Part shown: in pieces, positions 1 to 64,000 of the stretch | Position numbering within the stretch: the first letter of the stretch is position 1 | Layout of the letters: every line of letters starts with the position of its first letter | Source: an uncultured Prevotellaceae bacterium | GTDB taxonomy: Bacteria; Bacteroidota; Bacteroidia; Bacteroidales; Bacteroidaceae | DNA: 64,000 bases | Direction: 5' to 3' | Assembly (NCBI GenBank): GCA_902776195.1 | Contig: CACYPF010000006.1 | Coordinates: forward strand, 154,846 to 218,845 | Translations under genes and position numbers: made by a program | The notes under the pieces: generated by a model | Database searches by the model: none | Seen by the model: the letters and a program-made list of their open reading frames with translations, nothing else | Told to the model about the DNA's origin: nothing

Positions 1-173
1 TGACCATGATCGACCCATCTCCCTGTTACCTCGTCTCTCTTTGACCAATATGCCTTGGTAATGAACTTCCCTTCGGGCTTTGTCTTCACCCTCAGGCGGC
101 GTGTCGCCGTTGTCTGTGCCGTCACACTGAGTGCTATGAGACACAACAGACATATACTAATAAACTTCTTCAT
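1..173 (-). CDS. Secreted protein, N-terminal part only (cut by window edge)
   Basis: Reading the minus strand from an ATG at 171-173 gives an uninterrupted frame to the window edge (57 full codons). The first ~20 residues begin MKKFISICLLCLIALSVTAQ, a clear signal peptide ending at a typical Bacteroidales cleavage site; the mature part starts TTATRRLRVKTKPEG. It lies only 30 nt downstream of the BspA-like gene on the same strand, so the two are probably co-transcribed. The function cannot be told from 57 residues; an exported surface or envelope protein is likely. Confidence 0.6.
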   Translation of the reverse strand, partial: MKKFISICLLCLIALSVTAQTTATRRLRVKTKPEGKFITKAYWSKRDEVTGRWVDHG

Positions 174-203
174 AGCTCTTTATATACTAATAAGGTGTAT
201 GAT

Positions 204-3200
204 TCACTTGATATATTTCTTACCGTTCACGATATTGATGCCTCGCTGTGGCTCGCTCAGACGGTGTCCACTGAGGTTGAAGATGGCATCAGACCTCATT
301 GGCTGAGCTGTTTCCACTTCAGTGACAGCAGTAGCTTCTGCATTACCGATGGCAATGATGAAACGGGTTGAGAGGGTAGCGGGATTGCTGACAGTGAAGG
401 TATAGGGCTCACTGAGCAAGGTACGGGTGTGCTCATCATTGTCGATAAGCCATATTTCTTCCGTTGATGTTCCTTTGGTGGTCATGGAGAGGGTATAAGT
501 TCCTGCCTCAGCCACCTCCATACCCAGTTGTACGATGCCGTTACCCAAGGGACGCTCATTGATGTCGTAGGCAACTCCTTCTCCTTTGGTGAAGATGGCG
601 TTGACGGCTCCTTCGCTGTCATTCATCTTTGGAGCATCGCGTCCGATGTCATAGCGCAGAGTTGCCTCAGGGTTGATGACGAAACGGGTACGGTCTAACT
701 GCACCGTCTCACCCTCGCCACCCTGTTGTGTCAACAGCAGGTTATACACCATACGGCGGCTGTTCTTATCGGCTCGGCGCAATGCCATGCGGCTATTGGC
801 GGTCTCGCCTTTCGTGAACGTCTTCACATGCTGACGGCGGGTAGCCTCGAAGGTGATGTCGTTCACACCGTCGGGTACCTGGACAAAGAAGCCTATCAGC
901 GGGTCAAGCACTTCCTCATCATCCAGTGCGCTGAAGGCTTTCCAGCGTGTAGAATACGAATAGGTGGACTTCTGATAGACCATGATGGGACCGTCATAGT
1001 CGACACCCCGGATGTCAAGGAAGGCAGGATAGGGCTGTCCGATAAAGTTCCAGTTGATGTTGTGTGCGAACTCGCCGGGATAGTGGTACAAAGGCAGGGT
1101 GACATCCTTGGCAGTGGTGAAGTAGTCAGTACCTCCGGCGTGAGACTTGAAGTGGATGAAGTCCCAGTTTCTGGTCCATTGACCGTTCGTGTTGTAATAT
1201 CCTGTCTGCTCACTCATGAAGTAGTAACCCTGTCCGGCTTTCAGTGTCTCGTCGTTTTTCACACGGATCCACGTCTTGTCAAAGTCACCACGGGCACGGG
1301 CAGCGCCATCGTAGCGGAACAGGGCAAACGAGGTGGCAGGCTTCTCGGGTACGATATCGCTGTACTTCACATCGAAGGGTAGGGTAAGACCCCACTGTCC
1401 TAACAGGTGGCAGCGCAGGTCTATCTGGTCGATGGTGGTCGTGCCTTGGTTGATAAAGGTCTGGAATTTATAGTCGGTAAACCAGTACTGTGCATCAATA
1501 TCGTAAGTCATATTGAAATGGTCAGCCTGCAGCTTGGCTCCCTCTTCCACTCTCAAACATGGATGATGGTTGCTGGATGTTTCCTCATTATAACCCGATA
1601 TATAGATGTAGTTGACGTCGTACTTGCCCTGCTGGATGGTGCTGTTCTTGTCAACCACAGTCCTCCAGGTGATATTCAAGTCCTTGGCAGCGGCATCTTT
1701 TAAAGCCAGGATATTGTTCACGATGTTAAAGCCATCGTCGGCTTGGTAGAGGGAGACTGACGGAGCCGGCACATAGAGATTCACCTTGCGGTCATAGTAT
1801 GAGAAAACATTGCTCTTCCAATAGGGAGGTACCATTGCGCGGATAATCACGCTGTCCATCACCTCCTCAGCATTACCCATATCACCTAATATCAGTTCAT
1901 CTATGGCTATCAGGGTGGAGGGCAGGTCGAGCACTCTCAGCTTTTTGCTGTAGAAGACACGGCTTCCGATGCTGGTCACTCCTTCGGGCACCACCACCTT
2001 CTCATACTCGCCTCCGTTGAAGGCATAGCTGGCTATTCTTCGTAGGGTGGAAGGAAGTTTCACTTCAGCTAATGGAACACCTCGGAATGCAAACGCCCCA
2101 ATATAGGTCACTCCTTCAGGAATGTCGATGTGCGTAAACTTTGCTTCATCAAAAGTAGAACGTTCTATGATCTTTACTGTAGATGGAATATTGACCGATT
2201 CCAACGGAGTTTTATAAAACGTGCCATTGAGTGTGCGGATACCTTCCGGCAGTCTGATGCTTTTGAGTGACGTGCAATGTGCGAAAGCGTCACCGCCGAT
2301 ACTGTCTACTGTCTCAGGGATAGTGACCTTTTGCAGGTTCTCACACCAGTAGAAAGTGCCCTTAGGAATCATTGTCAGATGAGAGGGCCACTCCACCTCT
2401 TCTATCTTACTGTCATAGAAGACCCCTTCCCCTACCTCCTTGACATGATTGGGGAAGGCGACCTTTTTGATGGCTGTCGTATATTCGAAAGCTCCATCCC
2501 GGACGGCTGTCACGGTGGTAGGCAGTTCGATACTGGGAATAGCAGTACCAGAGAAGAAATATTTAGGAATCTCCGTCAGATCCTGGGGCAGACGCACGGT
2601 AGTGAGGTTGTAGCAGTGCCACAGGGTGGAAGTGCCTATCTCTGATGCGTCTTTCAGTCCGTCGGGAAAGGTGAAGGTGGTGAGCTTCTCACACTCACCG
2701 AAGATAGCGTCACCTTGTAGTTTCACTCCTGCGGGCAAGGTAAATGTCTCCAAAGCGGTACCACGGAAGGCTCCTTCCTTGATGATTGCCAGCTGACTGG
2801 GTAGTTTCACCTCTGACAGTTGGGAACATCCGCGGAAAATACCCTCGTCTAAAGTCGTCACTCCGTCTGGGATGGTGATGCTCTTTAATAAAGGACAGTT
2901 GTAAAAACAGCGGTTCCCGATGGAAGTAACCCTTGTGGGAAGAGTAATGCTCGCCAACAGCGGACAGCCTTGGAACGCATAACTGCCGATGGAGGTCACC
3001 GTCTCGGGAATATCCACCTGTTCTAAGACGGGACATTCGTAGAACATCCCTTCTGGTATCGCCGTCAGGTTAGGGGGCATCACGATGGTTGTCAGCACCT
3101 TACTGCTACGCAATACGTATTTGTGAAGCTCAGTGGCTGTTTGTGGCAACACCACTTTCTGCACTAATTTGGTATAGCCGAGTTCCACCACTTTGGCACT

Positions 3201-3467
3201 CTCGGCATCTATCCCTCCCACGTCAAGCAGGGTAAGGTTTGTCAGTTGATTACGGATGACCAGACAGTCATCGTAATTCATCGCACCAGTCACCGTCAGT
3301 TCGGTGACATCACTTAGCTCACCAATTTCCTCTATCTGCTCCTGAATCTTCACGAACAGCGTGCCGGCATCTTCACAATGTACCGTCACCTTGAGTCCTA
3401 ACTGAGCCATCGACATCGTCAACGTTGTCATCCAGACAACAATGGTTGTAAGTAGTCTTTTGTTCAT
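204..3467 (-). CDS. BspA-like leucine-rich-repeat surface protein
   Basis: A 1087-residue secreted protein. Residues 1-21 form a signal peptide ending in MSMAQ. About residues 100-560 are tandem ~23-residue repeats of the LRR_5/BspA (Treponema pallidum-type) class, recognisable by recurring phrases such as VTSIGSYAFQGCPLL and GVTSIGSRVFYS. This is followed by a long beta-rich region and a C-terminal tail of the form FNLSGHRLS...GINIVNGKKYIK. The same kind of tail ends the alpha-amylase at 47369-49141, which suggests a shared C-terminal sorting or anchoring signal. BspA family members bind host proteins or other bacteria; the ligand here is unknown. The start follows a -7 box at 3508-3515 by ~40 nt. 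Confidence 0.85.
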   Translation of the reverse strand: MNKRLLTTIVVWMTTLTMSMAQLGLKVTVHCEDAGTLFVKIQEQIEEIGELSDVTELTVTGAMNYDDCLVIRNQLTNLTLLDVGGIDAESAKVVELGYTKLVQKVVLPQTATELHKYVLRSSKVLTTIVMPPNLTAIPEGMFYECPVLEQVDIPETVTSIGSYAFQGCPLLASITLPTRVTSIGNRCFYNCPLLKSITIPDGVTTLDEGIFRGCSQLSEVKLPSQLAIIKEGAFRGTALETFTLPAGVKLQGDAIFGECEKLTTFTFPDGLKDASEIGTSTLWHCYNLTTVRLPQDLTEIPKYFFSGTAIPSIELPTTVTAVRDGAFEYTTAIKKVAFPNHVKEVGEGVFYDSKIEEVEWPSHLTMIPKGTFYWCENLQKVTIPETVDSIGGDAFAHCTSLKSIRLPEGIRTLNGTFYKTPLESVNIPSTVKIIERSTFDEAKFTHIDIPEGVTYIGAFAFRGVPLAEVKLPSTLRRIASYAFNGGEYEKVVVPEGVTSIGSRVFYSKKLRVLDLPSTLIAIDELILGDMGNAEEVMDSVIIRAMVPPYWKSNVFSYYDRKVNLYVPAPSVSLYQADDGFNIVNNILALKDAAAKDLNITWRTVVDKNSTIQQGKYDVNYIYISGYNEETSSNHHPCLRVEEGAKLQADHFNMTYDIDAQYWFTDYKFQTFINQGTTTIDQIDLRCHLLGQWGLTLPFDVKYSDIVPEKPATSFALFRYDGAARARGDFDKTWIRVKNDETLKAGQGYYFMSEQTGYYNTNGQWTRNWDFIHFKSHAGGTDYFTTAKDVTLPLYHYPGEFAHNINWNFIGQPYPAFLDIRGVDYDGPIMVYQKSTYSYSTRWKAFSALDDEEVLDPLIGFFVQVPDGVNDITFEATRRQHVKTFTKGETANSRMALRRADKNSRRMVYNLLLTQQGGEGETVQLDRTRFVINPEATLRYDIGRDAPKMNDSEGAVNAIFTKGEGVAYDINERPLGNGIVQLGMEVAEAGTYTLSMTTKGTSTEEIWLIDNDEHTRTLLSEPYTFTVSNPATLSTRFIIAIGNAEATAVTEVETAQPMRSDAIFNLSGHRLSEPQRGINIVNGKKYIK

Positions 3468-3507
3468 AGATGTAATGGTTTTTAAATGTTAAGGATAATA
3501 TTTTTGA

Positions 3508-3515
3508 CAAATATA
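3508..3515 (-). promoter_or_regulatory. -7 box for the BspA-like gene
   Basis: On the minus strand this reads TATATTTG, matching the Bacteroidetes -7 consensus TAnnTTTG, 40 nt before the ATG. No TTTG -33 element is present at the usual spacing. Confidence 0.5.
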
Positions 3516-3535
3516 GAGAAAAGGAATGGAAAAAG

Positions 3536-3590
3536 GACTAACAATTTGCAAAATCGACTAACAATTTGCAAAATTTGCAAATTGTTAGTC
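3536..3590. repeat. 20-nt direct repeat joined to a perfect 16-bp inverted repeat
   Basis: The 20-mer beginning GACTAACAATTTGCAAAAT occurs at 3536-3555 and again at 3556-3575 (19 of 20 identical). The second copy is the left arm of a perfect inverted repeat: 3556-3571 pairs with 3575-3590 around a 3-nt loop. It sits between the minus-strand BspA promoter and the plus-strand tRNA-Gln promoter. It could be an operator with three half-sites or a strong cruciform; no T-tract makes it a clear terminator. Confidence 0.8.
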
Positions 3591-3629
3591 AAGAGTCTTC
3601 AACACCCTGTGTTAGTTTTTGCCTAAAAA

Positions 3630-3662
3630 TTTGGCAGGAATCTAATTTTTTCCTATCTTTGC
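3630..3662 (+). promoter_or_regulatory. Promoter of tRNA-Gln (possibly also argS)
   Basis: TTTG at 3630-3633, a 20-nt spacer and TATCTTTGC at 3654-3662 match the Bacteroidetes -33/-7 consensus. The mature tRNA starts 22 nt further on. Confidence 0.8.
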
Positions 3663-3683
3663 ACCCGCTAACAGCATTTTGGG

Positions 3684-3754
3684 TGTCCAATGGTGTAATG
3701 GTAGCACAACAGGTTTTGGTTCTGTTTGTGGTGGTTCGAATCCGCCTTGGACAA
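3684..3754 (+). tRNA. tRNA-Gln (anticodon TTG)
   Basis: 71 nt without encoded CCA. The acceptor arms TGTCCAA (3684-3690) and TTGGACA (3747-3753) pair fully, with A3754 as discriminator. The anticodon stem ACAGG/TCTGT encloses the loop TTTTGGT with anticodon TTG at 3716-3718. The T-arm GGTGG-TTCGAAT-CCGCC is canonical. The U1-A72 first pair is typical of bacterial tRNA-Gln. It lies 65 nt upstream of argS. Confidence 0.95.
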
Positions 3755-3764
3755 CTTCCTTAAG

Positions 3765-3793
3765 AATCATCCGCATATACCATGTGGATGATT
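3765..3793 (+). terminator. Hairpin between tRNA-Gln and argS
   Basis: AATCATCCGCAT (3765-3776) pairs with ATGTGGATGATT (3782-3793) with one G-U pair and a 5-nt loop. There is no long T-tract, so it may act as a tRNA 3' processing/termination stem, or as a leader structure if argS is read through from the tRNA promoter. No separate promoter for argS is visible in this 65-nt gap. Confidence 0.45.
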
Positions 3794-3819
3794 TCATGAT
3801 TAAATAGGTATACCGAAAG

Positions 3820-5595
3820 ATGAAGATTGAAGCGCAAATCATGAATGCCGCCATCGGGGCAGTGAAAGCCTTGTATGGTCAGGAGGTACCTGAGAAGATG
3901 GTACAGTTGCAGAAGACACGCAGTGAGTTCGAGGGTAACCTGACACTCGTCGTTTTCCCTTTTTTGAAGATTTCCAAGAAGAGTCCTGAGCAGACCGCAC
4001 AGGAGATAGGACAGTATCTGACTGACCATTGTGAGGCTGTCGCCTCTTACAATGTGGTGAAGGGTTTCCTGAACCTGGTTGTGGCTCCGCAGGCATGGCT
4101 CTCCCTGCTCACCGATATCGACGCGGACGAGCAGTATGGTCATAAGCAGGCTACTGAGGAGAGTCCACTGGTGATGATAGAGTATTCTTCCCCCAACACC
4201 AATAAACCGCTCCATCTGGGTCATGTGCGCAACAACCTGCTGGGCTGGTCGCTGGCGCAGATCATGCAGGCGAACGGCAATAAGGTGGTGAAGACGAATA
4301 TCGTCAACGACCGTGGTATTCATATCTGTAAGTCGATGCTCGCCTGGTTGAAGTGGGGTAATGGTGAGACTCCCGAGACCAGTGGTAAGAAGGGTGATCA
4401 TCTCATCGGTGACTATTATGTGGCTTTCGACAAGCATTACCGGGAGGAGGTCAAACAACTCATGGCTCAGGGGATGGACGAGGAGAAGGCAAAACAGGAG
4501 GCTCCCCTCATCAAAGAGGCGCATGAGATGCTGGTCAAATGGGAAAACAATGACCCTGAGGTGCGTGCCTTGTGGGAGAAGATGAATAACTGGGTATATG
4601 CCGGTTTCGACGAGACATACCGGAAGATGGGTGTGTCATTCGATAAGATATATTATGAGAGTCAGACGTATCTGAAAGGTAAGGCAAAGGTAGAGGAGGG
4701 TCTTGCCAAAGGACTCTTCGAGCGTCATGCCGACAACTCCGTATGGGCTGACCTCACCAATGAGGGTCTTGACCAGAAACTGCTGCTGCGCTCGGATGGT
4801 ACCTCTGTCTATATGACACAGGATATCGGAACGGCGGAGATGCGTTTCCAGGACTATCCCATCGACAAGATGATCTATGTGGTGGGCAACGAACAGAACT
4901 ACCACTTCCAGGTGCTCTCTATCCTCCTTGACCGTCTGGGCTTCAAGTGGGGTAAGGAACTGGTGCATTTCTCTTATGGTATGGTGGAACTGCCGAATGG
5001 TAAGATGAAGTCGCGCGAGGGAACCGTGGTGGATGCCGACGACCTGATGGAACTGATGGTCAGCGATGCCCTGAAGGCTGCCGACGAGGCAGGAAAGAAT
5101 GCCGACCTGTCGGAGGCTGAGAAACTGGAGATTGCCCGTATCGTGGGCATGGGTGCCTTGAAATATTTCATCCTCAAGGTGGATGCCCGTAAGAACATGC
5201 TCTTCAACCCCGAGGAGTCGATAGACTTCAATGGTAATACAGGACCTTTCATCCAGTATACTTATGCCCGTATCCGCAGCATCCTGCGCAAGACAACTAT
5301 AGCTCCTATAGTCCCTATAGTCCCTATATCAGACAAAGAGATAGAACTTATCCAGAAGATGAGCGAGTATCCTGCTGTCGTGGAGCAGGCTGGCAAGGAT
5401 TATTCCCCCAGCGGCATCGCTAACTACTGCTACGAGCTGACGAAGATTTTCAACCAGTTCTATCACGACTTCAGCATTCTTAACGAGCCTGATGAGCAGA
5501 AACGACAGGTACGTCTTGTCCTAGCTCGTAATGTGGCAAAAGTGATAAAGAATGGTATGTCGCTGCTGGGTATTGAGGTACCAGAGAGAATGTGA
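3820..5595 (+). CDS. argS: Arginyl-tRNA synthetase
   Basis: A 591-residue class I aminoacyl-tRNA synthetase that charges tRNA-Arg in the cytoplasm. The N-terminal Arg-tRNA synthetase domain covers about residues 1-90. The HIGH motif appears as HLGH at 132-135 within SSPNTNKPLHLGHVRNN, and the KMSKS-like loop as KMKSREGT near 394-401. The C-terminal DALR anticodon-binding domain ends in NGMSLLGIEVPERM. Around residues 492-503 the otherwise conserved linker contains TIAPIVPIVPIS, encoded by a 9-nt CTATAG repeat array that keeps the frame. Its last codons overlap the start of rnhA (ATG at 5592), so the two are co-transcribed. Confidence 0.97.
   Translation: MKIEAQIMNAAIGAVKALYGQEVPEKMVQLQKTRSEFEGNLTLVVFPFLKISKKSPEQTAQEIGQYLTDHCEAVASYNVVKGFLNLVVAPQAWLSLLTDIDADEQYGHKQATEESPLVMIEYSSPNTNKPLHLGHVRNNLLGWSLAQIMQANGNKVVKTNIVNDRGIHICKSMLAWLKWGNGETPETSGKKGDHLIGDYYVAFDKHYREEVKQLMAQGMDEEKAKQEAPLIKEAHEMLVKWENNDPEVRALWEKMNNWVYAGFDETYRKMGVSFDKIYYESQTYLKGKAKVEEGLAKGLFERHADNSVWADLTNEGLDQKLLLRSDGTSVYMTQDIGTAEMRFQDYPIDKMIYVVGNEQNYHFQVLSILLDRLGFKWGKELVHFSYGMVELPNGKMKSREGTVVDADDLMELMVSDALKAADEAGKNADLSEAEKLEIARIVGMGALKYFILKVDARKNMLFNPEESIDFNGNTGPFIQYTYARIRSILRKTTIAPIVPIVPISDKEIELIQKMSEYPAVVEQAGKDYSPSGIANYCYELTKIFNQFYHDFSILNEPDEQKRQVRLVLARNVAKVIKNGMSLLGIEVPERM
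5297..5328 (+). repeat. In-frame CTATAG nonamer array inside argS
   Basis: Cores CTATAG at 5297, 5306, 5315 and CTATAT at 5324, spaced exactly 9 nt, with the three nucleotides between cores variable. It encodes three-residue periods (TIA-PIV-PIV-PIS). The same repeat type lies between genes at 10166-10207 and 36603-36644. Confidence 0.9.
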
Positions 5596-6053
5596 TGCAG
5601 AATCCGCCAGATTATAGGAACGACACGGTACTCCCTCTCCATCCTGATGTAAAAGCGGACGCATGGGCGGTGGATGCGGCATGCTCTGGCAACCCGGGAC
5701 CTATGGAGTATCAGGCAATCGATTTGGCAACAGGCTACCGGGTATTCCATTTCGGTCCTATGAAGGGGACCAACAATATCGGGGAGTTCCTCGCCATTGT
5801 CCATGCCCTCGCCTTGTTGCAGCAGCAGGGTCTTCATGACAAGACCATTTATTCGGATTCCTATAATGCTATTCTCTGGGTCAATAAGAAGCAGTGTAAG
5901 ACAAAATTAGAGCGCACTCCTGAGACAGAGGCGCTCTATCAAATTATCATGCGTGCTGAGCGATGGTTACAGACGCACCAGTGGCGTAACCCTGTTGTCA
6001 AGTGGGAAACTCAGAAATGGGGTGAGATTCCTGCTGATTTCGGTAGGAAATGA
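5592..6053 (+). CDS. rnhA: Ribonuclease H (type I)
   Basis: A 153-residue protein that cleaves the RNA strand of RNA-DNA hybrids. All four acidic active-site residues are visible: D28 in AVDAACSGNPG, E65 in NNIGEFLA, D89 in YSDSYNA and D149 near the C-terminus in PADFGRK. It lacks the N-terminal hybrid-binding (caulimovirus-type) domain found on some Bacteroidales RNases H. The start overlaps the argS stop by 4 nt. Its last 56 nt overlap the 3' end of ribD, which is read from the other strand, so the two genes share coding DNA in a tail-to-tail arrangement. Confidence 0.93.
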   Translation: MMQNPPDYRNDTVLPLHPDVKADAWAVDAACSGNPGPMEYQAIDLATGYRVFHFGPMKGTNNIGEFLAIVHALALLQQQGLHDKTIYSDSYNAILWVNKKQCKTKLERTPETEALYQIIMRAERWLQTHQWRNPVVKWETQKWGEIPADFGRK

Positions 6054-6975
6054 GGGTGTTCGAACCATATTGCTGTTGACATAATACTTTCGCCTCGGCT
6101 GGTAGCTGAGGCGCTTTTGTACCCTCCGTGACAGTGAGTGCATGGTTGGTCTCCACACGTATCTCATCCCAAAGACCGGCTTCGATGAAAGTCTCGTGAG
6201 TCTGTCTCCCCCCTTCCACTATCAGTGACTGTATCTGGTGTTGGTAGAGGTCGTCCATGAGTTGGGGTAGGGGACGGTCATGGGTCAGCACGATGCGCTT
6301 GGGGTCAGGACCATGCCAGTGGCGAACGTTCAGCTGGGGGTGCTCACGGTCATAGGTGGTATGTCCCACCAGGATAGCGTCTTCCTCGGCACGCAGTTTA
6401 TGGGAGAGCATCTGTGTCTGTTCATTACTAATCATGATTGATTGGAAATGGTCGTCCATAAACCCGTTGGCGGTCTGTGCCCATTTTAATATAATGTACG
6501 GGCGATGCTTCGAGTGATACGTGAAGAAACGGTGGTTCAGCCATTGGCATTCCTCCTCCAACACACCTACTGTCACCTCGATGCCTGCCTTGCGGATCAT
6601 CTCCACGCCTTTCCCCTGTACTTTTGCGAAGGGGTCGATACATCCCACCACCACACGCTTCACGCCTTTCTTGATGATCAGCTCGGCACAAGGGGGTGTC
6701 TTACCATAGTGGGCACAGGGCTCTAAGGAGACATAGATGGTAGCACCCCTCAGTAGCGGCTCGTCTTCCGGGCGCACCGAGGCAAAGGCGTTGACTTCGG
6801 CATGCCCCTCACCACAACGCACATGATAGCCCTCACCGATGATGGACCCCTCCAACCTCCCCTGCTGAGGGGCGGCTACTATCACGGCACCGACCATCGG
6901 GTTAGGGCGTGCGCCCTGTATTCCGTTGGCTGCCAGTTGCAGGCATCTCCGCATGTACTTCTCGTCTATAGTCAT
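5998..6975 (-). CDS. ribD: Riboflavin biosynthesis deaminase/reductase
   Basis: A 325-residue bifunctional enzyme of riboflavin synthesis: deamination then reduction of the GTP-derived pyrimidine. The zinc site of the N-terminal deaminase is complete (HAE at 58-60; PCAHYGKTPPC at 86-96). The C-terminal RibD reductase domain follows from about residue 155 (HRPYIILKWAQTANGFM). Between MVGAVIVA and IIGEGYH, normally joined by a short turn, there is an extra stretch APQQGRLEGS (35-44) encoded by a GC-rich repeat. The protein is somewhat short for the family. It is divergent from prmC, separated by a T-rich array, and overlaps rnhA at its 3' end. Confidence 0.95.
   Translation of the reverse strand: MTIDEKYMRRCLQLAANGIQGARPNPMVGAVIVAAPQQGRLEGSIIGEGYHVRCGEGHAEVNAFASVRPEDEPLLRGATIYVSLEPCAHYGKTPPCAELIIKKGVKRVVVGCIDPFAKVQGKGVEMIRKAGIEVTVGVLEEECQWLNHRFFTYHSKHRPYIILKWAQTANGFMDDHFQSIMISNEQTQMLSHKLRAEEDAILVGHTTYDREHPQLNVRHWHGPDPKRIVLTHDRPLPQLMDDLYQHQIQSLIVEGGRQTHETFIEAGLWDEIRVETNHALTVTEGTKAPQLPAEAKVLCQQQYGSNTLISYRNQQESHPISEFPT
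6845..6875 (-). repeat. GC-rich hairpin-like element inserted in frame in ribD
   Basis: On the minus strand it runs from CCCCTCAGCAGGGGAGG into TTGGAGGGGTCC, with a small inverted repeat (CCCCT/AGGGG). It encodes PQQGRLEGS. A clearly related element, in the same reading frame, lies in comM at 15846-15879 and encodes PKQGGLGRV. Confidence 0.75.
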
Positions 6976-7024
6976 TACCTTTTTACTTTTTTTACCTTTT
7001 TACTTTTTTACCTTTTTACTTTTA
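6976..7024. repeat. T-rich ~8-nt tandem array between ribD and prmC
   Basis: Alternating units of the type TACCTTTT and TACTTTTT repeat about six times and fill nearly the whole divergent intergenic space. Slippage here would change the distance between the two genes' control signals. Confidence 0.85.
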
Positions 7025-7028
7025 TTTG

Positions 7029-7037
7029 TATCTTTGC
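7029..7037 (+). promoter_or_regulatory. -7 box directly before prmC
   Basis: TATCTTTGC matches the Bacteroidetes -7 element but ends only 3 nt before the ATG at 7041. The expected transcription start is therefore at or next to the start codon, implying a leaderless or nearly leaderless mRNA. No -33 TTTG is present. Confidence 0.55.
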
Positions 7038-7040
7038 ACT

Positions 7041-7892
7041 ATGACTTATCGTGATTTCTGGAATCATCTGACTACCATCTATGACGAGGGCGAGGCGAAA
7101 GCCGTTGCCCGTATGGTCTATGAAGTGCGTTTCGGTCTCTCGTGGACAGACCTATGCATCGGCAAAGATACGCAATTATCTGCAGACAACCAAACCGAAC
7201 TGCAGGAAATATTACGGCGGCTGTTGCAAAAAGAACCCGTACAGTATGTCCTCGGACAGGCTGACTTCTGTGGCAGGACCTTCCTCGTCAATGAGCATGT
7301 CCTCATCCCCCGTCCAGAGACCGAGGAACTGATACAGTGGTTCCTCGAAGTCCGCTCCTACTTGGGGGAGTCAGAAGAGGGGCACATTCTCGACATCGGC
7401 ACAGGGTCAGGATGTATCGCCATCACCCTTGCCGCCATGTATCCCAACGCACACGTCACCGCCTGGGACATCTCCCCCGAGGCATTGGATGTGGCAAAGG
7501 TGAATGCCGGGCGCCGCCACGTCAGCGTCACCTTCCAACAAGTCGACATTCTCGCCCCATCACTCCCCACTCCCCACTCCTCACTCACCACTATCATCAG
7601 CAATCCTCCCTATATCGCTGATCACGAACGTGCCACGATGGAGGCGAATGTCTTGGAGTACGAGCCAGCAACAGCCCTCTTCGTCCCCGATGAAGACCCC
7701 CTGCTGTTCTATCGTGCCATCGCTACCTACGGACAGACAGCCCTGCAGCCGGGTGGTTGGCTCTATTTCGAAATCAACCCTCTCTATGTCAACGAGCTAT
7801 GTGAGTTGTTACGTGTGATGCGATTCCATCGCATCGAAACCAAGGAAGACCAATTCGGCAAACAGAGGTTCATAAGAGCACAACGATCATGA
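7041..7892 (+). CDS. prmC: Peptide chain release factor N5-glutamine methyltransferase
   Basis: A 283-residue SAM-dependent methyltransferase that methylates the GGQ glutamine of release factors. The SAM-binding motif DIGTGSG lies near 118-124 and the catalytic NPPY at about 188-191. The ATG at 7041 is chosen because MTYRDFW is the usual family N-terminus; the TTG further upstream lies inside the -7 box. Residues ~173-185 (SLPTPHSSLTT) come from a 7-nt tandem repeat placed just before the NPPY strand. The gene overlaps recX by 4 nt (ATGA), starting a small operon prmC-recX-comF. Confidence 0.95.
   Translation: MTYRDFWNHLTTIYDEGEAKAVARMVYEVRFGLSWTDLCIGKDTQLSADNQTELQEILRRLLQKEPVQYVLGQADFCGRTFLVNEHVLIPRPETEELIQWFLEVRSYLGESEEGHILDIGTGSGCIAITLAAMYPNAHVTAWDISPEALDVAKVNAGRRHVSVTFQQVDILAPSLPTPHSSLTTIISNPPYIADHERATMEANVLEYEPATALFVPDEDPLLFYRAIATYGQTALQPGGWLYFEINPLYVNELCELLRVMRFHRIETKEDQFGKQRFIRAQRS
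7561..7595 (+). repeat. In-frame heptamer array inside prmC
   Basis: Five 7-nt units: CACTCCC, CACTCCC, CACTCCT, CACTCAC, CACTATC. Because 35 nt is not a multiple of three, the array is read through all three frames of the unit. Confidence 0.88.
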
Positions 7893-8368
7893 GACAAAAG
7901 ACAGAACAAGAAGCCTACCTGACCCTTAGTGCCCTCTGCGCACAGGCGGAGCACTGCCAATGGGAAATGACGGAGAAGATGCGCCGCTGGGAACTCACCG
8001 AAGAGGCTCAGGCACGTGTCATGCAGCGGTTGGTCAGTGAGCGTTATGTGGACGACGAGCGTTACGCCCGTGCCTTCGTCAAGGATAAGGTGCGATATAA
8101 CAAATGGGGACGGCGGAAGGTAGAGCAGGCGTTATGGCAGAAACATATCGACGAGTCCGTACGCCAGCAGGTGCTTGACGAGGTGGATGATGACGAGTAT
8201 ATCAGTATCTTACGCCCGATGTTACAGCAGAAACGCAAATCGACGAAGGCAAGCAGTGACTATGAGCTCAATGGTAAACTGATCAAGTTTGCCATGAGTC
8301 GCGGCTTTACAATGGATATCATCAAGCAATGTGTCAATGTGGAGGATGACGACGAGTTTCTGGAGTAG
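7889..8368 (+). CDS. recX: Regulatory protein RecX
   Basis: A 159-residue RecX-family protein, which limits RecA filament extension. The family's three-helix repeats are visible, including the central SERYVDDERYARAFV followed by KWGRRKVEQAL. The start overlaps prmC (ATGA) and the 3' end overlaps the ComF-family gene by ~23 nt in another frame, so all three are translationally coupled. Length is normal for the family. Confidence 0.9.
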   Translation: MRQKTEQEAYLTLSALCAQAEHCQWEMTEKMRRWELTEEAQARVMQRLVSERYVDDERYARAFVKDKVRYNKWGRRKVEQALWQKHIDESVRQQVLDEVDDDEYISILRPMLQQKRKSTKASSDYELNGKLIKFAMSRGFTMDIIKQCVNVEDDDEFLE

Positions 8369-9044
8369 ACTGCTGGATGTGATATCACCTCGCCAGTGTG
8401 CCGTCTGTGGCTGCCGTCTGAGTATCTCCGAACATGCGGTATGTGCTTCGTGTTACCTTCATCTGCCACGTACCACCTACCAGTTCTCTCCCTATGACAA
8501 TCCCATGACCCAGCTGTTCTGGGGACTGGCTCCCGTCTCCCGTGCCGCCGCCATGTTTTTCTACGAGCCCCATTCTGAGGTAGCACGTCTTGTCTACGAC
8601 TTGAAATATGCCGACCGCCCGGATCTCGGGGAGGAGATGGGCCGTATGATGGCGGAGGAGATGCGGATAGCCGGGTATTTCGAAGGGGTAGATGCTATCA
8701 TCCCCGTTCCACTCTCTCCTAAACGGGAACGGCAGCGAGGCTATAACCAGAGCGAGATGCTGGCACGGGGGATTCATGAGATCACAGGGATTCCGGTCAT
8801 GACGAAGGTCGTCAGTCGCAAGCACTTCCAACAAAGTCAGACCTCCCTGATGCGTCACCAGCGGCAGGAGAATGTGGCAGACATCTTTGAGTTACGAAGT
8901 GCGGAGGGAATGGCAGGCAAGCATCTCCTTTTGGTGGATGATATCTGTACCACAGGTGCTACCCTTGCCTCCTGCTCCAACATGCTGAGCACTATTCCTA
9001 ATATCCGTATCAGTATTCTCACCCTTGGTTTTACGAAGTCGTAG
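8346..9044 (+). CDS. ComF family phosphoribosyltransferase-like protein
   Basis: About 232 residues. An N-terminal four-cysteine zinc finger (CAVCGCRL...CASC) is followed by a phosphoribosyltransferase fold with the PRPP motif LLLVDDICTTGAT near the C-terminus. ComF proteins support DNA uptake in naturally competent bacteria and are widespread in non-competent ones with unclear roles. ATG 8346 (MTTSFWSRLLD) is preferred over the upstream GTG because the family begins with a short hydrophobic helix before the zinc finger. It is the last gene of the prmC-recX operon. comM at 14563 is a second competence-associated gene nearby. Confidence 0.88.
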   Translation: MTTSFWSRLLDVISPRQCAVCGCRLSISEHAVCASCYLHLPRTTYQFSPYDNPMTQLFWGLAPVSRAAAMFFYEPHSEVARLVYDLKYADRPDLGEEMGRMMAEEMRIAGYFEGVDAIIPVPLSPKRERQRGYNQSEMLARGIHEITGIPVMTKVVSRKHFQQSQTSLMRHQRQENVADIFELRSAEGMAGKHLLLVDDICTTGATLASCSNMLSTIPNIRISILTLGFTKS

Positions 9045-9087
9045 TAAAAAACTCCTCGTACAAGCCCATAATCTCGGATTTTTTGTC

Positions 9088-9096
9088 TAAATTTGC
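9088..9096 (+). promoter_or_regulatory. -7 box for pyrE
   Basis: TAAATTTGC, 26 nt before the pyrE ATG. No clear -33 element. Confidence 0.55.
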
Positions 9097-9122
9097 ACCC
9101 AAAAGAAACAATAATAACCATT

Positions 9123-9755
9123 ATGGATACTATCAAGAAACTATTTGCCAAGAAACTGATGGACATCAAAGCCATCAAGTTGCAGCCTAACGAGCCGTTC
9201 ACATGGGCATCAGGCTGGAAATCGCCTATCTACACAGACAACCGCAAGACACTCGGTTATCCGGAGGTACGCTCGTTCGTCAAACTGGAACTCTGTCACC
9301 TCATCCAGCAGTATTTCCCTGAGGCTGAGGCGGTGGCTGGTGTTGCTACAGGTGCTATCGCACAGGGTGCGCTCGTCGCTGACGAACTGGGATTGCCTTA
9401 TGCCTATGTCCGTCCGAAACCGAAAGACCATGGTATGGGTAACCAGGTGGAGGGTGAGCTTGCCAAGGGTACGAAGGTCATCGTCGTCGAAGACTTGATA
9501 TCGACGGGTGGCAGCAGTCTGAAGGCGGTAGAGGCTTTGCGCCAGTATGGTGTGGAGGTTATTGGCATGGTGGCTTCTTTCACTTATGGTTTCCCTGTTG
9601 CCGAACAGGCTTTCAAGGAGGCTGGTGTACAGCTCATCACGCTCAGTGACTATGCCGCAGTACTCGCACAGGCTGCGGAGACGGGCTATATCAAAGCGGA
9701 AGAGATTGAGGTGTTGAACGAGTGGCGGCAGTCACCAAGTACTTGGAAACAATGA
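9123..9755 (+). CDS. pyrE: Orotate phosphoribosyltransferase
   Basis: A 210-residue enzyme making OMP from orotate and PRPP in pyrimidine synthesis. The PRPP-binding motif VIVVEDLISTGGSS is at about 119-132 and the substrate loop KPKDHGMGN precedes it. ATG 9123 is chosen; the upstream in-frame TTG falls inside the -7 box. The stop overlaps the ATG of the SRPBCC gene (ATGA), indicating an operon pyrE-SRPBCC, probably continuing to argH. Confidence 0.96.
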   Translation: MDTIKKLFAKKLMDIKAIKLQPNEPFTWASGWKSPIYTDNRKTLGYPEVRSFVKLELCHLIQQYFPEAEAVAGVATGAIAQGALVADELGLPYAYVRPKPKDHGMGNQVEGELAKGTKVIVVEDLISTGGSSLKAVEALRQYGVEVIGMVASFTYGFPVAEQAFKEAGVQLITLSDYAAVLAQAAETGYIKAEEIEVLNEWRQSPSTWKQ

Positions 9756-10165
9756 CAAAATTCGAGAGTAGCGTCAAGCAGATAGACTACCCCGTTGAGG
9801 ATGTCTATCGTAACATCAGCGACCTGCGTAACCTTGAGCGGGTACGTGACCGTGTCCCTGAGGATAAGTTGTCGGACTTTGCCTTTGACGAGGACACCGT
9901 GCAGGTGAATGTCGCCCCCGTCGGGCTTCTCAAGCTCCGTATCATCGAGCGTGAGGAAGGCAAGTGTGTGAAATTCGAGACTGAGCAGTCGCCGATGCCT
10001 TTCAACCTGTGGATACAGGTGCTCCCTGTGACCACGACGACCAGTAAGATGCGGGTAACGGTAAAGGCCGACATCCCCTTTATGCTCAAAGGGATGGTCA
10101 GCGGTCCCCTGCAGGATGGTGTTGAGAAAATCGCTGATGCGCTTGCGCAAGTGCCTTATATTTAA
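9752..10165 (+). CDS. SRPBCC family protein
   Basis: 137 residues with the look of a START/SRPBCC-fold lipid- or ligand-binding protein: MTKFESSVKQIDYPVEDVYRN at the start (helix and first strand) and a C-terminal helix GPLQDGVEKIADALAQV. Such small single-domain proteins are common beside pyrE in Bacteroidales; their ligand is unknown. The start codon overlaps the pyrE stop. The stop codon is followed immediately by a CTATAG nonamer array. Confidence 0.8.
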   Translation: MTKFESSVKQIDYPVEDVYRNISDLRNLERVRDRVPEDKLSDFAFDEDTVQVNVAPVGLLKLRIIEREEGKCVKFETEQSPMPFNLWIQVLPVTTTTSKMRVTVKADIPFMLKGMVSGPLQDGVEKIADALAQVPYI

Positions 10166-10207
10166 CTATAGCCACTATAGGAACTATAGGTACTATAGTC
10201 ACTATAA
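10166..10207. repeat. CTATAG nonamer array before argH
   Basis: Cores at 10166, 10175, 10184, 10193 (CTATAG) and 10202 (CTATAA), spaced exactly 9 nt. The array starts at the base after the SRPBCC stop codon and ends 12 nt before argH. It has the same unit as inside argS and downstream of lacI. Confidence 0.92.
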
Positions 10208-10218
10208 TTATAATAATT

Positions 10219-11553
10219 ATGAACAAGCTTTGGGAGAAGAACTTTGAGGTGAATGCGGAGATAGAGCGCTTCACCGTGGGACGCGACAGGGAGATGGACC
10301 TCTATCTCGCTCCTTATGACGTACTGGGCTCTATGGCGCATATTACCATGCTGGAGTCTATCGGTCTGTTGGAGGCGGACGAACTGCAGCTGTTGCTGGC
10401 GGAGTTGAAGAATATCCATGCGGTATGCCAGCGGGGTGAGTTTCGTATTGAGGAGGGTGTTGAGGATGTCCACTCGCAGGTGGAGCTGATGCTCACCCGT
10501 AAACTGGGGGATATCGGTAAGAAGATTCACTCGGGACGCTCCCGCAACGACCAGGTATTGGTCGACCTGAAACTGTTTACCCGTCATGAGTTGATGGAGG
10601 TTGCCGACAGCATAAAAGTGCTCTTCGACGAGCTGCAGACGAAAAGTGAGCAGTATAAGGCGGTGCTGATGCCGGGATATACGCATCTGCAGGTTGCCAT
10701 GCCCTCGTCGTTCGGACTGTGGTTCGGCGCCTATGCGGAGTCGCTCTGTGACGATATGCTCTTCCTGCAGGCAGCCTATAAGATGACCAACCGTAACCCG
10801 CTGGGCTCTGCCGCAGGCTATGGCTCGTCGTTCCCCCTCAACCGGCAGATGACGACAGACCTGCTGGGCTTCGACTCCATGGACTATAACGTGGTGTATG
10901 CGCAGATGGGAAGGGGTAAGATGGAGCGTAACGTGGGCTTTGCCATCGCTACCATCGCGGGTACCTTGGCGAAACTTGCCTTCGACGCTTGTTTGTTTAA
11001 CTCCCAGAACTTCTCGTTCGTACGCCTGCCGAAGGAGTGTACGACGGGATCCAGCATCATGCCGCATAAGAAGAACCCGGATGTCTTTGAACTCATCCGT
11101 GCGAAATGTAATAAACTGCAGGCACTGCCCCAGCAGGTGACACTGATCATGAACAACCTCCCCGTGGGTTATTTCCGTGACTTGCAGATCATCAAGGAGG
11201 TGTTCCTCCCTGCCTTCGACGAGCTGAAAGACTGTCTGCAGATGGCTGCGTATATCATTAATAAGATAGAGGTACGCGAGGATATCCTCGACAACCCGAT
11301 GTACGACCCGATGTTCTCTGTCGAGGAGGTCAACCGCCTCGCCGCAGAGGGTATGCCGTTCCGTGATGCCTATAAGAAGGTGGGACTCGATATCGAGGCA
11401 GGCACCTTCCGTCCCAACAAGGATATCCACCACACCCACGAAGGGTCTATTGGTAATTTGTGCAACGACCGTATCGCAGCCCTCATGCAACAAACCCTCG
11501 ACGGCTTCGGTTTCGACCGCGTCCGTGACGCAGAAAGGAGACTCCTGCAATGA
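10219..11553 (+). CDS. argH: Argininosuccinate lyase
   Basis: A 444-residue enzyme of the fumarase/aspartase superfamily that splits argininosuccinate into arginine and fumarate. The family signature SSIMPHKKNPD is at about 277-287, and the sequence HSGRSRNDQV near 108-117 matches the lyase substrate-binding loop. It is close to normal length. It overlaps the next lipoprotein gene by 4 nt. No promoter box is visible directly upstream, so it is probably read from the pyrE promoter through the CTATAG array. Confidence 0.96.
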   Translation: MNKLWEKNFEVNAEIERFTVGRDREMDLYLAPYDVLGSMAHITMLESIGLLEADELQLLLAELKNIHAVCQRGEFRIEEGVEDVHSQVELMLTRKLGDIGKKIHSGRSRNDQVLVDLKLFTRHELMEVADSIKVLFDELQTKSEQYKAVLMPGYTHLQVAMPSSFGLWFGAYAESLCDDMLFLQAAYKMTNRNPLGSAAGYGSSFPLNRQMTTDLLGFDSMDYNVVYAQMGRGKMERNVGFAIATIAGTLAKLAFDACLFNSQNFSFVRLPKECTTGSSIMPHKKNPDVFELIRAKCNKLQALPQQVTLIMNNLPVGYFRDLQIIKEVFLPAFDELKDCLQMAAYIINKIEVREDILDNPMYDPMFSVEEVNRLAAEGMPFRDAYKKVGLDIEAGTFRPNKDIHHTHEGSIGNLCNDRIAALMQQTLDGFGFDRVRDAERRLLQ

Positions 11554-12140
11554 AACGCATCACCTCTTACCTCTTATCTCTTGCCTCTTACCTCTTACTT
11601 CTGACCTCTTGCGGTGCAGAACAGCAATACTCCTCCTGGTCCTGCCGCTTTATCTTCAATAACGGCACCTACCTCGACCAGACGATAGGGGCTGCCATCA
11701 ATCCTACCGTCACAGGTATTTTCTGTAAAATTACCGACGAGTCAAGGGGTGGCACTCGCTATCTGATTTTCGAGAACAACCAAGGGGTGTCTTCCCAGCA
11801 CCAGATGATGGCGGAGGAGTTGCGACAGAACCTGCGCATCGGACAGAATGGTGGTATCATCGTGGGGGTGCAGAGCCTGGGCGACTATTCCTTTGCGGCT
11901 TACGACCTGCAGTGTCCTAACTGTGCCAGACGGGAGAACAATATCGTCACTCCCTACTATCCTGTCGACTTCGACAAGAAAGGCTCCGGTACGGTTACTT
12001 GCACGGTATGTGGCGACCAGTATGACCTTAACAACGGGGGACTGCTCATCAAGGGTAAAGAGGGTGACAAAGGGTTGGAGCGCTACCGCAACGCACGTAC
12101 CGAGGGTCCCACGGGCAGAGTCGTTGTCTTGTCAAACTAA
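11550..12140 (+). CDS. Lipoprotein with paired CxxC motifs
   Basis: 196 residues. The signal peptide ends in a lipobox LLTSC (Cys21), so it is membrane anchored. The C-terminal half has two cysteine pairs, CPNC at 122-125 and CTVC at 151-154 followed by GDQYDLNNGG, spaced like a zinc ribbon or a Rieske-like fold that has lost its histidines. I do not recognise a specific function. The hydrophobic part of the signal peptide (TSYLLSL-ASYLLLL) is encoded entirely by a 7-nt repeat. The gene is last in the pyrE-argH operon and is followed by a dispersed repeat element. Confidence 0.75.
   Translation: MKRITSYLLSLASYLLLLTSCGAEQQYSSWSCRFIFNNGTYLDQTIGAAINPTVTGIFCKITDESRGGTRYLIFENNQGVSSQHQMMAEELRQNLRIGQNGGIIVGVQSLGDYSFAAYDLQCPNCARRENNIVTPYYPVDFDKKGSGTVTCTVCGDQYDLNNGGLLIKGKEGDKGLERYRNARTEGPTGRVVVLSN
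11562..11610 (+). repeat. Heptamer array forming a signal peptide
   Basis: Seven 7-nt units of the form ACCTCTT (variants ATCTCTT, GCCTCTT, ACTTCTG). Three units make 21 nt or seven codons, so the protein has a seven-residue period. The array supplies the whole hydrophobic core up to the lipobox cysteine. Confidence 0.9.
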
Positions 12141-12162
12141 GTATTAATAAAATAAGGTACGC

Positions 12163-12590
12163 CCGCGCATATGCGCGTACATAAGTTTTTTACCCTTAAA
12201 AGGAGTGAAAAACGAGTGAAGGTGCCGCTTCCTCCTTGCGAAGCCTTAGGTATCATAAATGAAAACTTTATCATGCAGAATTGTAATCTGACTTGGTTTA
12301 CCATGTAAATCAATTTGATTTACTCGGTAATTCAATTTGATTTACTCAGCAATTCAATTTGATTTACTTTGCAAATCAATTTGATTTACAATGAAGGGAG
12401 GCATCTTTTACATCTGTTATTGTTACTGGTATCAAGGGAATCAAGGGTGATAAGGGATGTTGTCCTTGAAATCTATCAATCTGTCAGCCTATCTGTCAGC
12501 ATGCAAGCAGTTGTCTGTCAGTGTGTTAAATCCTCTCGCTGATAGATTGACAGATTTTTCTTGATTTTTAAAACTTAGGTATATTTTTTT
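12163..12590 (+). repeat. Modular non-coding dispersed repeat, copy A
   Basis: Fills most of the 560-nt gap between the lipoprotein and tRNA-Leu and has no credible gene. A reverse-orientation copy (46624-47205) shares, in the same order, a CG palindrome followed by TACATAAG and a run of T plus ACCCTT; a block GAAGCCTTAGGT; a block ATCATGCAGAATTGTAATCT; an array of 22-nt palindromic units; GAAGGGAGGCATC; AATCTATCAATCT with CTGTCAG repeats; and GCTGATAGATTGACAGAT ending AACTTAGGTATATTTTT. Between blocks the copies differ in length and sequence. The outer ends form an imperfect inverted repeat (TACATAAGTTTTT against TACCTAAGTTTTa). Confidence 0.85.
12307..12394. repeat. Four 22-nt palindromic units in copy A
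   Basis: Units at 12307, 12329, 12351 and 12373, each around AATTTGATTTAC. The full form GTAAATCAATTTGATTTAC is itself an inverted repeat (9-bp arms, 1-nt centre). Copy B has three units at 46825-46890. Confidence 0.9.
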
Positions 12591-12640
12591 TGAGGAGAAA
12601 TGAGGTGATCATACTCACGTTCGAAAAAATGCAAATAAAA

Positions 12641-12673
12641 TTTGCTTTTTTACTCACTTATTCGTATCTTTGC
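12641..12673 (+). promoter_or_regulatory. Promoter of tRNA-Leu
   Basis: TTTG at 12641-12644, a 20-nt spacer and TATCTTTGC at 12665-12673; the tRNA begins 28 nt later. Confidence 0.8.
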
Positions 12674-12701
12674 ACCCGCAAAGTGAAAAAACAGGTCTAC
12701 T

Positions 12702-12786
12702 GCCGCGATGGTGGAATGGTAGACACGAGGGACTTAAAATCCCTTGGCCAGTAATGGCTGTGCGGGTTCGAGTCCCGCTCGCGGCA
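12702..12786 (+). tRNA. tRNA-Leu (anticodon TAA)
   Basis: 85 nt with the long variable arm of a class II tRNA. The acceptor GCCGCGA (12702-12708) pairs with TCGCGGC (12779-12785); A12786 is the discriminator. The anticodon stem AGGGA/TCCCT encloses CTTAAAA with anticodon TAA at 12735-12737. The T-arm GCGGG-TTCGAGT-CCCGC is canonical. The next base, 12787, is already the stop codon of the converging HAD gene. Confidence 0.95.
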
Positions 12787-13482
12787 CTAAGACAGCAGAT
12801 GCAGCAGTTCTCTGAATTGCTGCATTTTGTATAGTCGCTCATGAGGGAACTCCTCCGATTTCTCCAGTTCCCACACCACATGATAGGGGATATACGCTGC
12901 CCATGCACCAGCCTGCAGTGCCGGAGCGATATCACTGCGGAACGAGTTGCCCACCATCAGCGTCTCCTCCGGAGCCACGTCCAGGTTCTCACACAACTGC
13001 CGGTATTCCGTCACTGTCTTGTTCGACACCGTCTCCAGACGGCAGAAATACTGCTCCAGTCCCGACCGCCTCAGCTTATCCTCCTGATCCATCAGCTCAC
13101 CCTTGGTGAACACCACCAGGCGGTAGCGCCGTCGTTGCACCAGTGCCTCCAGTGTCTCCTGCACCCCCGGCAGTGGTGTTGTCGGAAACCGCAACAGCTC
13201 CTTTCCCATGTCGATAAGACGCATCACGTCATCACCACTGATCTCCCCGTGCGATATCCGCACCGCATTCTCGATGAGCGACAGGGTGAACGCCTTCGTG
13301 CCATACCCCGTCAGCGACAAGTTCCGGTGCTCGGTGGCAAACAGTCCCTCGCTCACCTCCTTCCTCGTCGCCCACGGCTTCAGCAACTCCGCACACCGCT
13401 CCTCCACCGAGTCAAACCACGACTGGCAGTCCCACAGCGTATCATCCGCATCAAAAGCTATCACCCTAAACTCTCTCTTCAT
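12787..13482 (-). CDS. HAD family hydrolase
   Basis: 231 residues, haloacid-dehalogenase superfamily, predicted phosphatase. Motif I DADDT at 10-14 supplies the nucleophile; motif II is VVFTKGE, and motif III/IV reads LMVGNSFRSDIAPA. The helical cap between motifs I and II resembles the YjjG/phosphoglycolate-type group; the substrate cannot be deduced. It lies 1 nt downstream of the BASS transporter on the same strand (an operon). Its stop codon directly abuts tRNA-Leu on the opposite strand, leaving no room for a separate terminator. Confidence 0.85.
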   Translation of the reverse strand: MKREFRVIAFDADDTLWDCQSWFDSVEERCAELLKPWATRKEVSEGLFATEHRNLSLTGYGTKAFTLSLIENAVRISHGEISGDDVMRLIDMGKELLRFPTTPLPGVQETLEALVQRRRYRLVVFTKGELMDQEDKLRRSGLEQYFCRLETVSNKTVTEYRQLCENLDVAPEETLMVGNSFRSDIAPALQAGAWAAYIPYHVVWELEKSEEFPHERLYKMQQFRELLHLLS

Positions 13483-13483
13483 T

Positions 13484-14455
13484 TTATTTCTTTACCTTTT
13501 CCCTCAACTCTATCGAATTGATAATATTCTGCCACAGCACATAACAGCCTGCCCCTATCGATGCCACCGGATGCAGATACATATACGACACCCAGATACT
13601 CAGCGCCGTGTTCTTCTGGAACAACCCCTGCCCACTGTTGATACGCTCCCCTAAGTAGCGACCCACCAGCCGTCCGATACCGAACTGCACCCAGCATAAT
13701 GCGAAGGTACCCACGGCAATGGCAGCCAGCATCAGTAGCGAAGCCTCGCTATGCACGATATTCTTCACCGTGATACCCGTTGTTATCGACAGAGACACTG
13801 CCCAGCAGTAGAAGCTAAGGTCTGGTACTGACACTATTTTACGGCATACTCCCTTCGCATAATGCTGCATTACCCATCCCAGTACCAGGGGCAGCAGTAA
13901 CACATACGACACTTTCTCCAGTATCGTCAGGAAAGCCTCCGTGAACGCTACGTCAGCCGTCGGCTCCAGCATCGGGAACACCAGTGGTATCAGCAGTGCC
14001 GAGGCAACCGACGACAGCAGCACATACGATGACATCGTCGATATATTACCCCCCAGCTTACCCACCACTACGGGTGATGCCGAGGCTGCGGGACCTATGA
14101 TACATGTCAGCAGTGACTCCCAGAACAACTTGAAACCTGAATTCTGAATCCTGAAACTTGAATCCAGCCGCTCACTGTCCACCGCCAGTGCAATCACCAG
14201 ACCCACCAGCAGCAGTTGTGCGAGGAGCACCCCTGCGTGCCACTTATGCGGTCTCATATCATGGAAGTCCACCTTACAGAATGTCACGAAGAGCGTGGCG
14301 AACACCGTGACGGGGAATAGCGTGTCGAAGACCGGGCTCAGCATATTCCCTGTCTCGTCCAGTGCCGGTACGAGGTAGAATGTCAAGTAACACACCGTCC
14401 CCGTAGCAATAGCCACCGGCAATGTCCAGTCCTTGAGAAAACGCACGATTCGCAT
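13484..14455 (-). CDS. Bile acid:sodium symporter (BASS) family transporter
   Basis: About 323 residues with eight to ten hydrophobic segments and conserved small-residue motifs such as IIGPAASASPVVVGKLGGN and MSSYVLLSSVASALLIPL, typical of BASS-type Na+-coupled organic anion carriers. ATG 14455 is chosen because the -7 box TACCTTTGC lies 20 nt upstream of it, so the longer in-frame extension is untranscribed. The loop SSFRIQNSGFKLF is encoded by a 7-nt repeat. The substrate is unknown. The HAD gene follows 1 nt downstream. Confidence 0.82.
   Translation of the reverse strand: MRIVRFLKDWTLPVAIATGTVCYLTFYLVPALDETGNMLSPVFDTLFPVTVFATLFVTFCKVDFHDMRPHKWHAGVLLAQLLLVGLVIALAVDSERLDSSFRIQNSGFKLFWESLLTCIIGPAASASPVVVGKLGGNISTMSSYVLLSSVASALLIPLVFPMLEPTADVAFTEAFLTILEKVSYVLLLPLVLGWVMQHYAKGVCRKIVSVPDLSFYCWAVSLSITTGITVKNIVHSEASLLMLAAIAVGTFALCWVQFGIGRLVGRYLGERINSGQGLFQKNTALSIWVSYMYLHPVASIGAGCYVLWQNIINSIELREKVKK
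14127..14168 (-). repeat. In-frame heptamer array inside the BASS gene
   Basis: Read on the plus strand: AACTTGA, AACCTGA, ATTCTGA, ATCCTGA, AACTTGA and a decayed sixth unit. It falls in a loop between membrane segments. Confidence 0.85.
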
Positions 14456-14474
14456 AGTTTCTGAAAAATCTTTT

Positions 14475-14483
14475 GCAAAGGTA
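14475..14483 (-). promoter_or_regulatory. -7 box for the BASS-HAD operon
   Basis: On the minus strand TACCTTTGC, 20 nt before ATG 14455. It fixes the start codon choice. Confidence 0.65.
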
Positions 14484-14505
14484 CGCATTTCTTTAAAAAT
14501 TTTAT

Positions 14506-14514
14506 TATCTTTGC
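14506..14514 (+). promoter_or_regulatory. -7 box for comM
   Basis: TATCTTTGC, 49 nt upstream of the comM ATG and divergent from the BASS promoter. No -33 TTTG at the usual distance. Confidence 0.65.
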
Positions 14515-14562
14515 ACCAGAATCTTTTGAATATCAATTATTCATAAAAGTATTCATTACGTT

Positions 14563-16128
14563 ATGTTAGTAAATACATTTTGTGCCGCCGTCAATGGACT
14601 GGAAGTCAATACGGTAAAAGTAGAAATCAGTATGACGAGAGGGGTGCAGTTCCACCTTACAGGACTTGCCGACACTGCCGTTAAGGAGAGTCACGACCGC
14701 ATCAGGGCAGCTCTTCAGAACATGGGGTTTAAAATGCCTGTGATGGATATCACCATCAACTTGTCACCTGCCGATATTAAGAAAGAGGGCTCCGGCTACG
14801 ACCTTCCTCTTGCTATAGGTATCTTGGCTGCCAATGGAAAGATCACCTGTGATTGTCTTAACGAATATATGATGGTGGGAGAGTTAGGTCTTGATGGAAA
14901 GCTACAGCCTATCCGCGGTGCCCTGCCCATCGCCATCAAGGCACGTGCGGAGAAGTTCAAGGGTCTCATTGTTCCCCGGCAGAATGTTCGCGAGGCAGCA
15001 GTCGTTAATCAGGTGGATGTATACGGCATGGACTCTCTGATGGAGGTCATCCAGTTCTTCAACGGCTCCAAAGAGTTTACCCCTACGGTCGTTGACACCC
15101 GCCGGGAGTTCTATGATCACCAGGATGCGTTTGAACTCGATTTTGCGGATGTCCGGGGGCAGGAAAGTGTGAAGCGTGCCCTGGAGGTTGCCGCTGCCGG
15201 TGGTCATAATCTGATTATGATCGGTCCTCCGGGTTCTGGAAAGTCAATGCTTGCCAAGCGACTTCCGGGTATTCTTCCTCCCTTGTCGCTCAGCGAGAGT
15301 CTGGAGACGACCCAGATTCATAGTGTGGCTGGCAAGTTGTCACGTGATACCAGTCTGATATCGCAGCGTCCTTTCCGTGCTCCTCATCATACCATCTCAC
15401 AGGTGGCACTGGTGGGTGGCGGTAACAATCCCCAGCCTGGGGAGATCAGTCTTGCCCATAACGGTGTCCTCTTCCTTGATGAGATGCCCGAGCTCTCACG
15501 CAGTGTACTGGAAGTTTTGCGGCAGCCGTTAGAGGACCGTAAGATCTCGATTAGCCGTGCCAAGTATAATGTGGAATACCCTTGTTCCTTTATGCTCATC
15601 GCCTCCATGAACCCCTGTCCGTGCGGCTATTATGGTGACCCCACCCATCATTGCGCCTGCACCCCAGGACAGATACAACGCTATATGAATAAGATCAGCG
15701 GACCATTGCTTGACCGCATCGACATCCACTGTGAGATACAGGCAGTACCTTTTGCACAACTCTCACAGATGCAGAAGGGGGAGCCGTCGGCAGTCATCCG
15801 CGAACGGGTGATAAAAGCCCGCAACATACAGACCGAGCGTTTTAGCTCCCTCCCTAAACAAGGAGGGCTGGGGAGGGTCTACTGCAACGCTCAGATGACG
15901 GAGCGTATGCTCCATGAGTTCGCAGAGCCCGACAGCGACTCGCTCGACATGCTCCGTATGGCGATGGAGCGTCTGAAACTGTCTGCCCGTGCTTATAACC
16001 GTATCCTGAAGGTGGCACGTACCATCGCTGACCTTGCCGGCAGCGAGAAAGTGGAGTCCATGCATATCGCTGAGGCTATCGGCTACCGCAGTCTGGATAG
16101 GGGAGACTGGGCAGAGCGAGGTGTATGA
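14563..16128 (+). CDS. comM: YifB/ComM family Mg-chelatase-like AAA+ ATPase
   Basis: 521 residues. An N-terminal ribosomal S5-like domain (to ~190) precedes the AAA+ module, with Walker A GPPGSGKS near 221-228, Walker B LFLDEMPEL near 304-312 and a four-cysteine insertion (CPCGYYGDPTHHCAC). In characterised relatives ComM is a hexameric helicase that promotes branch migration when transformed DNA is integrated. Around 427-438 the chain contains SLPKQGGLGRV, encoded by a GC-rich element related to the one in ribD. Length is close to family norm. Confidence 0.93.
   Translation: MLVNTFCAAVNGLEVNTVKVEISMTRGVQFHLTGLADTAVKESHDRIRAALQNMGFKMPVMDITINLSPADIKKEGSGYDLPLAIGILAANGKITCDCLNEYMMVGELGLDGKLQPIRGALPIAIKARAEKFKGLIVPRQNVREAAVVNQVDVYGMDSLMEVIQFFNGSKEFTPTVVDTRREFYDHQDAFELDFADVRGQESVKRALEVAAAGGHNLIMIGPPGSGKSMLAKRLPGILPPLSLSESLETTQIHSVAGKLSRDTSLISQRPFRAPHHTISQVALVGGGNNPQPGEISLAHNGVLFLDEMPELSRSVLEVLRQPLEDRKISISRAKYNVEYPCSFMLIASMNPCPCGYYGDPTHHCACTPGQIQRYMNKISGPLLDRIDIHCEIQAVPFAQLSQMQKGEPSAVIRERVIKARNIQTERFSSLPKQGGLGRVYCNAQMTERMLHEFAEPDSDSLDMLRMAMERLKLSARAYNRILKVARTIADLAGSEKVESMHIAEAIGYRSLDRGDWAERGV
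15846..15879 (+). repeat. GC-rich hairpin-like element inserted in frame in comM
   Basis: It begins CTCCCTCCCTAAACAAGGAGG and runs into a CTGGGGAGGGTC end, with an inverted repeat (CTCCCT/AGGAGG). It aligns with the ribD element (pattern CCCT-A-CA-GG-AGG-TGG-G-GGGTC) and is translated in the same frame. Confidence 0.75.
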
Positions 16129-16139
16129 CATTCATTCAT

Positions 16140-17867
16140 TTATTGCATCGGGAAAACTTTCTTGCCCTCGAAAGTAAGCTTGAATACCGTTTTTCCTTTA
16201 AATACGGTTTCGAGAACCTGGATATCTTGAATCTGGTCGGCAGGAGTGGTCTCGATGTCACTGTCCAAGACAACCAGTTCTGCCGATTTACCCACTTCAA
16301 TGGAGCCGGTAACCTGTTCCAGATGAGCCTGGTATGCCGTGTGGATAGTATGTGCCTGAAGAGCCTGCTTCAGGCTGACACACTCCTCTGGCATGGCGGC
16401 TGGAACATCCTTGTACAGCTCGTAGGTCAAATCTATCTTAACCAGTCTGCGTGTCATCGCCACCTGAATACCGGCAAGACCGTAGGCGGCATTGACAAAG
16501 AAGTCTGAGCCGTAGGCACATACCACGCCATTGTCTATCAAAGACTTGCTGGGATAGGATTGTCGGGCAACCTCCTCGCCCCAGTAGTCTGCCATGATGG
16601 GTTGTGAGGTGGGACAGTCGCTGAACCATCCTGGCTGGTTGCTGGCAATGATATGGCTCTTGCCCATGCGTACCCTGTCTTCAGGGGTTATAAAGGTGCA
16701 GTGGGCAATGATGTTCCGGATATCGGGATTGGGGTACTGCCGTTGTGCATTCTCATAGCAGTCGATGACTTTGCGGATGGCATAATCGCCCATGGCATGC
16801 GTATGGATACTGAAACCTTCCTTGTTGGCAAGCGCCATCGATTCCTGCATGTGGTCTTCATCCCATAGCAACGGTGCACGAGTACCTGCCAAGTCGGCAC
16901 CAGCCGTCTCGACAAAGGGCTCCAGCATGGAGAGGGTCCCGTCGGCAAAGTATTTCACGGTATCAACCTTAAACAGTCCATCTACATCATATTTGGTGCG
17001 ATTGGCAATGGCTTTCTTAAGGTCTTCTTCCCGTGTGGGGTCGTTGACATTGTGAACACCAGACACTCTGGCAGTAAATTCGCCATTCTTTGCCATCTCC
17101 GTAAGCACGTTGTAGGCGGGCTCTATCTGCTGACAGTCGCAGAGCAGCGTGTATCCTTTTGCATTGAAGATGTCAAACGTCTGCTTTATGCAGTCGTAAT
17201 GCTCCTTCGTCGAGAACTCATAGTTAGGAATACGGTCAATGATGGGAATATAGGCAACAGGCTCCTTGATATAGCCGCTTGGACTCCCGTCGGCTTCCTT
17301 GACTATCAGACCGTTTTGGTCGTCAGTGTCTTTCGTGATACCAGCAGCCTCCAGTGCCTTCGTGTTCAGCAGCACACGGTGTCCGCAGAACGACATGAGG
17401 ACTGCAGGCTTATCGGGTACGACAACATCAATGTCATGTCGGGTGAAGGGGCGTACGATGCCCTGAAGGGTCCCTGAGAACCAGGCTCTGTCCCAACCCA
17501 GTCCTCTGATTACCAGAGCATCCTTGTGTTCTGCCACATAGGCTCTCAGCATATCTTGTATCTGTTTGACCACACCCTCCGGTGTGTCCGTCTTGGGATT
17601 GGGTACAATACTGCTAAAGCTGCACGTACCGAATTTCTTCGCGGCATGGGCGAGGTGCATGTGTGCATCGCCAAGACCGGGGATGACGCTCTTGCCGTTG
17701 CAATTAACAACTTCGGTGTCATTGCCTATCCATGCTTCAACACCTGCTTCGTTTCCAACGTATGCGAATTTGCCGTCCTTGATGGCAAGCGCCTCCGCAT
17801 GTGTTTCCGTTCCGTCCAGTGCGACGGAATAGATCTTCGCATTTCTATAAACTTTGTCTGCTACCAT
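16140..17867 (-). CDS. YtcJ-like metal-dependent amidohydrolase
   Basis: 575 residues, amidohydrolase_3 family. The metal-binding HxH is H69/H71 in GLGDAHMHLAHAA; further metal ligands are in HTHAMGDYAIR and IIAHCTFITPED; the C-terminal beta-sandwich ends in VFKGKTVFKL. There is no signal peptide, so it is cytoplasmic. Members act on N-substituted amides or formamides but most are uncharacterised. It lies 32 nt downstream of the alpha/beta-hydrolase gene on the same strand, probably in one operon, and ends 11 nt from the converging comM. Confidence 0.85.
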   Translation of the reverse strand: MVADKVYRNAKIYSVALDGTETHAEALAIKDGKFAYVGNEAGVEAWIGNDTEVVNCNGKSVIPGLGDAHMHLAHAAKKFGTCSFSSIVPNPKTDTPEGVVKQIQDMLRAYVAEHKDALVIRGLGWDRAWFSGTLQGIVRPFTRHDIDVVVPDKPAVLMSFCGHRVLLNTKALEAAGITKDTDDQNGLIVKEADGSPSGYIKEPVAYIPIIDRIPNYEFSTKEHYDCIKQTFDIFNAKGYTLLCDCQQIEPAYNVLTEMAKNGEFTARVSGVHNVNDPTREEDLKKAIANRTKYDVDGLFKVDTVKYFADGTLSMLEPFVETAGADLAGTRAPLLWDEDHMQESMALANKEGFSIHTHAMGDYAIRKVIDCYENAQRQYPNPDIRNIIAHCTFITPEDRVRMGKSHIIASNQPGWFSDCPTSQPIMADYWGEEVARQSYPSKSLIDNGVVCAYGSDFFVNAAYGLAGIQVAMTRRLVKIDLTYELYKDVPAAMPEECVSLKQALQAHTIHTAYQAHLEQVTGSIEVGKSAELVVLDSDIETTPADQIQDIQVLETVFKGKTVFKLTFEGKKVFPMQ

Positions 17868-17899
17868 ATCGTTTCTGTATTATCTGATTTTTAGCAATT

Positions 17900-19555
17900 T
17901 TAATAGTTTGCCCGCATCCACTCGATGATACGAAGGAAAAAGGTCAGTGCCGATGTCTCGTGATTGGTTATGCCAAGTTCCTTTGTCGTTGCCGAGCTGT
18001 ACTCGCCGACAAATTCTTGTGTTTTGATGTCATGATCCTTTAGGAACTTGCTCATGGCGTAAAAGTTCTCCACTGGTACGACATCATCGTTCGTATCGTG
18101 GAAGAGCATCACATCCAAATCGCTACGAGGTGTCCATCCACTGGTGAGGGCATCTTCTCTGAACGTTTCCTTGAATCGGAGTGATAGTGGACTATTGGTA
18201 TCGAGGACTGCCGCTGTGCAGAAGTCACCCGTCTTCTTGGTCTTGATGAGTTCCTCGTCAAGTGCTTTACGTTTATACTTCTTGCTGAGGAACCACTCTT
18301 CGAAGTTCTTTGCCACGGGATCCTTCAGATAGTCGTTGATGCCGTAACCCAGGCGGAAGAAGTAGTTGAAGGCATAGAGCACGTTACAGACGGTGCTTGG
18401 CATTTCGGTGTTTCCTTTGCTGATGGCATCATACATCGAGTTGATGTCGTAGGGACCGTCGCCGGCGAAGGCTCGTTTCACCTTTACTTCTGGATGACGC
18501 TCTGAAATCTCGCGCAAGACACCTATCGTGGTCTGAGCCCCCTCCGAATAGCCTGCAATGACAAAGTCGTCGCCTTTCTTCACTTTCAAGTCTTCTATCA
18601 TCCGCTTTGCTGCGAGATAGGCATCGAGCGAGGCACGGCCATTAGCCCGTGAGATACAGTATGCCTGCGGTTCTTTCTCGGTGATACCGAAGCCGTAGTA
18701 GTCGGGTGCCACGACGATGAAGTTGGTGAGGGCTGCACCTGTTGGGAACTCAACAGCCCCACGCGAAGGTGCCTGTGTGGTAGCGTAGATGGTGAAGTGA
18801 TTATAGAGTAAAATACCATTGAAAGACTTATTATCTTTGATGAGTGACTTGTCAACTGTAATGGTACCGCTGAGGGTGCAGGGATTGCCGAAGGGATCGA
18901 TGGAGGGGTAGTTGAACACGTAGTTCATCAGGTTGTCGGAAATCAGCACAGGGATACTATCGGTGATGCAGGCAGGTGGGAGGGTGGACTTTGCCATCCA
19001 GTCCTGAATCAAATCGCTCTTTCCGCTGTCAGCCTTGGTAAGCGTCCCTTTATGGGATGCATTACTGAAAGTGACAGTACCCTGATTACAATTCAAATTC
19101 ATCTGACCAATATCGACGAAATTGTTGTGATTCCCCGTACTGTCTGTTCCAGCCGACCTGAGTGTCTTGTCTGTCTTGGGGGCATCCAGAATGATATGCC
19201 CGTCGGCTGTTACCTGCCATGTGAACGGTGCATCTGTCGGACCGCCGTAAGTCTCAAGAGGCTCGTTGAACTCGTCGTCAAACACTGACAGCGCGACATA
19301 ACCCGTGTGGTCGGCTTTCACCTCCATTGTAATCATGGCGCGGTTGAAGGGCTTCCCTTTCTCAGTCACATCCTTGTAGTCGAAATCTTCATACCACAGT
19401 CCGATGAGGTCCTTTTCCATCTCCTGCTGACTGGGGCTTGGGATGTTGTCTGTCTTGTCTGTGCAGGAAACCATCCCCCAACCCATGCAGATGATGGTGA
19501 CCATCATCCAGTTTTTGACTATGTAGAAAAGTTGGGTCGAATTAAATGTCTTCAT
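17900..19555 (-). CDS. Exported lipoprotein: alpha/beta-hydrolase with N-terminal beta domain
   Basis: 551 residues. The signal peptide ends in a lipobox (GMVSC). Residues ~45-185 form a beta-rich, lipocalin-like domain (LIGLWYEDFDY...). The rest is an alpha/beta-hydrolase resembling secretory lipases, with the nucleophile elbow GYSEG near 333-337, a likely acid in FHDTNDDVVPV and a possible histidine in NHETSALTFF near the C-terminus. It likely hydrolyses an ester outside the inner membrane; the substrate is unknown. The sequence before it holds only a weak -7-like TACTTTTAC. The next gene downstream is the amidohydrolase. Confidence 0.8.
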   Translation of the reverse strand: MKTFNSTQLFYIVKNWMMVTIICMGWGMVSCTDKTDNIPSPSQQEMEKDLIGLWYEDFDYKDVTEKGKPFNRAMITMEVKADHTGYVALSVFDDEFNEPLETYGGPTDAPFTWQVTADGHIILDAPKTDKTLRSAGTDSTGNHNNFVDIGQMNLNCNQGTVTFSNASHKGTLTKADSGKSDLIQDWMAKSTLPPACITDSIPVLISDNLMNYVFNYPSIDPFGNPCTLSGTITVDKSLIKDNKSFNGILLYNHFTIYATTQAPSRGAVEFPTGAALTNFIVVAPDYYGFGITEKEPQAYCISRANGRASLDAYLAAKRMIEDLKVKKGDDFVIAGYSEGAQTTIGVLREISERHPEVKVKRAFAGDGPYDINSMYDAISKGNTEMPSTVCNVLYAFNYFFRLGYGINDYLKDPVAKNFEEWFLSKKYKRKALDEELIKTKKTGDFCTAAVLDTNSPLSLRFKETFREDALTSGWTPRSDLDVMLFHDTNDDVVPVENFYAMSKFLKDHDIKTQEFVGEYSSATTKELGITNHETSALTFFLRIIEWMRANY

Positions 19556-19614
19556 AAATCAATATTTTAGGTGTAAAAGTACTTAAAATTCCACAAAACA
19601 CAGCACGAATGATT

Positions 19615-19914
19615 TCATGTAGTAGTGCAAGAGAGCTGATTCCCCCCCTCGAATAGTTGGTATCTGTTCTTCAGTATAGCTACGTCAGCATCAGTTGCCG
19701 TCGAGAGATTACCACTGCGTACCAGTCTGTCGAAACAGATGGTGCGTCCGTCTTGCATGACGAGACCACCCATGTCTCGGCTGTTTTCAATACCTTCAAA
19801 TGTGATGACGCGCTCACGTGGCTTAGACGTGTTGTTGTCCGAATCGGAGGTACACGCTGCGAATATATTCATGCCACAGAAGATGGCGACAAACATCCTT
19901 AAAGTTTTTTTCAT
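19615..19914 (-). pseudogene. Truncated tyrosine-phosphatase-type lipoprotein
   Basis: 99 codons. The start is intact: a signal peptide with lipobox (FAAC), then the entry region of a tyrosine/serine phosphatase (Y_phosphatase3 type): IENSRDMGG, RLVRSGNLS. The frame ends soon after a run of seven C at 19642-19648, before the catalytic HCxxGKDRTG motif such enzymes carry 100 or more residues later. None of the remainder is recognisable before the hydrolase gene starts at 19555, so this is a 3'-deleted remnant. A -7-like TATTTTTG (minus strand, 19950-19957) still precedes it. Confidence 0.7.
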
Positions 19915-20056
19915 ATCTGTCTTTTTTGTTTGTTGTGATTAGTCGCATACAAAAATACATTAAAAATCTCAACCTACCAAAAAGGGCATCCAATTTTCAT
20001 ATATATCGGAAAAAATAAATTATAGGTTTAGTTTCTTATCCATGGATCTAAATGAA

Positions 20057-20092
20057 AGAGTCCCTGCGGTGCGGGATGCACGCAGGGACTCT
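20057..20092 (-). terminator. Terminator of secDF
   Basis: A perfect 12-bp stem AGAGTCCCTGCG / CGCAGGGACTCT with a 12-nt loop, 25 nt past the secDF stop on the minus strand, followed by a short T run. Confidence 0.8.
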
Positions 20093-20116
20093 TATATTGA
20101 ATTCAAACTAAGATGC

Positions 20117-23100
20117 TTATGCTTCAGTGTCGTCCTCACGGATGGTCTTACCCATCACGAGGAAGGCGGTAGGTGCCGCGATGAAGATAGACGACAGCGT
20201 ACCGAAGATAACACCGAGGATCATGGCGAAGGAGAAGCTGCGGATGCTGTCACCACCGAGGATGAAGATACACAGCAACACAATCAACGTGGTCACGGAG
20301 GTGTTGATGGTACGTGCCAAGGTCTGGTTCAAAGAGGCATTGAACAGGCTCTGACGGTCACGTTTCGCATACAGGTTGAAGTTCTCACGGACACGGTCGA
20401 AGACCACCACCTTATCATTGATAGAGTAACCTATTACGGTCAGGATAGCACCGATGAAGGTCTGGTCAATCTCCAGTGACATGGGAACCCAGCCCCACAG
20501 TACGCTGTAGAAGCCGATGACGATCAATGCGTCGAGGGCGAGGGCAACGATAGAACCTACAGAGTAAGCGACGTTGCGGAAGCGTAGCAGGATGTACAGG
20601 AAGATAGCGATCAAGGCGATGATGACGCTGATGATAGCACCATAGGTGATGTCCTTGGCAACAGACGGTCCTACCTTTGAAGAGCTAATGATAGAGCCTC
20701 CCTCACGGACATCAGGGTTCTTGAAGGCATCGACACTCGCCTGATTGACGAAACCTGCCTTCTTCAATGCGTTATATAGAATAGTCTCTGCCTTGTCGTC
20801 AACCTGCGGGTTGTTGGACTCGATATCCCAGTTGGTGGAGATACGGACGGTCTTGCCGTCGGTACCGAGGGCGATAACACTGGTGTTAGCCTCCTTGCCG
20901 GCATTCTCGCCAATGGTGTTGACGAAAGCACCGCCGAGGGCGAGACGTACCTGCTCAACAGGAACCTCCTTGTCGAGGGTTACTACGTAGTTACGACCAC
21001 CGGTGAAGTCGATGCTCTGGCTGAGTCCGCGGACAACGAAGCTGACGCAGAACAGGATGGCTGCAACACCCCAGATGGTGAATGACTTCTTATACATACC
21101 CATGAAGTTGAACTTGGTGTTCTGCATCATGTTGCGGCTATAGGCGGTAGAGAAGGTGAGGTTCTGCCACTTGTCTTTCTTCATCTTGGCATCGTAGACC
21201 AGACGGGTCATGAAGACAGCGGTGAAGAACGATACGCAGATACCAATCATCAATGTCGTTGCGAAACCACGGATAGGACCTGTTCCGAAGACGTAAAGGA
21301 TGATACCCGTAATCAATGACGTGAAGTTGGAGTCGAAGATAGCACTGAACGCATTCGAGTAACCGAGGTTCAGAGACTCTTTCACACTATGACCCTTGCG
21401 CAGTTCTTCCTTTGTACGCTCGTAGATGAGCACGTTAGCATCCACTGCAGTACCCAGTGTCAGTACGATACCGGCAATACCGGGCATCGTCAGTGCCGCC
21501 TGGAACGAGGTGAGGATACCGAGGGTGAAGAACAGGTTGAACAGCAGGGCGCAGTTGGCGAGCATACCGGGGATGAAGCCGTACAGCATCACCATGTAAA
21601 TCATCAGCAGCACGAAAGCTACGACGAATGAGATGATACCCTGTTTGATAGACTGGGCACCGAGTGACGGTCCAACGACTTCCTCCTGTACGATGCGGGT
21701 AGGTGCCGGCATTTTACCAGAGTTCAGCGTGTTGGCAAGGTCTTTCGTGTCCTCAATTGTGAAGTTACCCGTGATGGAGGAGTTACCACCGTCAATCTGG
21801 GTGAGGATACGGGGGGCGCTATAGACAACGTCGTCGAGGACGATGGCAACACCACGTCCGATATTCTGCTTGGTGATCTGTGACCAGCGGCGGGCACCGT
21901 CAGAGTTCATCTGCATGGATACAGAGGGGTGACCCATCTGGTCGAACTCGTCCTTGGCACCTGTGATGACATCACCCTCCAGCGGAGCACGTCCGTTGGG
22001 CTCGGTGATCTTCAGGGCATACAGTGCAAAAATCTCACCCTTGGTGTTCTCACCGAAGTCCTCTGCCTTGGCACCCCAGCGGAGCTTACACTCAGCAGGA
22101 AGTACCTGGCGGGCAATATCGCTGTAGATGACCTTGTTGACATCAGCGGTATCACGGGCATTGGCATAGCCGACGATGGCGAGTCCTTGTGGAACGGGCT
22201 GGAAGACAGCGAACAATGGGTTCTGCTTCAGTGCGGCTTCCTTTGCCTTGGCATCAATTGCCTTATCGTTTTTCTTAGCGAGCTTGGAGGCAAGGTCATT
22301 GGCAGCGACAGCTGTTGTGTCAGCGGTAGCGGCGGCAGTGTCGGTAACCTCTGCCTCACCGCCGGTGGCGGCATATTTCTGGTTCAACTGTGAGAGCAGC
22401 GGTGCGATCTCCTGTGAGTTATAGGTCTCCCAGAACTCCAGGTTGGCACTTCCCTGCAACAGCTTACGGACACGCTCAGGCTCCTTGATACCAGGCATCT
22501 CCACCATGATACGACCACTCTGTCCCTCCAACTTCTGGATGTTAGGCTGTACCACACCGAACTTATCGATACGGTTACGAACCACGTTGAATGAGTTGTC
22601 AACGGCAGATTGTACCTCAGCACGGAGGGCACGCTCTACCTCGGCATCGGAGCTGCTGGTGCTCACCTTACCCTTCATCTGCTGGGTGGCGAAGACAGCT
22701 GCCAGGGGGCGACCGTTGCTGTTCTGCTTCCAATACTTGATAAACAGGGAGATGAAGTCATTCTGACTGGTCTCCTCTTCTTTCTTCGCCTCTTCCATTG
22801 ACTTTTTGTAGGCTGCGTCCGTCTTGTGGTCTGCCAGTACGTCGACAACGTCGGGCACTGACACCTCAAGAATCACGTTCATACCGCCTTTCAGGTCAAG
22901 ACCAAGGCCGATCTCCATCTCGCGGCACTGCTTGAATGAGTAGATTCCGCAGTACACCTTCTCGTTCATGATAGAGTCGAGGTACTCCTGACCGGCTTCC
23001 TCACTCATGGCAGCTGCCTTGTTCTCATGGTAGCGTGTCACAAACGAGAAGGAGAGGTAGAAGCAGCACACGAGGATCAGAACGAGTGCGATAAACTTAA

Positions 23101-23119
23101 CGATTCCTTTGTTTTGCAT
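20117..23119 (-). CDS. secDF: SecD-SecF fusion, protein translocase subunit
   Basis: A 1000-residue inner-membrane protein joining SecD and SecF, the proton-driven partners of SecYEG that pull exported proteins out on the periplasmic side. N-terminal TM helix at ~7-28; the SecD motif MEIGLGLDLKGGMNVILEV near 66-84; a large periplasmic domain; SecD TM bundle about 490-655; a second TM start near 680 and the SecF motif SIDFTGGRNYVV near 715; SecF TM bundle to the end. Such fusions are the rule in Bacteroidetes. It is preceded by a -7 box at 23164-23172 and followed by a strong terminator, so it is monocistronic. Confidence 0.96.
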   Translation of the reverse strand: MQNKGIVKFIALVLILVCCFYLSFSFVTRYHENKAAAMSEEAGQEYLDSIMNEKVYCGIYSFKQCREMEIGLGLDLKGGMNVILEVSVPDVVDVLADHKTDAAYKKSMEEAKKEEETSQNDFISLFIKYWKQNSNGRPLAAVFATQQMKGKVSTSSSDAEVERALRAEVQSAVDNSFNVVRNRIDKFGVVQPNIQKLEGQSGRIMVEMPGIKEPERVRKLLQGSANLEFWETYNSQEIAPLLSQLNQKYAATGGEAEVTDTAAATADTTAVAANDLASKLAKKNDKAIDAKAKEAALKQNPLFAVFQPVPQGLAIVGYANARDTADVNKVIYSDIARQVLPAECKLRWGAKAEDFGENTKGEIFALYALKITEPNGRAPLEGDVITGAKDEFDQMGHPSVSMQMNSDGARRWSQITKQNIGRGVAIVLDDVVYSAPRILTQIDGGNSSITGNFTIEDTKDLANTLNSGKMPAPTRIVQEEVVGPSLGAQSIKQGIISFVVAFVLLMIYMVMLYGFIPGMLANCALLFNLFFTLGILTSFQAALTMPGIAGIVLTLGTAVDANVLIYERTKEELRKGHSVKESLNLGYSNAFSAIFDSNFTSLITGIILYVFGTGPIRGFATTLMIGICVSFFTAVFMTRLVYDAKMKKDKWQNLTFSTAYSRNMMQNTKFNFMGMYKKSFTIWGVAAILFCVSFVVRGLSQSIDFTGGRNYVVTLDKEVPVEQVRLALGGAFVNTIGENAGKEANTSVIALGTDGKTVRISTNWDIESNNPQVDDKAETILYNALKKAGFVNQASVDAFKNPDVREGGSIISSSKVGPSVAKDITYGAIISVIIALIAIFLYILLRFRNVAYSVGSIVALALDALIVIGFYSVLWGWVPMSLEIDQTFIGAILTVIGYSINDKVVVFDRVRENFNLYAKRDRQSLFNASLNQTLARTINTSVTTLIVLLCIFILGGDSIRSFSFAMILGVIFGTLSSIFIAAPTAFLVMGKTIREDDTEA

Positions 23120-23163
23120 TGTTGTTATATTATTAATTTTTTACGATTCCGCAATTTTAGCCT

Positions 23164-23172
23164 GCAAATATA
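23164..23172 (-). promoter_or_regulatory. -7 box for secDF
   Basis: On the minus strand TATATTTGC, 44 nt before the secDF ATG. Confidence 0.6.
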
Positions 23173-23221
23173 CGTATTTTTCTTCACTTACCGAAATTTA
23201 TTCAGGAAATTCGCATTTTTT

Positions 23222-24316
23222 TCAGTCTTTTCCACCTATTTTAAACCAACAGACGATAGGATAATGGTCGCTGGCATCGATTTTTGAGTCTACATGGCAC
23301 CGATAGGGTGTCAGTTCGGCAGAGCAGAATATATGGTCGATACGGAAGGGGAATCCTTTCTGGTTGTATGACAAGCCGAGTCCCTTGCCGGTGGCGACAT
23401 AGCAGTCGTTCAACTCCTGGGCGATGCGGTGGCGGGTGTACGAGATGGGGTTGTCGTTGAAATCGCCACAGAGCAGGATGGGGTATTGGCGATGTTCCCG
23501 GATATAGCGGCAGACAGCCTCCACTTGCGGGGCTCGCTTATTTGCTGACTCAGAAAGGGTTACCAGCAGACGTTTAGACTCTTGACGGGCGGTGTCACCA
23601 TGCATCTCACCTTTCAAGATATCCTTATAGGCAGAGCGTATCTCATTGTTGAGGTGGGTACCCTCGAAATGGTTGTTGATGACCAGCAGGGTGTCGCACC
23701 CCACCTGCAGGTACCATGCGGCACTACCGTTGTTGATGGAGCGGTAAGGGATACGTTCCTTGCGGATTATCGGGAACCGGGTATGGATGCCAACCCCGTT
23801 GAGGTAGTCGGTGTTATTGAACATCAGGGTGTCGTTATAGGGATATCTCTTTTCGTAGTGTTTGAAACAATACCGCCGCCATGTGTCATTGTCCTCCTGG
23901 ATACAGACGATGTCGGCATCCTCAGCGAAGAGATAGTCACGAACGGTCTCAAATCCCTGTTCGTACTTGTTGTTGCCACTATAGCCACAGACATTGTAGC
24001 TGATGACCTTAAGAGTACTGTCGGGAACCTCCTGTGCCCGCAGGTTAAGGGGCATATATATAGTAATAGGTACGTAGGCGAGGGCGAAACCCAACAGGGG
24101 AATCCAGATCATGCGGAACTTGAAGATGACCCAGAATAACAGGAAGGCAAGGTTAGCGAGCAGGAAGAGAGGGAATGTCATTCCGAAGCACGATAAGACG
24201 GGATGGTCGGAAGGACTTAGACGGTCGGAATAGCCGATGAGCGTCATCACGATGATGGTGACGATATTAGCGCCTGCCAGCATCTGGGCGGTGAATGTCT
24301 TTAACTGCTTAATCAA
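23222..24316 (-). CDS. Endonuclease/exonuclease/phosphatase family membrane protein
   Basis: 364 residues. Two or three N-terminal membrane helices (about 10-85) precede an EEP-fold domain with motifs SYNVCGYSG, DIVCIQEDN, CGDFNDNP and the C-terminal SDHYPIV, all metal- and phosphate-binding positions. Bacteroidales relatives are annotated only as EEP-family proteins; nuclease, phosphodiesterase or lipid phosphatase activity are all possible. The ATG overlaps the rhomboid stop (4 nt), so it is the second gene of a two-gene operon. Confidence 0.85.
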   Translation of the reverse strand: MIKQLKTFTAQMLAGANIVTIIVMTLIGYSDRLSPSDHPVLSCFGMTFPLFLLANLAFLLFWVIFKFRMIWIPLLGFALAYVPITIYMPLNLRAQEVPDSTLKVISYNVCGYSGNNKYEQGFETVRDYLFAEDADIVCIQEDNDTWRRYCFKHYEKRYPYNDTLMFNNTDYLNGVGIHTRFPIIRKERIPYRSINNGSAAWYLQVGCDTLLVINNHFEGTHLNNEIRSAYKDILKGEMHGDTARQESKRLLVTLSESANKRAPQVEAVCRYIREHRQYPILLCGDFNDNPISYTRHRIAQELNDCYVATGKGLGLSYNQKGFPFRIDHIFCSAELTPYRCHVDSKIDASDHYPIVCWFKIGGKD

Positions 24317-25236
24317 GACTGCTGACTTTGGTCGAATAATTTTTTCTTCTCCTCTTTCGTCAGGCTGTCATACCCACTCTTGCGAATCTTGTCGAGGATG
24401 GCGTCTATCTCTGCTTGGTTGGCACGGGGTTTCTTTGGAGGCTCCTGAGGCTCATCGGGCTCGTCTGCCCAGCGACGGCGGTTGCTGTTAGCGCGCTGCT
24501 GACGCTCGTCGAACCGGCGCTTCATATTGTCGAAGAACTCCTGTCCGCGACTACGGCCGAAACCACTGCCGTTGCCGGGGTGATTGCGCCAATAACGAAT
24601 CATGATGAAACCGAAGAGCATACCACCGAGGTGGGCGGTATGGGCTACACCGTCACCGGGACCGCTGAGGGCGGAGAACAGTTCAATGGCGATATAACCG
24701 ACTACGAGCCACTTCGCCTTGATGGGGAAGGGGAACGGGATGATGAACAACCGTTCGTTGGGAAACGTCATGCCGAAAGCAAGCAGGATGGCATAGACGG
24801 CACCAGAGGCTCCGATGGTTGTCCATAGGTTGAGGTAGTCGGCGGTCGCCATGACAGTTCCTCCGAGATTGACATTCTCATAGGCTGCCAGTCCCTCCGC
24901 CATATAGTTGATGTACTGTGCCAACTCCTGTACCAGACCAGCACCGATGCCGCATGAAATGTAATAAAAAAGGAACTTCTTGGGACCCCATACGCGCTCA
25001 ATCACTGCACCGAACATCCAAAGGGCAAACATATTGAAAAAAATGTGGGTGAAGCCCCCATGCAGGAACATGTAGGTAATCAACTGGTAAAGGTGGAAGT
25101 CCTTTGCCATGAAAAAATGGAGTCCCAGCATTGAGGTCAGGTCGATGCCGCGTGACTCAAATATCCAAGTGGCAATGAACGCCAGGAAATTGACGATCAG
25201 CAGATTCTTGGTTGTTGCCGGTATATTGTTCATCAT
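24313..25236 (-). CDS. Rhomboid family intramembrane serine protease
   Basis: 307 residues with six predicted membrane helices. The catalytic serine is in GASGAVYA (near 143) and the histidine in AHTAHLGGMLFG (near 205), with the conserved HGGFTHIFFNMFALW segment in helix 2. The last ~80 residues form a polar cytoplasmic tail rich in R, Q and P (RRWADEPDEPQEPPKKPR), a Bacteroidales feature with no known role. Rhomboids cleave membrane proteins within the bilayer. First gene of an operon with the EEP protein; -7 box at 25300-25308. Confidence 0.93.
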   Translation of the reverse strand: MMNNIPATTKNLLIVNFLAFIATWIFESRGIDLTSMLGLHFFMAKDFHLYQLITYMFLHGGFTHIFFNMFALWMFGAVIERVWGPKKFLFYYISCGIGAGLVQELAQYINYMAEGLAAYENVNLGGTVMATADYLNLWTTIGASGAVYAILLAFGMTFPNERLFIIPFPFPIKAKWLVVGYIAIELFSALSGPGDGVAHTAHLGGMLFGFIMIRYWRNHPGNGSGFGRSRGQEFFDNMKRRFDERQQRANSNRRRWADEPDEPQEPPKKPRANQAEIDAILDKIRKSGYDSLTKEEKKKLFDQSQQS

Positions 25237-25299
25237 TGTTGCTACTTGCTATGAAACTTTCTATTCTGTTCTATTACAGCGAATTTCACTATTTTGTGT

Positions 25300-25308
25300 G
25301 CAAAATTA
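25300..25308 (-). promoter_or_regulatory. -7 box for the rhomboid-EEP operon
   Basis: On the minus strand TAATTTTGC, 63 nt before the rhomboid ATG; divergent from the HU promoter. Confidence 0.5.
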
Positions 25309-25390
25309 CGAAAAATATCTGTTTTTTGATACAAAATAAAGGGTATATGCATTTTTTTTCAAGAAAAATCTCACTTTTTTCGCATTTTTG

Positions 25391-25422
25391 TTTGTTTTTT
25401 TAATTCTTTCTCCTATATTTGC
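25391..25422 (+). promoter_or_regulatory. Promoter of the HU gene
   Basis: TTTG at 25391-25394, 19-nt spacer, TATATTTGC at 25414-25422; A/T-rich 62-nt leader before the ATG. One of the best consensus promoters in the window, fitting a highly expressed gene. Confidence 0.8.
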
Positions 25423-25484
25423 AGAGAATTCGAGTACGAAATCGACTTAAACTATTAATATTTAATTTTTAAACAACAACAATT

Positions 25485-25760
25485 ATGAACAAGACAGAAT
25501 TAATTGAGAAGATCGCAGCCTCTGCAAACCTGACTAAGGCTGACTCTAAGAAAGCATTAGATGCTACTATCGATGCTATTATCGAAGCTCTGACAAAGGG
25601 TGACAAGGTTCAGCTTGTAGGTTTCGGCACATTCGCAGTTTCTGAGAAGCCTGCTCGTGAGGGTATCAATCCTGCTACCAAGCAGAAAATCAAGATTGCT
25701 GCTAAGAAGGTGGCTAAGTTCAAGGCTGGCGCAGAGCTTGCAAAGGTTGTGAATAAATAA
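25485..25760 (+). CDS. HU family DNA-binding protein
   Basis: 91 residues, the standard length of HU/IHF proteins that bend and compact DNA as dimers. It starts MNKTELIEKIAASANLTKAD, has the beta-arm signature GFGTFAVSEKPAREGINPATK with the intercalating-proline region, and ends KAGAELAKVV. It is monocistronic with its own strong promoter and a near-perfect terminator. It is likely an abundant nucleoid protein. Confidence 0.97.
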   Translation: MNKTELIEKIAASANLTKADSKKALDATIDAIIEALTKGDKVQLVGFGTFAVSEKPAREGINPATKQKIKIAAKKVAKFKAGAELAKVVNK

Positions 25761-25771
25761 TTTTTGTCAAG

Positions 25772-25815
25772 AAAAATGAAAGAGGCTTCCGTAAAAGGAA
25801 GCCTCTTTCATTTTT
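25772..25815. terminator. Bidirectional terminator between HU and the SDR gene
   Basis: A perfect 19-bp stem (25772-25790 with 25797-25815), loop GTAAAA. The A-tract before and T-tract after make it work in both directions for the converging genes. Confidence 0.93.
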
Positions 25816-25838
25816 AGGTGGGTCAACCTTAGTTATAT

Positions 25839-26636
25839 TTATTTGGGTTGTTTTCCAATATAAGCGAGAATGCCACCGTCAACATATAGGATATGTCCGT
25901 TAACTGCATCAGAAGCCTTGGAGGCAAGGAAGACTGCGGGACCAGCCAGTTCGTCAGGGTCGAGCCAGCGACCGGCGGGAGTCTTGGCACAGATAAAGGA
26001 GTCAAATGGATGACGGCTGCCGTCTGGCTGACGCTCACGGAGGGGAGCGGTCTGCGGGGTAGCGATATAGCCAGGACCGATGGCATTGCACTGAATGTTA
26101 TACCCTCCATACTCTGAGCAGATGTTGCGGGTGAGCATCTTCAGACCACCCTTGGCGGCAGCATAGGCACTGACTGTCTCACGTCCTAACTCAGACATCA
26201 TCGAGCAGATATTGATGATCTTACCCTCACGGCGCTCCATCATCTCGGGGATGACGGCTTTTGTCATGATGAACGGTCCTACAAGGTCGATATCAATAAC
26301 TTGTTGGAACTCCTCGCGTTTCATCTCGTGCATGGGGATGCGCTTGATGATACCGGCATTGTTGACGAGGATGTCAATCTTACCTAACTCACGACGGATG
26401 TCAGCCACCATTTTGTTGACTTCCTCCTCGTTGGTGACATCACAGATATAGCCGTGTGCCTCGATACCCTTTGCCTTGTATTCCGCAAGTGCTTTATCCA
26501 TATGCTCTTGTCCACGGCAGTTAAAGGCGATCTTTGCACCGGCGTTAGCCAGTGCCTCAGCGATAGAGAAGCCGATGCCATAGGCGGCACCTGTGACAAG
26601 GGCGGTCTTTCCTTCTAATGAAAATAGATTTGTCAT
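25839..26636 (-). CDS. Short-chain dehydrogenase, gluconate 5-dehydrogenase type
   Basis: 265 residues, classical SDR. Cofactor motif TGAAYGIG near 14-21, NNAG near 92, catalytic Ser-Tyr-Lys in NICSMMS...SAYAAAKGG (Tyr near 160). The overall sequence resembles gluconate 5-dehydrogenase / 2-deoxy-D-gluconate 3-dehydrogenase (IdnO/KduD), which interconvert keto- and hydroxy-acid sugars. ATG 26636 (MTNLFSLEGKTALVTGA) is chosen; the longer frame runs into the -7 box at 26672-26680. No uronate pathway genes are adjacent, so the exact substrate is open. Confidence 0.85.
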   Translation of the reverse strand: MTNLFSLEGKTALVTGAAYGIGFSIAEALANAGAKIAFNCRGQEHMDKALAEYKAKGIEAHGYICDVTNEEEVNKMVADIRRELGKIDILVNNAGIIKRIPMHEMKREEFQQVIDIDLVGPFIMTKAVIPEMMERREGKIINICSMMSELGRETVSAYAAAKGGLKMLTRNICSEYGGYNIQCNAIGPGYIATPQTAPLRERQPDGSRHPFDSFICAKTPAGRWLDPDELAGPAVFLASKASDAVNGHILYVDGGILAYIGKQPK

Positions 26637-26671
26637 AATAGTTATATTTTTAAGTAATAATGATACTAAAT

Positions 26672-26680
26672 GCAAAGGTA
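26672..26680 (-). promoter_or_regulatory. -7 box for the SDR gene
   Basis: On the minus strand TACCTTTGC, 35 nt before ATG 26636. It also rules out the longer reading frame as coding. Confidence 0.6.
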
Positions 26681-26735
26681 GCAATTTTTTTTGAACTGCT
26701 ACCTTTTTATCATACGTTTTAAGTTTGATTAATAC

Positions 26736-28601
26736 TTAAAATTCCAGAACCAGTGATTGACGGGGTCGCAGACGGAGGTCATCGGAGAGATCGTACCAGC
26801 GTCCAGTGAGGATGTCTTTCGCCCGTTTGACATCTCCAATCACCTCGGCATAGCGTTTTATGGGCATTGTGGCTTCCTGACGGGTGCCGTTGAGGATGAC
26901 GAGAGCTGTCTTTCCTTGGTATTGGCGTGCAATGACATAGATGCCCCCATAGGGGATGAACTGTGTCTGCTTACCTTTGATAATCACGTCGTTACCCTGT
27001 CGCCAGTGCAACAGCCGACTGGTCCATCGGAACATGTCCTGCTCAGCCTTGGTACGTCCCTCCTTCGTGAAGGCGTTGTGTTTATCACTAGGGAATCCAC
27101 CAGGGAAATCTTTGCGTACGTTGCCGTCGGTAACCTCTTTGGTACCGTTCATCAGAATCTCTGTGCCATAGTAAATCTGAGGGATACGCTTGACTGTCAG
27201 TAACAACGTGAGTGCTTGTTTAAGGGCAAGGGTATCACGTCCGTTCCCCAGAAAGCGGTCGGTGTCATGATTGTCGATGAAAGCCATGACAGACGAGGGG
27301 TTGGGGTAGAGATAGTCATAGACAAACGAGTTATAGATACGGTTCAGACCGTTCCACCATGCGTCCGTCTCTTCATTCTTCGCTTGGTTGAGCTTGTCGA
27401 AGAACGAGAAGTCCATGACGGTCTTCAGGTAACTGTTGTCCTTGGAGAGCTTACTGTCCTTCTGCCAGGCAGCAGTATAGGCAGGATCGGTTACCCATGT
27501 CTCACCAACAGTGTTGAAGTTTGGATATTCCTCGTCGAGTTCCTTCATCCACTGTGCCATGGCATCAGCATAGGCATAAGGGTAAGTGTCCATGCGGATG
27601 CCGTCGATACCCACCGTCTCTATCCACCAGATACTGTTTTGGATGAGGTAGCGCATCAAATGCGGGTTATGCTGGTTCAGGTCGGGCATGGTAGGCACGA
27701 ACCATCCTTCTGTTGTCTCTTTCAGGTCTATCTTGGAGGCATAGGGGTCCTTGACGGGAGTCAGTTTATAACTGGTCTGCAGATACATACTCTCTTGTGC
27801 GTCCTTCAGCCATTCCGGGGTGTTCAGCCAGTCTTTCGATGGCATGTCTTTGGTCCATGGGTGCTCGAAGCCTGAGTGGTTGAAAATCATATCCATCACC
27901 ACCTTCAATCCCTTAGCATGTGCCTCGTCCACCAGTCGGCGGTAGTCCTCGTTCGTTCCAAAGCGGGGATCCACCTTGTAATAATCGGTGGTGGCATAGC
28001 CATGATAGGTGGAGAACCCGTTCTCCGTATCGGGGGAGTTGTTCTCCAAGACAGGTGTCAGCCACAATGCTGTGACACCAAGCTCACAGAAATAGTCCAG
28101 GTGCTCACGGATGCCGTTCAGGTCGCCCCCATGTCGCAACGACGGCTGACTGCGGTCTTCCCGATAAGGGCGCATACCTTTGACCTGCGGGTTGTGACCG
28201 GCACCCTGCGCAAAGCGGTCTGGCATCAGCATATAGAGTACGTCGGCATTGGTGAAACCCTTTCGCTGGCTGCCTGCCATCTCTCGTTGTCTCAAAGGAT
28301 AGTCTACTTTTAGCTTGTCAAATTTTAACGTTATTGTTCCCGGCTTGGCTCCCTGCAGGTTCAGATATACCAGCAGGTAGTTGGGAGAGTCCAGACGTAC
28401 CACACTGTCGATGCGGACATCAGGATAGTCGGTTGTCACCTCCTTGACAGCGGCAATCTCCTTGCCGTACACCATTAGTTGCAGTTGGGGGTTCTTCATC
28501 CCCGCAAACCAGCAGGAAGGTTCTATCTTGTCGATTTTTACTGCAGCGTTCATACTCATTATATGCAACGTAAGAAGTCCTAATAATATTGTTCGTTTCA
28601 T
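26736..28601 (-). CDS. susA: Periplasmic neopullulanase/alpha-amylase (SusA-like, GH13)
   Basis: 621 residues with a signal peptide (to ~19). An N-terminal beta domain precedes the GH13 barrel. The four conserved regions are present: DMIFNHSG (I), GIRMDTYPYA with the nucleophile Asp (II), VGETW with the acid/base Glu (III), FIDNHDTDR (IV). It resembles Bacteroides SusA, which cuts maltodextrins in the periplasm after SusCD import. It is the last gene of the lacI-MFS-malQ-susB-pullulanase-susA operon, 12 nt after the pullulanase gene. Confidence 0.92.
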   Translation of the reverse strand: MKRTILLGLLTLHIMSMNAAVKIDKIEPSCWFAGMKNPQLQLMVYGKEIAAVKEVTTDYPDVRIDSVVRLDSPNYLLVYLNLQGAKPGTITLKFDKLKVDYPLRQREMAGSQRKGFTNADVLYMLMPDRFAQGAGHNPQVKGMRPYREDRSQPSLRHGGDLNGIREHLDYFCELGVTALWLTPVLENNSPDTENGFSTYHGYATTDYYKVDPRFGTNEDYRRLVDEAHAKGLKVVMDMIFNHSGFEHPWTKDMPSKDWLNTPEWLKDAQESMYLQTSYKLTPVKDPYASKIDLKETTEGWFVPTMPDLNQHNPHLMRYLIQNSIWWIETVGIDGIRMDTYPYAYADAMAQWMKELDEEYPNFNTVGETWVTDPAYTAAWQKDSKLSKDNSYLKTVMDFSFFDKLNQAKNEETDAWWNGLNRIYNSFVYDYLYPNPSSVMAFIDNHDTDRFLGNGRDTLALKQALTLLLTVKRIPQIYYGTEILMNGTKEVTDGNVRKDFPGGFPSDKHNAFTKEGRTKAEQDMFRWTSRLLHWRQGNDVIIKGKQTQFIPYGGIYVIARQYQGKTALVILNGTRQEATMPIKRYAEVIGDVKRAKDILTGRWYDLSDDLRLRPRQSLVLEF

Positions 28602-28613
28602 AGGGGTGTATTT

Positions 28614-35219
<6,606 letters not shown>

Positions 35220-35254
35220 ATCGTCTATATTTTAGTTATGTTTTATTATAATCA

Positions 35255-35268
35255 TGTAAACGTTTGCG
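35255..35268. promoter_or_regulatory. Operator-like palindrome between the MFS gene and malQ
   Basis: TGTAAACGTTTGCG matches 12 of 14 positions of the perfect palindrome at 37758-37771. No -7 box is seen between it and malQ, so it may be a weak, internal or roadblock site. Confidence 0.5.
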
Positions 35269-35273
35269 CATCT

Positions 35274-36581
35274 TTACTTCTGACGGATGACCGTCACACA
35301 GAAAGCGCCTATTACCAGCAGGCAGGCAGCTACTACCATCATGGTAGACTGGTGACTGCCTACGAGTGAGAGAACAACACCTCCGCAGAGGGCTGCGACG
35401 ATCTGGGGAATACAAATAGTGCCGTTGAACAGTCCCAGATAAGCTCCCATATGTCCATAGCCCTGCAAGGCATTCGTGACAAAGGTAAATGGCATGGCAA
35501 GCATGGCAGCCCAGGCACAACCGATTAGCAGGAAGGGGATAAACTGTAGGTATGCGTCGTGGATAAAGGGGACGACGGCAAAGCCAATACCACCGAGGAT
35601 GAGGCTGAAGGCGTATGCAGCTTTTGTATTCTTGAATTGTGGCAGGACAGCAGCCCAGATAACAGAACCGATAGCCTGCACTGCAAAGAGAACACCGACC
35701 CAGTTGCCTGCCTCTTGGAAGGCTTCGCTGGCAGGATCTGTCGTGTTCCATACCGTCTCGGCGATGGCACCTGTCGAGTAGTTCCACATGTATAGGAAGG
35801 CAGCCCAGCAGAAGAACTGTACCAGTCCGACCTTCCAGAATGTGGAGGGGGCTTTGCGTAGCAGTGTCAGCCAGTTGGCGGAATCCTCTTCCTCCTTTTT
35901 ACTCTCCGCCACTCCATTATATTCCGCATACTCCTGCGGATTCCACTCCTTGACCTTCAAGGTGGTGTAGATGACACAGAGAATCAAAATGGCTGCTCCG
36001 ATATAGAATGACCAGATCACACTGTCTGGCACCACTCCTTTCTCTGCCACATTACTAATACCTATATAGGTGAAGAAGAAAGGAAACAGGAAACCGACGA
36101 CACTGCCGGCGTTGCAGAGAAACGACTGGATGCTGTATGCCTTAGTTTTCTGCTCCTCATTGACCATGTCACCCACCAGCATTTTGAAAGGTTGCATCGC
36201 CATGTTGATACTGGTGTCGAGGAACATCAGGGCGATAAGCCCGAACATCATGGCAGCACTGACGGCAAGTCCCAAAGAGCCGGCATTAGGCAGCAGGCAC
36301 ATGACCAGTACGGCAGTGGCAGCTCCTATAAATAAATAAGGTATACGGCGACCGAAGCGAGTCCATGTTTTGTCGCTCAGTGTTCCGACAATCGGCTGTA
36401 CCAGGATTCCCATCAGTGGAGGGAGTATCCAGAAATAGCTCAGATTATGAGGGTCAGCACCCAAGGTGGCGAAAATGCGGGAGATGTTCGCACTTTGCAA
36501 CGCATACGCTATCTGTACGCCAAAGAATCCAAAACTAAGGTTCCATAATCCCCAAAAGGGTAAATTTGGTTTCTGTTTCAT
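35274..36581 (-). CDS. MFS sugar transporter (maltose/glycoside type)
   Basis: 435 residues with about 12 predicted membrane helices. It starts MKQKPNLPFWGLWNLSFGFF and has the family loop GTLSDKTWTRFGRRIPY between helices 2 and 3, like SLC45/GPH-type sugar carriers. Placed between lacI and malQ, it is most likely the inner-membrane maltose or maltodextrin importer feeding MalQ; that role is inferred from context. It lies 64 nt after lacI, separated by a CTATAG array and with no promoter box of its own. Confidence 0.86.
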   Translation of the reverse strand: MKQKPNLPFWGLWNLSFGFFGVQIAYALQSANISRIFATLGADPHNLSYFWILPPLMGILVQPIVGTLSDKTWTRFGRRIPYLFIGAATAVLVMCLLPNAGSLGLAVSAAMMFGLIALMFLDTSINMAMQPFKMLVGDMVNEEQKTKAYSIQSFLCNAGSVVGFLFPFFFTYIGISNVAEKGVVPDSVIWSFYIGAAILILCVIYTTLKVKEWNPQEYAEYNGVAESKKEEEDSANWLTLLRKAPSTFWKVGLVQFFCWAAFLYMWNYSTGAIAETVWNTTDPASEAFQEAGNWVGVLFAVQAIGSVIWAAVLPQFKNTKAAYAFSLILGGIGFAVVPFIHDAYLQFIPFLLIGCAWAAMLAMPFTFVTNALQGYGHMGAYLGLFNGTICIPQIVAALCGGVVLSLVGSHQSTMMVVAACLLVIGAFCVTVIRQK

Positions 36582-36602
36582 ATTATTTTTCTTTTGTTAT
36601 TA

Positions 36603-36644
36603 CTATATATACTATAGTACCTATAGTGCCTATAGGAACTATAT
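36603..36644. repeat. CTATAG nonamer array after lacI
   Basis: Cores at 36603 (CTATAT), 36612, 36621, 36630 (CTATAG) and 36639 (CTATAT), exactly 9 nt apart. The last core ends 1 nt from the lacI stop codon, just as the array at 10166 abuts a stop codon. Confidence 0.92.
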
Positions 36645-36645
36645 C

Positions 36646-37671
36646 CTATCTAGTGGTTCCTCTGATGATTAAGCGCGTCCTGACGATTCTGCGCTCCATC
36701 TTGTTACGGGGGATCGTTCCCTCCACGTGTCCTATCAGAATATCGGCGGCTTCCTCTCCAACCTTCACGCCCCGCTGCTCTACCGTTGTCAGCATAGGGT
36801 CGCAGGCAACGGCACGTTGTCCGTTGGTAAAGCCACAGACAGAGATGTCGTCGGGTACTTTGAAGCCCATGCGCTTCGCTGTATAGAGAATACCTATTGC
36901 CGTATCGTCGTTGACGGCAAAAAATCCATTGGGGGGGGTGTCTTTTGACAGTATATCTGGAGTGATGGCCTCTGCGTCAGTCCTGTTATCACAATTATAT
37001 ATAAGGGCAGGATCAGGTTTGATACCGTGTTTCAGGAGAGCGTCCTTATACCCGTTAAAACGGTTCTTGGAAATCTCCAGGGTCATGGAGGAGCCATAGA
37101 ACGCAATTCTTTTGCACCCAGTCTCTATCAGATGGGTCACCGCATTAAATGCCCCCATATAATCATCCACCACCACGCGGCTGGCATTAACTCCCGTACA
37201 GATGCGGTCATAGAAAACCAAAGGGACCCCAGCGTCGATAAGTTGCTGGAAGTGGTCATATTGATGAGTGTCTTTCGCCTGTGAGACGATAATGCCACAA
37301 ACCTTGTTCTCATAGAATGACCGGCATATCTTCACTTCTCGCTCATATTGCTCATTGCTTTGTGCCACCATGATACGATAACCCCTTGCCGATGCCTCCT
37401 CCTCAATGCCGGAGAGAACCGAGGAGAAATAGTAATGTGCAAACTCAGGGATGATGACCCCGATCACCTTCAAGGGCTGGACTTTAGAATGGCGTAATGA
37501 CTCTGCAATGAAATTAGGGGTGAAGTTGTGCTCACGGGCATATTGCTGGATGGCGGCACGCCGCTCCGCAGAGATGCGGGGAGAGTCCTTCAAGGCACGT
37601 GAGACGGTTGCCACGCTGATACCAAACTCACGGGCAATATCCTTCATCGTCAAAGTCGTACGTTCTTCCAT
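36646..37671 (-). CDS. LacI family transcriptional regulator of the starch locus
   Basis: 341 residues. The helix-turn-helix LTMKDIAREFGISVATVSRA occupies about 7-26, a hinge helix follows (FIAESLRH), and the periplasmic-binding-protein-like effector domain runs from ~65 to the end. It lies divergent from susC and first in the operon with the MFS transporter and malQ, so maltose or a maltodextrin is the likely effector. It differs from Bacteroides thetaiotaomicron, whose sus locus uses the membrane regulator SusR. The palindrome at 37758-37771 has the CG-centred form typical of LacI-family operators. Confidence 0.92.
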   Translation of the reverse strand: MEERTTLTMKDIAREFGISVATVSRALKDSPRISAERRAAIQQYAREHNFTPNFIAESLRHSKVQPLKVIGVIIPEFAHYYFSSVLSGIEEEASARGYRIMVAQSNEQYEREVKICRSFYENKVCGIIVSQAKDTHQYDHFQQLIDAGVPLVFYDRICTGVNASRVVVDDYMGAFNAVTHLIETGCKRIAFYGSSMTLEISKNRFNGYKDALLKHGIKPDPALIYNCDNRTDAEAITPDILSKDTPPNGFFAVNDDTAIGILYTAKRMGFKVPDDISVCGFTNGQRAVACDPMLTTVEQRGVKVGEEAADILIGHVEGTIPRNKMERRIVRTRLIIRGTTR

Positions 37672-37693
37672 TGCGGTTCTTAGTATTGTGATT

Positions 37694-37702
37694 GCAAAGT
37701 TA
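37694..37702 (-). promoter_or_regulatory. -7 box for the lacI-MFS-malQ-susB-pul-susA operon
   Basis: On the minus strand TAACTTTGC, 22 nt before the lacI ATG. The central operator begins exactly 55 nt upstream of it. There is no TTTG at the -33 position. Confidence 0.65.
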
Positions 37703-37757
37703 TTGAAAAGTTCTTTTTGTGGTACGTCAACCTTATTTATTTATAAGCATTTACGAA

Positions 37758-37771
37758 TGCAAACGTTTGCA
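37758..37771. promoter_or_regulatory. Central LacI-type operator of the starch locus
   Basis: TGCAAACGTTTGCA is a perfect 14-bp palindrome with a CG centre. It is exactly 55 nt from the -7 box of lacI (37694-37702) and exactly 55 nt from the -7 box of susC (37827-37835). The position is too far upstream for simple blocking of RNA polymerase and fits an activator site. Confidence 0.8.
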
Positions 37772-37826
37772 CATTCCTAATAACGTTTTTAACTCAAAAA
37801 AAGTATTAACGAATCAAAACATCTTC

Positions 37827-37835
37827 TATCTTTGC
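37827..37835 (+). promoter_or_regulatory. -7 box for susCDEF
   Basis: TATCTTTGC, 65 nt before the susC ATG. No TTTG at the -33 position, as expected for an activator-dependent promoter. Confidence 0.7.
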
Positions 37836-37900
37836 ACTTGATTTAAATCAAATGTTTTGAATACGTGAACTAAAATTATATTACTAACTCTAAAAAAGAA

Positions 37901-40900
37901 ATGATGAAGCAGGTAAACATTAAATCTCCGTTAAGAATGCTTGTCCTTTTATTGGGACTCTTTCTTTCGGTAGGAGCCTTTGCACAGATTGATGTCAAAG
38001 GACATGTTAAAGATGCTCAGGGCGAACCGATTATCGGTGCGACGGTACGTGTGGTAGGTACTCAGACCGCTACCGTATCAGACTTCGATGGTAACTTCGT
38101 CTTGAAGGCTAATCAAGGTGCCGACATTAGCGTGTCGTATGTGGGCTATCAGACCCAGACCGTGAAGGCAGCCGCTAATCTCGACATCACTCTTCAGGAG
38201 GATGCAACGATGTTGGAAAACGTTGTTGTTATCGGTTACGGTGTTGCCCGTAAGACAGACTTGACAGGTTCTGTAACGGCAATCAAGCCAGATGAAAAGA
38301 ATCATGGTATTCTTACAACGGCTCAGGACATGATTTCAGGTAAAATTGCAGGTGTTAATGTCAACACCTCGAATGGTGAACCTGGTGGTGGTGCTCAGAT
38401 TCGTATTCGTGGTGGTGCTTCGTTGAACGCTAGTAATGACCCTCTGATTGTAATTGATGGAATGCAGATGGATAACAATGCCACAAAGGGTGTCAGCAAT
38501 CCTTTGGCTCTTGTTAATCCTAACGACATCGAGTCGTTCACTGTTCTGAAAGATGCCTCTGCAACTGCTATTTACGGTAGTCGTGGTTCTAACGGTGTGA
38601 TTATTATTACTACTAAGAAGGGTCGTCGAAACCAAGCCCCCAAAGTTTCATACAATGGCACATTCTCTGTCAGCTCTGTTTCAAAGAAGCTTGATGTAAT
38701 GGACAGCAACCAGTATCGCCAGTTCATTATGGATTATTATGGTGAAGCATCTGACGCTTACGCTGGACTTGGTGAAGCCAACACCAATTGGCAGGACGAG
38801 ATATATCGCAATGGTATCAGCCACGACCACAATGTGAGCGTCGCAGGTGGCATCGGTAACCAGAAGTGGGCTATGCCTTATCGCGTCAGTGTTGGTTATA
38901 CTAATCAGCAGGGTATCCTGAAAGGTTCAGACTATAGCCGTTTTACAGCTGGATTCACAATGAACCCATCCCTGCTTGATGATCACCTGAACTTGAATAT
39001 CAATGGTAAGTATGCTTACTCAAAGACCAATCCTGGTGGTCAGGGCGCAATAGGAATGGCTACTCGTATGGATCCAACCCGGCCTGTTAAGAGCGAAGAA
39101 GAGCAGTTCAATAACTGGGGTGGTTATTGGCAGTGGGTAAATCCAACAACCGCTTTCGACCCGACTTATCCTTATGCTCTCAAATCAGATGCTCCAACTA
39201 ATCCTGTAGAGCTTATCGATCACTACACTTTCGATAAAAGTTCTCACACTTTGTTGGGTAACTTCGAGGCAGACTATAAGATTCATGGCTTTGAGGACCT
39301 CCGCATCCATATGAACCTCGCTGGTTCTTATTCGTATGGTGGTGAATATACCAATAATAATCCGATGTCAACCTATGGCTACTATTATGGCGGCAAGGGG
39401 GATAATACTGAGAAGAAATACAATGTGCTGGCTTCGCTTTATGCCCAATATTTCAAGGATTTTGACAAGGCTAACCACTTCGATATTATGGCGGGTTATG
39501 AGTATAGCCGCACAAAGTATTGGGGAAATAGCTGGTATAAGGATCTCTATCCAGAGACCAATCAAGGCACAGATGATAACGGAAATCCTTTAGCAGGTAC
39601 AATTCATAGTTCTTCTGATTCTTTCTGGAGAGGACAAATGATCCTAGTCAGTTGGTATGGACGTGCAAATTACTCTTTGTTAGACCGTTATTTGTTTACA
39701 GTTAACTTCCGTGCTGATGGTTCAAGCCGTTTTGCTGACGGACACCGCTGGGGCTTCTTCCCCTCTGTTGCCGCAGGATGGCGTATTAAGGATGAGGCAT
39801 TCCTAAAGAATGTTGACGAAATTAGTGAGTTGAAGTTGCGCCTAAGTTGGGGTCAAACAGGTCAGCAGAATACTGGTAAGGAATATTATACTCCTACCTA
39901 TAAAATGACTATAGGTAATGATCGCTTATATCCTATTGGTGCTAATAACCCAGGAACATTGTTCCAACCTTTGGTATATAACAACGACCTTACTTGGGAG
40001 ACCACTACAACATGGAATGCCGGTATCGACTTCGGTATGTTCAATCAGCGATTAACTATGACGTTGGATGCATACATCCGTAAAACGACAGACCTTCTCT
40101 GCACACCAACTATTGCGGCTGGTCAGAATTACGACAATGCCATGTTACTTAATGCTGGTTCTCTGAAAAACACAGGTATTGAGATAGCTATCTCGGGAAA
40201 ACCATTAGTTACTAAAGACTGGTTTGTGGAGCTAGGAGTTAATGCTGCTTATAATAAGAACAAAGTGACAGAGCTTTACGGTGGTCGTGATATGATTGAG
40301 GCAGGGCTGAAAGTAGGTATGCAGAAGTCTCTTACTTATCATAAGGTGGGTGAACCAGCAAATTCGTTCTGGGTTTACCAGCAGGTTTATGATGAAACAG
40401 GACGTCCTATTCAGGGAGTTTATGTAGACCGCAATGCAGATGGTAACATTGACGATAACGATCGTTATTTCTATAAGAATATCGCAGCGCCTTGGACTGG
40501 TGGTCTCTACTTCAAGGTTGCTTACAAGAACTGGGATTTAGGAACTAACTTCCGTTTCTCTTTGGGCAACTATGTTTATAACGGCTTGATAGAGAGTCGT
40601 ATGAACTCAGCAGAACGTTACCAGGCATCTAAGGGATTCTATGAGAATACTACTGCCGATGTAGCAGCATTGAGATGGACATCTTATGATTACCCACTTT
40701 CTGACTACTTCGTTCAGAATGCTTCGTTCTTGAAGTGTGACAATATTACATTAGGCTACAACTTCGAGGAATTGTTCAAAGGTGCAAACTATCATGGTCT
40801 CAGTGGTCGTATTTATGCCTCATGTTCTAACGTGTTTACCATCACCAAGTACAAGGGACTTGATCCTGAGCAGGTGTCTGGTTTCGAGGGAAGTGTTTAT

Positions 40901-40945
40901 CCACGCAGTCGCACATTCCTTGTGGGACTTAACCTCAACTTCTAA
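37901..40945 (+). CDS. susC: SusC-like TonB-dependent outer-membrane transporter
   Basis: 1014 residues. Signal peptide to ~29 (GAFAQ), then a carboxypeptidase-regulatory-like domain (IDVKGHVKDAQGEPIIGATV) usual in SusC proteins, the plug (DPLIVIDGMQMDN; TAIYGSRGSNGVIIITTKKG) and a 22-stranded barrel ending in an aromatic residue (LVGLNLNF). It imports starch oligosaccharides with SusD using TonB energy. First gene of susC-D-E-F, controlled by the operator and -7 box upstream. The operon looks more A/T-rich than its neighbours. Confidence 0.96.
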   Translation: MMKQVNIKSPLRMLVLLLGLFLSVGAFAQIDVKGHVKDAQGEPIIGATVRVVGTQTATVSDFDGNFVLKANQGADISVSYVGYQTQTVKAAANLDITLQEDATMLENVVVIGYGVARKTDLTGSVTAIKPDEKNHGILTTAQDMISGKIAGVNVNTSNGEPGGGAQIRIRGGASLNASNDPLIVIDGMQMDNNATKGVSNPLALVNPNDIESFTVLKDASATAIYGSRGSNGVIIITTKKGRRNQAPKVSYNGTFSVSSVSKKLDVMDSNQYRQFIMDYYGEASDAYAGLGEANTNWQDEIYRNGISHDHNVSVAGGIGNQKWAMPYRVSVGYTNQQGILKGSDYSRFTAGFTMNPSLLDDHLNLNINGKYAYSKTNPGGQGAIGMATRMDPTRPVKSEEEQFNNWGGYWQWVNPTTAFDPTYPYALKSDAPTNPVELIDHYTFDKSSHTLLGNFEADYKIHGFEDLRIHMNLAGSYSYGGEYTNNNPMSTYGYYYGGKGDNTEKKYNVLASLYAQYFKDFDKANHFDIMAGYEYSRTKYWGNSWYKDLYPETNQGTDDNGNPLAGTIHSSSDSFWRGQMILVSWYGRANYSLLDRYLFTVNFRADGSSRFADGHRWGFFPSVAAGWRIKDEAFLKNVDEISELKLRLSWGQTGQQNTGKEYYTPTYKMTIGNDRLYPIGANNPGTLFQPLVYNNDLTWETTTTWNAGIDFGMFNQRLTMTLDAYIRKTTDLLCTPTIAAGQNYDNAMLLNAGSLKNTGIEIAISGKPLVTKDWFVELGVNAAYNKNKVTELYGGRDMIEAGLKVGMQKSLTYHKVGEPANSFWVYQQVYDETGRPIQGVYVDRNADGNIDDNDRYFYKNIAAPWTGGLYFKVAYKNWDLGTNFRFSLGNYVYNGLIESRMNSAERYQASKGFYENTTADVAALRWTSYDYPLSDYFVQNASFLKCDNITLGYNFEELFKGANYHGLSGRIYASCSNVFTITKYKGLDPEQVSGFEGSVYPRSRTFLVGLNLNF

Positions 40946-40971
40946 TCACATAACTAAATACAGAACGAAAT

Positions 40972-42690
40972 ATGAAACTCAATAAATTCAAAGCAAAGGT
41001 TTTGGCAGTAGCCTTGATGATGGCTGCCACTCTGACCTCCTGCATGGCCGACCTTGATAAAGGTAATATTGACCCTACAGTTCAATCAGAGCCAGACATT
41101 ACTGCACTTTATAGCAAGTGTTACGCTTGTCTGATTTTAGAGGGTATGGATGGTAACGCAGACTTCCAAGTCAATGACAATGGTAAGTCAACTTTTATAC
41201 GTAATCTCTTTAATGCCAATGTGTTGTCAACGGACGAAGGTATCTGTTGGTGGACAGACGGTGGTTTGGAAGATTATGGTCTCAATACTCCGAAGCCCAA
41301 TAGCGATGCTATTCGCTTTTTGTATTATCGTCTGATCATGGATGTCAGTTACTGTAACCATTATTTGGAATTAGAGGGAGCCCAGGCAGACCAAACGAAA
41401 CTTGCAGAAGTTCGCTTTATCAGGGCATACCTTTACTATCAGTTACTGGATCTTTTTGGCGATCCTTCGTTTATTCCAGCTATCTCGACAGAGATGCCTC
41501 GTCAGGCTCATGCTTATAGTGAAAAATTCCAAGAAAGTACCAATTATTCACGTGCTGAGTTACTGGCAATGGGTCGTGAGTTCCTTTTCAACTGGGTGGT
41601 TAACGAGTTGAAAGAGGCTGAGCCGAATCTGATGGAACCTCAACCTAAGACAGACAAAGACGCAGATTATGGACGCGTAGACAAGGCTGCTGCTTGGCTG
41701 ATGTTAAGTCGCGTATATTTGAATGCTGGAACCTATCTGAACAACGATGGTCAAAACAATCCTTATTGGGCAGAGGCTCTGTCGTATGCAGAAAAAGTGA
41801 TTAATTCAAGCTACTCTCTCTTTGATGACAGCAAGATGTCTGCGGAGGCTAAGGCTAATGGCTATAAGCCTTACGACCTGTTGTTTATGGGCGATAACGG
41901 CTCAAATGGTTCTTCATGTGAGGCTATTTTCCCATTGCTCCAGGATGGTAAAGTCACTAAGGCTTGGGGTGGATCTATGTTCTTTGTTGCTGCCATGTGG
42001 GATGCCAATATGGCAACTGTGACTGGCAAGGATGCTGCTACTACGCAGAATGGCTGGTCTGGTATGCGTTGCCGTCCTCAGTTGGTTGAGAAATTTACCA
42101 GTAATCCAGCTTCCTATGTAGACAAGACAGCCGAGGAAATTCGTGCTATGAGTACCGATGACCGTGCCATCTTCTGGGGAAAAGGTCATACTTTGTCAGT
42201 TTATCCTAATGATGCCTTTACAAGTGGTATCGTTACTCCTAAATGGAATAATAACTACTCTAATGGAGGAACGCCACACGACAATGAGAATGTTGATATC
42301 GATTTCTTCCTGCTTCGTGCAGCAGAGGCATATTTGAATGCTTCCGAGGCTGCCTTGCATATTGGTGACGCAGGCAAGGCAAAGACATATATGGATGCCA
42401 TTCGCAACCGAGCCCATGCAACTACTCGTAGCAGCTATTCTTTGGATGATGTTCTCGATGAGCGTGCTCGTGAGATGTATTTTGAGGGTATTCGTCGTCC
42501 TGATCTGATTCGCTACAACTACTTTGGTGGTGTCGGTGTAACATATGGTTGGGAAGGTAAGGGAGGTAATACTGGTTATACTGGTGCTCCTTTCGAGAAA
42601 TACCTTAATGTATATCCCATTCCTTCATCAGAAGTTATGGCGAACTCTAACCTGACTCAGATAGATGGATATACTGAGATAGAAGAATAA
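40972..42690 (+). CDS. susD: SusD-like starch-binding outer-membrane lipoprotein
   Basis: 572 residues with a lipobox (LTSC, Cys23). TPR-type helices typical of RagB/SusD proteins are visible (VRFIRAYLYYQLLDLFGD; AAAWLMLSRVYLNAG) and the C-terminal RagB/SusD region has ERAREMYFEGIRRPDLIRYN. SusD caps the SusC barrel and binds the glucan. It lies 26 nt after susC. Specificity for starch is inferred from the neighbouring susE, susF and GH13/GH97/GH77 genes. Confidence 0.95.
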   Translation: MKLNKFKAKVLAVALMMAATLTSCMADLDKGNIDPTVQSEPDITALYSKCYACLILEGMDGNADFQVNDNGKSTFIRNLFNANVLSTDEGICWWTDGGLEDYGLNTPKPNSDAIRFLYYRLIMDVSYCNHYLELEGAQADQTKLAEVRFIRAYLYYQLLDLFGDPSFIPAISTEMPRQAHAYSEKFQESTNYSRAELLAMGREFLFNWVVNELKEAEPNLMEPQPKTDKDADYGRVDKAAAWLMLSRVYLNAGTYLNNDGQNNPYWAEALSYAEKVINSSYSLFDDSKMSAEAKANGYKPYDLLFMGDNGSNGSSCEAIFPLLQDGKVTKAWGGSMFFVAAMWDANMATVTGKDAATTQNGWSGMRCRPQLVEKFTSNPASYVDKTAEEIRAMSTDDRAIFWGKGHTLSVYPNDAFTSGIVTPKWNNNYSNGGTPHDNENVDIDFFLLRAAEAYLNASEAALHIGDAGKAKTYMDAIRNRAHATTRSSYSLDDVLDERAREMYFEGIRRPDLIRYNYFGGVGVTYGWEGKGGNTGYTGAPFEKYLNVYPIPSSEVMANSNLTQIDGYTEIEE

Positions 42691-42719
42691 TTGTTAAATC
42701 GAATAATAAGAAACGCAAT

Positions 42720-43934
42720 ATGAAGAATAAACTATTGCTTGGTGCACTGCTTATCGGCATCACCAGCTTATTCACAGCTTGCTCGGACGATAACGGCTCA
42801 AATCCTTCGCTTATACAGCCTACAGGATTTGCGTTGAATACGCCAGCATTTGCCAATGAGACTGTTGATTTGGAGGCGACTAGCGAATTGCAATTGTCAT
42901 GGTCTCAGCCTCAATACACAACAGATAATGCACCCCTACTGGTGACTTATGAAATTCAGGTATCACCAACCAACTCGTTTACAGTTTCTGTTGATGAAGC
43001 TGCAGCCGATGAGTCTGGGGAGACGGTTGCTGATTATGCAGCTATCGCTCGTACTACGACCCAGTGTACTTATACTCTTCTGTCTAAAGACTTAGATAAA
43101 GCATTGGTGCAGGTGATGAAATGGAAAGAAAGTGAAGTCCCTGCAGAGCAAACTGCTTTTCTGCGTATTAATGCATTTATCTTGGAGAATGGAGTACGCC
43201 TGAATAGTGTTTTCTCCAATTCTGTAGAACTTAAATTCAATCCTTATTATATTGAGTTGAAAGACGCTGCTCCTATTATGTGGTATCTTGTTGGTAATAA
43301 CATCCTTGACGGTGGATGGAGCAATGATCCTGGCGTAAGCAGTCTGCCGATGTTCATACAGAGTGATTATGCCTACGATAAGACCACTGGAACGGGTGAG
43401 ATCACCTATCTGAACTATTTTACCACTGATGGATGGAAGATACAGCCAGCAGATTTCAACTGGGATTTAGGCTTTATGAGTGGCGGCTCTGCTAATACTG
43501 CAGTATTCCGTAATGGTGACAACGATGCTGGTAACATATGGTGCGAGCCGGAGGGCTATTATCTTGTTACTGTGAATACGGCTTCTAATCAGTGTACGAT
43601 TGCTGCACAAGACATTAGTCCAAAGGTGTTTACGCAGGTATGTATGGCTGGAACATTTAATGATTGGGCTGATACCAATATGACACCAGCGAACAAAAAT
43701 GGTGAAAACCATGTTTGGGTATATGTGATGGATGTTGAAGCAGGAAAGACAGAGCAGTTTAAATTTAAAGAAGCAGGATCCTGGGATACAAACTGGGGGT
43801 ATGGCTCCTTTGATGGTGAGGTGAACACTTGCGGTGTTGCTAAGGGCGGTGCCCCTAACATTGGTATTGAAGAAGGCACATGGGTCATCGTGTTCAATGA
43901 TATCACCGGTGAGTTTAGTATTATTAAAAAGTAA
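42720..43934 (+). CDS. susE: SusE-like surface starch-binding lipoprotein
   Basis: 404 residues. Lipobox FTAC (Cys21); an N-terminal SusE immunoglobulin-like domain (ELQLSWSQPQYTTDNAPLLVTYEIQVS); then two carbohydrate-binding modules beginning near MWYLVGNNILDGGW and VCMAGTFNDWAD. Size and domain number match Bacteroides SusE (two CBMs). It would hold starch at the cell surface and help set oligosaccharide size. It lies 29 nt after susD. Confidence 0.9.
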   Translation: MKNKLLLGALLIGITSLFTACSDDNGSNPSLIQPTGFALNTPAFANETVDLEATSELQLSWSQPQYTTDNAPLLVTYEIQVSPTNSFTVSVDEAAADESGETVADYAAIARTTTQCTYTLLSKDLDKALVQVMKWKESEVPAEQTAFLRINAFILENGVRLNSVFSNSVELKFNPYYIELKDAAPIMWYLVGNNILDGGWSNDPGVSSLPMFIQSDYAYDKTTGTGEITYLNYFTTDGWKIQPADFNWDLGFMSGGSANTAVFRNGDNDAGNIWCEPEGYYLVTVNTASNQCTIAAQDISPKVFTQVCMAGTFNDWADTNMTPANKNGENHVWVYVMDVEAGKTEQFKFKEAGSWDTNWGYGSFDGEVNTCGVAKGGAPNIGIEEGTWVIVFNDITGEFSIIKK

Positions 43935-43954
43935 TCTAAAAGAGTAAGAGCATT

Positions 43955-45439
43955 ATGAAAAAAATTATATTGTGTGGAATAGCCTTGGTTGCAGGATTAA
44001 TGTCCTGCACCGAGGACTACAATGACTGGGCTAGTCCACAGAGCAATGCTGCTGGCGAACTGAATCCCCCAACGGAGATGATGTTACAACCTACGGCTAG
44101 TGCTATTGACTTTTCTGTTGTGACTGACGAGACAATCCAGTTGTTCACTACAAACCTGCAGGAAGGTCAGGTCGAGTCTTACAATGTTAAAATCGAAGGT
44201 GCCGACATTGACAAGGATGTGACTATTGTGGCAGACAAAGATGGTTATATTAAAGCATCAGAGTTGAAAGATGCTGTCAATACTTTATATGGTGCTGCTC
44301 CCGTAGAGCGTACTTTAATACTTACAGTGTCTACACAAGTGAAGGTCACTACAGAGGAGGGAGTCGTTATTGTTAAGAGGGAAGCAAATCCATATGAGAT
44401 AAAGGTAACTCTTGATGCTCCTTATATCGATGCAAATGGCTATTATGTAGTTGGTAATATCGATGGATGGAAGTGCATAAGGGTTGATGCCTACCATATG
44501 ACGAATAATGGCGGACCTGTTTATGACAACCCAGAGTTCAGTGTAGAGATAGAAGCTGTTGACGGCATTTCAACCTATGAAATCAAAGCTATTCCTGCAT
44601 CAGATTTCAAGGAGGACGGTAACGTTAACACTTGGGATCGGGCATTCTCCGCAGCAGAAGGTGTTGATGAGCCAGCTTATGAAGGAACCTTGTCTAACTC
44701 AAATAAGGGTGGAAACATTAAGTTCAATGCTATTGAGGGGTCATCATCATACCTCCTTACCATTAATGCCATGACTGCTACTTATACAGTGGTGGCTCAG
44801 TCGGCTGGTGCTGTCTTTGATACAGATCCTGTGCTTTACTTAACCGGTGACCACTATAATTGGGGCGGTTCTGCGGACGACTGGATTCCGATGGTTCCTG
44901 TTTACGATAACCCTAACCTCTCATGGATTATCATATATCTGCATGAGTGGGAGAAGATTAAGTTTGCTCCCCAGCAGGGATGGGGTGGTGACTTCGGTTA
45001 CGATGCTGAGTCAGTAATAGATAATGCCGGGGCAGGTGCACAGGCAGATGGTTCTAACCTGATGGTTAGCAATGCTGGGTGGTATCTCCTTAAAGTCGAT
45101 AAGACTTCTGGAGCCCGTTCTGTCACTATTGATAAGCCCAATATCTATCTTATTGGTAATACAGCACCTGCTGGTTGGAATGTAGAGGAGTCTGGTCTGT
45201 TCACTATCCCCGATACAGAAACTGGTAAGTTCGTTTCTCCCGCCTTTGTTGCCGATGACGAGGTGAGAATGTGTATCAAATTTGCCGATAACGTTGACTG
45301 GTGGAAGACGGAGTTCGTTGTTACTGCGAAGGGACAAATTGATTATCGTGGCGCTGGCGGTGACCAGGCACGTGTCAAAGTTTCTACAGGACAGAAGTGC
45401 TATTTGAACTTCAATAATGGTTCTGGTTCGTATAAGTAA
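43955..45439 (+). CDS. susF: SusF-like surface starch-binding lipoprotein
   Basis: 494 residues. Lipobox LMSC (Cys18), an N-terminal Ig-like domain, then three CBM repeats starting near YYVVGNIDGWKCI, LYLTGDHYNWGG and IYLIGNTAPAGWN. Bacteroides SusF likewise has three starch-binding modules, so the assignment is secure. It is the last gene before the terminator at 45463-45499, which separates it from the GH53 gene. Confidence 0.9.
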   Translation: MKKIILCGIALVAGLMSCTEDYNDWASPQSNAAGELNPPTEMMLQPTASAIDFSVVTDETIQLFTTNLQEGQVESYNVKIEGADIDKDVTIVADKDGYIKASELKDAVNTLYGAAPVERTLILTVSTQVKVTTEEGVVIVKREANPYEIKVTLDAPYIDANGYYVVGNIDGWKCIRVDAYHMTNNGGPVYDNPEFSVEIEAVDGISTYEIKAIPASDFKEDGNVNTWDRAFSAAEGVDEPAYEGTLSNSNKGGNIKFNAIEGSSSYLLTINAMTATYTVVAQSAGAVFDTDPVLYLTGDHYNWGGSADDWIPMVPVYDNPNLSWIIIYLHEWEKIKFAPQQGWGGDFGYDAESVIDNAGAGAQADGSNLMVSNAGWYLLKVDKTSGARSVTIDKPNIYLIGNTAPAGWNVEESGLFTIPDTETGKFVSPAFVADDEVRMCIKFADNVDWWKTEFVVTAKGQIDYRGAGGDQARVKVSTGQKCYLNFNNGSGSYK

Positions 45440-45462
45440 ATAATCCTTAAACAATAACCATG

Positions 45463-45499
45463 ATCAGGCGGACAGGAACTTAAGCCTTGTCCGCCTGAT
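45463..45499 (+). terminator. Terminator after susF
   Basis: A perfect 12-bp stem ATCAGGCGGACA / TGTCCGCCTGAT followed by TTTTGATT. It ends 16 nt before the GH53 start, with no new -7 box visible, so GH53 would depend on read-through. Confidence 0.85.
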
Positions 45500-45515
45500 T
45501 TTGATTCAAGCAGTG

Positions 45516-46604
45516 ATGAAAAGAATCTTTATATTATTAATAGGTACGTGTATGGCATTGTCGGTCTCTGCACAGCAACGGTTTCTGGGTGGTGACCTGT
45601 CTATGCTGCCGTCGTATGAGGATGCCGGCACGGTCTATCGTGACTCGGCTGGTAAGCAGGTGAAACCCTTGCGGTTCCTGAAGCGACAGGGGTGGAATGC
45701 GGTGAGGGTCCGCTTGTTCGTTGACCCGCAGTTTGCCAGCAAAGAACATCAGGGAGAGGGTGTCTGTCAGGACTTGGACTATGTCATCCGTCTGTCGAGG
45801 CAGGTGAAGAAGGCTGGTCTTGCCCTGATGCTTGACTTCCATTACAGTGACACATGGGCTGACCCTGCCAAGCAGTTTATGCCGAAACGCTGGAAGGATG
45901 CGGCTCCTGAGACCCTGCCCGACTCGGTCTATGCGTATACCCGTCATTGTTTGGAGCGGATGATAACTGCCGGCTGTGTACCAGAGATGATACAGGTGGG
46001 CAATGAGATTACTAATGGTATGATGTGGGAAGTAGGACGTGTCAATGCCGCAGGTAGCGAGGGCTTCGACGTGCTGTCCCTTCTGTTAAAGGGTGGCGTC
46101 CGTGCCTGTCGGGAAATGTGTCCGAAGGCGAAATTGATCATTCATACAGAGAAGGCGGGCGACTGGACAGTCACCAAGAACTTCTATGAGCAGATGCGTC
46201 GCTATCAGGTGGACTACGACATCATCGGACTGTCGTATTATTCGATGTGGCACGACCGTCTGCCCGTACTCCATAACACCCTCGATTCCCTCGCCGCCGT
46301 GTTTCCCGAGAAGGAGGTGATGATCGTGGAGACGGCTGCTTATTACTCCCATGAGAACGACCGATGGGCGAAAGGTCCTGACCAGTATAGCGAGTTCTAC
46401 CCGATAACCACTGAGGGGCAGCGCCAGTTTACCGCTGAGCTGATGGCAGAACTGCGTCGTCACCGGCATGTGACAGGTGTCTTCTGGTGGTTCCCGGAGG
46501 AGAATGAGAGTGGGCGGCAGGTCACTAACTACTGGCTCAACAGAGGCTTGTTCGACAATCATACAGGTCGTGCCAAGCCCGCACTCTATGAACTGAAGTG
46601 GTAA
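45516..46604 (+). CDS. GH53 endo-beta-1,4-galactanase
   Basis: 362 residues with a signal peptide (to ~20). A full GH53 barrel: FLGGDLSMLPSYEDAG at the mature N-terminus, RLFVDPQ, LDFHYSDTWADPAKQ, the acid/base Glu in QVGNEITNG (near 163) and the nucleophile Glu in VMIVETAAYY (near 271). It cuts beta-1,4-galactan of pectin, not starch, so it is functionally out of place after susF. ATG 45516 is chosen; an upstream TTG lies inside the terminator tail. The DNA is visibly more G/C-rich than susCDEF, and it is followed by the dispersed element, suggesting a later arrival. Confidence 0.93.
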   Translation: MKRIFILLIGTCMALSVSAQQRFLGGDLSMLPSYEDAGTVYRDSAGKQVKPLRFLKRQGWNAVRVRLFVDPQFASKEHQGEGVCQDLDYVIRLSRQVKKAGLALMLDFHYSDTWADPAKQFMPKRWKDAAPETLPDSVYAYTRHCLERMITAGCVPEMIQVGNEITNGMMWEVGRVNAAGSEGFDVLSLLLKGGVRACREMCPKAKLIIHTEKAGDWTVTKNFYEQMRRYQVDYDIIGLSYYSMWHDRLPVLHNTLDSLAAVFPEKEVMIVETAAYYSHENDRWAKGPDQYSEFYPITTEGQRQFTAELMAELRRHRHVTGVFWWFPEENESGRQVTNYWLNRGLFDNHTGRAKPALYELKW

Positions 46605-46623
46605 ATGAAATAAATAGCCCTGC

Positions 46624-47205
46624 TAAAAATATACCTAAGTTTTTAAAATCGAGAAAAATCTGTCAATCTATCAGCGAGAGGGTATAACGTATTGACAGAC
46701 AACCGAATGCACGCTGACAGATAGGCTGATAGATTGATAGATTCAATGATGGCATCTTCATTAGCAGGAGGTGCCGTTTTCTCTTGACAACGGCAACAGC
46801 AGCCCTTGTAAAGGATGCCTCCCTTCATTGTAAATCAAATTGATTTGCAAAGTAAATCAAATTGAATTGCTGAGTAAATCAAATTGATTTACATCGTAAA
46901 CCAAGTTAGATTACAATTCTGCATGATATCGTTTTCATTGACGTTGCCTAAGGCTTCAACCATTGAAGCCCGTACCTTCGCCCCTCGTTGCCTAAAGCTT
47001 CGACCCTTGAAGCTTAGGGCTTCGTCCCCCGAAACCTAAGGCTTCACAAGGAGGACTTCACTCGTTTTTATACGTATTTTAAGGGCAAAAACGCCATTCG
47101 TTGTCACCCTTGTCACCTTGTTGCTACCGCAAGTATTTGATTATCAAATAGTCTTGCAAGGCGGCAACGGTTGCAAGGGTAAAAAACTTTATGTATGCGC
47201 GCGAG
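46624..47205 (-). repeat. Modular non-coding dispersed repeat, copy B
   Basis: The reverse-orientation partner of 12163-12590, filling most of the 764-nt gap between GH53 and the amylase. It carries the same blocks in the same order but is longer (~582 nt). It has three rather than four 22-nt units, plus an extra tandem of CGAAGCTTTAGGC-like segments (46950-47050) and an extra segment with TGACAAGGGTGACAA. No coding sequence is credible in it. Confidence 0.85.
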
Positions 47206-47260
47206 GAATTCTGATGTTATTTGCATGAAGGAAACATAGAAATCTGTAAAATAATCACTG

Positions 47261-47274
47261 TGCAACCGATTGCA
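47261..47274. promoter_or_regulatory. Operator-like palindrome before the alpha-amylase
   Basis: TGCAACCGATTGCA matches 12 of 14 positions of the lacI/susC operator. It lies exactly 55 nt before the amylase -7 box, the same distance as at lacI and susC. Confidence 0.7.
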
Positions 47275-47329
47275 TGAACGTCCCAGCCATATTTAACGAC
47301 TCGGAAGAATAACGTGAGGGTAAAAGCAC

Positions 47330-47338
47330 TAACTTTGC
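47330..47338 (+). promoter_or_regulatory. -7 box for the alpha-amylase
   Basis: TAACTTTGC, 30 nt before the ATG; no -33 TTTG. Confidence 0.65.
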
Positions 47339-47368
47339 ACACAAGAACTAAAAACTTACTTAATAGAT

Positions 47369-49141
47369 ATGATGAAGAAAATCTACACGACATTAATCGT
47401 ATTGGCTGCCACGCTGACCGCTTCGGCTCAAGGGTGGCCCGCAAACTATGGCGGCGTGATGCTGCAAGGCTTCTATTGGAACTCCTATACGGACACCAAC
47501 TGGGCTAAACTGGAGTCGCAGGCTGATGAGTTGTCACAGTTCTTTGAGTTGATCTGGGTACCGAACTCTGCCTATGCGAATAGTACATCTAATAATATGG
47601 GATACCATCCCGTCTATTGGTTCAATCACAAGAGCGCATTCGGTACAGAAGCCCAGTTGCGTAGCATGATTGCTACTTTTAAGGAAAAGAATGTGGGCAT
47701 CATTGAGGACGTGGTCATCAATCATCGTGCCAGTGTCAACAGCATTTGGCTGAATTTCCCTGCAGAGACTTATAAAGGTGTAACCTATCAGTTGACGGCG
47801 GCAGATATTTGTAAGGATGACGAGTCGAAAGACAATGGTTATAATCCTACTGGTGCAGCAGACACAGGAGAGTCTTGGGGTGGAGCCCGCGATCTTGACC
47901 ATACAGGCGAAAATGTTCAGAAGAATGTGAATGCCTATCTTGATTTCCTTATGAATGATTTAGGCTATGTGGGATTCCGTTATGATTTTGTGAAAGGCTA
48001 TGCAGCAAAATATGTAGGTCTGTATAATAAGACAGCCCAGCCACGTTTCTCTGTCGGGGAGTGCTGGGATGGTAACAAGACAGTAGTTACCAACTGGTTG
48101 AATGGCACCAAGCAAGACGGTGTCATCCAGTCGGCTGCCTTCGACTTCCCGTTGAAGTATTATATCAATGACGCCTTTAGTAACAACCAGTGGACCCGAC
48201 TAAATGACGGTAGTTTAGCCAATGACAATGACTACAAACGCTATGCTGTGACTTTCGTGGATAACCATGACACAGGTCCTGGAGCAGATAGTCCCTCCGC
48301 CCCTCTTTATGCCAATGTGGAGGCAGCTAACGCTTACATTCTTACAATGCCGGGAACACCCTGTGTATGGCTGAAGCACTGGCAGACCTATAAGGCTGCC
48401 ATTAAGAAACAGATATTGGTGCGCAAGGCAGCAGGAATCCACAACCAGAGTACTATTGATACCAAGACGGCATCCAGCAATGGATATGTCCTGAAAGTAA
48501 AAGGAACCAAGGGTGATGTGCTGTTGCTGTTGGGTGCTGCCACGGCATCTACAGATGGTTTCAAACTTGCCGTTGAGGGTACTAATTATAAGATGTACGT
48601 GAGTGATGGGGTGGACATATCCGCTTTGGATGACATCAAGGAGGAGACCTTCACGGCTCCAGACTTCTGCGTAGTCAATGAGGGAGAGACATGTGCCTTC
48701 TTCGAGGCTCCTACCTCTTGGACCACTGTTCGTTGCTGGGCTTGGAATAGTGACTGTAATTTCACCAGTGGCAATTGGAATAGCGCAACGCTCTGTACTA
48801 AGGTGGGAACCAATAATGGTAAGAATGTTTGGAAATGGACATGGGATGGAAAGTGTTATAAGCCCAATACCACAACCTTAATGGATCGTAGTGGTAATCC
48901 TACCTATATCATTTTCCATAACGGGAACGGTGGACAGACCAGTGACCTTGACTTCAAAAACGGAGGTTACTATAATGAAAGTGGTGCTATCCAGGGTGTT
49001 GTCACTGGCATAGAAGAAGTTAGAAAGGTGATGCCTGAAGGAAGAGGTAATGTGTGGTATGACCTGCGTGGTCGCAGGCTTTCAGGGGAGCCGACGACGA
49101 AGGGTGTCTATATCTATCAAGGAAAGAAAATACTTAAGTAA
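47369..49141 (+). CDS. Secreted alpha-amylase (GH13) with C-terminal sorting-type tail
   Basis: 590 residues. Sec signal peptide (to ASAQ, ~21), no lipobox. GH13 motifs: EDVVINH (I), GFRYDFVKGY with nucleophile Asp near 204 (II), GECWD Glu near 231 (III), FVDNHDTG (IV). A C-terminal beta domain near 450-540 (WTTVRCWAWNSDCNF) resembles starch-binding CBM26-type modules. The final ~45 residues (WYDLRGRRLSGEPTTKGVYIY to the end) match the tail of the BspA-like protein and recall type IX secretion C-terminal signals. It probably plays the outer amylase role that lipoprotein SusG has in Bacteroides. Confidence 0.92.
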   Translation: MMKKIYTTLIVLAATLTASAQGWPANYGGVMLQGFYWNSYTDTNWAKLESQADELSQFFELIWVPNSAYANSTSNNMGYHPVYWFNHKSAFGTEAQLRSMIATFKEKNVGIIEDVVINHRASVNSIWLNFPAETYKGVTYQLTAADICKDDESKDNGYNPTGAADTGESWGGARDLDHTGENVQKNVNAYLDFLMNDLGYVGFRYDFVKGYAAKYVGLYNKTAQPRFSVGECWDGNKTVVTNWLNGTKQDGVIQSAAFDFPLKYYINDAFSNNQWTRLNDGSLANDNDYKRYAVTFVDNHDTGPGADSPSAPLYANVEAANAYILTMPGTPCVWLKHWQTYKAAIKKQILVRKAAGIHNQSTIDTKTASSNGYVLKVKGTKGDVLLLLGAATASTDGFKLAVEGTNYKMYVSDGVDISALDDIKEETFTAPDFCVVNEGETCAFFEAPTSWTTVRCWAWNSDCNFTSGNWNSATLCTKVGTNNGKNVWKWTWDGKCYKPNTTTLMDRSGNPTYIIFHNGNGGQTSDLDFKNGGYYNESGAIQGVVTGIEEVRKVMPEGRGNVWYDLRGRRLSGEPTTKGVYIYQGKKILK

Positions 49142-49161
49142 GAGCGATTAGATATTTATAG

Positions 49162-49196
49162 GAAGAGAAGGGAAGTGGATTACTTTCCTTCTCTTC
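49162..49196. terminator. Hairpin shared by the amylase 3' end and the HTCS coding end
   Basis: GAAGAGAAGG (49162-49171) pairs with CCTTCTCTTC (49187-49196). The second arm lies within the last codons of the converging regulator gene, so one sequence would serve both. Confidence 0.6.
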
Positions 49197-52100
49197 TTTC
49201 GTTCATATACTCTCTTGGTGACATGCCGTAGAACTTCTTGAAGATGGTCGAGAAAGAGGCGGCATTGTTGAAACCGCAGGCATACATCACCTCGGTGATA
49301 TTCACATTCTGGTTGGCAAGCAGGTTTGCCGCCTGCTTCAGCCGGATATTACGGATGAAGTCGTGAGGAGTCTGTCCTGTCAGCTCTTTCATCTTACGGT
49401 GCAGATGGACGCGGCTGATACCCACCTCGTCGGCAATCATGTCGACGCTCAGGTCAGCATTGCTGATGTTCTTGTTTATCACCTGCATGATACGCTCCAA
49501 TAGCTTCTCGTCGGGTGACTTCATCTGCACCTCGTCCACCTTCTCCTCCAACTGGTCGTTACGTCCGTACTTCAGGCGTAGCATCTTATGAGTATGGATG
49601 AGGTTGACGATGGTGCGGCGCAGGATCTCCATGTTGAAAGGTTTGATGATATAGGAGTCAGCACCCGTCTCCAGTCCCTCCAGCTGGTCCTCGTCGCGGT
49701 TCTTTGCCGTCAGCAGGATGACAGGCACATGACTGGTGGCAGGATTTGCCTTCACCTTCGAGCAGAGCGTGTTACCATCCATCTCTGGCATCATGATATC
49801 AGAGATGATGAGGTCGGGAATGCTCTTTAACACCTCTGTCAGCGCTTCCTTGCCATTCTCACAACCTATCACCTTGTAGTTGTCCGATAACTCCTGGATG
49901 AGGTAGTCGCGAATCTCCTGGTCGTCCTCGGCGATAACGATGGTCTGCTGTTGGTTCGCCTTTGGAAGAGTTACCCCCCCCAAGTCGGCAGAGCCGACCA
50001 TCGTGGCATCCTCGTCAAACAAGCTGGTGGCATGTGTGACATCCTCTTTGTCGGTGATCATCTCCTCTGGTTTCAGGTGTTCGTTACCCAGTGGGATGGT
50101 GACAACGAACTCACAACCCACCTCTTCGTTATGGGCGGAGATAGTACCATGATGCAGTTCTACCAGTGAGCGGGTGAGGTCCAGTCCTATACCCGTTCCC
50201 ACCTTGCGGTCGTTGATACTGCTCGGTGTCTGATAGAATCGTTCGAAGATATGCTCCAATTTATCTTCTGGGATCTTCTCTCCGCTGTCATAGATACGGA
50301 TCGTGGCATGACTGTCGTCATGGGTGATAGTGATGCGGATGATACCCCCTGTTGGTGTATATTTAAAGGCGTTCGACAAGATATTGACAACGACCTTGTC
50401 GAAATTGCCACGGTCAATCCAGACCGGCAGCATCTGAGTGTCGTGCTCATAGCTGAACTGGATATTCTTCGTCTTTGCCTGTTGGGTGAAAAGGTTATGG
50501 ATATCCCTTACAAAACCGATCAGGTCGGTCTCACACATATGCATCTGCATCTGACCCTTGTCAATCTTACGGAGGTCCATCATCTGGTTGATAAGCCCCA
50601 AGATACGTTCGGCATTGCGTCGGATGGTCTCATAGATGCTGCGACGGTGCGGGTCGTCATCTTGTTTCATCAGGGAGAGCAAAGGTGATACTATCAAAGT
50701 CATAGGTGTACGTATCTCATGACTGATATTCATGAAGAAACGTAGCTTTGCCTCACCCATCTCCTCGGCATGAATATGCTCTTGAAGGCGCAAACGGTCT
50801 TGTTCCTTGTGCCGGCGATAGAGCAGGTATCTCCAGACGATAAAGGCGAGTAGTAACAGATAGCAGACGTAAGCAAGGTAGGTGCGATACCACGGAGCAT
50901 GGATATATACCGTGAAGCAACGCTCTTCCGTCATCTGGTTGTTACGCTGTGCCACAACGCAGAAATCATAGTTTCCTGGTGCCATGTGGGAAAAAGTGAT
51001 CTCATTGGTTCCTGGTTGCAGGCGAACCCAATCTTCCTTGTTGATGCGATAACTGTAAATGATATGCTCAGGGTTGTCGTAGGTCAGTGTTGACAACTGG
51101 ATGGTAAACGAGTTATCCCCACTGCTCAGGGCAAAGCGTTTGGAGGCGATGACCGTCGTATCGGTGACATGATACCACCCGGATTTCGTCTCTGGGGTAA
51201 CCAACTCACCGTTGATGAAGAAAGCAGTCAACTTGACATCAGCCTTCCACTCTGTCTGTTTGATGTCGGAGGGGTTAAACCAAGTCACACCACCGACACC
51301 GCCGAAAATCATCGTCCCGTTGGGCGAGACACTGGAGGCACCATCGCTGAACTCATTACTTTGCAGTCCGTTGTCTACAAAGAAGCTCTGGGTTAATTTT
51401 GTTTGGGGGTTATAGCGGCACAGTCCGTGGTCGGTACCCAGCCAGATCATCCCCTGCTTACCTTGCTGGATGGAGGCGATACCATTGTCTGCCAGTCCTT
51501 TCTCCATGTCCATATGCCGTAGCTCCTTGTTGGCGAGGTTATAGCTATAGAGCCCGTTGTTGGTGCCAATCCATAGCTTGTTGTCGTATTCCTTGATGAC
51601 ACGAATAGGGGTGCCATAGTTAATCGTATTGACACCAAAGACTTTTGTCCAGCTCTCTGTAGCAATATCCAGGCAACAGGCACCCATCGTGGTGGCGAGA
51701 TAGACACGCTTCCCATCAGGTGAGATAGACATCTTGGAGATATAGTCGTTCACCAGACTGTTGGCTTTCCTGTCAGTAACAGCATTCTCTGAGGTCTTGT
51801 AGGTCTTTATCTCACCAGTTTTGAGTTGTAGGCGTATGAGACCATCACCCATTGTGGCAAGCCAGAGGGTTCCTTGTTGGTCACAGACTAAGTCGAAAAC
51901 ACTGACGGCATTCCCTTGAGGCAATGGCTGGTGGTGGAAAGAATGGCTCTTGGTGTCAACCCAGCCGCATCCCTCACGGAAGGAGCCCACCCAGATACGT
52001 CCTTGGTTATCTTCTGTGATGCTAAGGATGGTACTGGGGAAATTCTCCTTATAGTGAAAAGTTGGGCGTTTGTTCTCGTCGAAACTATAGAGCCCGTCTT

Positions 52101-53178
52101 TATCGGTTCCTATCCATGTCCTGCCTTTGCTGTCAATCAGGACACTGGTCACACAAGCCTGTCCTATCAGGTTGTTCGCTCCCAGTTTGAATCCCATATA
52201 ATTAAAAGGTGTCTCCGTGCGAGGCTGCATGAAGATACCCTTCTGCAACAGTCCCAGCCAGACATTCCCAGTCTTGTCCTCCACGATAGAGTAGCACTTG
52301 CTCTTGGACAGGTCGACCTCTCTGCTGTAATAGGGGTTGTTGGTTAATATCCCTGTCTGAGGCTGGAAGATACCCATTCCCATTCCGTCATAGCCTAACA
52401 GGAGTTCTCCTTTCATATTATTATATATCTCAACGACGGGCAAAGCTCCCGTCACCTCGATATGCTCGAAGAATCCCTTCTGTGTCAATACATAAAGACC
52501 GTTCTTTGCCGTACCGACATAGATTCTTCCGTCTCTGCCCTCGCAGACACTTCGTATTTGGGTACGTGTGGCATCATCTTCGAAATAGCGGAAGGTCTTG
52601 TTGCCGTCATAACATACCAGTCCTTGTTCCTCGGTAACCAGCCATATCCGTTGTTGCTGATCTTCTATCATGCAGTGTACCCCGATGATGTCAGCAAGTG
52701 CTCCACCCATCTGGTGCGCATTCTCCTTGTCAGTAAGGCGGAGAAGTCCATGACCAGAGGTTCCGATCAGTATTTCTCCGTTCTCCCGCTCCAAGAGGCA
52801 GGTGACGTAGGGTGGCATGACATGGTCTTGCAGGTCGTGTACCTTGATGTCTTTGAAGCGGTAGCCATTGAACGACTGCAGGGCACCATACATACCCACA
52901 TAGAAAAGTCCGTTACGGTCTTGCACCATGCAGTTGACATAGTTACTTGCCATTCCCAGTTCCGCTTTCTTCTCTTTCTTAAACAGTCGGAACTGATAAC
53001 CGTCATATTTGTTCAGTCCATTACGGGTTGCCACCCAGATGAATCCATCCCTATCAAGGTATATTTCACTGACGAAACTACTTGACAGCTGTTTGTCTGC
53101 GTCAAATAATTTCCCCGTTTGAGCAGTCATACTCAAAGGCATGAAAAAGAACAGAAATACAAGAACTTTACTATTCAT
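49180..53178 (-). CDS. Hybrid two-component system sensor/regulator (HTCS)
   Basis: About 1332 residues, all parts of a two-component system in one protein. Signal peptide (MNSKVLVFLFFF...TAQ); periplasmic beta-propeller of Reg_prop repeats (IYLDRDGFIWVATRNGLNKYDG and many like it) to ~690; Y_Y_Y domain; one TM helix near 770; HisKA with MNISHEIRTPMTL; HATPase with NILSNAFKYTP; receiver domain with DLIISDIMMPEMDG; C-terminal AraC HTH. HTCS proteins sense oligosaccharides and switch on nearby utilisation genes. Its likely targets here are the GH10-CE1 and GH43 genes. Met at 53190 is an alternative start four codons upstream. Confidence 0.94.
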   Translation of the reverse strand: MNSKVLVFLFFFMPLSMTAQTGKLFDADKQLSSSFVSEIYLDRDGFIWVATRNGLNKYDGYQFRLFKKEKKAELGMASNYVNCMVQDRNGLFYVGMYGALQSFNGYRFKDIKVHDLQDHVMPPYVTCLLERENGEILIGTSGHGLLRLTDKENAHQMGGALADIIGVHCMIEDQQQRIWLVTEEQGLVCYDGNKTFRYFEDDATRTQIRSVCEGRDGRIYVGTAKNGLYVLTQKGFFEHIEVTGALPVVEIYNNMKGELLLGYDGMGMGIFQPQTGILTNNPYYSREVDLSKSKCYSIVEDKTGNVWLGLLQKGIFMQPRTETPFNYMGFKLGANNLIGQACVTSVLIDSKGRTWIGTDKDGLYSFDENKRPTFHYKENFPSTILSITEDNQGRIWVGSFREGCGWVDTKSHSFHHQPLPQGNAVSVFDLVCDQQGTLWLATMGDGLIRLQLKTGEIKTYKTSENAVTDRKANSLVNDYISKMSISPDGKRVYLATTMGACCLDIATESWTKVFGVNTINYGTPIRVIKEYDNKLWIGTNNGLYSYNLANKELRHMDMEKGLADNGIASIQQGKQGMIWLGTDHGLCRYNPQTKLTQSFFVDNGLQSNEFSDGASSVSPNGTMIFGGVGGVTWFNPSDIKQTEWKADVKLTAFFINGELVTPETKSGWYHVTDTTVIASKRFALSSGDNSFTIQLSTLTYDNPEHIIYSYRINKEDWVRLQPGTNEITFSHMAPGNYDFCVVAQRNNQMTEERCFTVYIHAPWYRTYLAYVCYLLLLAFIVWRYLLYRRHKEQDRLRLQEHIHAEEMGEAKLRFFMNISHEIRTPMTLIVSPLLSLMKQDDDPHRRSIYETIRRNAERILGLINQMMDLRKIDKGQMQMHMCETDLIGFVRDIHNLFTQQAKTKNIQFSYEHDTQMLPVWIDRGNFDKVVVNILSNAFKYTPTGGIIRITITHDDSHATIRIYDSGEKIPEDKLEHIFERFYQTPSSINDRKVGTGIGLDLTRSLVELHHGTISAHNEEVGCEFVVTIPLGNEHLKPEEMITDKEDVTHATSLFDEDATMVGSADLGGVTLPKANQQQTIVIAEDDQEIRDYLIQELSDNYKVIGCENGKEALTEVLKSIPDLIISDIMMPEMDGNTLCSKVKANPATSHVPVILLTAKNRDEDQLEGLETGADSYIIKPFNMEILRRTIVNLIHTHKMLRLKYGRNDQLEEKVDEVQMKSPDEKLLERIMQVINKNISNADLSVDMIADEVGISRVHLHRKMKELTGQTPHDFIRNIRLKQAANLLANQNVNITEVMYACGFNNAASFSTIFKKFYGMSPREYMNERREGK

Positions 53179-53219
53179 ATCAGTTTGCATAGTTATGATT
53201 ATGTTACATCAGAACAAAT

Positions 53220-53253
53220 GCAAAGATACAACTTTTTATGATATGTATCATAA
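53220..53253 (-). promoter_or_regulatory. HTCS promoter with palindromic regulator-like site
   Basis: The -7 box (minus strand TATCTTTGC) is at 53220-53228. Seven nt upstream lies the perfect 18-bp palindrome TTATGATATGTATCATAA (53236-53253), whose first 11 bases are identical to a half-site upstream of the GH43 gene. It could serve autoregulation. Confidence 0.65.
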
Positions 53254-53301
53254 TTTCTTATAGAAGAAAGATGGCAAATGTTACTTTTGGCAAAGTTTCC
53301 G

Positions 53302-54708
53302 TTACTTTTCGACCTTTTTATTGGTGAAATCTGGAGTGTTGAAGGAATAGAGAGAACGGCGGTAATACGCTTTGGGATTTCTTTGCGGGAGCAGGAAGGG
53401 CTTTGTTGCCGTACCATTCTCCATGGAAGAGAAGAAGATTTGGGTATAAAGTCCGTTCTCCCTGCGACTGGTGAACAGGAACCAGTGACTGTTTGTTGAC
53501 CAGTTGTGGAAACTTTCCGCACGCCGACTATTCACTTCGTTCATCGGGCGAGTCTCACCCTTCTGGAGGTCGAGTAACCAAAGGTCTGCTTCAGGATGCC
53601 ATATTGAGAAATAACCATAATATAATGTGGTGTACATCAGATATCTCCCGTTATACGAAGGTCTTGGCCATGTCACACTTTTTCCTATGTTCTGGGCATG
53701 GATGAGTGTGTCCACCTTGTTCCCAAATTTTCCTGTCTCCGCATGGAAGGCGACCCGGCAGAGGTTATATTTCTGCTTGTCGTAGCCTGTAGGATATGTC
53801 TGTTGGCGGGCAGTGACGAAATACAACCATTTCCCGTCAGAGGAGAAGGCAGGACAGTTCTCTGCCCAGTCAGCACGCATAATGAGCGTGTCCTTAATGA
53901 CTTGGCGCGTCTCAGTATCATAGACGAATACATCGGATTGTGTATCATAGACCTCTATACGCTTGTTATTGGTGAGATGGAACATTTGGGCTGTTTTATT
54001 GGTTGAGAAAGCACAGTAGCGTCCGTTTGGGTGCCAGTATGGATAGACCATTGAGCCGCCTATGCTGTCATTGCGTCCTTTCAGGAAATCGTCTTTCCCT
54101 CCACGATGGATGACAGTAGCGCCCTGTGGACCTCTGAGATGATAGACATATTGGTCGGGACTGGTGCGGTTTGCCGTATGGCAGTTGACACACATACCGG
54201 AAGCGGGAGAGTTCTCGTACAGTATGGTTTCCTCGAAGGTGGAGAGGTCACGTTCATAAATCCCCATCTTACTGTAAATCTTGTAACTGGGAGGGATACG
54301 GCGGTAAGTGATACCCCATTCGTCCAGTGGATATCTGCTGACAAAAATGTTGAATGGTAAGTATGATGTCCATTGCCCGTTTTTCTCTGCTACTACGGTC
54401 ACTTGTAGTTTTCCTCCTTTATTGTGTTCTAATAATTGATGCCATTCATCAATATCGAGGTCAGCATAATCCCCATTGACATGCATACTACCCGTCTTGG
54501 AACCTCGAATGGTCACATCAACAGTCGTCACCTCATCATCTGCCATAGAGAAATTCAAGGGGGCTATCCCGACGGGGATGGTGACATCCACATAATCAGG
54601 ATAGATAGAAGGGAGTTCCTTACTCATTCTGACATGGTGTGGCTGTGACGTGCATCCTGTCAGCATACACAATAACCAAAGCCATCCTATTGTTTGTAGT
54701 AATCTCAT
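53302..54708 (-). CDS. Lipoprotein with CxxCH motif and TolB-like propeller
   Basis: 468 residues. Lipobox LTGC (Cys19). After a beta-rich N-domain comes CVNCHTA near 174-180, a CxxCH of the kind that binds haem c. The C-terminal half has PD40/TolB-type repeats (PYWHPNGRYCAFS; PAFSSDGKWLYFVTAR; WPRPSYNGRYLMYTT). Bacteroidales relatives are sometimes labelled cytochrome c biosynthesis or TolB-like; no function is established that I can name. It lies 6 nt after the membrane protein gene and is probably co-transcribed with it. Confidence 0.75.
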   Translation of the reverse strand: MRLLQTIGWLWLLCMLTGCTSQPHHVRMSKELPSIYPDYVDVTIPVGIAPLNFSMADDEVTTVDVTIRGSKTGSMHVNGDYADLDIDEWHQLLEHNKGGKLQVTVVAEKNGQWTSYLPFNIFVSRYPLDEWGITYRRIPPSYKIYSKMGIYERDLSTFEETILYENSPASGMCVNCHTANRTSPDQYVYHLRGPQGATVIHRGGKDDFLKGRNDSIGGSMVYPYWHPNGRYCAFSTNKTAQMFHLTNNKRIEVYDTQSDVFVYDTETRQVIKDTLIMRADWAENCPAFSSDGKWLYFVTARQQTYPTGYDKQKYNLCRVAFHAETGKFGNKVDTLIHAQNIGKSVTWPRPSYNGRYLMYTTLYYGYFSIWHPEADLWLLDLQKGETRPMNEVNSRRAESFHNWSTNSHWFLFTSRRENGLYTQIFFSSMENGTATKPFLLPQRNPKAYYRRSLYSFNTPDFTNKKVEK

Positions 54709-54714
54709 ATTCTC

Positions 54715-55770
54715 TTAATAAAAGAATGTATCGTCGGTTTGTTGGTATATTTCTTGCAGCCTTCGGTAAACTGGATGTTGACGAATAAGTTGCGGGTGCT
54801 CTGCCAGAGGCTTCATCTTTCTTGCCCATGTTCTATATAATGAGGTGTCTTCCAGTATACTGATATATTTTAAGGCGACCTCATACTGTCCGGTGATGAG
54901 GCTCGTCTCCACCAGACGGCTCAGTGCCCTGCCACTCTTGTTGTGACTGGGTATAGACTCCATAGCCTCGAAAGTGGCGCGCTGTGACATATTCACCAAT
55001 CCTAAATGGAAATACACCTCATCCATGATGAAAGCTGATGACTCACTATGCAGAGACAGGTTGGAAAAGACATCAGCACGGTAGAGATCTTCCTCAGGAA
55101 TACGCTTCAGATAGTATTCCGCCAATCGTTCCGCATGCTGGATGGCAAGCGAAGGGGAGGGGTGCCTGTGGAATTCTTCTACAATACCGGTCCAGTCTTT
55201 CATGCGTACCATGAGGTCGTATCTCATTTCTTCCAAGGTGCTCTTACGTTCTTCCTCCCAATAATAATCTGCAATACCAGGTCCCGTCATCCAGAAAATG
55301 ACAGGCAGAAGGATGATCATAGAGATCGTTTTTCCCTTTTTTTGTTGGGGAAGAAATGCCAGCCATGTTATCAACAGTATGATAGCAATGGTAGGAGTCA
55401 GTGGAATATAGGGGAATAGGGAAAGTCCCCAGAGTGCCAGGGGAGGAAGGAATGACAGCAGGGGATACTTGTTTCCGAGGAGTTGTCTGGAAAGACCGTA
55501 GGTCAGCAGGAAGAGGATGGCATAGATGCAGGCACCATAGACGGGGTTCCTGAAAAACTGCACGAGGCATTCTGCGATATATTGGGCGAATCCTCCAGGT
55601 GTCGTGATACGTTCTGTGAAATAATCCCATGTCCAGAGGAATAGCTGTGACTGTTCCCTCATCGTCAAGATGTGGGGATAAAGAAATAGCCAGAAGCAAA
55701 ACACTAAAATGGCGAGTGTAGCCACGAGGAGCTGTTGCCAATGATTTGATGCCCAGTTCTTATTCTTCAT
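54715..55770 (-). CDS. Multi-spanning membrane protein with TPR-like C-terminus
   Basis: 351 residues. Five or so hydrophobic helices in the first 165 residues (QLLVATLAILVFCFWLFLYP; PPLALWGLSLFPYIPLTPTI; MIILLPVIFWMTGPGIADYYW) are followed by a soluble helical region with TPR character (SLAIQHAERLAEYYLKRIPE). It resembles uncharacterised Bacteroidales membrane proteins (DUF6057-like in my judgement) found beside the CxxCH lipoprotein; those I recall are longer, so this may be a shortened form. Role unknown. Confidence 0.6.
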   Translation of the reverse strand: MKNKNWASNHWQQLLVATLAILVFCFWLFLYPHILTMREQSQLFLWTWDYFTERITTPGGFAQYIAECLVQFFRNPVYGACIYAILFLLTYGLSRQLLGNKYPLLSFLPPLALWGLSLFPYIPLTPTIAIILLITWLAFLPQQKKGKTISMIILLPVIFWMTGPGIADYYWEEERKSTLEEMRYDLMVRMKDWTGIVEEFHRHPSPSLAIQHAERLAEYYLKRIPEEDLYRADVFSNLSLHSESSAFIMDEVYFHLGLVNMSQRATFEAMESIPSHNKSGRALSRLVETSLITGQYEVALKYISILEDTSLYRTWARKMKPLAEHPQLIRQHPVYRRLQEIYQQTDDTFFY

Positions 55771-55783
55771 TTGGTAGACACTA

Positions 55784-55812
55784 TCGGCTATACCCTCCGA
55801 GGCTATAGCCGA
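55784..55812. terminator. Possible terminator after the GH10-CE1 gene
   Basis: TCGGCTATA (55784-55792) pairs with TATAGCCGA (55804-55812), 11-nt loop. No T-tract on the minus strand, so termination is uncertain. Confidence 0.4.
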
Positions 55813-55849
55813 CAGCCATTACTATATAGAATAATCTTGTATTCATAGA

Positions 55850-58246
<2,397 letters not shown>

Positions 58247-58255
58247 TTAAAAGAG

Positions 58256-59698
58256 ATGGAGATTCAAAGACCTTCCGTAGAGCGGGTGTTCCAGATTTTC
58301 AAGGAACTGAACCGTATTCCACGCCCTTCACATCATGAAGAGCTCGTTGCTGACTACCTGTGCCAGTTCGCAGAACACCTGCATCTGGACTATCAAAGGG
58401 ACGCACAAAACTGTGTTGTCATCCGCAAGGCTGCCACACCTGGGCATGAGGGTGCGGAGCCTGTCGTACTGTTGAACCACATGGATATGGTATGTGTGGG
58501 TATGGACGATCCGCAGCATGACACAGTTGAGGCATTTACCGAAGGCGGATGGATGAGGGCACGGGGCACCTCGCTGGGTGCCGATAACGGTATAGGACTG
58601 TCGATGGCTCTTGCCGTACTGGAGAGTAACGAGGTGGTACACGGACCACTGGAGGTCATCACCACCACCAATGAGGAGGATGGTATGTCGGGTGCCGCTA
58701 ACCTGTCGGCAGACTTTATCAAAGGACGGAAGGTGATTAACCTTGACTCGGAGGACTATGACACCATCACTACTGGGGCTGCGGGTGCCTGTCTGCAGTT
58801 CCACCGCATCCCCGTCAAGCGGAAAGCGGCTCCCGGGGGTAAGCGTCGCTGGTATCGTATCACGTTCAAAGGAGGACTGGGTGGTCACTCGGGAGTCGAT
58901 ATCAACAAAGGGCGCTGCTCTGCGGTAGTCCCTGTCTGGGCGGTATTGGCTGCGATTTATAATGAATACGACTTCGATGTGGCTTCTATCAACATCGGTG
59001 AGGCGAATGCGTCAATAGCCTCGACTGCGGAGGTGGTTATCACCATTCCCTCTGGCAGCGGTGCAGAGTTCGTGAAAGAGCAGCAAGACATGATGAACCA
59101 GTGGCTGCGTGAAGAGTATCCCAACGACCCTGACATGACGTGTGTCATTGAGAAGTGTGAGCGTCAGGAGACGGTAATCGACACAGCAGCCTTCGAGGCA
59201 TTGATGACTTGTCTGGAACAGCTTCCTCAGGGTGTAGTGGAGATGAGCAGCTCCATGAAGGACACGGTGGAGACCTCTAATAACGTGGGGCGTGTCGTGA
59301 CAGAGGACGATCATATCTTTGTCTCTACGCATACTCGCAGTTTCATCGACAAAGAGATGGAACTGTTGAGCCAGCGGATTGCTGATGTGTTCCGTACCGC
59401 AGGAGCTGTCTCTGAGGTGGTGATGTCTGCCCCCGCATGGCAGGAAGACCAACAGTCGCCCTTCATGGAGATGACTTCCGACACATTCTATGACGTACTG
59501 GGATGGCGGCCACGGAAAGTGGCGATGCACTTTGTCCTGGAGGCAGGATACTTTGTCGCTAAGTACCCGGGTATCCAGATTGCCTGCATCGGTCCCCGCA
59601 TCGTCGAGCCACACTCCACCAGTGAGCGGTTGGAGGTAAAGACGGTCGGTGATATTTGGCAAGTGTTACTGGAGCTGCTGACACGGCTGTGTAAGTGA
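58256..59698 (+). CDS. pepD: Aminoacyl-histidine dipeptidase (PepD, M20)
   Basis: 480 residues, cytosolic M20 metallopeptidase hydrolysing Xaa-His and other dipeptides. Metal site residues are visible in VVLLNHMDMV (H), LGADNGIG (bridging D), TTNEEDGMSGA (catalytic and metal Glu), NLDSED (D) and the C-terminal PHSTSERL (H). A lid/dimerisation domain lies between ~190 and 390. ATG 58256 (MEIQRPSVERVFQIFKEL) is chosen since the longer frame runs into the promoter. It is a housekeeping gene amid the xylan genes and overlaps the GH31 3' end by 33 nt tail to tail. Confidence 0.95.
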   Translation: MEIQRPSVERVFQIFKELNRIPRPSHHEELVADYLCQFAEHLHLDYQRDAQNCVVIRKAATPGHEGAEPVVLLNHMDMVCVGMDDPQHDTVEAFTEGGWMRARGTSLGADNGIGLSMALAVLESNEVVHGPLEVITTTNEEDGMSGAANLSADFIKGRKVINLDSEDYDTITTGAAGACLQFHRIPVKRKAAPGGKRRWYRITFKGGLGGHSGVDINKGRCSAVVPVWAVLAAIYNEYDFDVASINIGEANASIASTAEVVITIPSGSGAEFVKEQQDMMNQWLREEYPNDPDMTCVIEKCERQETVIDTAAFEALMTCLEQLPQGVVEMSSSMKDTVETSNNVGRVVTEDDHIFVSTHTRSFIDKEMELLSQRIADVFRTAGAVSEVVMSAPAWQEDQQSPFMEMTSDTFYDVLGWRPRKVAMHFVLEAGYFVAKYPGIQIACIGPRIVEPHSTSERLEVKTVGDIWQVLLELLTRLCK

Positions 59699-61846
59699 CT
59701 GGACAAATACCGGGATATATGATTTGTCGACGGGGGTCGTCACGGTCTGTCCTCCCTCGTAATGTTGTCCGGTATGATAGTCACGCCATCCTCCTTTGTT
59801 CCGTGGCAGGTAGGTCTTCCACTGCGTCACCCCAGGTTCCGTGACAGGACTGATGAGCATGGCAGGTCCAAACATATACTCGTATTTTTGTTTTAGTGCC
59901 TCAGGGTCGTCGGCAAAATCGAAGACGAGTGGACGCATCAGGGTATAACCCTCTTCTGTGACACGCTGTGCGCACTCCTTGATATATGGAAGCAGTCGCT
60001 CTCGTTCCTTCAGGCACTTCTTGATGATGGCGAGTGCCTCAGGACCATAGTTCCATGGCTCTGTATTACTCATATACCCGTGGACACGCATCAGGGGGAG
60101 GTAGACACTTGTCTCTACCCAGCGGAGCATCCTTTCGATATACGCACTGTCTGTATACTGATTCTGGGGACGGAAGAAACCGCCTGCGTCATAGGTCCAC
60201 CAGGGGACACCGGCTGCCTGCACACCTAATCCCGCCGTGATTTGCCGGCGGAAGGTCTCCCAGTCATTGCCCACATCACCGCTCCATAATGCTGCTCCAT
60301 ACCGTTGGATGCCAGGGAAACCGCAGCGGGTGAGGATGAACGGTTCACGACCGGCAGCTACCAGTCCTTCATAGACCGTCTTATTGACAAGTAACGGATA
60401 GACATTACGCACCTGCTCTCCTGTCCATCGTCCTTTGTTCACCCGTCGCCCTGTGAGGTCGTCGTTCTCTGGTTCCGTGGCATCCTGCCACCACGCATCG
60501 ATACCTAATGGCAACAGTCTCTCACGGAAATTCCTCCAATAGGCTGCTGCTGCGTCGGTGTTGAAGAAGTCTATCCAGTCGGTGCCGGGGATATAATAGT
60601 TGTCACGTAGCATTTCCTTGCCCACTTCCGAGTTCTTGTCAATCTTCGACCATACAGAGAGCATCAGGCGGATATCCATCTGATGCAGACTGTCTGTCAG
60701 TGCCTTTGGGTCAGGATAGTACTGCTCGTCAAACTGCATGGAGTTCCATCCGTATTTCCCCCAGTACTGCCAGTCTTGCACGATCATGCTGATAGGTAAC
60801 TGCTCCTCACGGAACCGCTTTGCCGTCTGCAGGATCTCGTCAGAGGAGTGGAACCGCTCCCTGCAATGGATATAGCCTAATGCCCAGTCAGGGATGAGGG
60901 GTGCCTTGCCCGTCAGTTCACGATAGGATGCGATAATCTCGTCAGCGCTGCCGATGAATACGGTATAGTCGACTGCTGTGGCGACAGGTGAGTGGAAGAC
61001 CGTCTCGTCATTGACCACCTTATAATAAAGGACAGGAGCGTCACCTTTGGCAAGCTCTGCCGTTACCTGATGTTGTCCTTTCTCCAGATGTACGATGGTG
61101 GAGGTGGTTGGCGGCAACCATACGTTCTGCATCTCTATGACGGTCTTGCCGTCGATAGTGAGGTTATGGCGGCGTGCCATCTTCTGTCCGACATCGAGCA
61201 GGAGGGCATAGTCCCCCTCTTGTTCTACCGTCAGCGATGCCTGATAGATGTTACGCTCCCTGACTTCCTGTTTTCCACCTTCTGTAGAGGTGACATTGAC
61301 AACCTCCTTTGCCCCTGTGCCTTCCATCTTCTGGAGCTTCACCTGTTGACTTGCCGGGTTGAAATCAGTGAGTCCATAGTTATTCCATAGGATACCATAG
61401 CCCTTACTGGAGATCAGCATGGGCAGACTGATCTGGGTATTTACTTGAGTAAGCCGGCGGGACAGTCCCCGGACGTTACTATAGCCGTCCTGAAACTGTC
61501 CGAGTCCAAAGAGGTACTCGTCCTGGGGGGATGTGAAGGCAAGGGTCGCCTCTCCGTCCTGGAACTGATGGCGGGTAGCGGTGAAGATCGTCTTTCCTTT
61601 CTTGTCCTTGATACTCACCATACCCTGTTGGTTGTTCACAGCCACCTTGATGTCCCCAGCCACTTCGTCGTGCTTGACATACAACCAGTCGGGCAGGTCA
61701 TGGGTGGTCTCCCCCTGTGTATATTGGATACGTACAGCATTGGGGGCAACGGTCTTGAACGTCAGTTGTCCCTTCCCGAAAGGGATTGTCTTTGCTTGCA
61801 GGGACACACTCAACAAGAGTAGTCCCCATAGAAATAGTCGTCTCAT
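59666..61846 (-). CDS. GH31 glycosidase with PA14-like insert (likely alpha-xylosidase/alpha-glucosidase)
   Basis: 726 residues with a signal peptide (MRRLFLWGLLLLSVSLQA). The N-terminal beta domain carries a PA14-like insertion around residues 190-300 (DYALLLDVGQKMARRHNLTIDGK), as in Bacteroides xyloglucan alpha-xylosidases. The GH31 barrel follows, with the catalytic nucleophile in WWQDATEPEND and the subsite motif MIVQDWQYWGKYGW. ATG 61846 lies 7 nt after the GH43 stop, so the two form one operon; the longer frame would lie inside GH43. Alpha-xylosidase is favoured by the PA14 insert, but alpha-glucosidase is possible. Confidence 0.85.
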   Translation of the reverse strand: MRRLFLWGLLLLSVSLQAKTIPFGKGQLTFKTVAPNAVRIQYTQGETTHDLPDWLYVKHDEVAGDIKVAVNNQQGMVSIKDKKGKTIFTATRHQFQDGEATLAFTSPQDEYLFGLGQFQDGYSNVRGLSRRLTQVNTQISLPMLISSKGYGILWNNYGLTDFNPASQQVKLQKMEGTGAKEVVNVTSTEGGKQEVRERNIYQASLTVEQEGDYALLLDVGQKMARRHNLTIDGKTVIEMQNVWLPPTTSTIVHLEKGQHQVTAELAKGDAPVLYYKVVNDETVFHSPVATAVDYTVFIGSADEIIASYRELTGKAPLIPDWALGYIHCRERFHSSDEILQTAKRFREEQLPISMIVQDWQYWGKYGWNSMQFDEQYYPDPKALTDSLHQMDIRLMLSVWSKIDKNSEVGKEMLRDNYYIPGTDWIDFFNTDAAAAYWRNFRERLLPLGIDAWWQDATEPENDDLTGRRVNKGRWTGEQVRNVYPLLVNKTVYEGLVAAGREPFILTRCGFPGIQRYGAALWSGDVGNDWETFRRQITAGLGVQAAGVPWWTYDAGGFFRPQNQYTDSAYIERMLRWVETSVYLPLMRVHGYMSNTEPWNYGPEALAIIKKCLKERERLLPYIKECAQRVTEEGYTLMRPLVFDFADDPEALKQKYEYMFGPAMLISPVTEPGVTQWKTYLPRNKGGWRDYHTGQHYEGGQTVTTPVDKSYIPVFVQSLTQPCQQLQ

Positions 61847-61853
61847 GATTGAA

Positions 61854-63491
61854 TTATTGTCGTTTGTAATGGAAGGCATCGATATCCACATACCCGCCTT
61901 TCTTCTTCGTGGCATAGTAGAATATTCCGAACTTACTGCCCATGAAGAATCGCTGCCAGTCGAAACGCAGGGGGTAGTCGGCGGTACCAATCTGCGTCCA
62001 TTGCTCACCATCCATGCTGTAGTAGAAATTGGCGGCATCCCGTCCGTGACCACCGGTAGGACGGAAGTCTGCATCGATGCGCAGATGGATGCGGGAGGAG
62101 GGCTGGAGGTTCAGGACGGTACGTTCCGTCGTCTTCTCCTTAACACCAGTCACTTCCTTGTCACGCTCTGAGAGTTGCACGGAAAGCTCACACATCTCAA
62201 GGGTGAGTTTCTTGCCCTGTTTCCTGATGACCAAGGCGCCGGTGTCACTGTTGAAGGCGGCGAGCCCCGCACAGTCACCGTCTTTCATCTTCGAGACATC
62301 AAGGGTGATACTGCCACTGCAGGTGGGACCTTCCATCCGCTGTGTCAGTGTGTTGGGAGCCAGATAGAGGTTGTCGACCACTCGGCTGCTCTTGAGACGG
62401 AGGAACCCGGGATGCTCTGTCAGCGACCATGCCGCATCAACCGGGTTATGATTCCATTGCCAGTGGAGTCCGAGTTTGGCGGAGGAGAAATCATCACTCC
62501 TCACGATACCTGTGGCAGGTTGACCACAGACTAAGGGGCGCATGGTGTCAGGTACCTTCCCATTCTCATCGCCTAACATCGGCCATCCATTGATCCAGCG
62601 GCAGGGCATCAGGGTGGGGACACGTCCCACACCGCCCCGGTCTTGGAAGATGATGCCGTACCAGTCACCATCCTGTGTGTCGACGATGGTACCTTGTGCC
62701 TCGTAGGAGAAACCGCCGAACTCACTCTCCAGGATGACCTGTTTCTCATACGGTCCATGGATGTCGTCGGCTCGGTAGCATACCTCCCGGCGGTGCTTGC
62801 CAGGGGCATAGACATGGGATATCATCAACAGGTAGTACTTGCCGTTATGCTTGATCACACGACTTCCCTCCAGTAGTCCGCGCTCATCCTCCTCCCGTTG
62901 GAAGATGTGCTGGTGAGTACCCTCGATGACATCCGACAGGTCGGGTTTCAGTTCCATCAGCTCCCCGGTGCCATAGATGACATATACCCTGTCATCGTCA
63001 TCGAAGAATAACGAGCAGTCGTGGAAATGACGCATGCGGGACACGATAGTCCACGGTCCCTCCGCTTTCTCCGCTGAGAAGATGTAGGTGTCACCCATAC
63101 TGCCCCGCTCGTTGGGAGCCAGCAGTGCATAGAACTTCCCCTTGTGGTATTTCAGGGAGGTCGCCCATTGTCCGCGTCCATATACCGTCCCTTCCCTGAG
63201 GTCGTATTTAGGGGAGTCGGTCAGTTTGTCGAAGATATAACCTACCGTCTCCCAGTTCTTCAGGTCTTTCGAAGCCATGACGGGACCACCCGGCATCAGG
63301 TGCATCGTGGTGGATACCATATAAAAAGTGTCGCCTACCCTGATGACATCGGGGTCTGGCACGTCAGCCCACAGCATCGGGTTCTGTATCTTCTCTTCGT
63401 GCAGGGTCGCATAGTCGTCTGCCTTGACCTCCAGCAGGGTTGTTGTTAAGGTCAGGAGCATCACGGTCAACAGTACTTTTCTCATCTTCAT
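61854..63491 (-). CDS. GH43 beta-xylosidase/arabinofuranosidase with C-terminal beta-sandwich
   Basis: 545 residues with a signal peptide (to VKA). The five-bladed GH43 propeller has the general base Asp in PDPDVIRVGDTFYMVSTT, the pKa-modulating Asp in FHDCSLFFDDDD and the acid Glu in LLEGSRVIKHNGKYYLL. A C-terminal beta-sandwich (from ~335, DDFSSAKLGLHWQWNHNP) is typical of xylan-active GH43 subfamilies. It would act on xylo-oligosaccharides released by the GH10-CE1 enzyme. It is first in an operon with GH31. The predicted transcript start is within a few nt of the ATG. Confidence 0.9.
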   Translation of the reverse strand: MKMRKVLLTVMLLTLTTTLLEVKADDYATLHEEKIQNPMLWADVPDPDVIRVGDTFYMVSTTMHLMPGGPVMASKDLKNWETVGYIFDKLTDSPKYDLREGTVYGRGQWATSLKYHKGKFYALLAPNERGSMGDTYIFSAEKAEGPWTIVSRMRHFHDCSLFFDDDDRVYVIYGTGELMELKPDLSDVIEGTHQHIFQREEDERGLLEGSRVIKHNGKYYLLMISHVYAPGKHRREVCYRADDIHGPYEKQVILESEFGGFSYEAQGTIVDTQDGDWYGIIFQDRGGVGRVPTLMPCRWINGWPMLGDENGKVPDTMRPLVCGQPATGIVRSDDFSSAKLGLHWQWNHNPVDAAWSLTEHPGFLRLKSSRVVDNLYLAPNTLTQRMEGPTCSGSITLDVSKMKDGDCAGLAAFNSDTGALVIRKQGKKLTLEMCELSVQLSERDKEVTGVKEKTTERTVLNLQPSSRIHLRIDADFRPTGGHGRDAANFYYSMDGEQWTQIGTADYPLRFDWQRFFMGSKFGIFYYATKKKGGYVDIDAFHYKRQ

Positions 63492-63503
63492 CTGTTTTTG
63501 CCG

Positions 63504-63569
63504 GCAAAGATACAGAAAAGTCCGCTAACCTACCTTATGATATGTCACAGATAGTTTATGGTATGTAAC
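63504..63569 (-). promoter_or_regulatory. GH43-GH31 promoter with two direct half-sites
   Basis: The -7 box (minus TATCTTTGC) at 63504-63512 ends 12 nt from the ATG. On the plus strand TTATGATATGTCAC (63535-63548) and TTATGGTATGTAAC (63556-63569) are 21 bp apart, the nearer one 22 nt from the -7 box. Direct repeats in helical phase suit the AraC-type output domain of an HTCS. Confidence 0.7.
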
Positions 63570-63623
63570 CTTAATGGGCTTACAAATAATGGTTGTGTGT
63601 CTTTCGTCGTTGCAACTTCTGAT

Positions 63624-63655
63624 TGCACTTGACCCTATTGTCAAGTGCAAAGGTA
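63624..63655. promoter_or_regulatory. 10-bp inverted repeat overlapping a second -7-like box
   Basis: TGCACTTGAC (63624-63633) and GTCAAGTGCA (63640-63649) are a perfect inverted repeat with a 6-nt spacer; a minus-strand TACCTTTGC lies at 63647-63655. It could be a further upstream start for GH43 or an operator. Confidence 0.45.
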
Positions 63656-63656
63656 C

Positions 63657-64000
63657 TACATTTAACATGCGATGTCAATAGTTTGGAGGAAAAACCGTGT
63701 AAAAATATGTTAATGAAATGAAGAATTATTGTTAATACAAGTTAACGAATAGGGGATATTTTCACTCTAATATCTCCTTTGCTTCACTCTAATATCTCCC
63801 ATGCTTCACTCTAATATCTGCCGTGGGGCACGGGAGATATTCCTTTACCCTATAGGAGACGTTTCTTACGGGGTGCTGCAATATTTGACAACAGATTTGG
63901 AATCGTGCGAACAGAGAACAGAGAACAGTAAAGTTTTTCATTTTATACTACAAATGTGCTTTATATTATATATATATTATATATAATATATATATAATAT
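63657..64000. other. Non-coding A/T-rich region at the window edge
   Basis: No credible gene. Besides the 22-nt array it contains a run of alternating TA from about 63963 to the window end, which could pair with itself as a terminator or cruciform. What lies beyond cannot be seen. Confidence 0.5.
63761..63826. repeat. Three 22-nt tandem units in the terminal non-coding region
   Basis: Units starting TTCACTCTAATATCTCC at 63761, 63783 and 63805, exactly 22 nt apart, followed by an inverted fragment GGGAGATATT (63833-63842). The period equals that of the palindromic units in the dispersed element, but the sequence is different. Confidence 0.88.

Follow-up and report, generated by a model that had tools for sequence, protein, structure and literature searches.

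Two non-coding stretches of similar modular layout lie on opposite strands of the window (the whole 64,000-nucleotide stretch analysed here), about 34 kb apart, raising the question of what kind of element they are and how it reached these places. A sequence-only reading had offered a miniature mobile element, a structured RNA gene or a chromosome-organising site. Copy 1 (12178-12581, plus strand) and copy 2 (46625-47198, minus strand) occur at the places and in the orientations claimed there; both are intergenic, each sitting between ORFs, and neither contains an ORF of at least 100 aa, in agreement with the claim that they hold no gene. With copy 1 as query, copy 2 is recovered at E=1.9e-89 (80% over query 78-426). 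The claim of at least six common blocks in the same order is borne out and refined to seven, with differing sequence between them. Both copies begin with a common left end, TACATAA(A)GTTTTTTACCC, followed by the blocks AAAACGAGTGAAG and then GAAGCCTTAGG, a 39-bp module C, a 22-bp array D, module E and a 120-bp module G ending AAAACTTAGGTA. As also claimed, the internal tandem repeats differ in copy number (four D units in copy 1 vs. three in copy 2) and the termini make up an imperfect inverted repeat, about 13 bp long. The reduced copy is copy 1, which has lost the greater part of both the left hairpin A and array B. An alternating GC run is often present to the left of A. The modules are as follows.

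12178..12581, plus: copy 1, composite repeat from left end TACATAAG to right end CTTAGGTA (sequence matches)
12175..12221, plus: copy 1, remnant of left module A with the hairpin deleted and both outer parts kept (matches A1 1-24 and 108-143)
12258..12296, plus: copy 1, module C (95% to module)
12303..12391, plus: copy 1, module D, 22-bp tandem array of 4 units (unit GTAAATCAATTTGATTTAC + 3)
12388..12412, plus: copy 1, module E
12470..12588, plus: copy 1, right module G, a hairpin arm of the family of arms around the VapE gene at G000:C15 (fold z -4.0)
46625..47198, minus: copy 2, composite repeat with the full module set (sequence matches)
47056..47198, minus: copy 2, left module A, a hairpin arm of the family of arms around the VapE gene at G000:C8 (fold z -4.7)
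46942..47045, minus: copy 2, module B, 22-bp tandem array with a unit like CGAAGCCTTAGGCAACGAGGGT
46901..46939, minus: copy 2, module C
46825..46893, minus: copy 2, module D, 22-bp tandem array of 3 units
46803..46831, minus: copy 2, module E
46751..46775, minus: copy 2, module F, short hairpin GGCACCTCC..GAAGATGCC (pairing judged by eye)
46625..46744, minus: copy 2, right module G, a hairpin arm (fold z -5.0)

Both stretches belong to a modular repeat family that is scattered through a rumen-type Prevotella-like genome. The search for further copies that had been proposed yielded dozens in the own genome (G000), with 58 matches to copy 1 (a count in which palindromic arrays score on either strand) and 25 matches to the left portion of copy 2, merging into 38 regions; more were found in the sister genome RUG037, so that conservation extends beyond the original pair. 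The copies are mosaics of arm A, the 22-bp arrays B and D, linkers and arm G, in which modules are often absent or solitary, and all but one of the 41 module clusters are free of overlap with ORFs of at least 100 aa. Thus the window repeat is short, non-coding, multicopy and dispersed, as expected of a MITE.

At the orthologous sites of G035, the flanks of both window copies are collinear with the own genome, while both copies are absent. The proposed look for empty sites in relatives gave no clean ones for the window copies; G035 has unrelated intergenic DNA there. The proposed recombination between the copies, inverting the 34 kb between them, finds no support in these collinear flanks, and no inversion was seen. 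A structured RNA gene was likewise rejected, given that neither copy matches any Rfam family at gathering score (the whole-window matches are two tRNAs) and that 0 of 19 pairs of hairpin A covary. The chromosome-organising role received no support in the analyses run.

The ends of the elements lead to a gene outside the window. In the own genome, A arms bracket, as an inverted pair, a VapE/DUF3874 AAA+ helicase gene at G000:C8, and G arms (93% over 147 bp) bracket another at G000:C15; a third arm family, H, brackets the VapE gene of G000 C3:176k in the same inverted arrangement. Many further H arms occur in G000 and G035 among the matches listed, and G035:C20 holds a full H element of which the orthologous G000:C33 site has the two ends only. 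One arm usually lies at most some tens of bases from the VapE stop codon. Among PDB sequences, the A-type VapE matches only 7pds ('Similar to D. nodosus vapE'). The ends of the window elements thus match the arms of VapE-bearing units, but the left and right ends represent two arm families, whose mutual match is limited to about 13 bp.

The arrays upstream of the A- and G-type VapE genes differ from B and D, and the VapE genes in 12 stretches from G000, G035 and G006 have no D array nearby. Two VapE loci of G000, L116 and L119, lack arms even in longer stretches. The VapE proteins of L178 and L179 are 95.5% identical, yet their arms are 73% alike over 82 bp and their array units differ, which counts against strict sequence recognition. 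Arm-flanked VapE proteins are not alone in having lost the primase motif.

The association was also surveyed across the genus, in 40 stretches for 108 PF12990 places, picked by hand in favour of good assemblies and higher scores; the resulting 43 VapE loci are therefore no random sample. A flanking inverted repeat was found at 22/43 loci and a 21-23-bp array at most 500 bp upstream at 27/43, or 18/36 and 21/36 after proteins at least 85% alike were removed. Among 232 control ORFs (six-frame ORFs, some of them not real genes, and including the VapE genes of L273-L281), arms occurred at one, itself a VapE gene, and the array at eight (Fisher, VapE loci vs. controls: p 4e-17 for arms, 2e-15 for the array). 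About half of the VapE loci are without arms. L120 was scored armless in this count because its stretch was short; a longer stretch (with L208) shows arms, which would make 23/43. The 43 exclude L115, where VapE adjoins a relaxase-like ORF, as well as L169 and L174, where no VapE ORF turned up. The five VapE genes of G000 were taken via PF05272, L119 having no DUF3874 match and L116 one below the cut-off. As in iteron-type replicons with an AAA+ initiator helicase, an initiator-type helicase gene adjoins short tandem repeats at 27/43 VapE loci, a count that does not cover the gene-less window element. Outside the genus, 0/7 VapE loci had arms or an upstream 22-bp array, and one of the seven had 21-22-bp arrays downstream. 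VapE relatives below 60% identity occur in 65 plasmid and 415 phage records, and none was confirmed on viral contigs.

Units with the same arms and no vapE recur in two further genomes, in which the extra arm copies mostly form inverted pairs. In G024, the arm of VapE L156 occurs over at least 108 bp at 31 places, 29 of them extra copies, and forms 11 inverted pairs spanning 0.8-1.1 kb. All ten pairs fetched carry units of the L156 element's array, and in 4/4 compared, arms and array align in order to the vapE element. In G079, which has 58 extra copies of the arm of VapE L179, 60 of 91 matches to that arm are at least 85 bp long, and 56 of these lie in 28 inverted pairs. Inspection by eye of 10 G024 elements revealed no target duplication. 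G024 also has four 693-aa VapE copies, about 95% alike over about 4.4 kb (in two blocks vs. L153), for which no element ends were found.

Among the three readings first offered, a miniature mobile element is the best, because the copies are many and dispersed, are absent at two sister-genome sites and share arms with gene-bearing units. The match of these arms to hairpins on either side of helicase genes suggests an unusual, helicase-driven rather than transposase-driven kind of mobile DNA. We lean slightly towards the view that the window elements are non-coding, MITE-like composites, non-autonomous derivatives of VapE-helicase elements copied in trans. The copies, their module order, the arms around vapE, the arrays upstream of it and the vapE-less units with the same arms (G024 and G079), which in G024 also keep the array, are observed; from these we infer binding, copying, insertion and mobilisation in trans, with VapE as the mobilising protein. 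An arm, a 22-bp array, vapE and a second arm would constitute a small replicon-like mobile element. Like SaPI Rep on iterons, the helicase might assemble on the array in the role of an initiator and unwind the DNA, so that host enzymes could copy the stretch between the hairpin arms; a further step would then join the copy into intergenic DNA. Units that lost vapE and kept arms and array could be copied in trans, and the window element would have been put together from modules of several of these families, multiplied and later eroded by deletions. Counting against this, the arms at opposite ends of a single element, A and G, are those of two different VapE families.

Alternatively, these could be REP/BIME-like repeats moved in trans by another enzyme (RAYT, IS or recombinase), with VapE genes captured between the arms. 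The hairpin units, mosaic order and intergenic placing do recall BIMEs, and the D arrays have no partner VapE gene in the 12 stretches. However, different arm families bracket one helicase family, at 18/36 loci against a single control, and chance capture is unlikely because other genes should be caught as well; we regard this explanation as improbable. Still less credible are MITEs of an IS family since lost or hidden in a genome gap, on the model of BrickBuilt, whose ends are IS5-like in the text available from PMC4596501: imperfect terminal inverted repeats, non-coding sequence and an internal minisatellite would fit, but target duplication is not evident in the 10 G024 elements and the gene seen between matching ends is VapE. 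We would be equally surprised if the copies were sites domesticated by the host (transcription terminators, nucleoid sites or replication sites) and dispersed through recombination. Strong hairpins lie beside T runs, and 6/7 lone D arrays and one A-to-D element occupy matching positions in G000 and G035; nevertheless, the family is lineage-restricted, with matches in G035 and G006 only among 59 relatives, besides one 30-bp match, and it follows no positional rule (cluster neighbours: 22 tandem, 10 divergent, 7 convergent, 2 unassigned; n=41).

Returning to VapE-driven copying, it is possible, and we propose it tentatively, that a transposase-less, transposon-like class exists, in which hairpin-arm units with VapE/DUF3874 as the one shared gene spread themselves and gene-less derivatives through the intergenic DNA of one genus. 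The primase part would be absent or without its catalytic motif, the 22-bp array fixed in length and free in sequence, and the window elements composites of such derivatives. Helicases of the VapE type are common and little understood. If the hypothesis is true, DNA would be moving in a way that falls under neither the transposase nor the recombinase classes known to us, and there would be a candidate for what drives the lineage-specific intergenic repeats of Prevotella, PINSR among them. The idea lends itself to direct testing, since arms, array and helicase can be named in several genomes. In the open-licence literature we found, at the level of titles and abstract openings, no paper connecting flanking repeats or MITEs with genes for VapE or DUF3874, and no mention of DUF3874.

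The claim that the element is not a standard IS, MITE, REP or CRISPR stands insofar as the gene seen between matching arms is VapE. CRISPR is rejected, as the D units abut at 22-bp spacing without unique spacers. In REP/BIME systems, hairpin units flank the gene for RAYT, a Y1 transposase, and are also scattered without it, in mosaic forms. Hairpin units around a gene, dispersed gene-less copies and mosaics recur here, whereas the partner gene seen is a helicase gene, the arms measure about 90-150 bp and 22-bp arrays are present. BrickBuilt, a MITE of Porphyromonas gingivalis, is described in the available part of PMC4596501 as a leader and tail around 23-nt tandem repeats, with IS5-like ends, GAGACCTTTGCA, matching ISPg elements. 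The window repeat resembles it in being intergenic and non-coding, with a tandem-repeat core, deletions from the ends and a narrow host range; membership is rejected, as the window ends TACMTAARTTTTT match arms around VapE genes and the unit is 22 bp, with two arrays per element. PINSR of Prevotella intermedia is likewise a lineage-specific intergenic repeat in a Prevotella, a likeness drawn from its description; the portion of PMC4755523 consulted gives 188 bp, 177 and 184 copies in two strains and a non-coding verdict, reports that terminal inverted repeats are lacking, unlike here, and names no driver. P. intermedia strains have several VapE genes, some strain-specific, according to the accessible text of PMC4349605. 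Finally, the replication modules of SaPI and SCC, as outlined in the accessible sections of PMC7581432, pair a Rep-type helicase with iterons, much as an initiator helicase adjoins short tandem repeats at VapE loci. Theirs is a single origin within a large island that carries recombinases, whereas the units here are bounded by hairpins, hold one or two genes and are accompanied by many copies that have no gene.

Two non-coding copies of a composite repeat lie in opposite orientation 34 kb apart in the window, with their blocks in a common order, as the sequence-only reading had proposed:

12178-12581, plus strand, copy 1 of the composite repeat (sequence reading)
47198-46625, minus strand, copy 2 of the composite repeat (sequence reading)

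No ORF of at least 100 amino acids is present in either copy, in agreement with the claim that they contain no gene, and at the gathering score no Rfam family matches either of them. The segments between blocks had been described as differing completely; they do differ, because unit numbers vary and inner parts are missing.

In the window's own genome (G000), the copy 1 query gave 58 matches (the palindromic arrays score on both strands), and a query with copy 2's left part gave 25; the repeat loci, with ten stretches taken by place, merge into 38 regions. Across the copies read, the module order is fixed.

Modules of the composite repeat, left to right
A: left end TACATAAAGTTTTTTACCC, plus hairpin
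B: array of 22-bp units resembling CGAAGCCTTAGGCAACGAGGGT
C: block of 39 bp
D: array of two to six 22-bp units, GTAAATCAATTTGATTTAC plus 3
E: between D and F
F: small hairpin
G: hairpin, then right end AAAACTTAGGTA

Modules A, C, D, and G, at the least, occur together in five regions, or six counting window copy 1, whose A is reduced; the remaining regions run from A to D or from C or D to G, or consist of one module, seven of them being lone D arrays. All but one of 41 module clusters are free of overlap with ORFs of at least 100 amino acids (the exception is one 182-aa ORF call), and their neighbouring ORFs are tandem in 22 cases, divergent in 10, convergent in 7 and unassigned in 2. Many A modules have on their left a run of alternating GC that varies in length (window 47199-47220; also L002, L007, L008, and L053) and is often preceded by GTATCAGAATTCC, itself repeated. 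Near the window's end (63761-63819) is another 22-bp tandem array, with 2.7 copies of the unit TTCACTCTAATATCTCCCATGC.

The search for further copies, proposed as a check, found many in G000 and, among 59 relatives, clear matches in the sister genome RUG037 (G035) and in G006, chiefly to the D array in the latter; a third relative, G014, gave a single 30-bp match. A two-unit D pattern matched 12 stretches of GTDB r220 contigs, all from RUG037 (uncultured rumen Prevotellaceae). G000 and G035 share one A-to-D element and six of the seven lone D arrays at orthologous sites, 83-98% alike. Where empty sites in relatives had been suggested, both window copies are indeed absent from the corresponding G035 sites, although neither is a clean empty site because the intergenic DNA there is unrelated. 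The flanks of both window sites are collinear in G035, and therefore the suggested inversion between the copies finds no support. G035:C45:36525-36707, the position corresponding to window copy 2, holds a different short repeat, GGTTGACTGGAGTCGGCAG-like. A segment of ~33 kb is inverted between G000:C6:88283-121335 and G035:C20:102761-140215; it lies on the window's contig, ~33 kb ahead of the window. Taken together, the composite repeat is real, lineage-restricted, and MITE-like by form.

Hairpin arms of this kind also bracket genes for VapE/DUF3874 helicases. On G000 contig C8, a single long ORF lies between two facing A modules 2.2 kb apart, one of which overlaps its stop codon. On C15 two facing G modules surround another, and one of these modules is 7 bases from the stop codon. 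Both proteins have the domains BT4734-like_N, VapE, and DUF3874. The C15 unit also includes, between arm and vapE, an ORF assigned to DUF6078 by Pfam (G000:C15:43388-43831). A small ORF resembling it by eye is located between arm and vapE at G035:C10:100314-100754 (L168, 1715-2155), so that two element families have a small ORF of this kind in that place. A third VapE gene (C3:176k, 399 aa) is bracketed by arms of another sequence, family H (128 bp, 90% identical), which has many occurrences, single or in close inverted pairs, among the matches listed in G000 and G035. A full H element is present at G035:C20, and the orthologous place in G000 (C33) has the two ends only, a perfect 23-bp inverted repeat with no gene; this is a gene-less form of the H element at the same site. 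Compared with shuffles, 13 of 14 arms tested have the better fold (z -2.8 to -8.0), the exception being the H arm of L117 (z -0.8).

Within the genus, PF12990 (DUF3874) matches 108 times, in 36 of 60 genomes including G000. We examined 43 loci, comprising 38 with a VapE ORF from 40 hand-chosen stretches and five G000 genes, for arms (an inverted repeat of at least 35 bits, with one copy in the 1.5 kb upstream and the other in a region that begins 60 bp ahead of the stop and ends 200 bp past it) and for arrays (tandem, period 21-23, at most 500 bp upstream). Arms were found at 22 of the 43 loci vs. none of 151 other ORFs, and arrays at 27 (25 with a period of exactly 22) vs. six of 200 controls. 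After removal of proteins at least 85% alike, 18 of 36 loci had arms, 21 an array, and 14 both, vs. one (a VapE gene of G006) and eight, respectively, among 232 control ORFs of at least 250 aa (Fisher p 4e-17 for arms and 2e-15 for arrays); these controls are six-frame ORFs, mostly from G000 and G035. Apart from close copies, loci have dissimilar array units, many of which look palindromic by eye. On longer stretches, arms were present at L120 (93% over 147 bp), and none were found at L116 and L119. Four copies in G024 (L151-L154), ~95% alike over some 4.4 kb (two blocks against L153), contain a VapE gene of 693 aa and an array of five 22-bp units, with no clear arms. Outside the genus, PF12990 occurs in seven of 118 genomes of the order, and none of seven loci fetched from six of these had arms or an upstream 22-bp array; the locus in G173 does show arrays of 21-22 bp, together with short inverted repeats, on its downstream side. 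As a correlation, the link to VapE helicases is strong, and the literature searched yielded no previous description of it.

Gene-less copies were sought with the arms of two VapE loci, L156 and L179, of seven queries prepared. The L156 arm occurs 31 times at 108 bp or longer in the complete genome G024 (two its own), with no match in seven other genomes; 22 of these arms form 11 inverted pairs spanning 0.8-1.1 kb. All ten pairs fetched contain several GGTAAT..ATTACC array units, and detailed comparison of four showed that their arms and array align in order to the vapE element, the gene being absent. No target duplication was found by eye in the ten elements. The L179 arm has 91 matches in G079, 60 of at least 85 bp (two its own), of which 56 are arranged as 28 inverted pairs whose arms are ~60-200 bp apart; there was no match in five other genomes, and weak matches in G000 and G035 fall at family H places. 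The arm stems of L179 and L178, also in G079, differ, and the hairpin tip TGTACATCGG is common to both.

By analogy, the helicase might assemble on the 22-bp array; the pattern of copies suggests that it would then unwind the DNA, that host enzymes would copy the unit between the hairpin arms, and that the product would be joined into intergenic DNA. Whether the VapE helicase drives these repeats is a hypothesis with roughly equal chances of being right or wrong. The window element ends in A on one side and G on the other, modules whose families belong to different VapE genes. Arrays B and D of the element are unlike those of A- and G-type VapE genes, and none of 12 stretches from G000, G035, and G006 has a D array close to a VapE gene. 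The element may be a fusion of units from several families. The VapE proteins of L178 and L179 are 95.5% identical, with different array units and downstream arms 73% alike over 82 bp only. Since such near-identical proteins differ in both, recognition, if any, may depend on geometry (22-bp phase, hairpin) more than on sequence. Judging from its position at one end of the protein, DUF3874 might reasonably be guessed to take part in array binding.

The helicase Walker A lysine is retained in all 23 arm-flanked proteins (22 loci of the arm test plus L120). Primase motif I, hhhDhD/E according to PMC5862659, is missing at the aligned place in all 12 long ones, the other 11 being short and without that part. 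Among 20 other VapE proteins it is at the aligned place only in L116 and L163, and the pattern matches elsewhere in L156 and L151-L154; loss of the motif is not special to arm-flanked proteins. In the PDB, the A-type protein has a single sequence match, 7pds ("Similar to D. nodosus vapE"), which we take to be a SaPI-type Rep.
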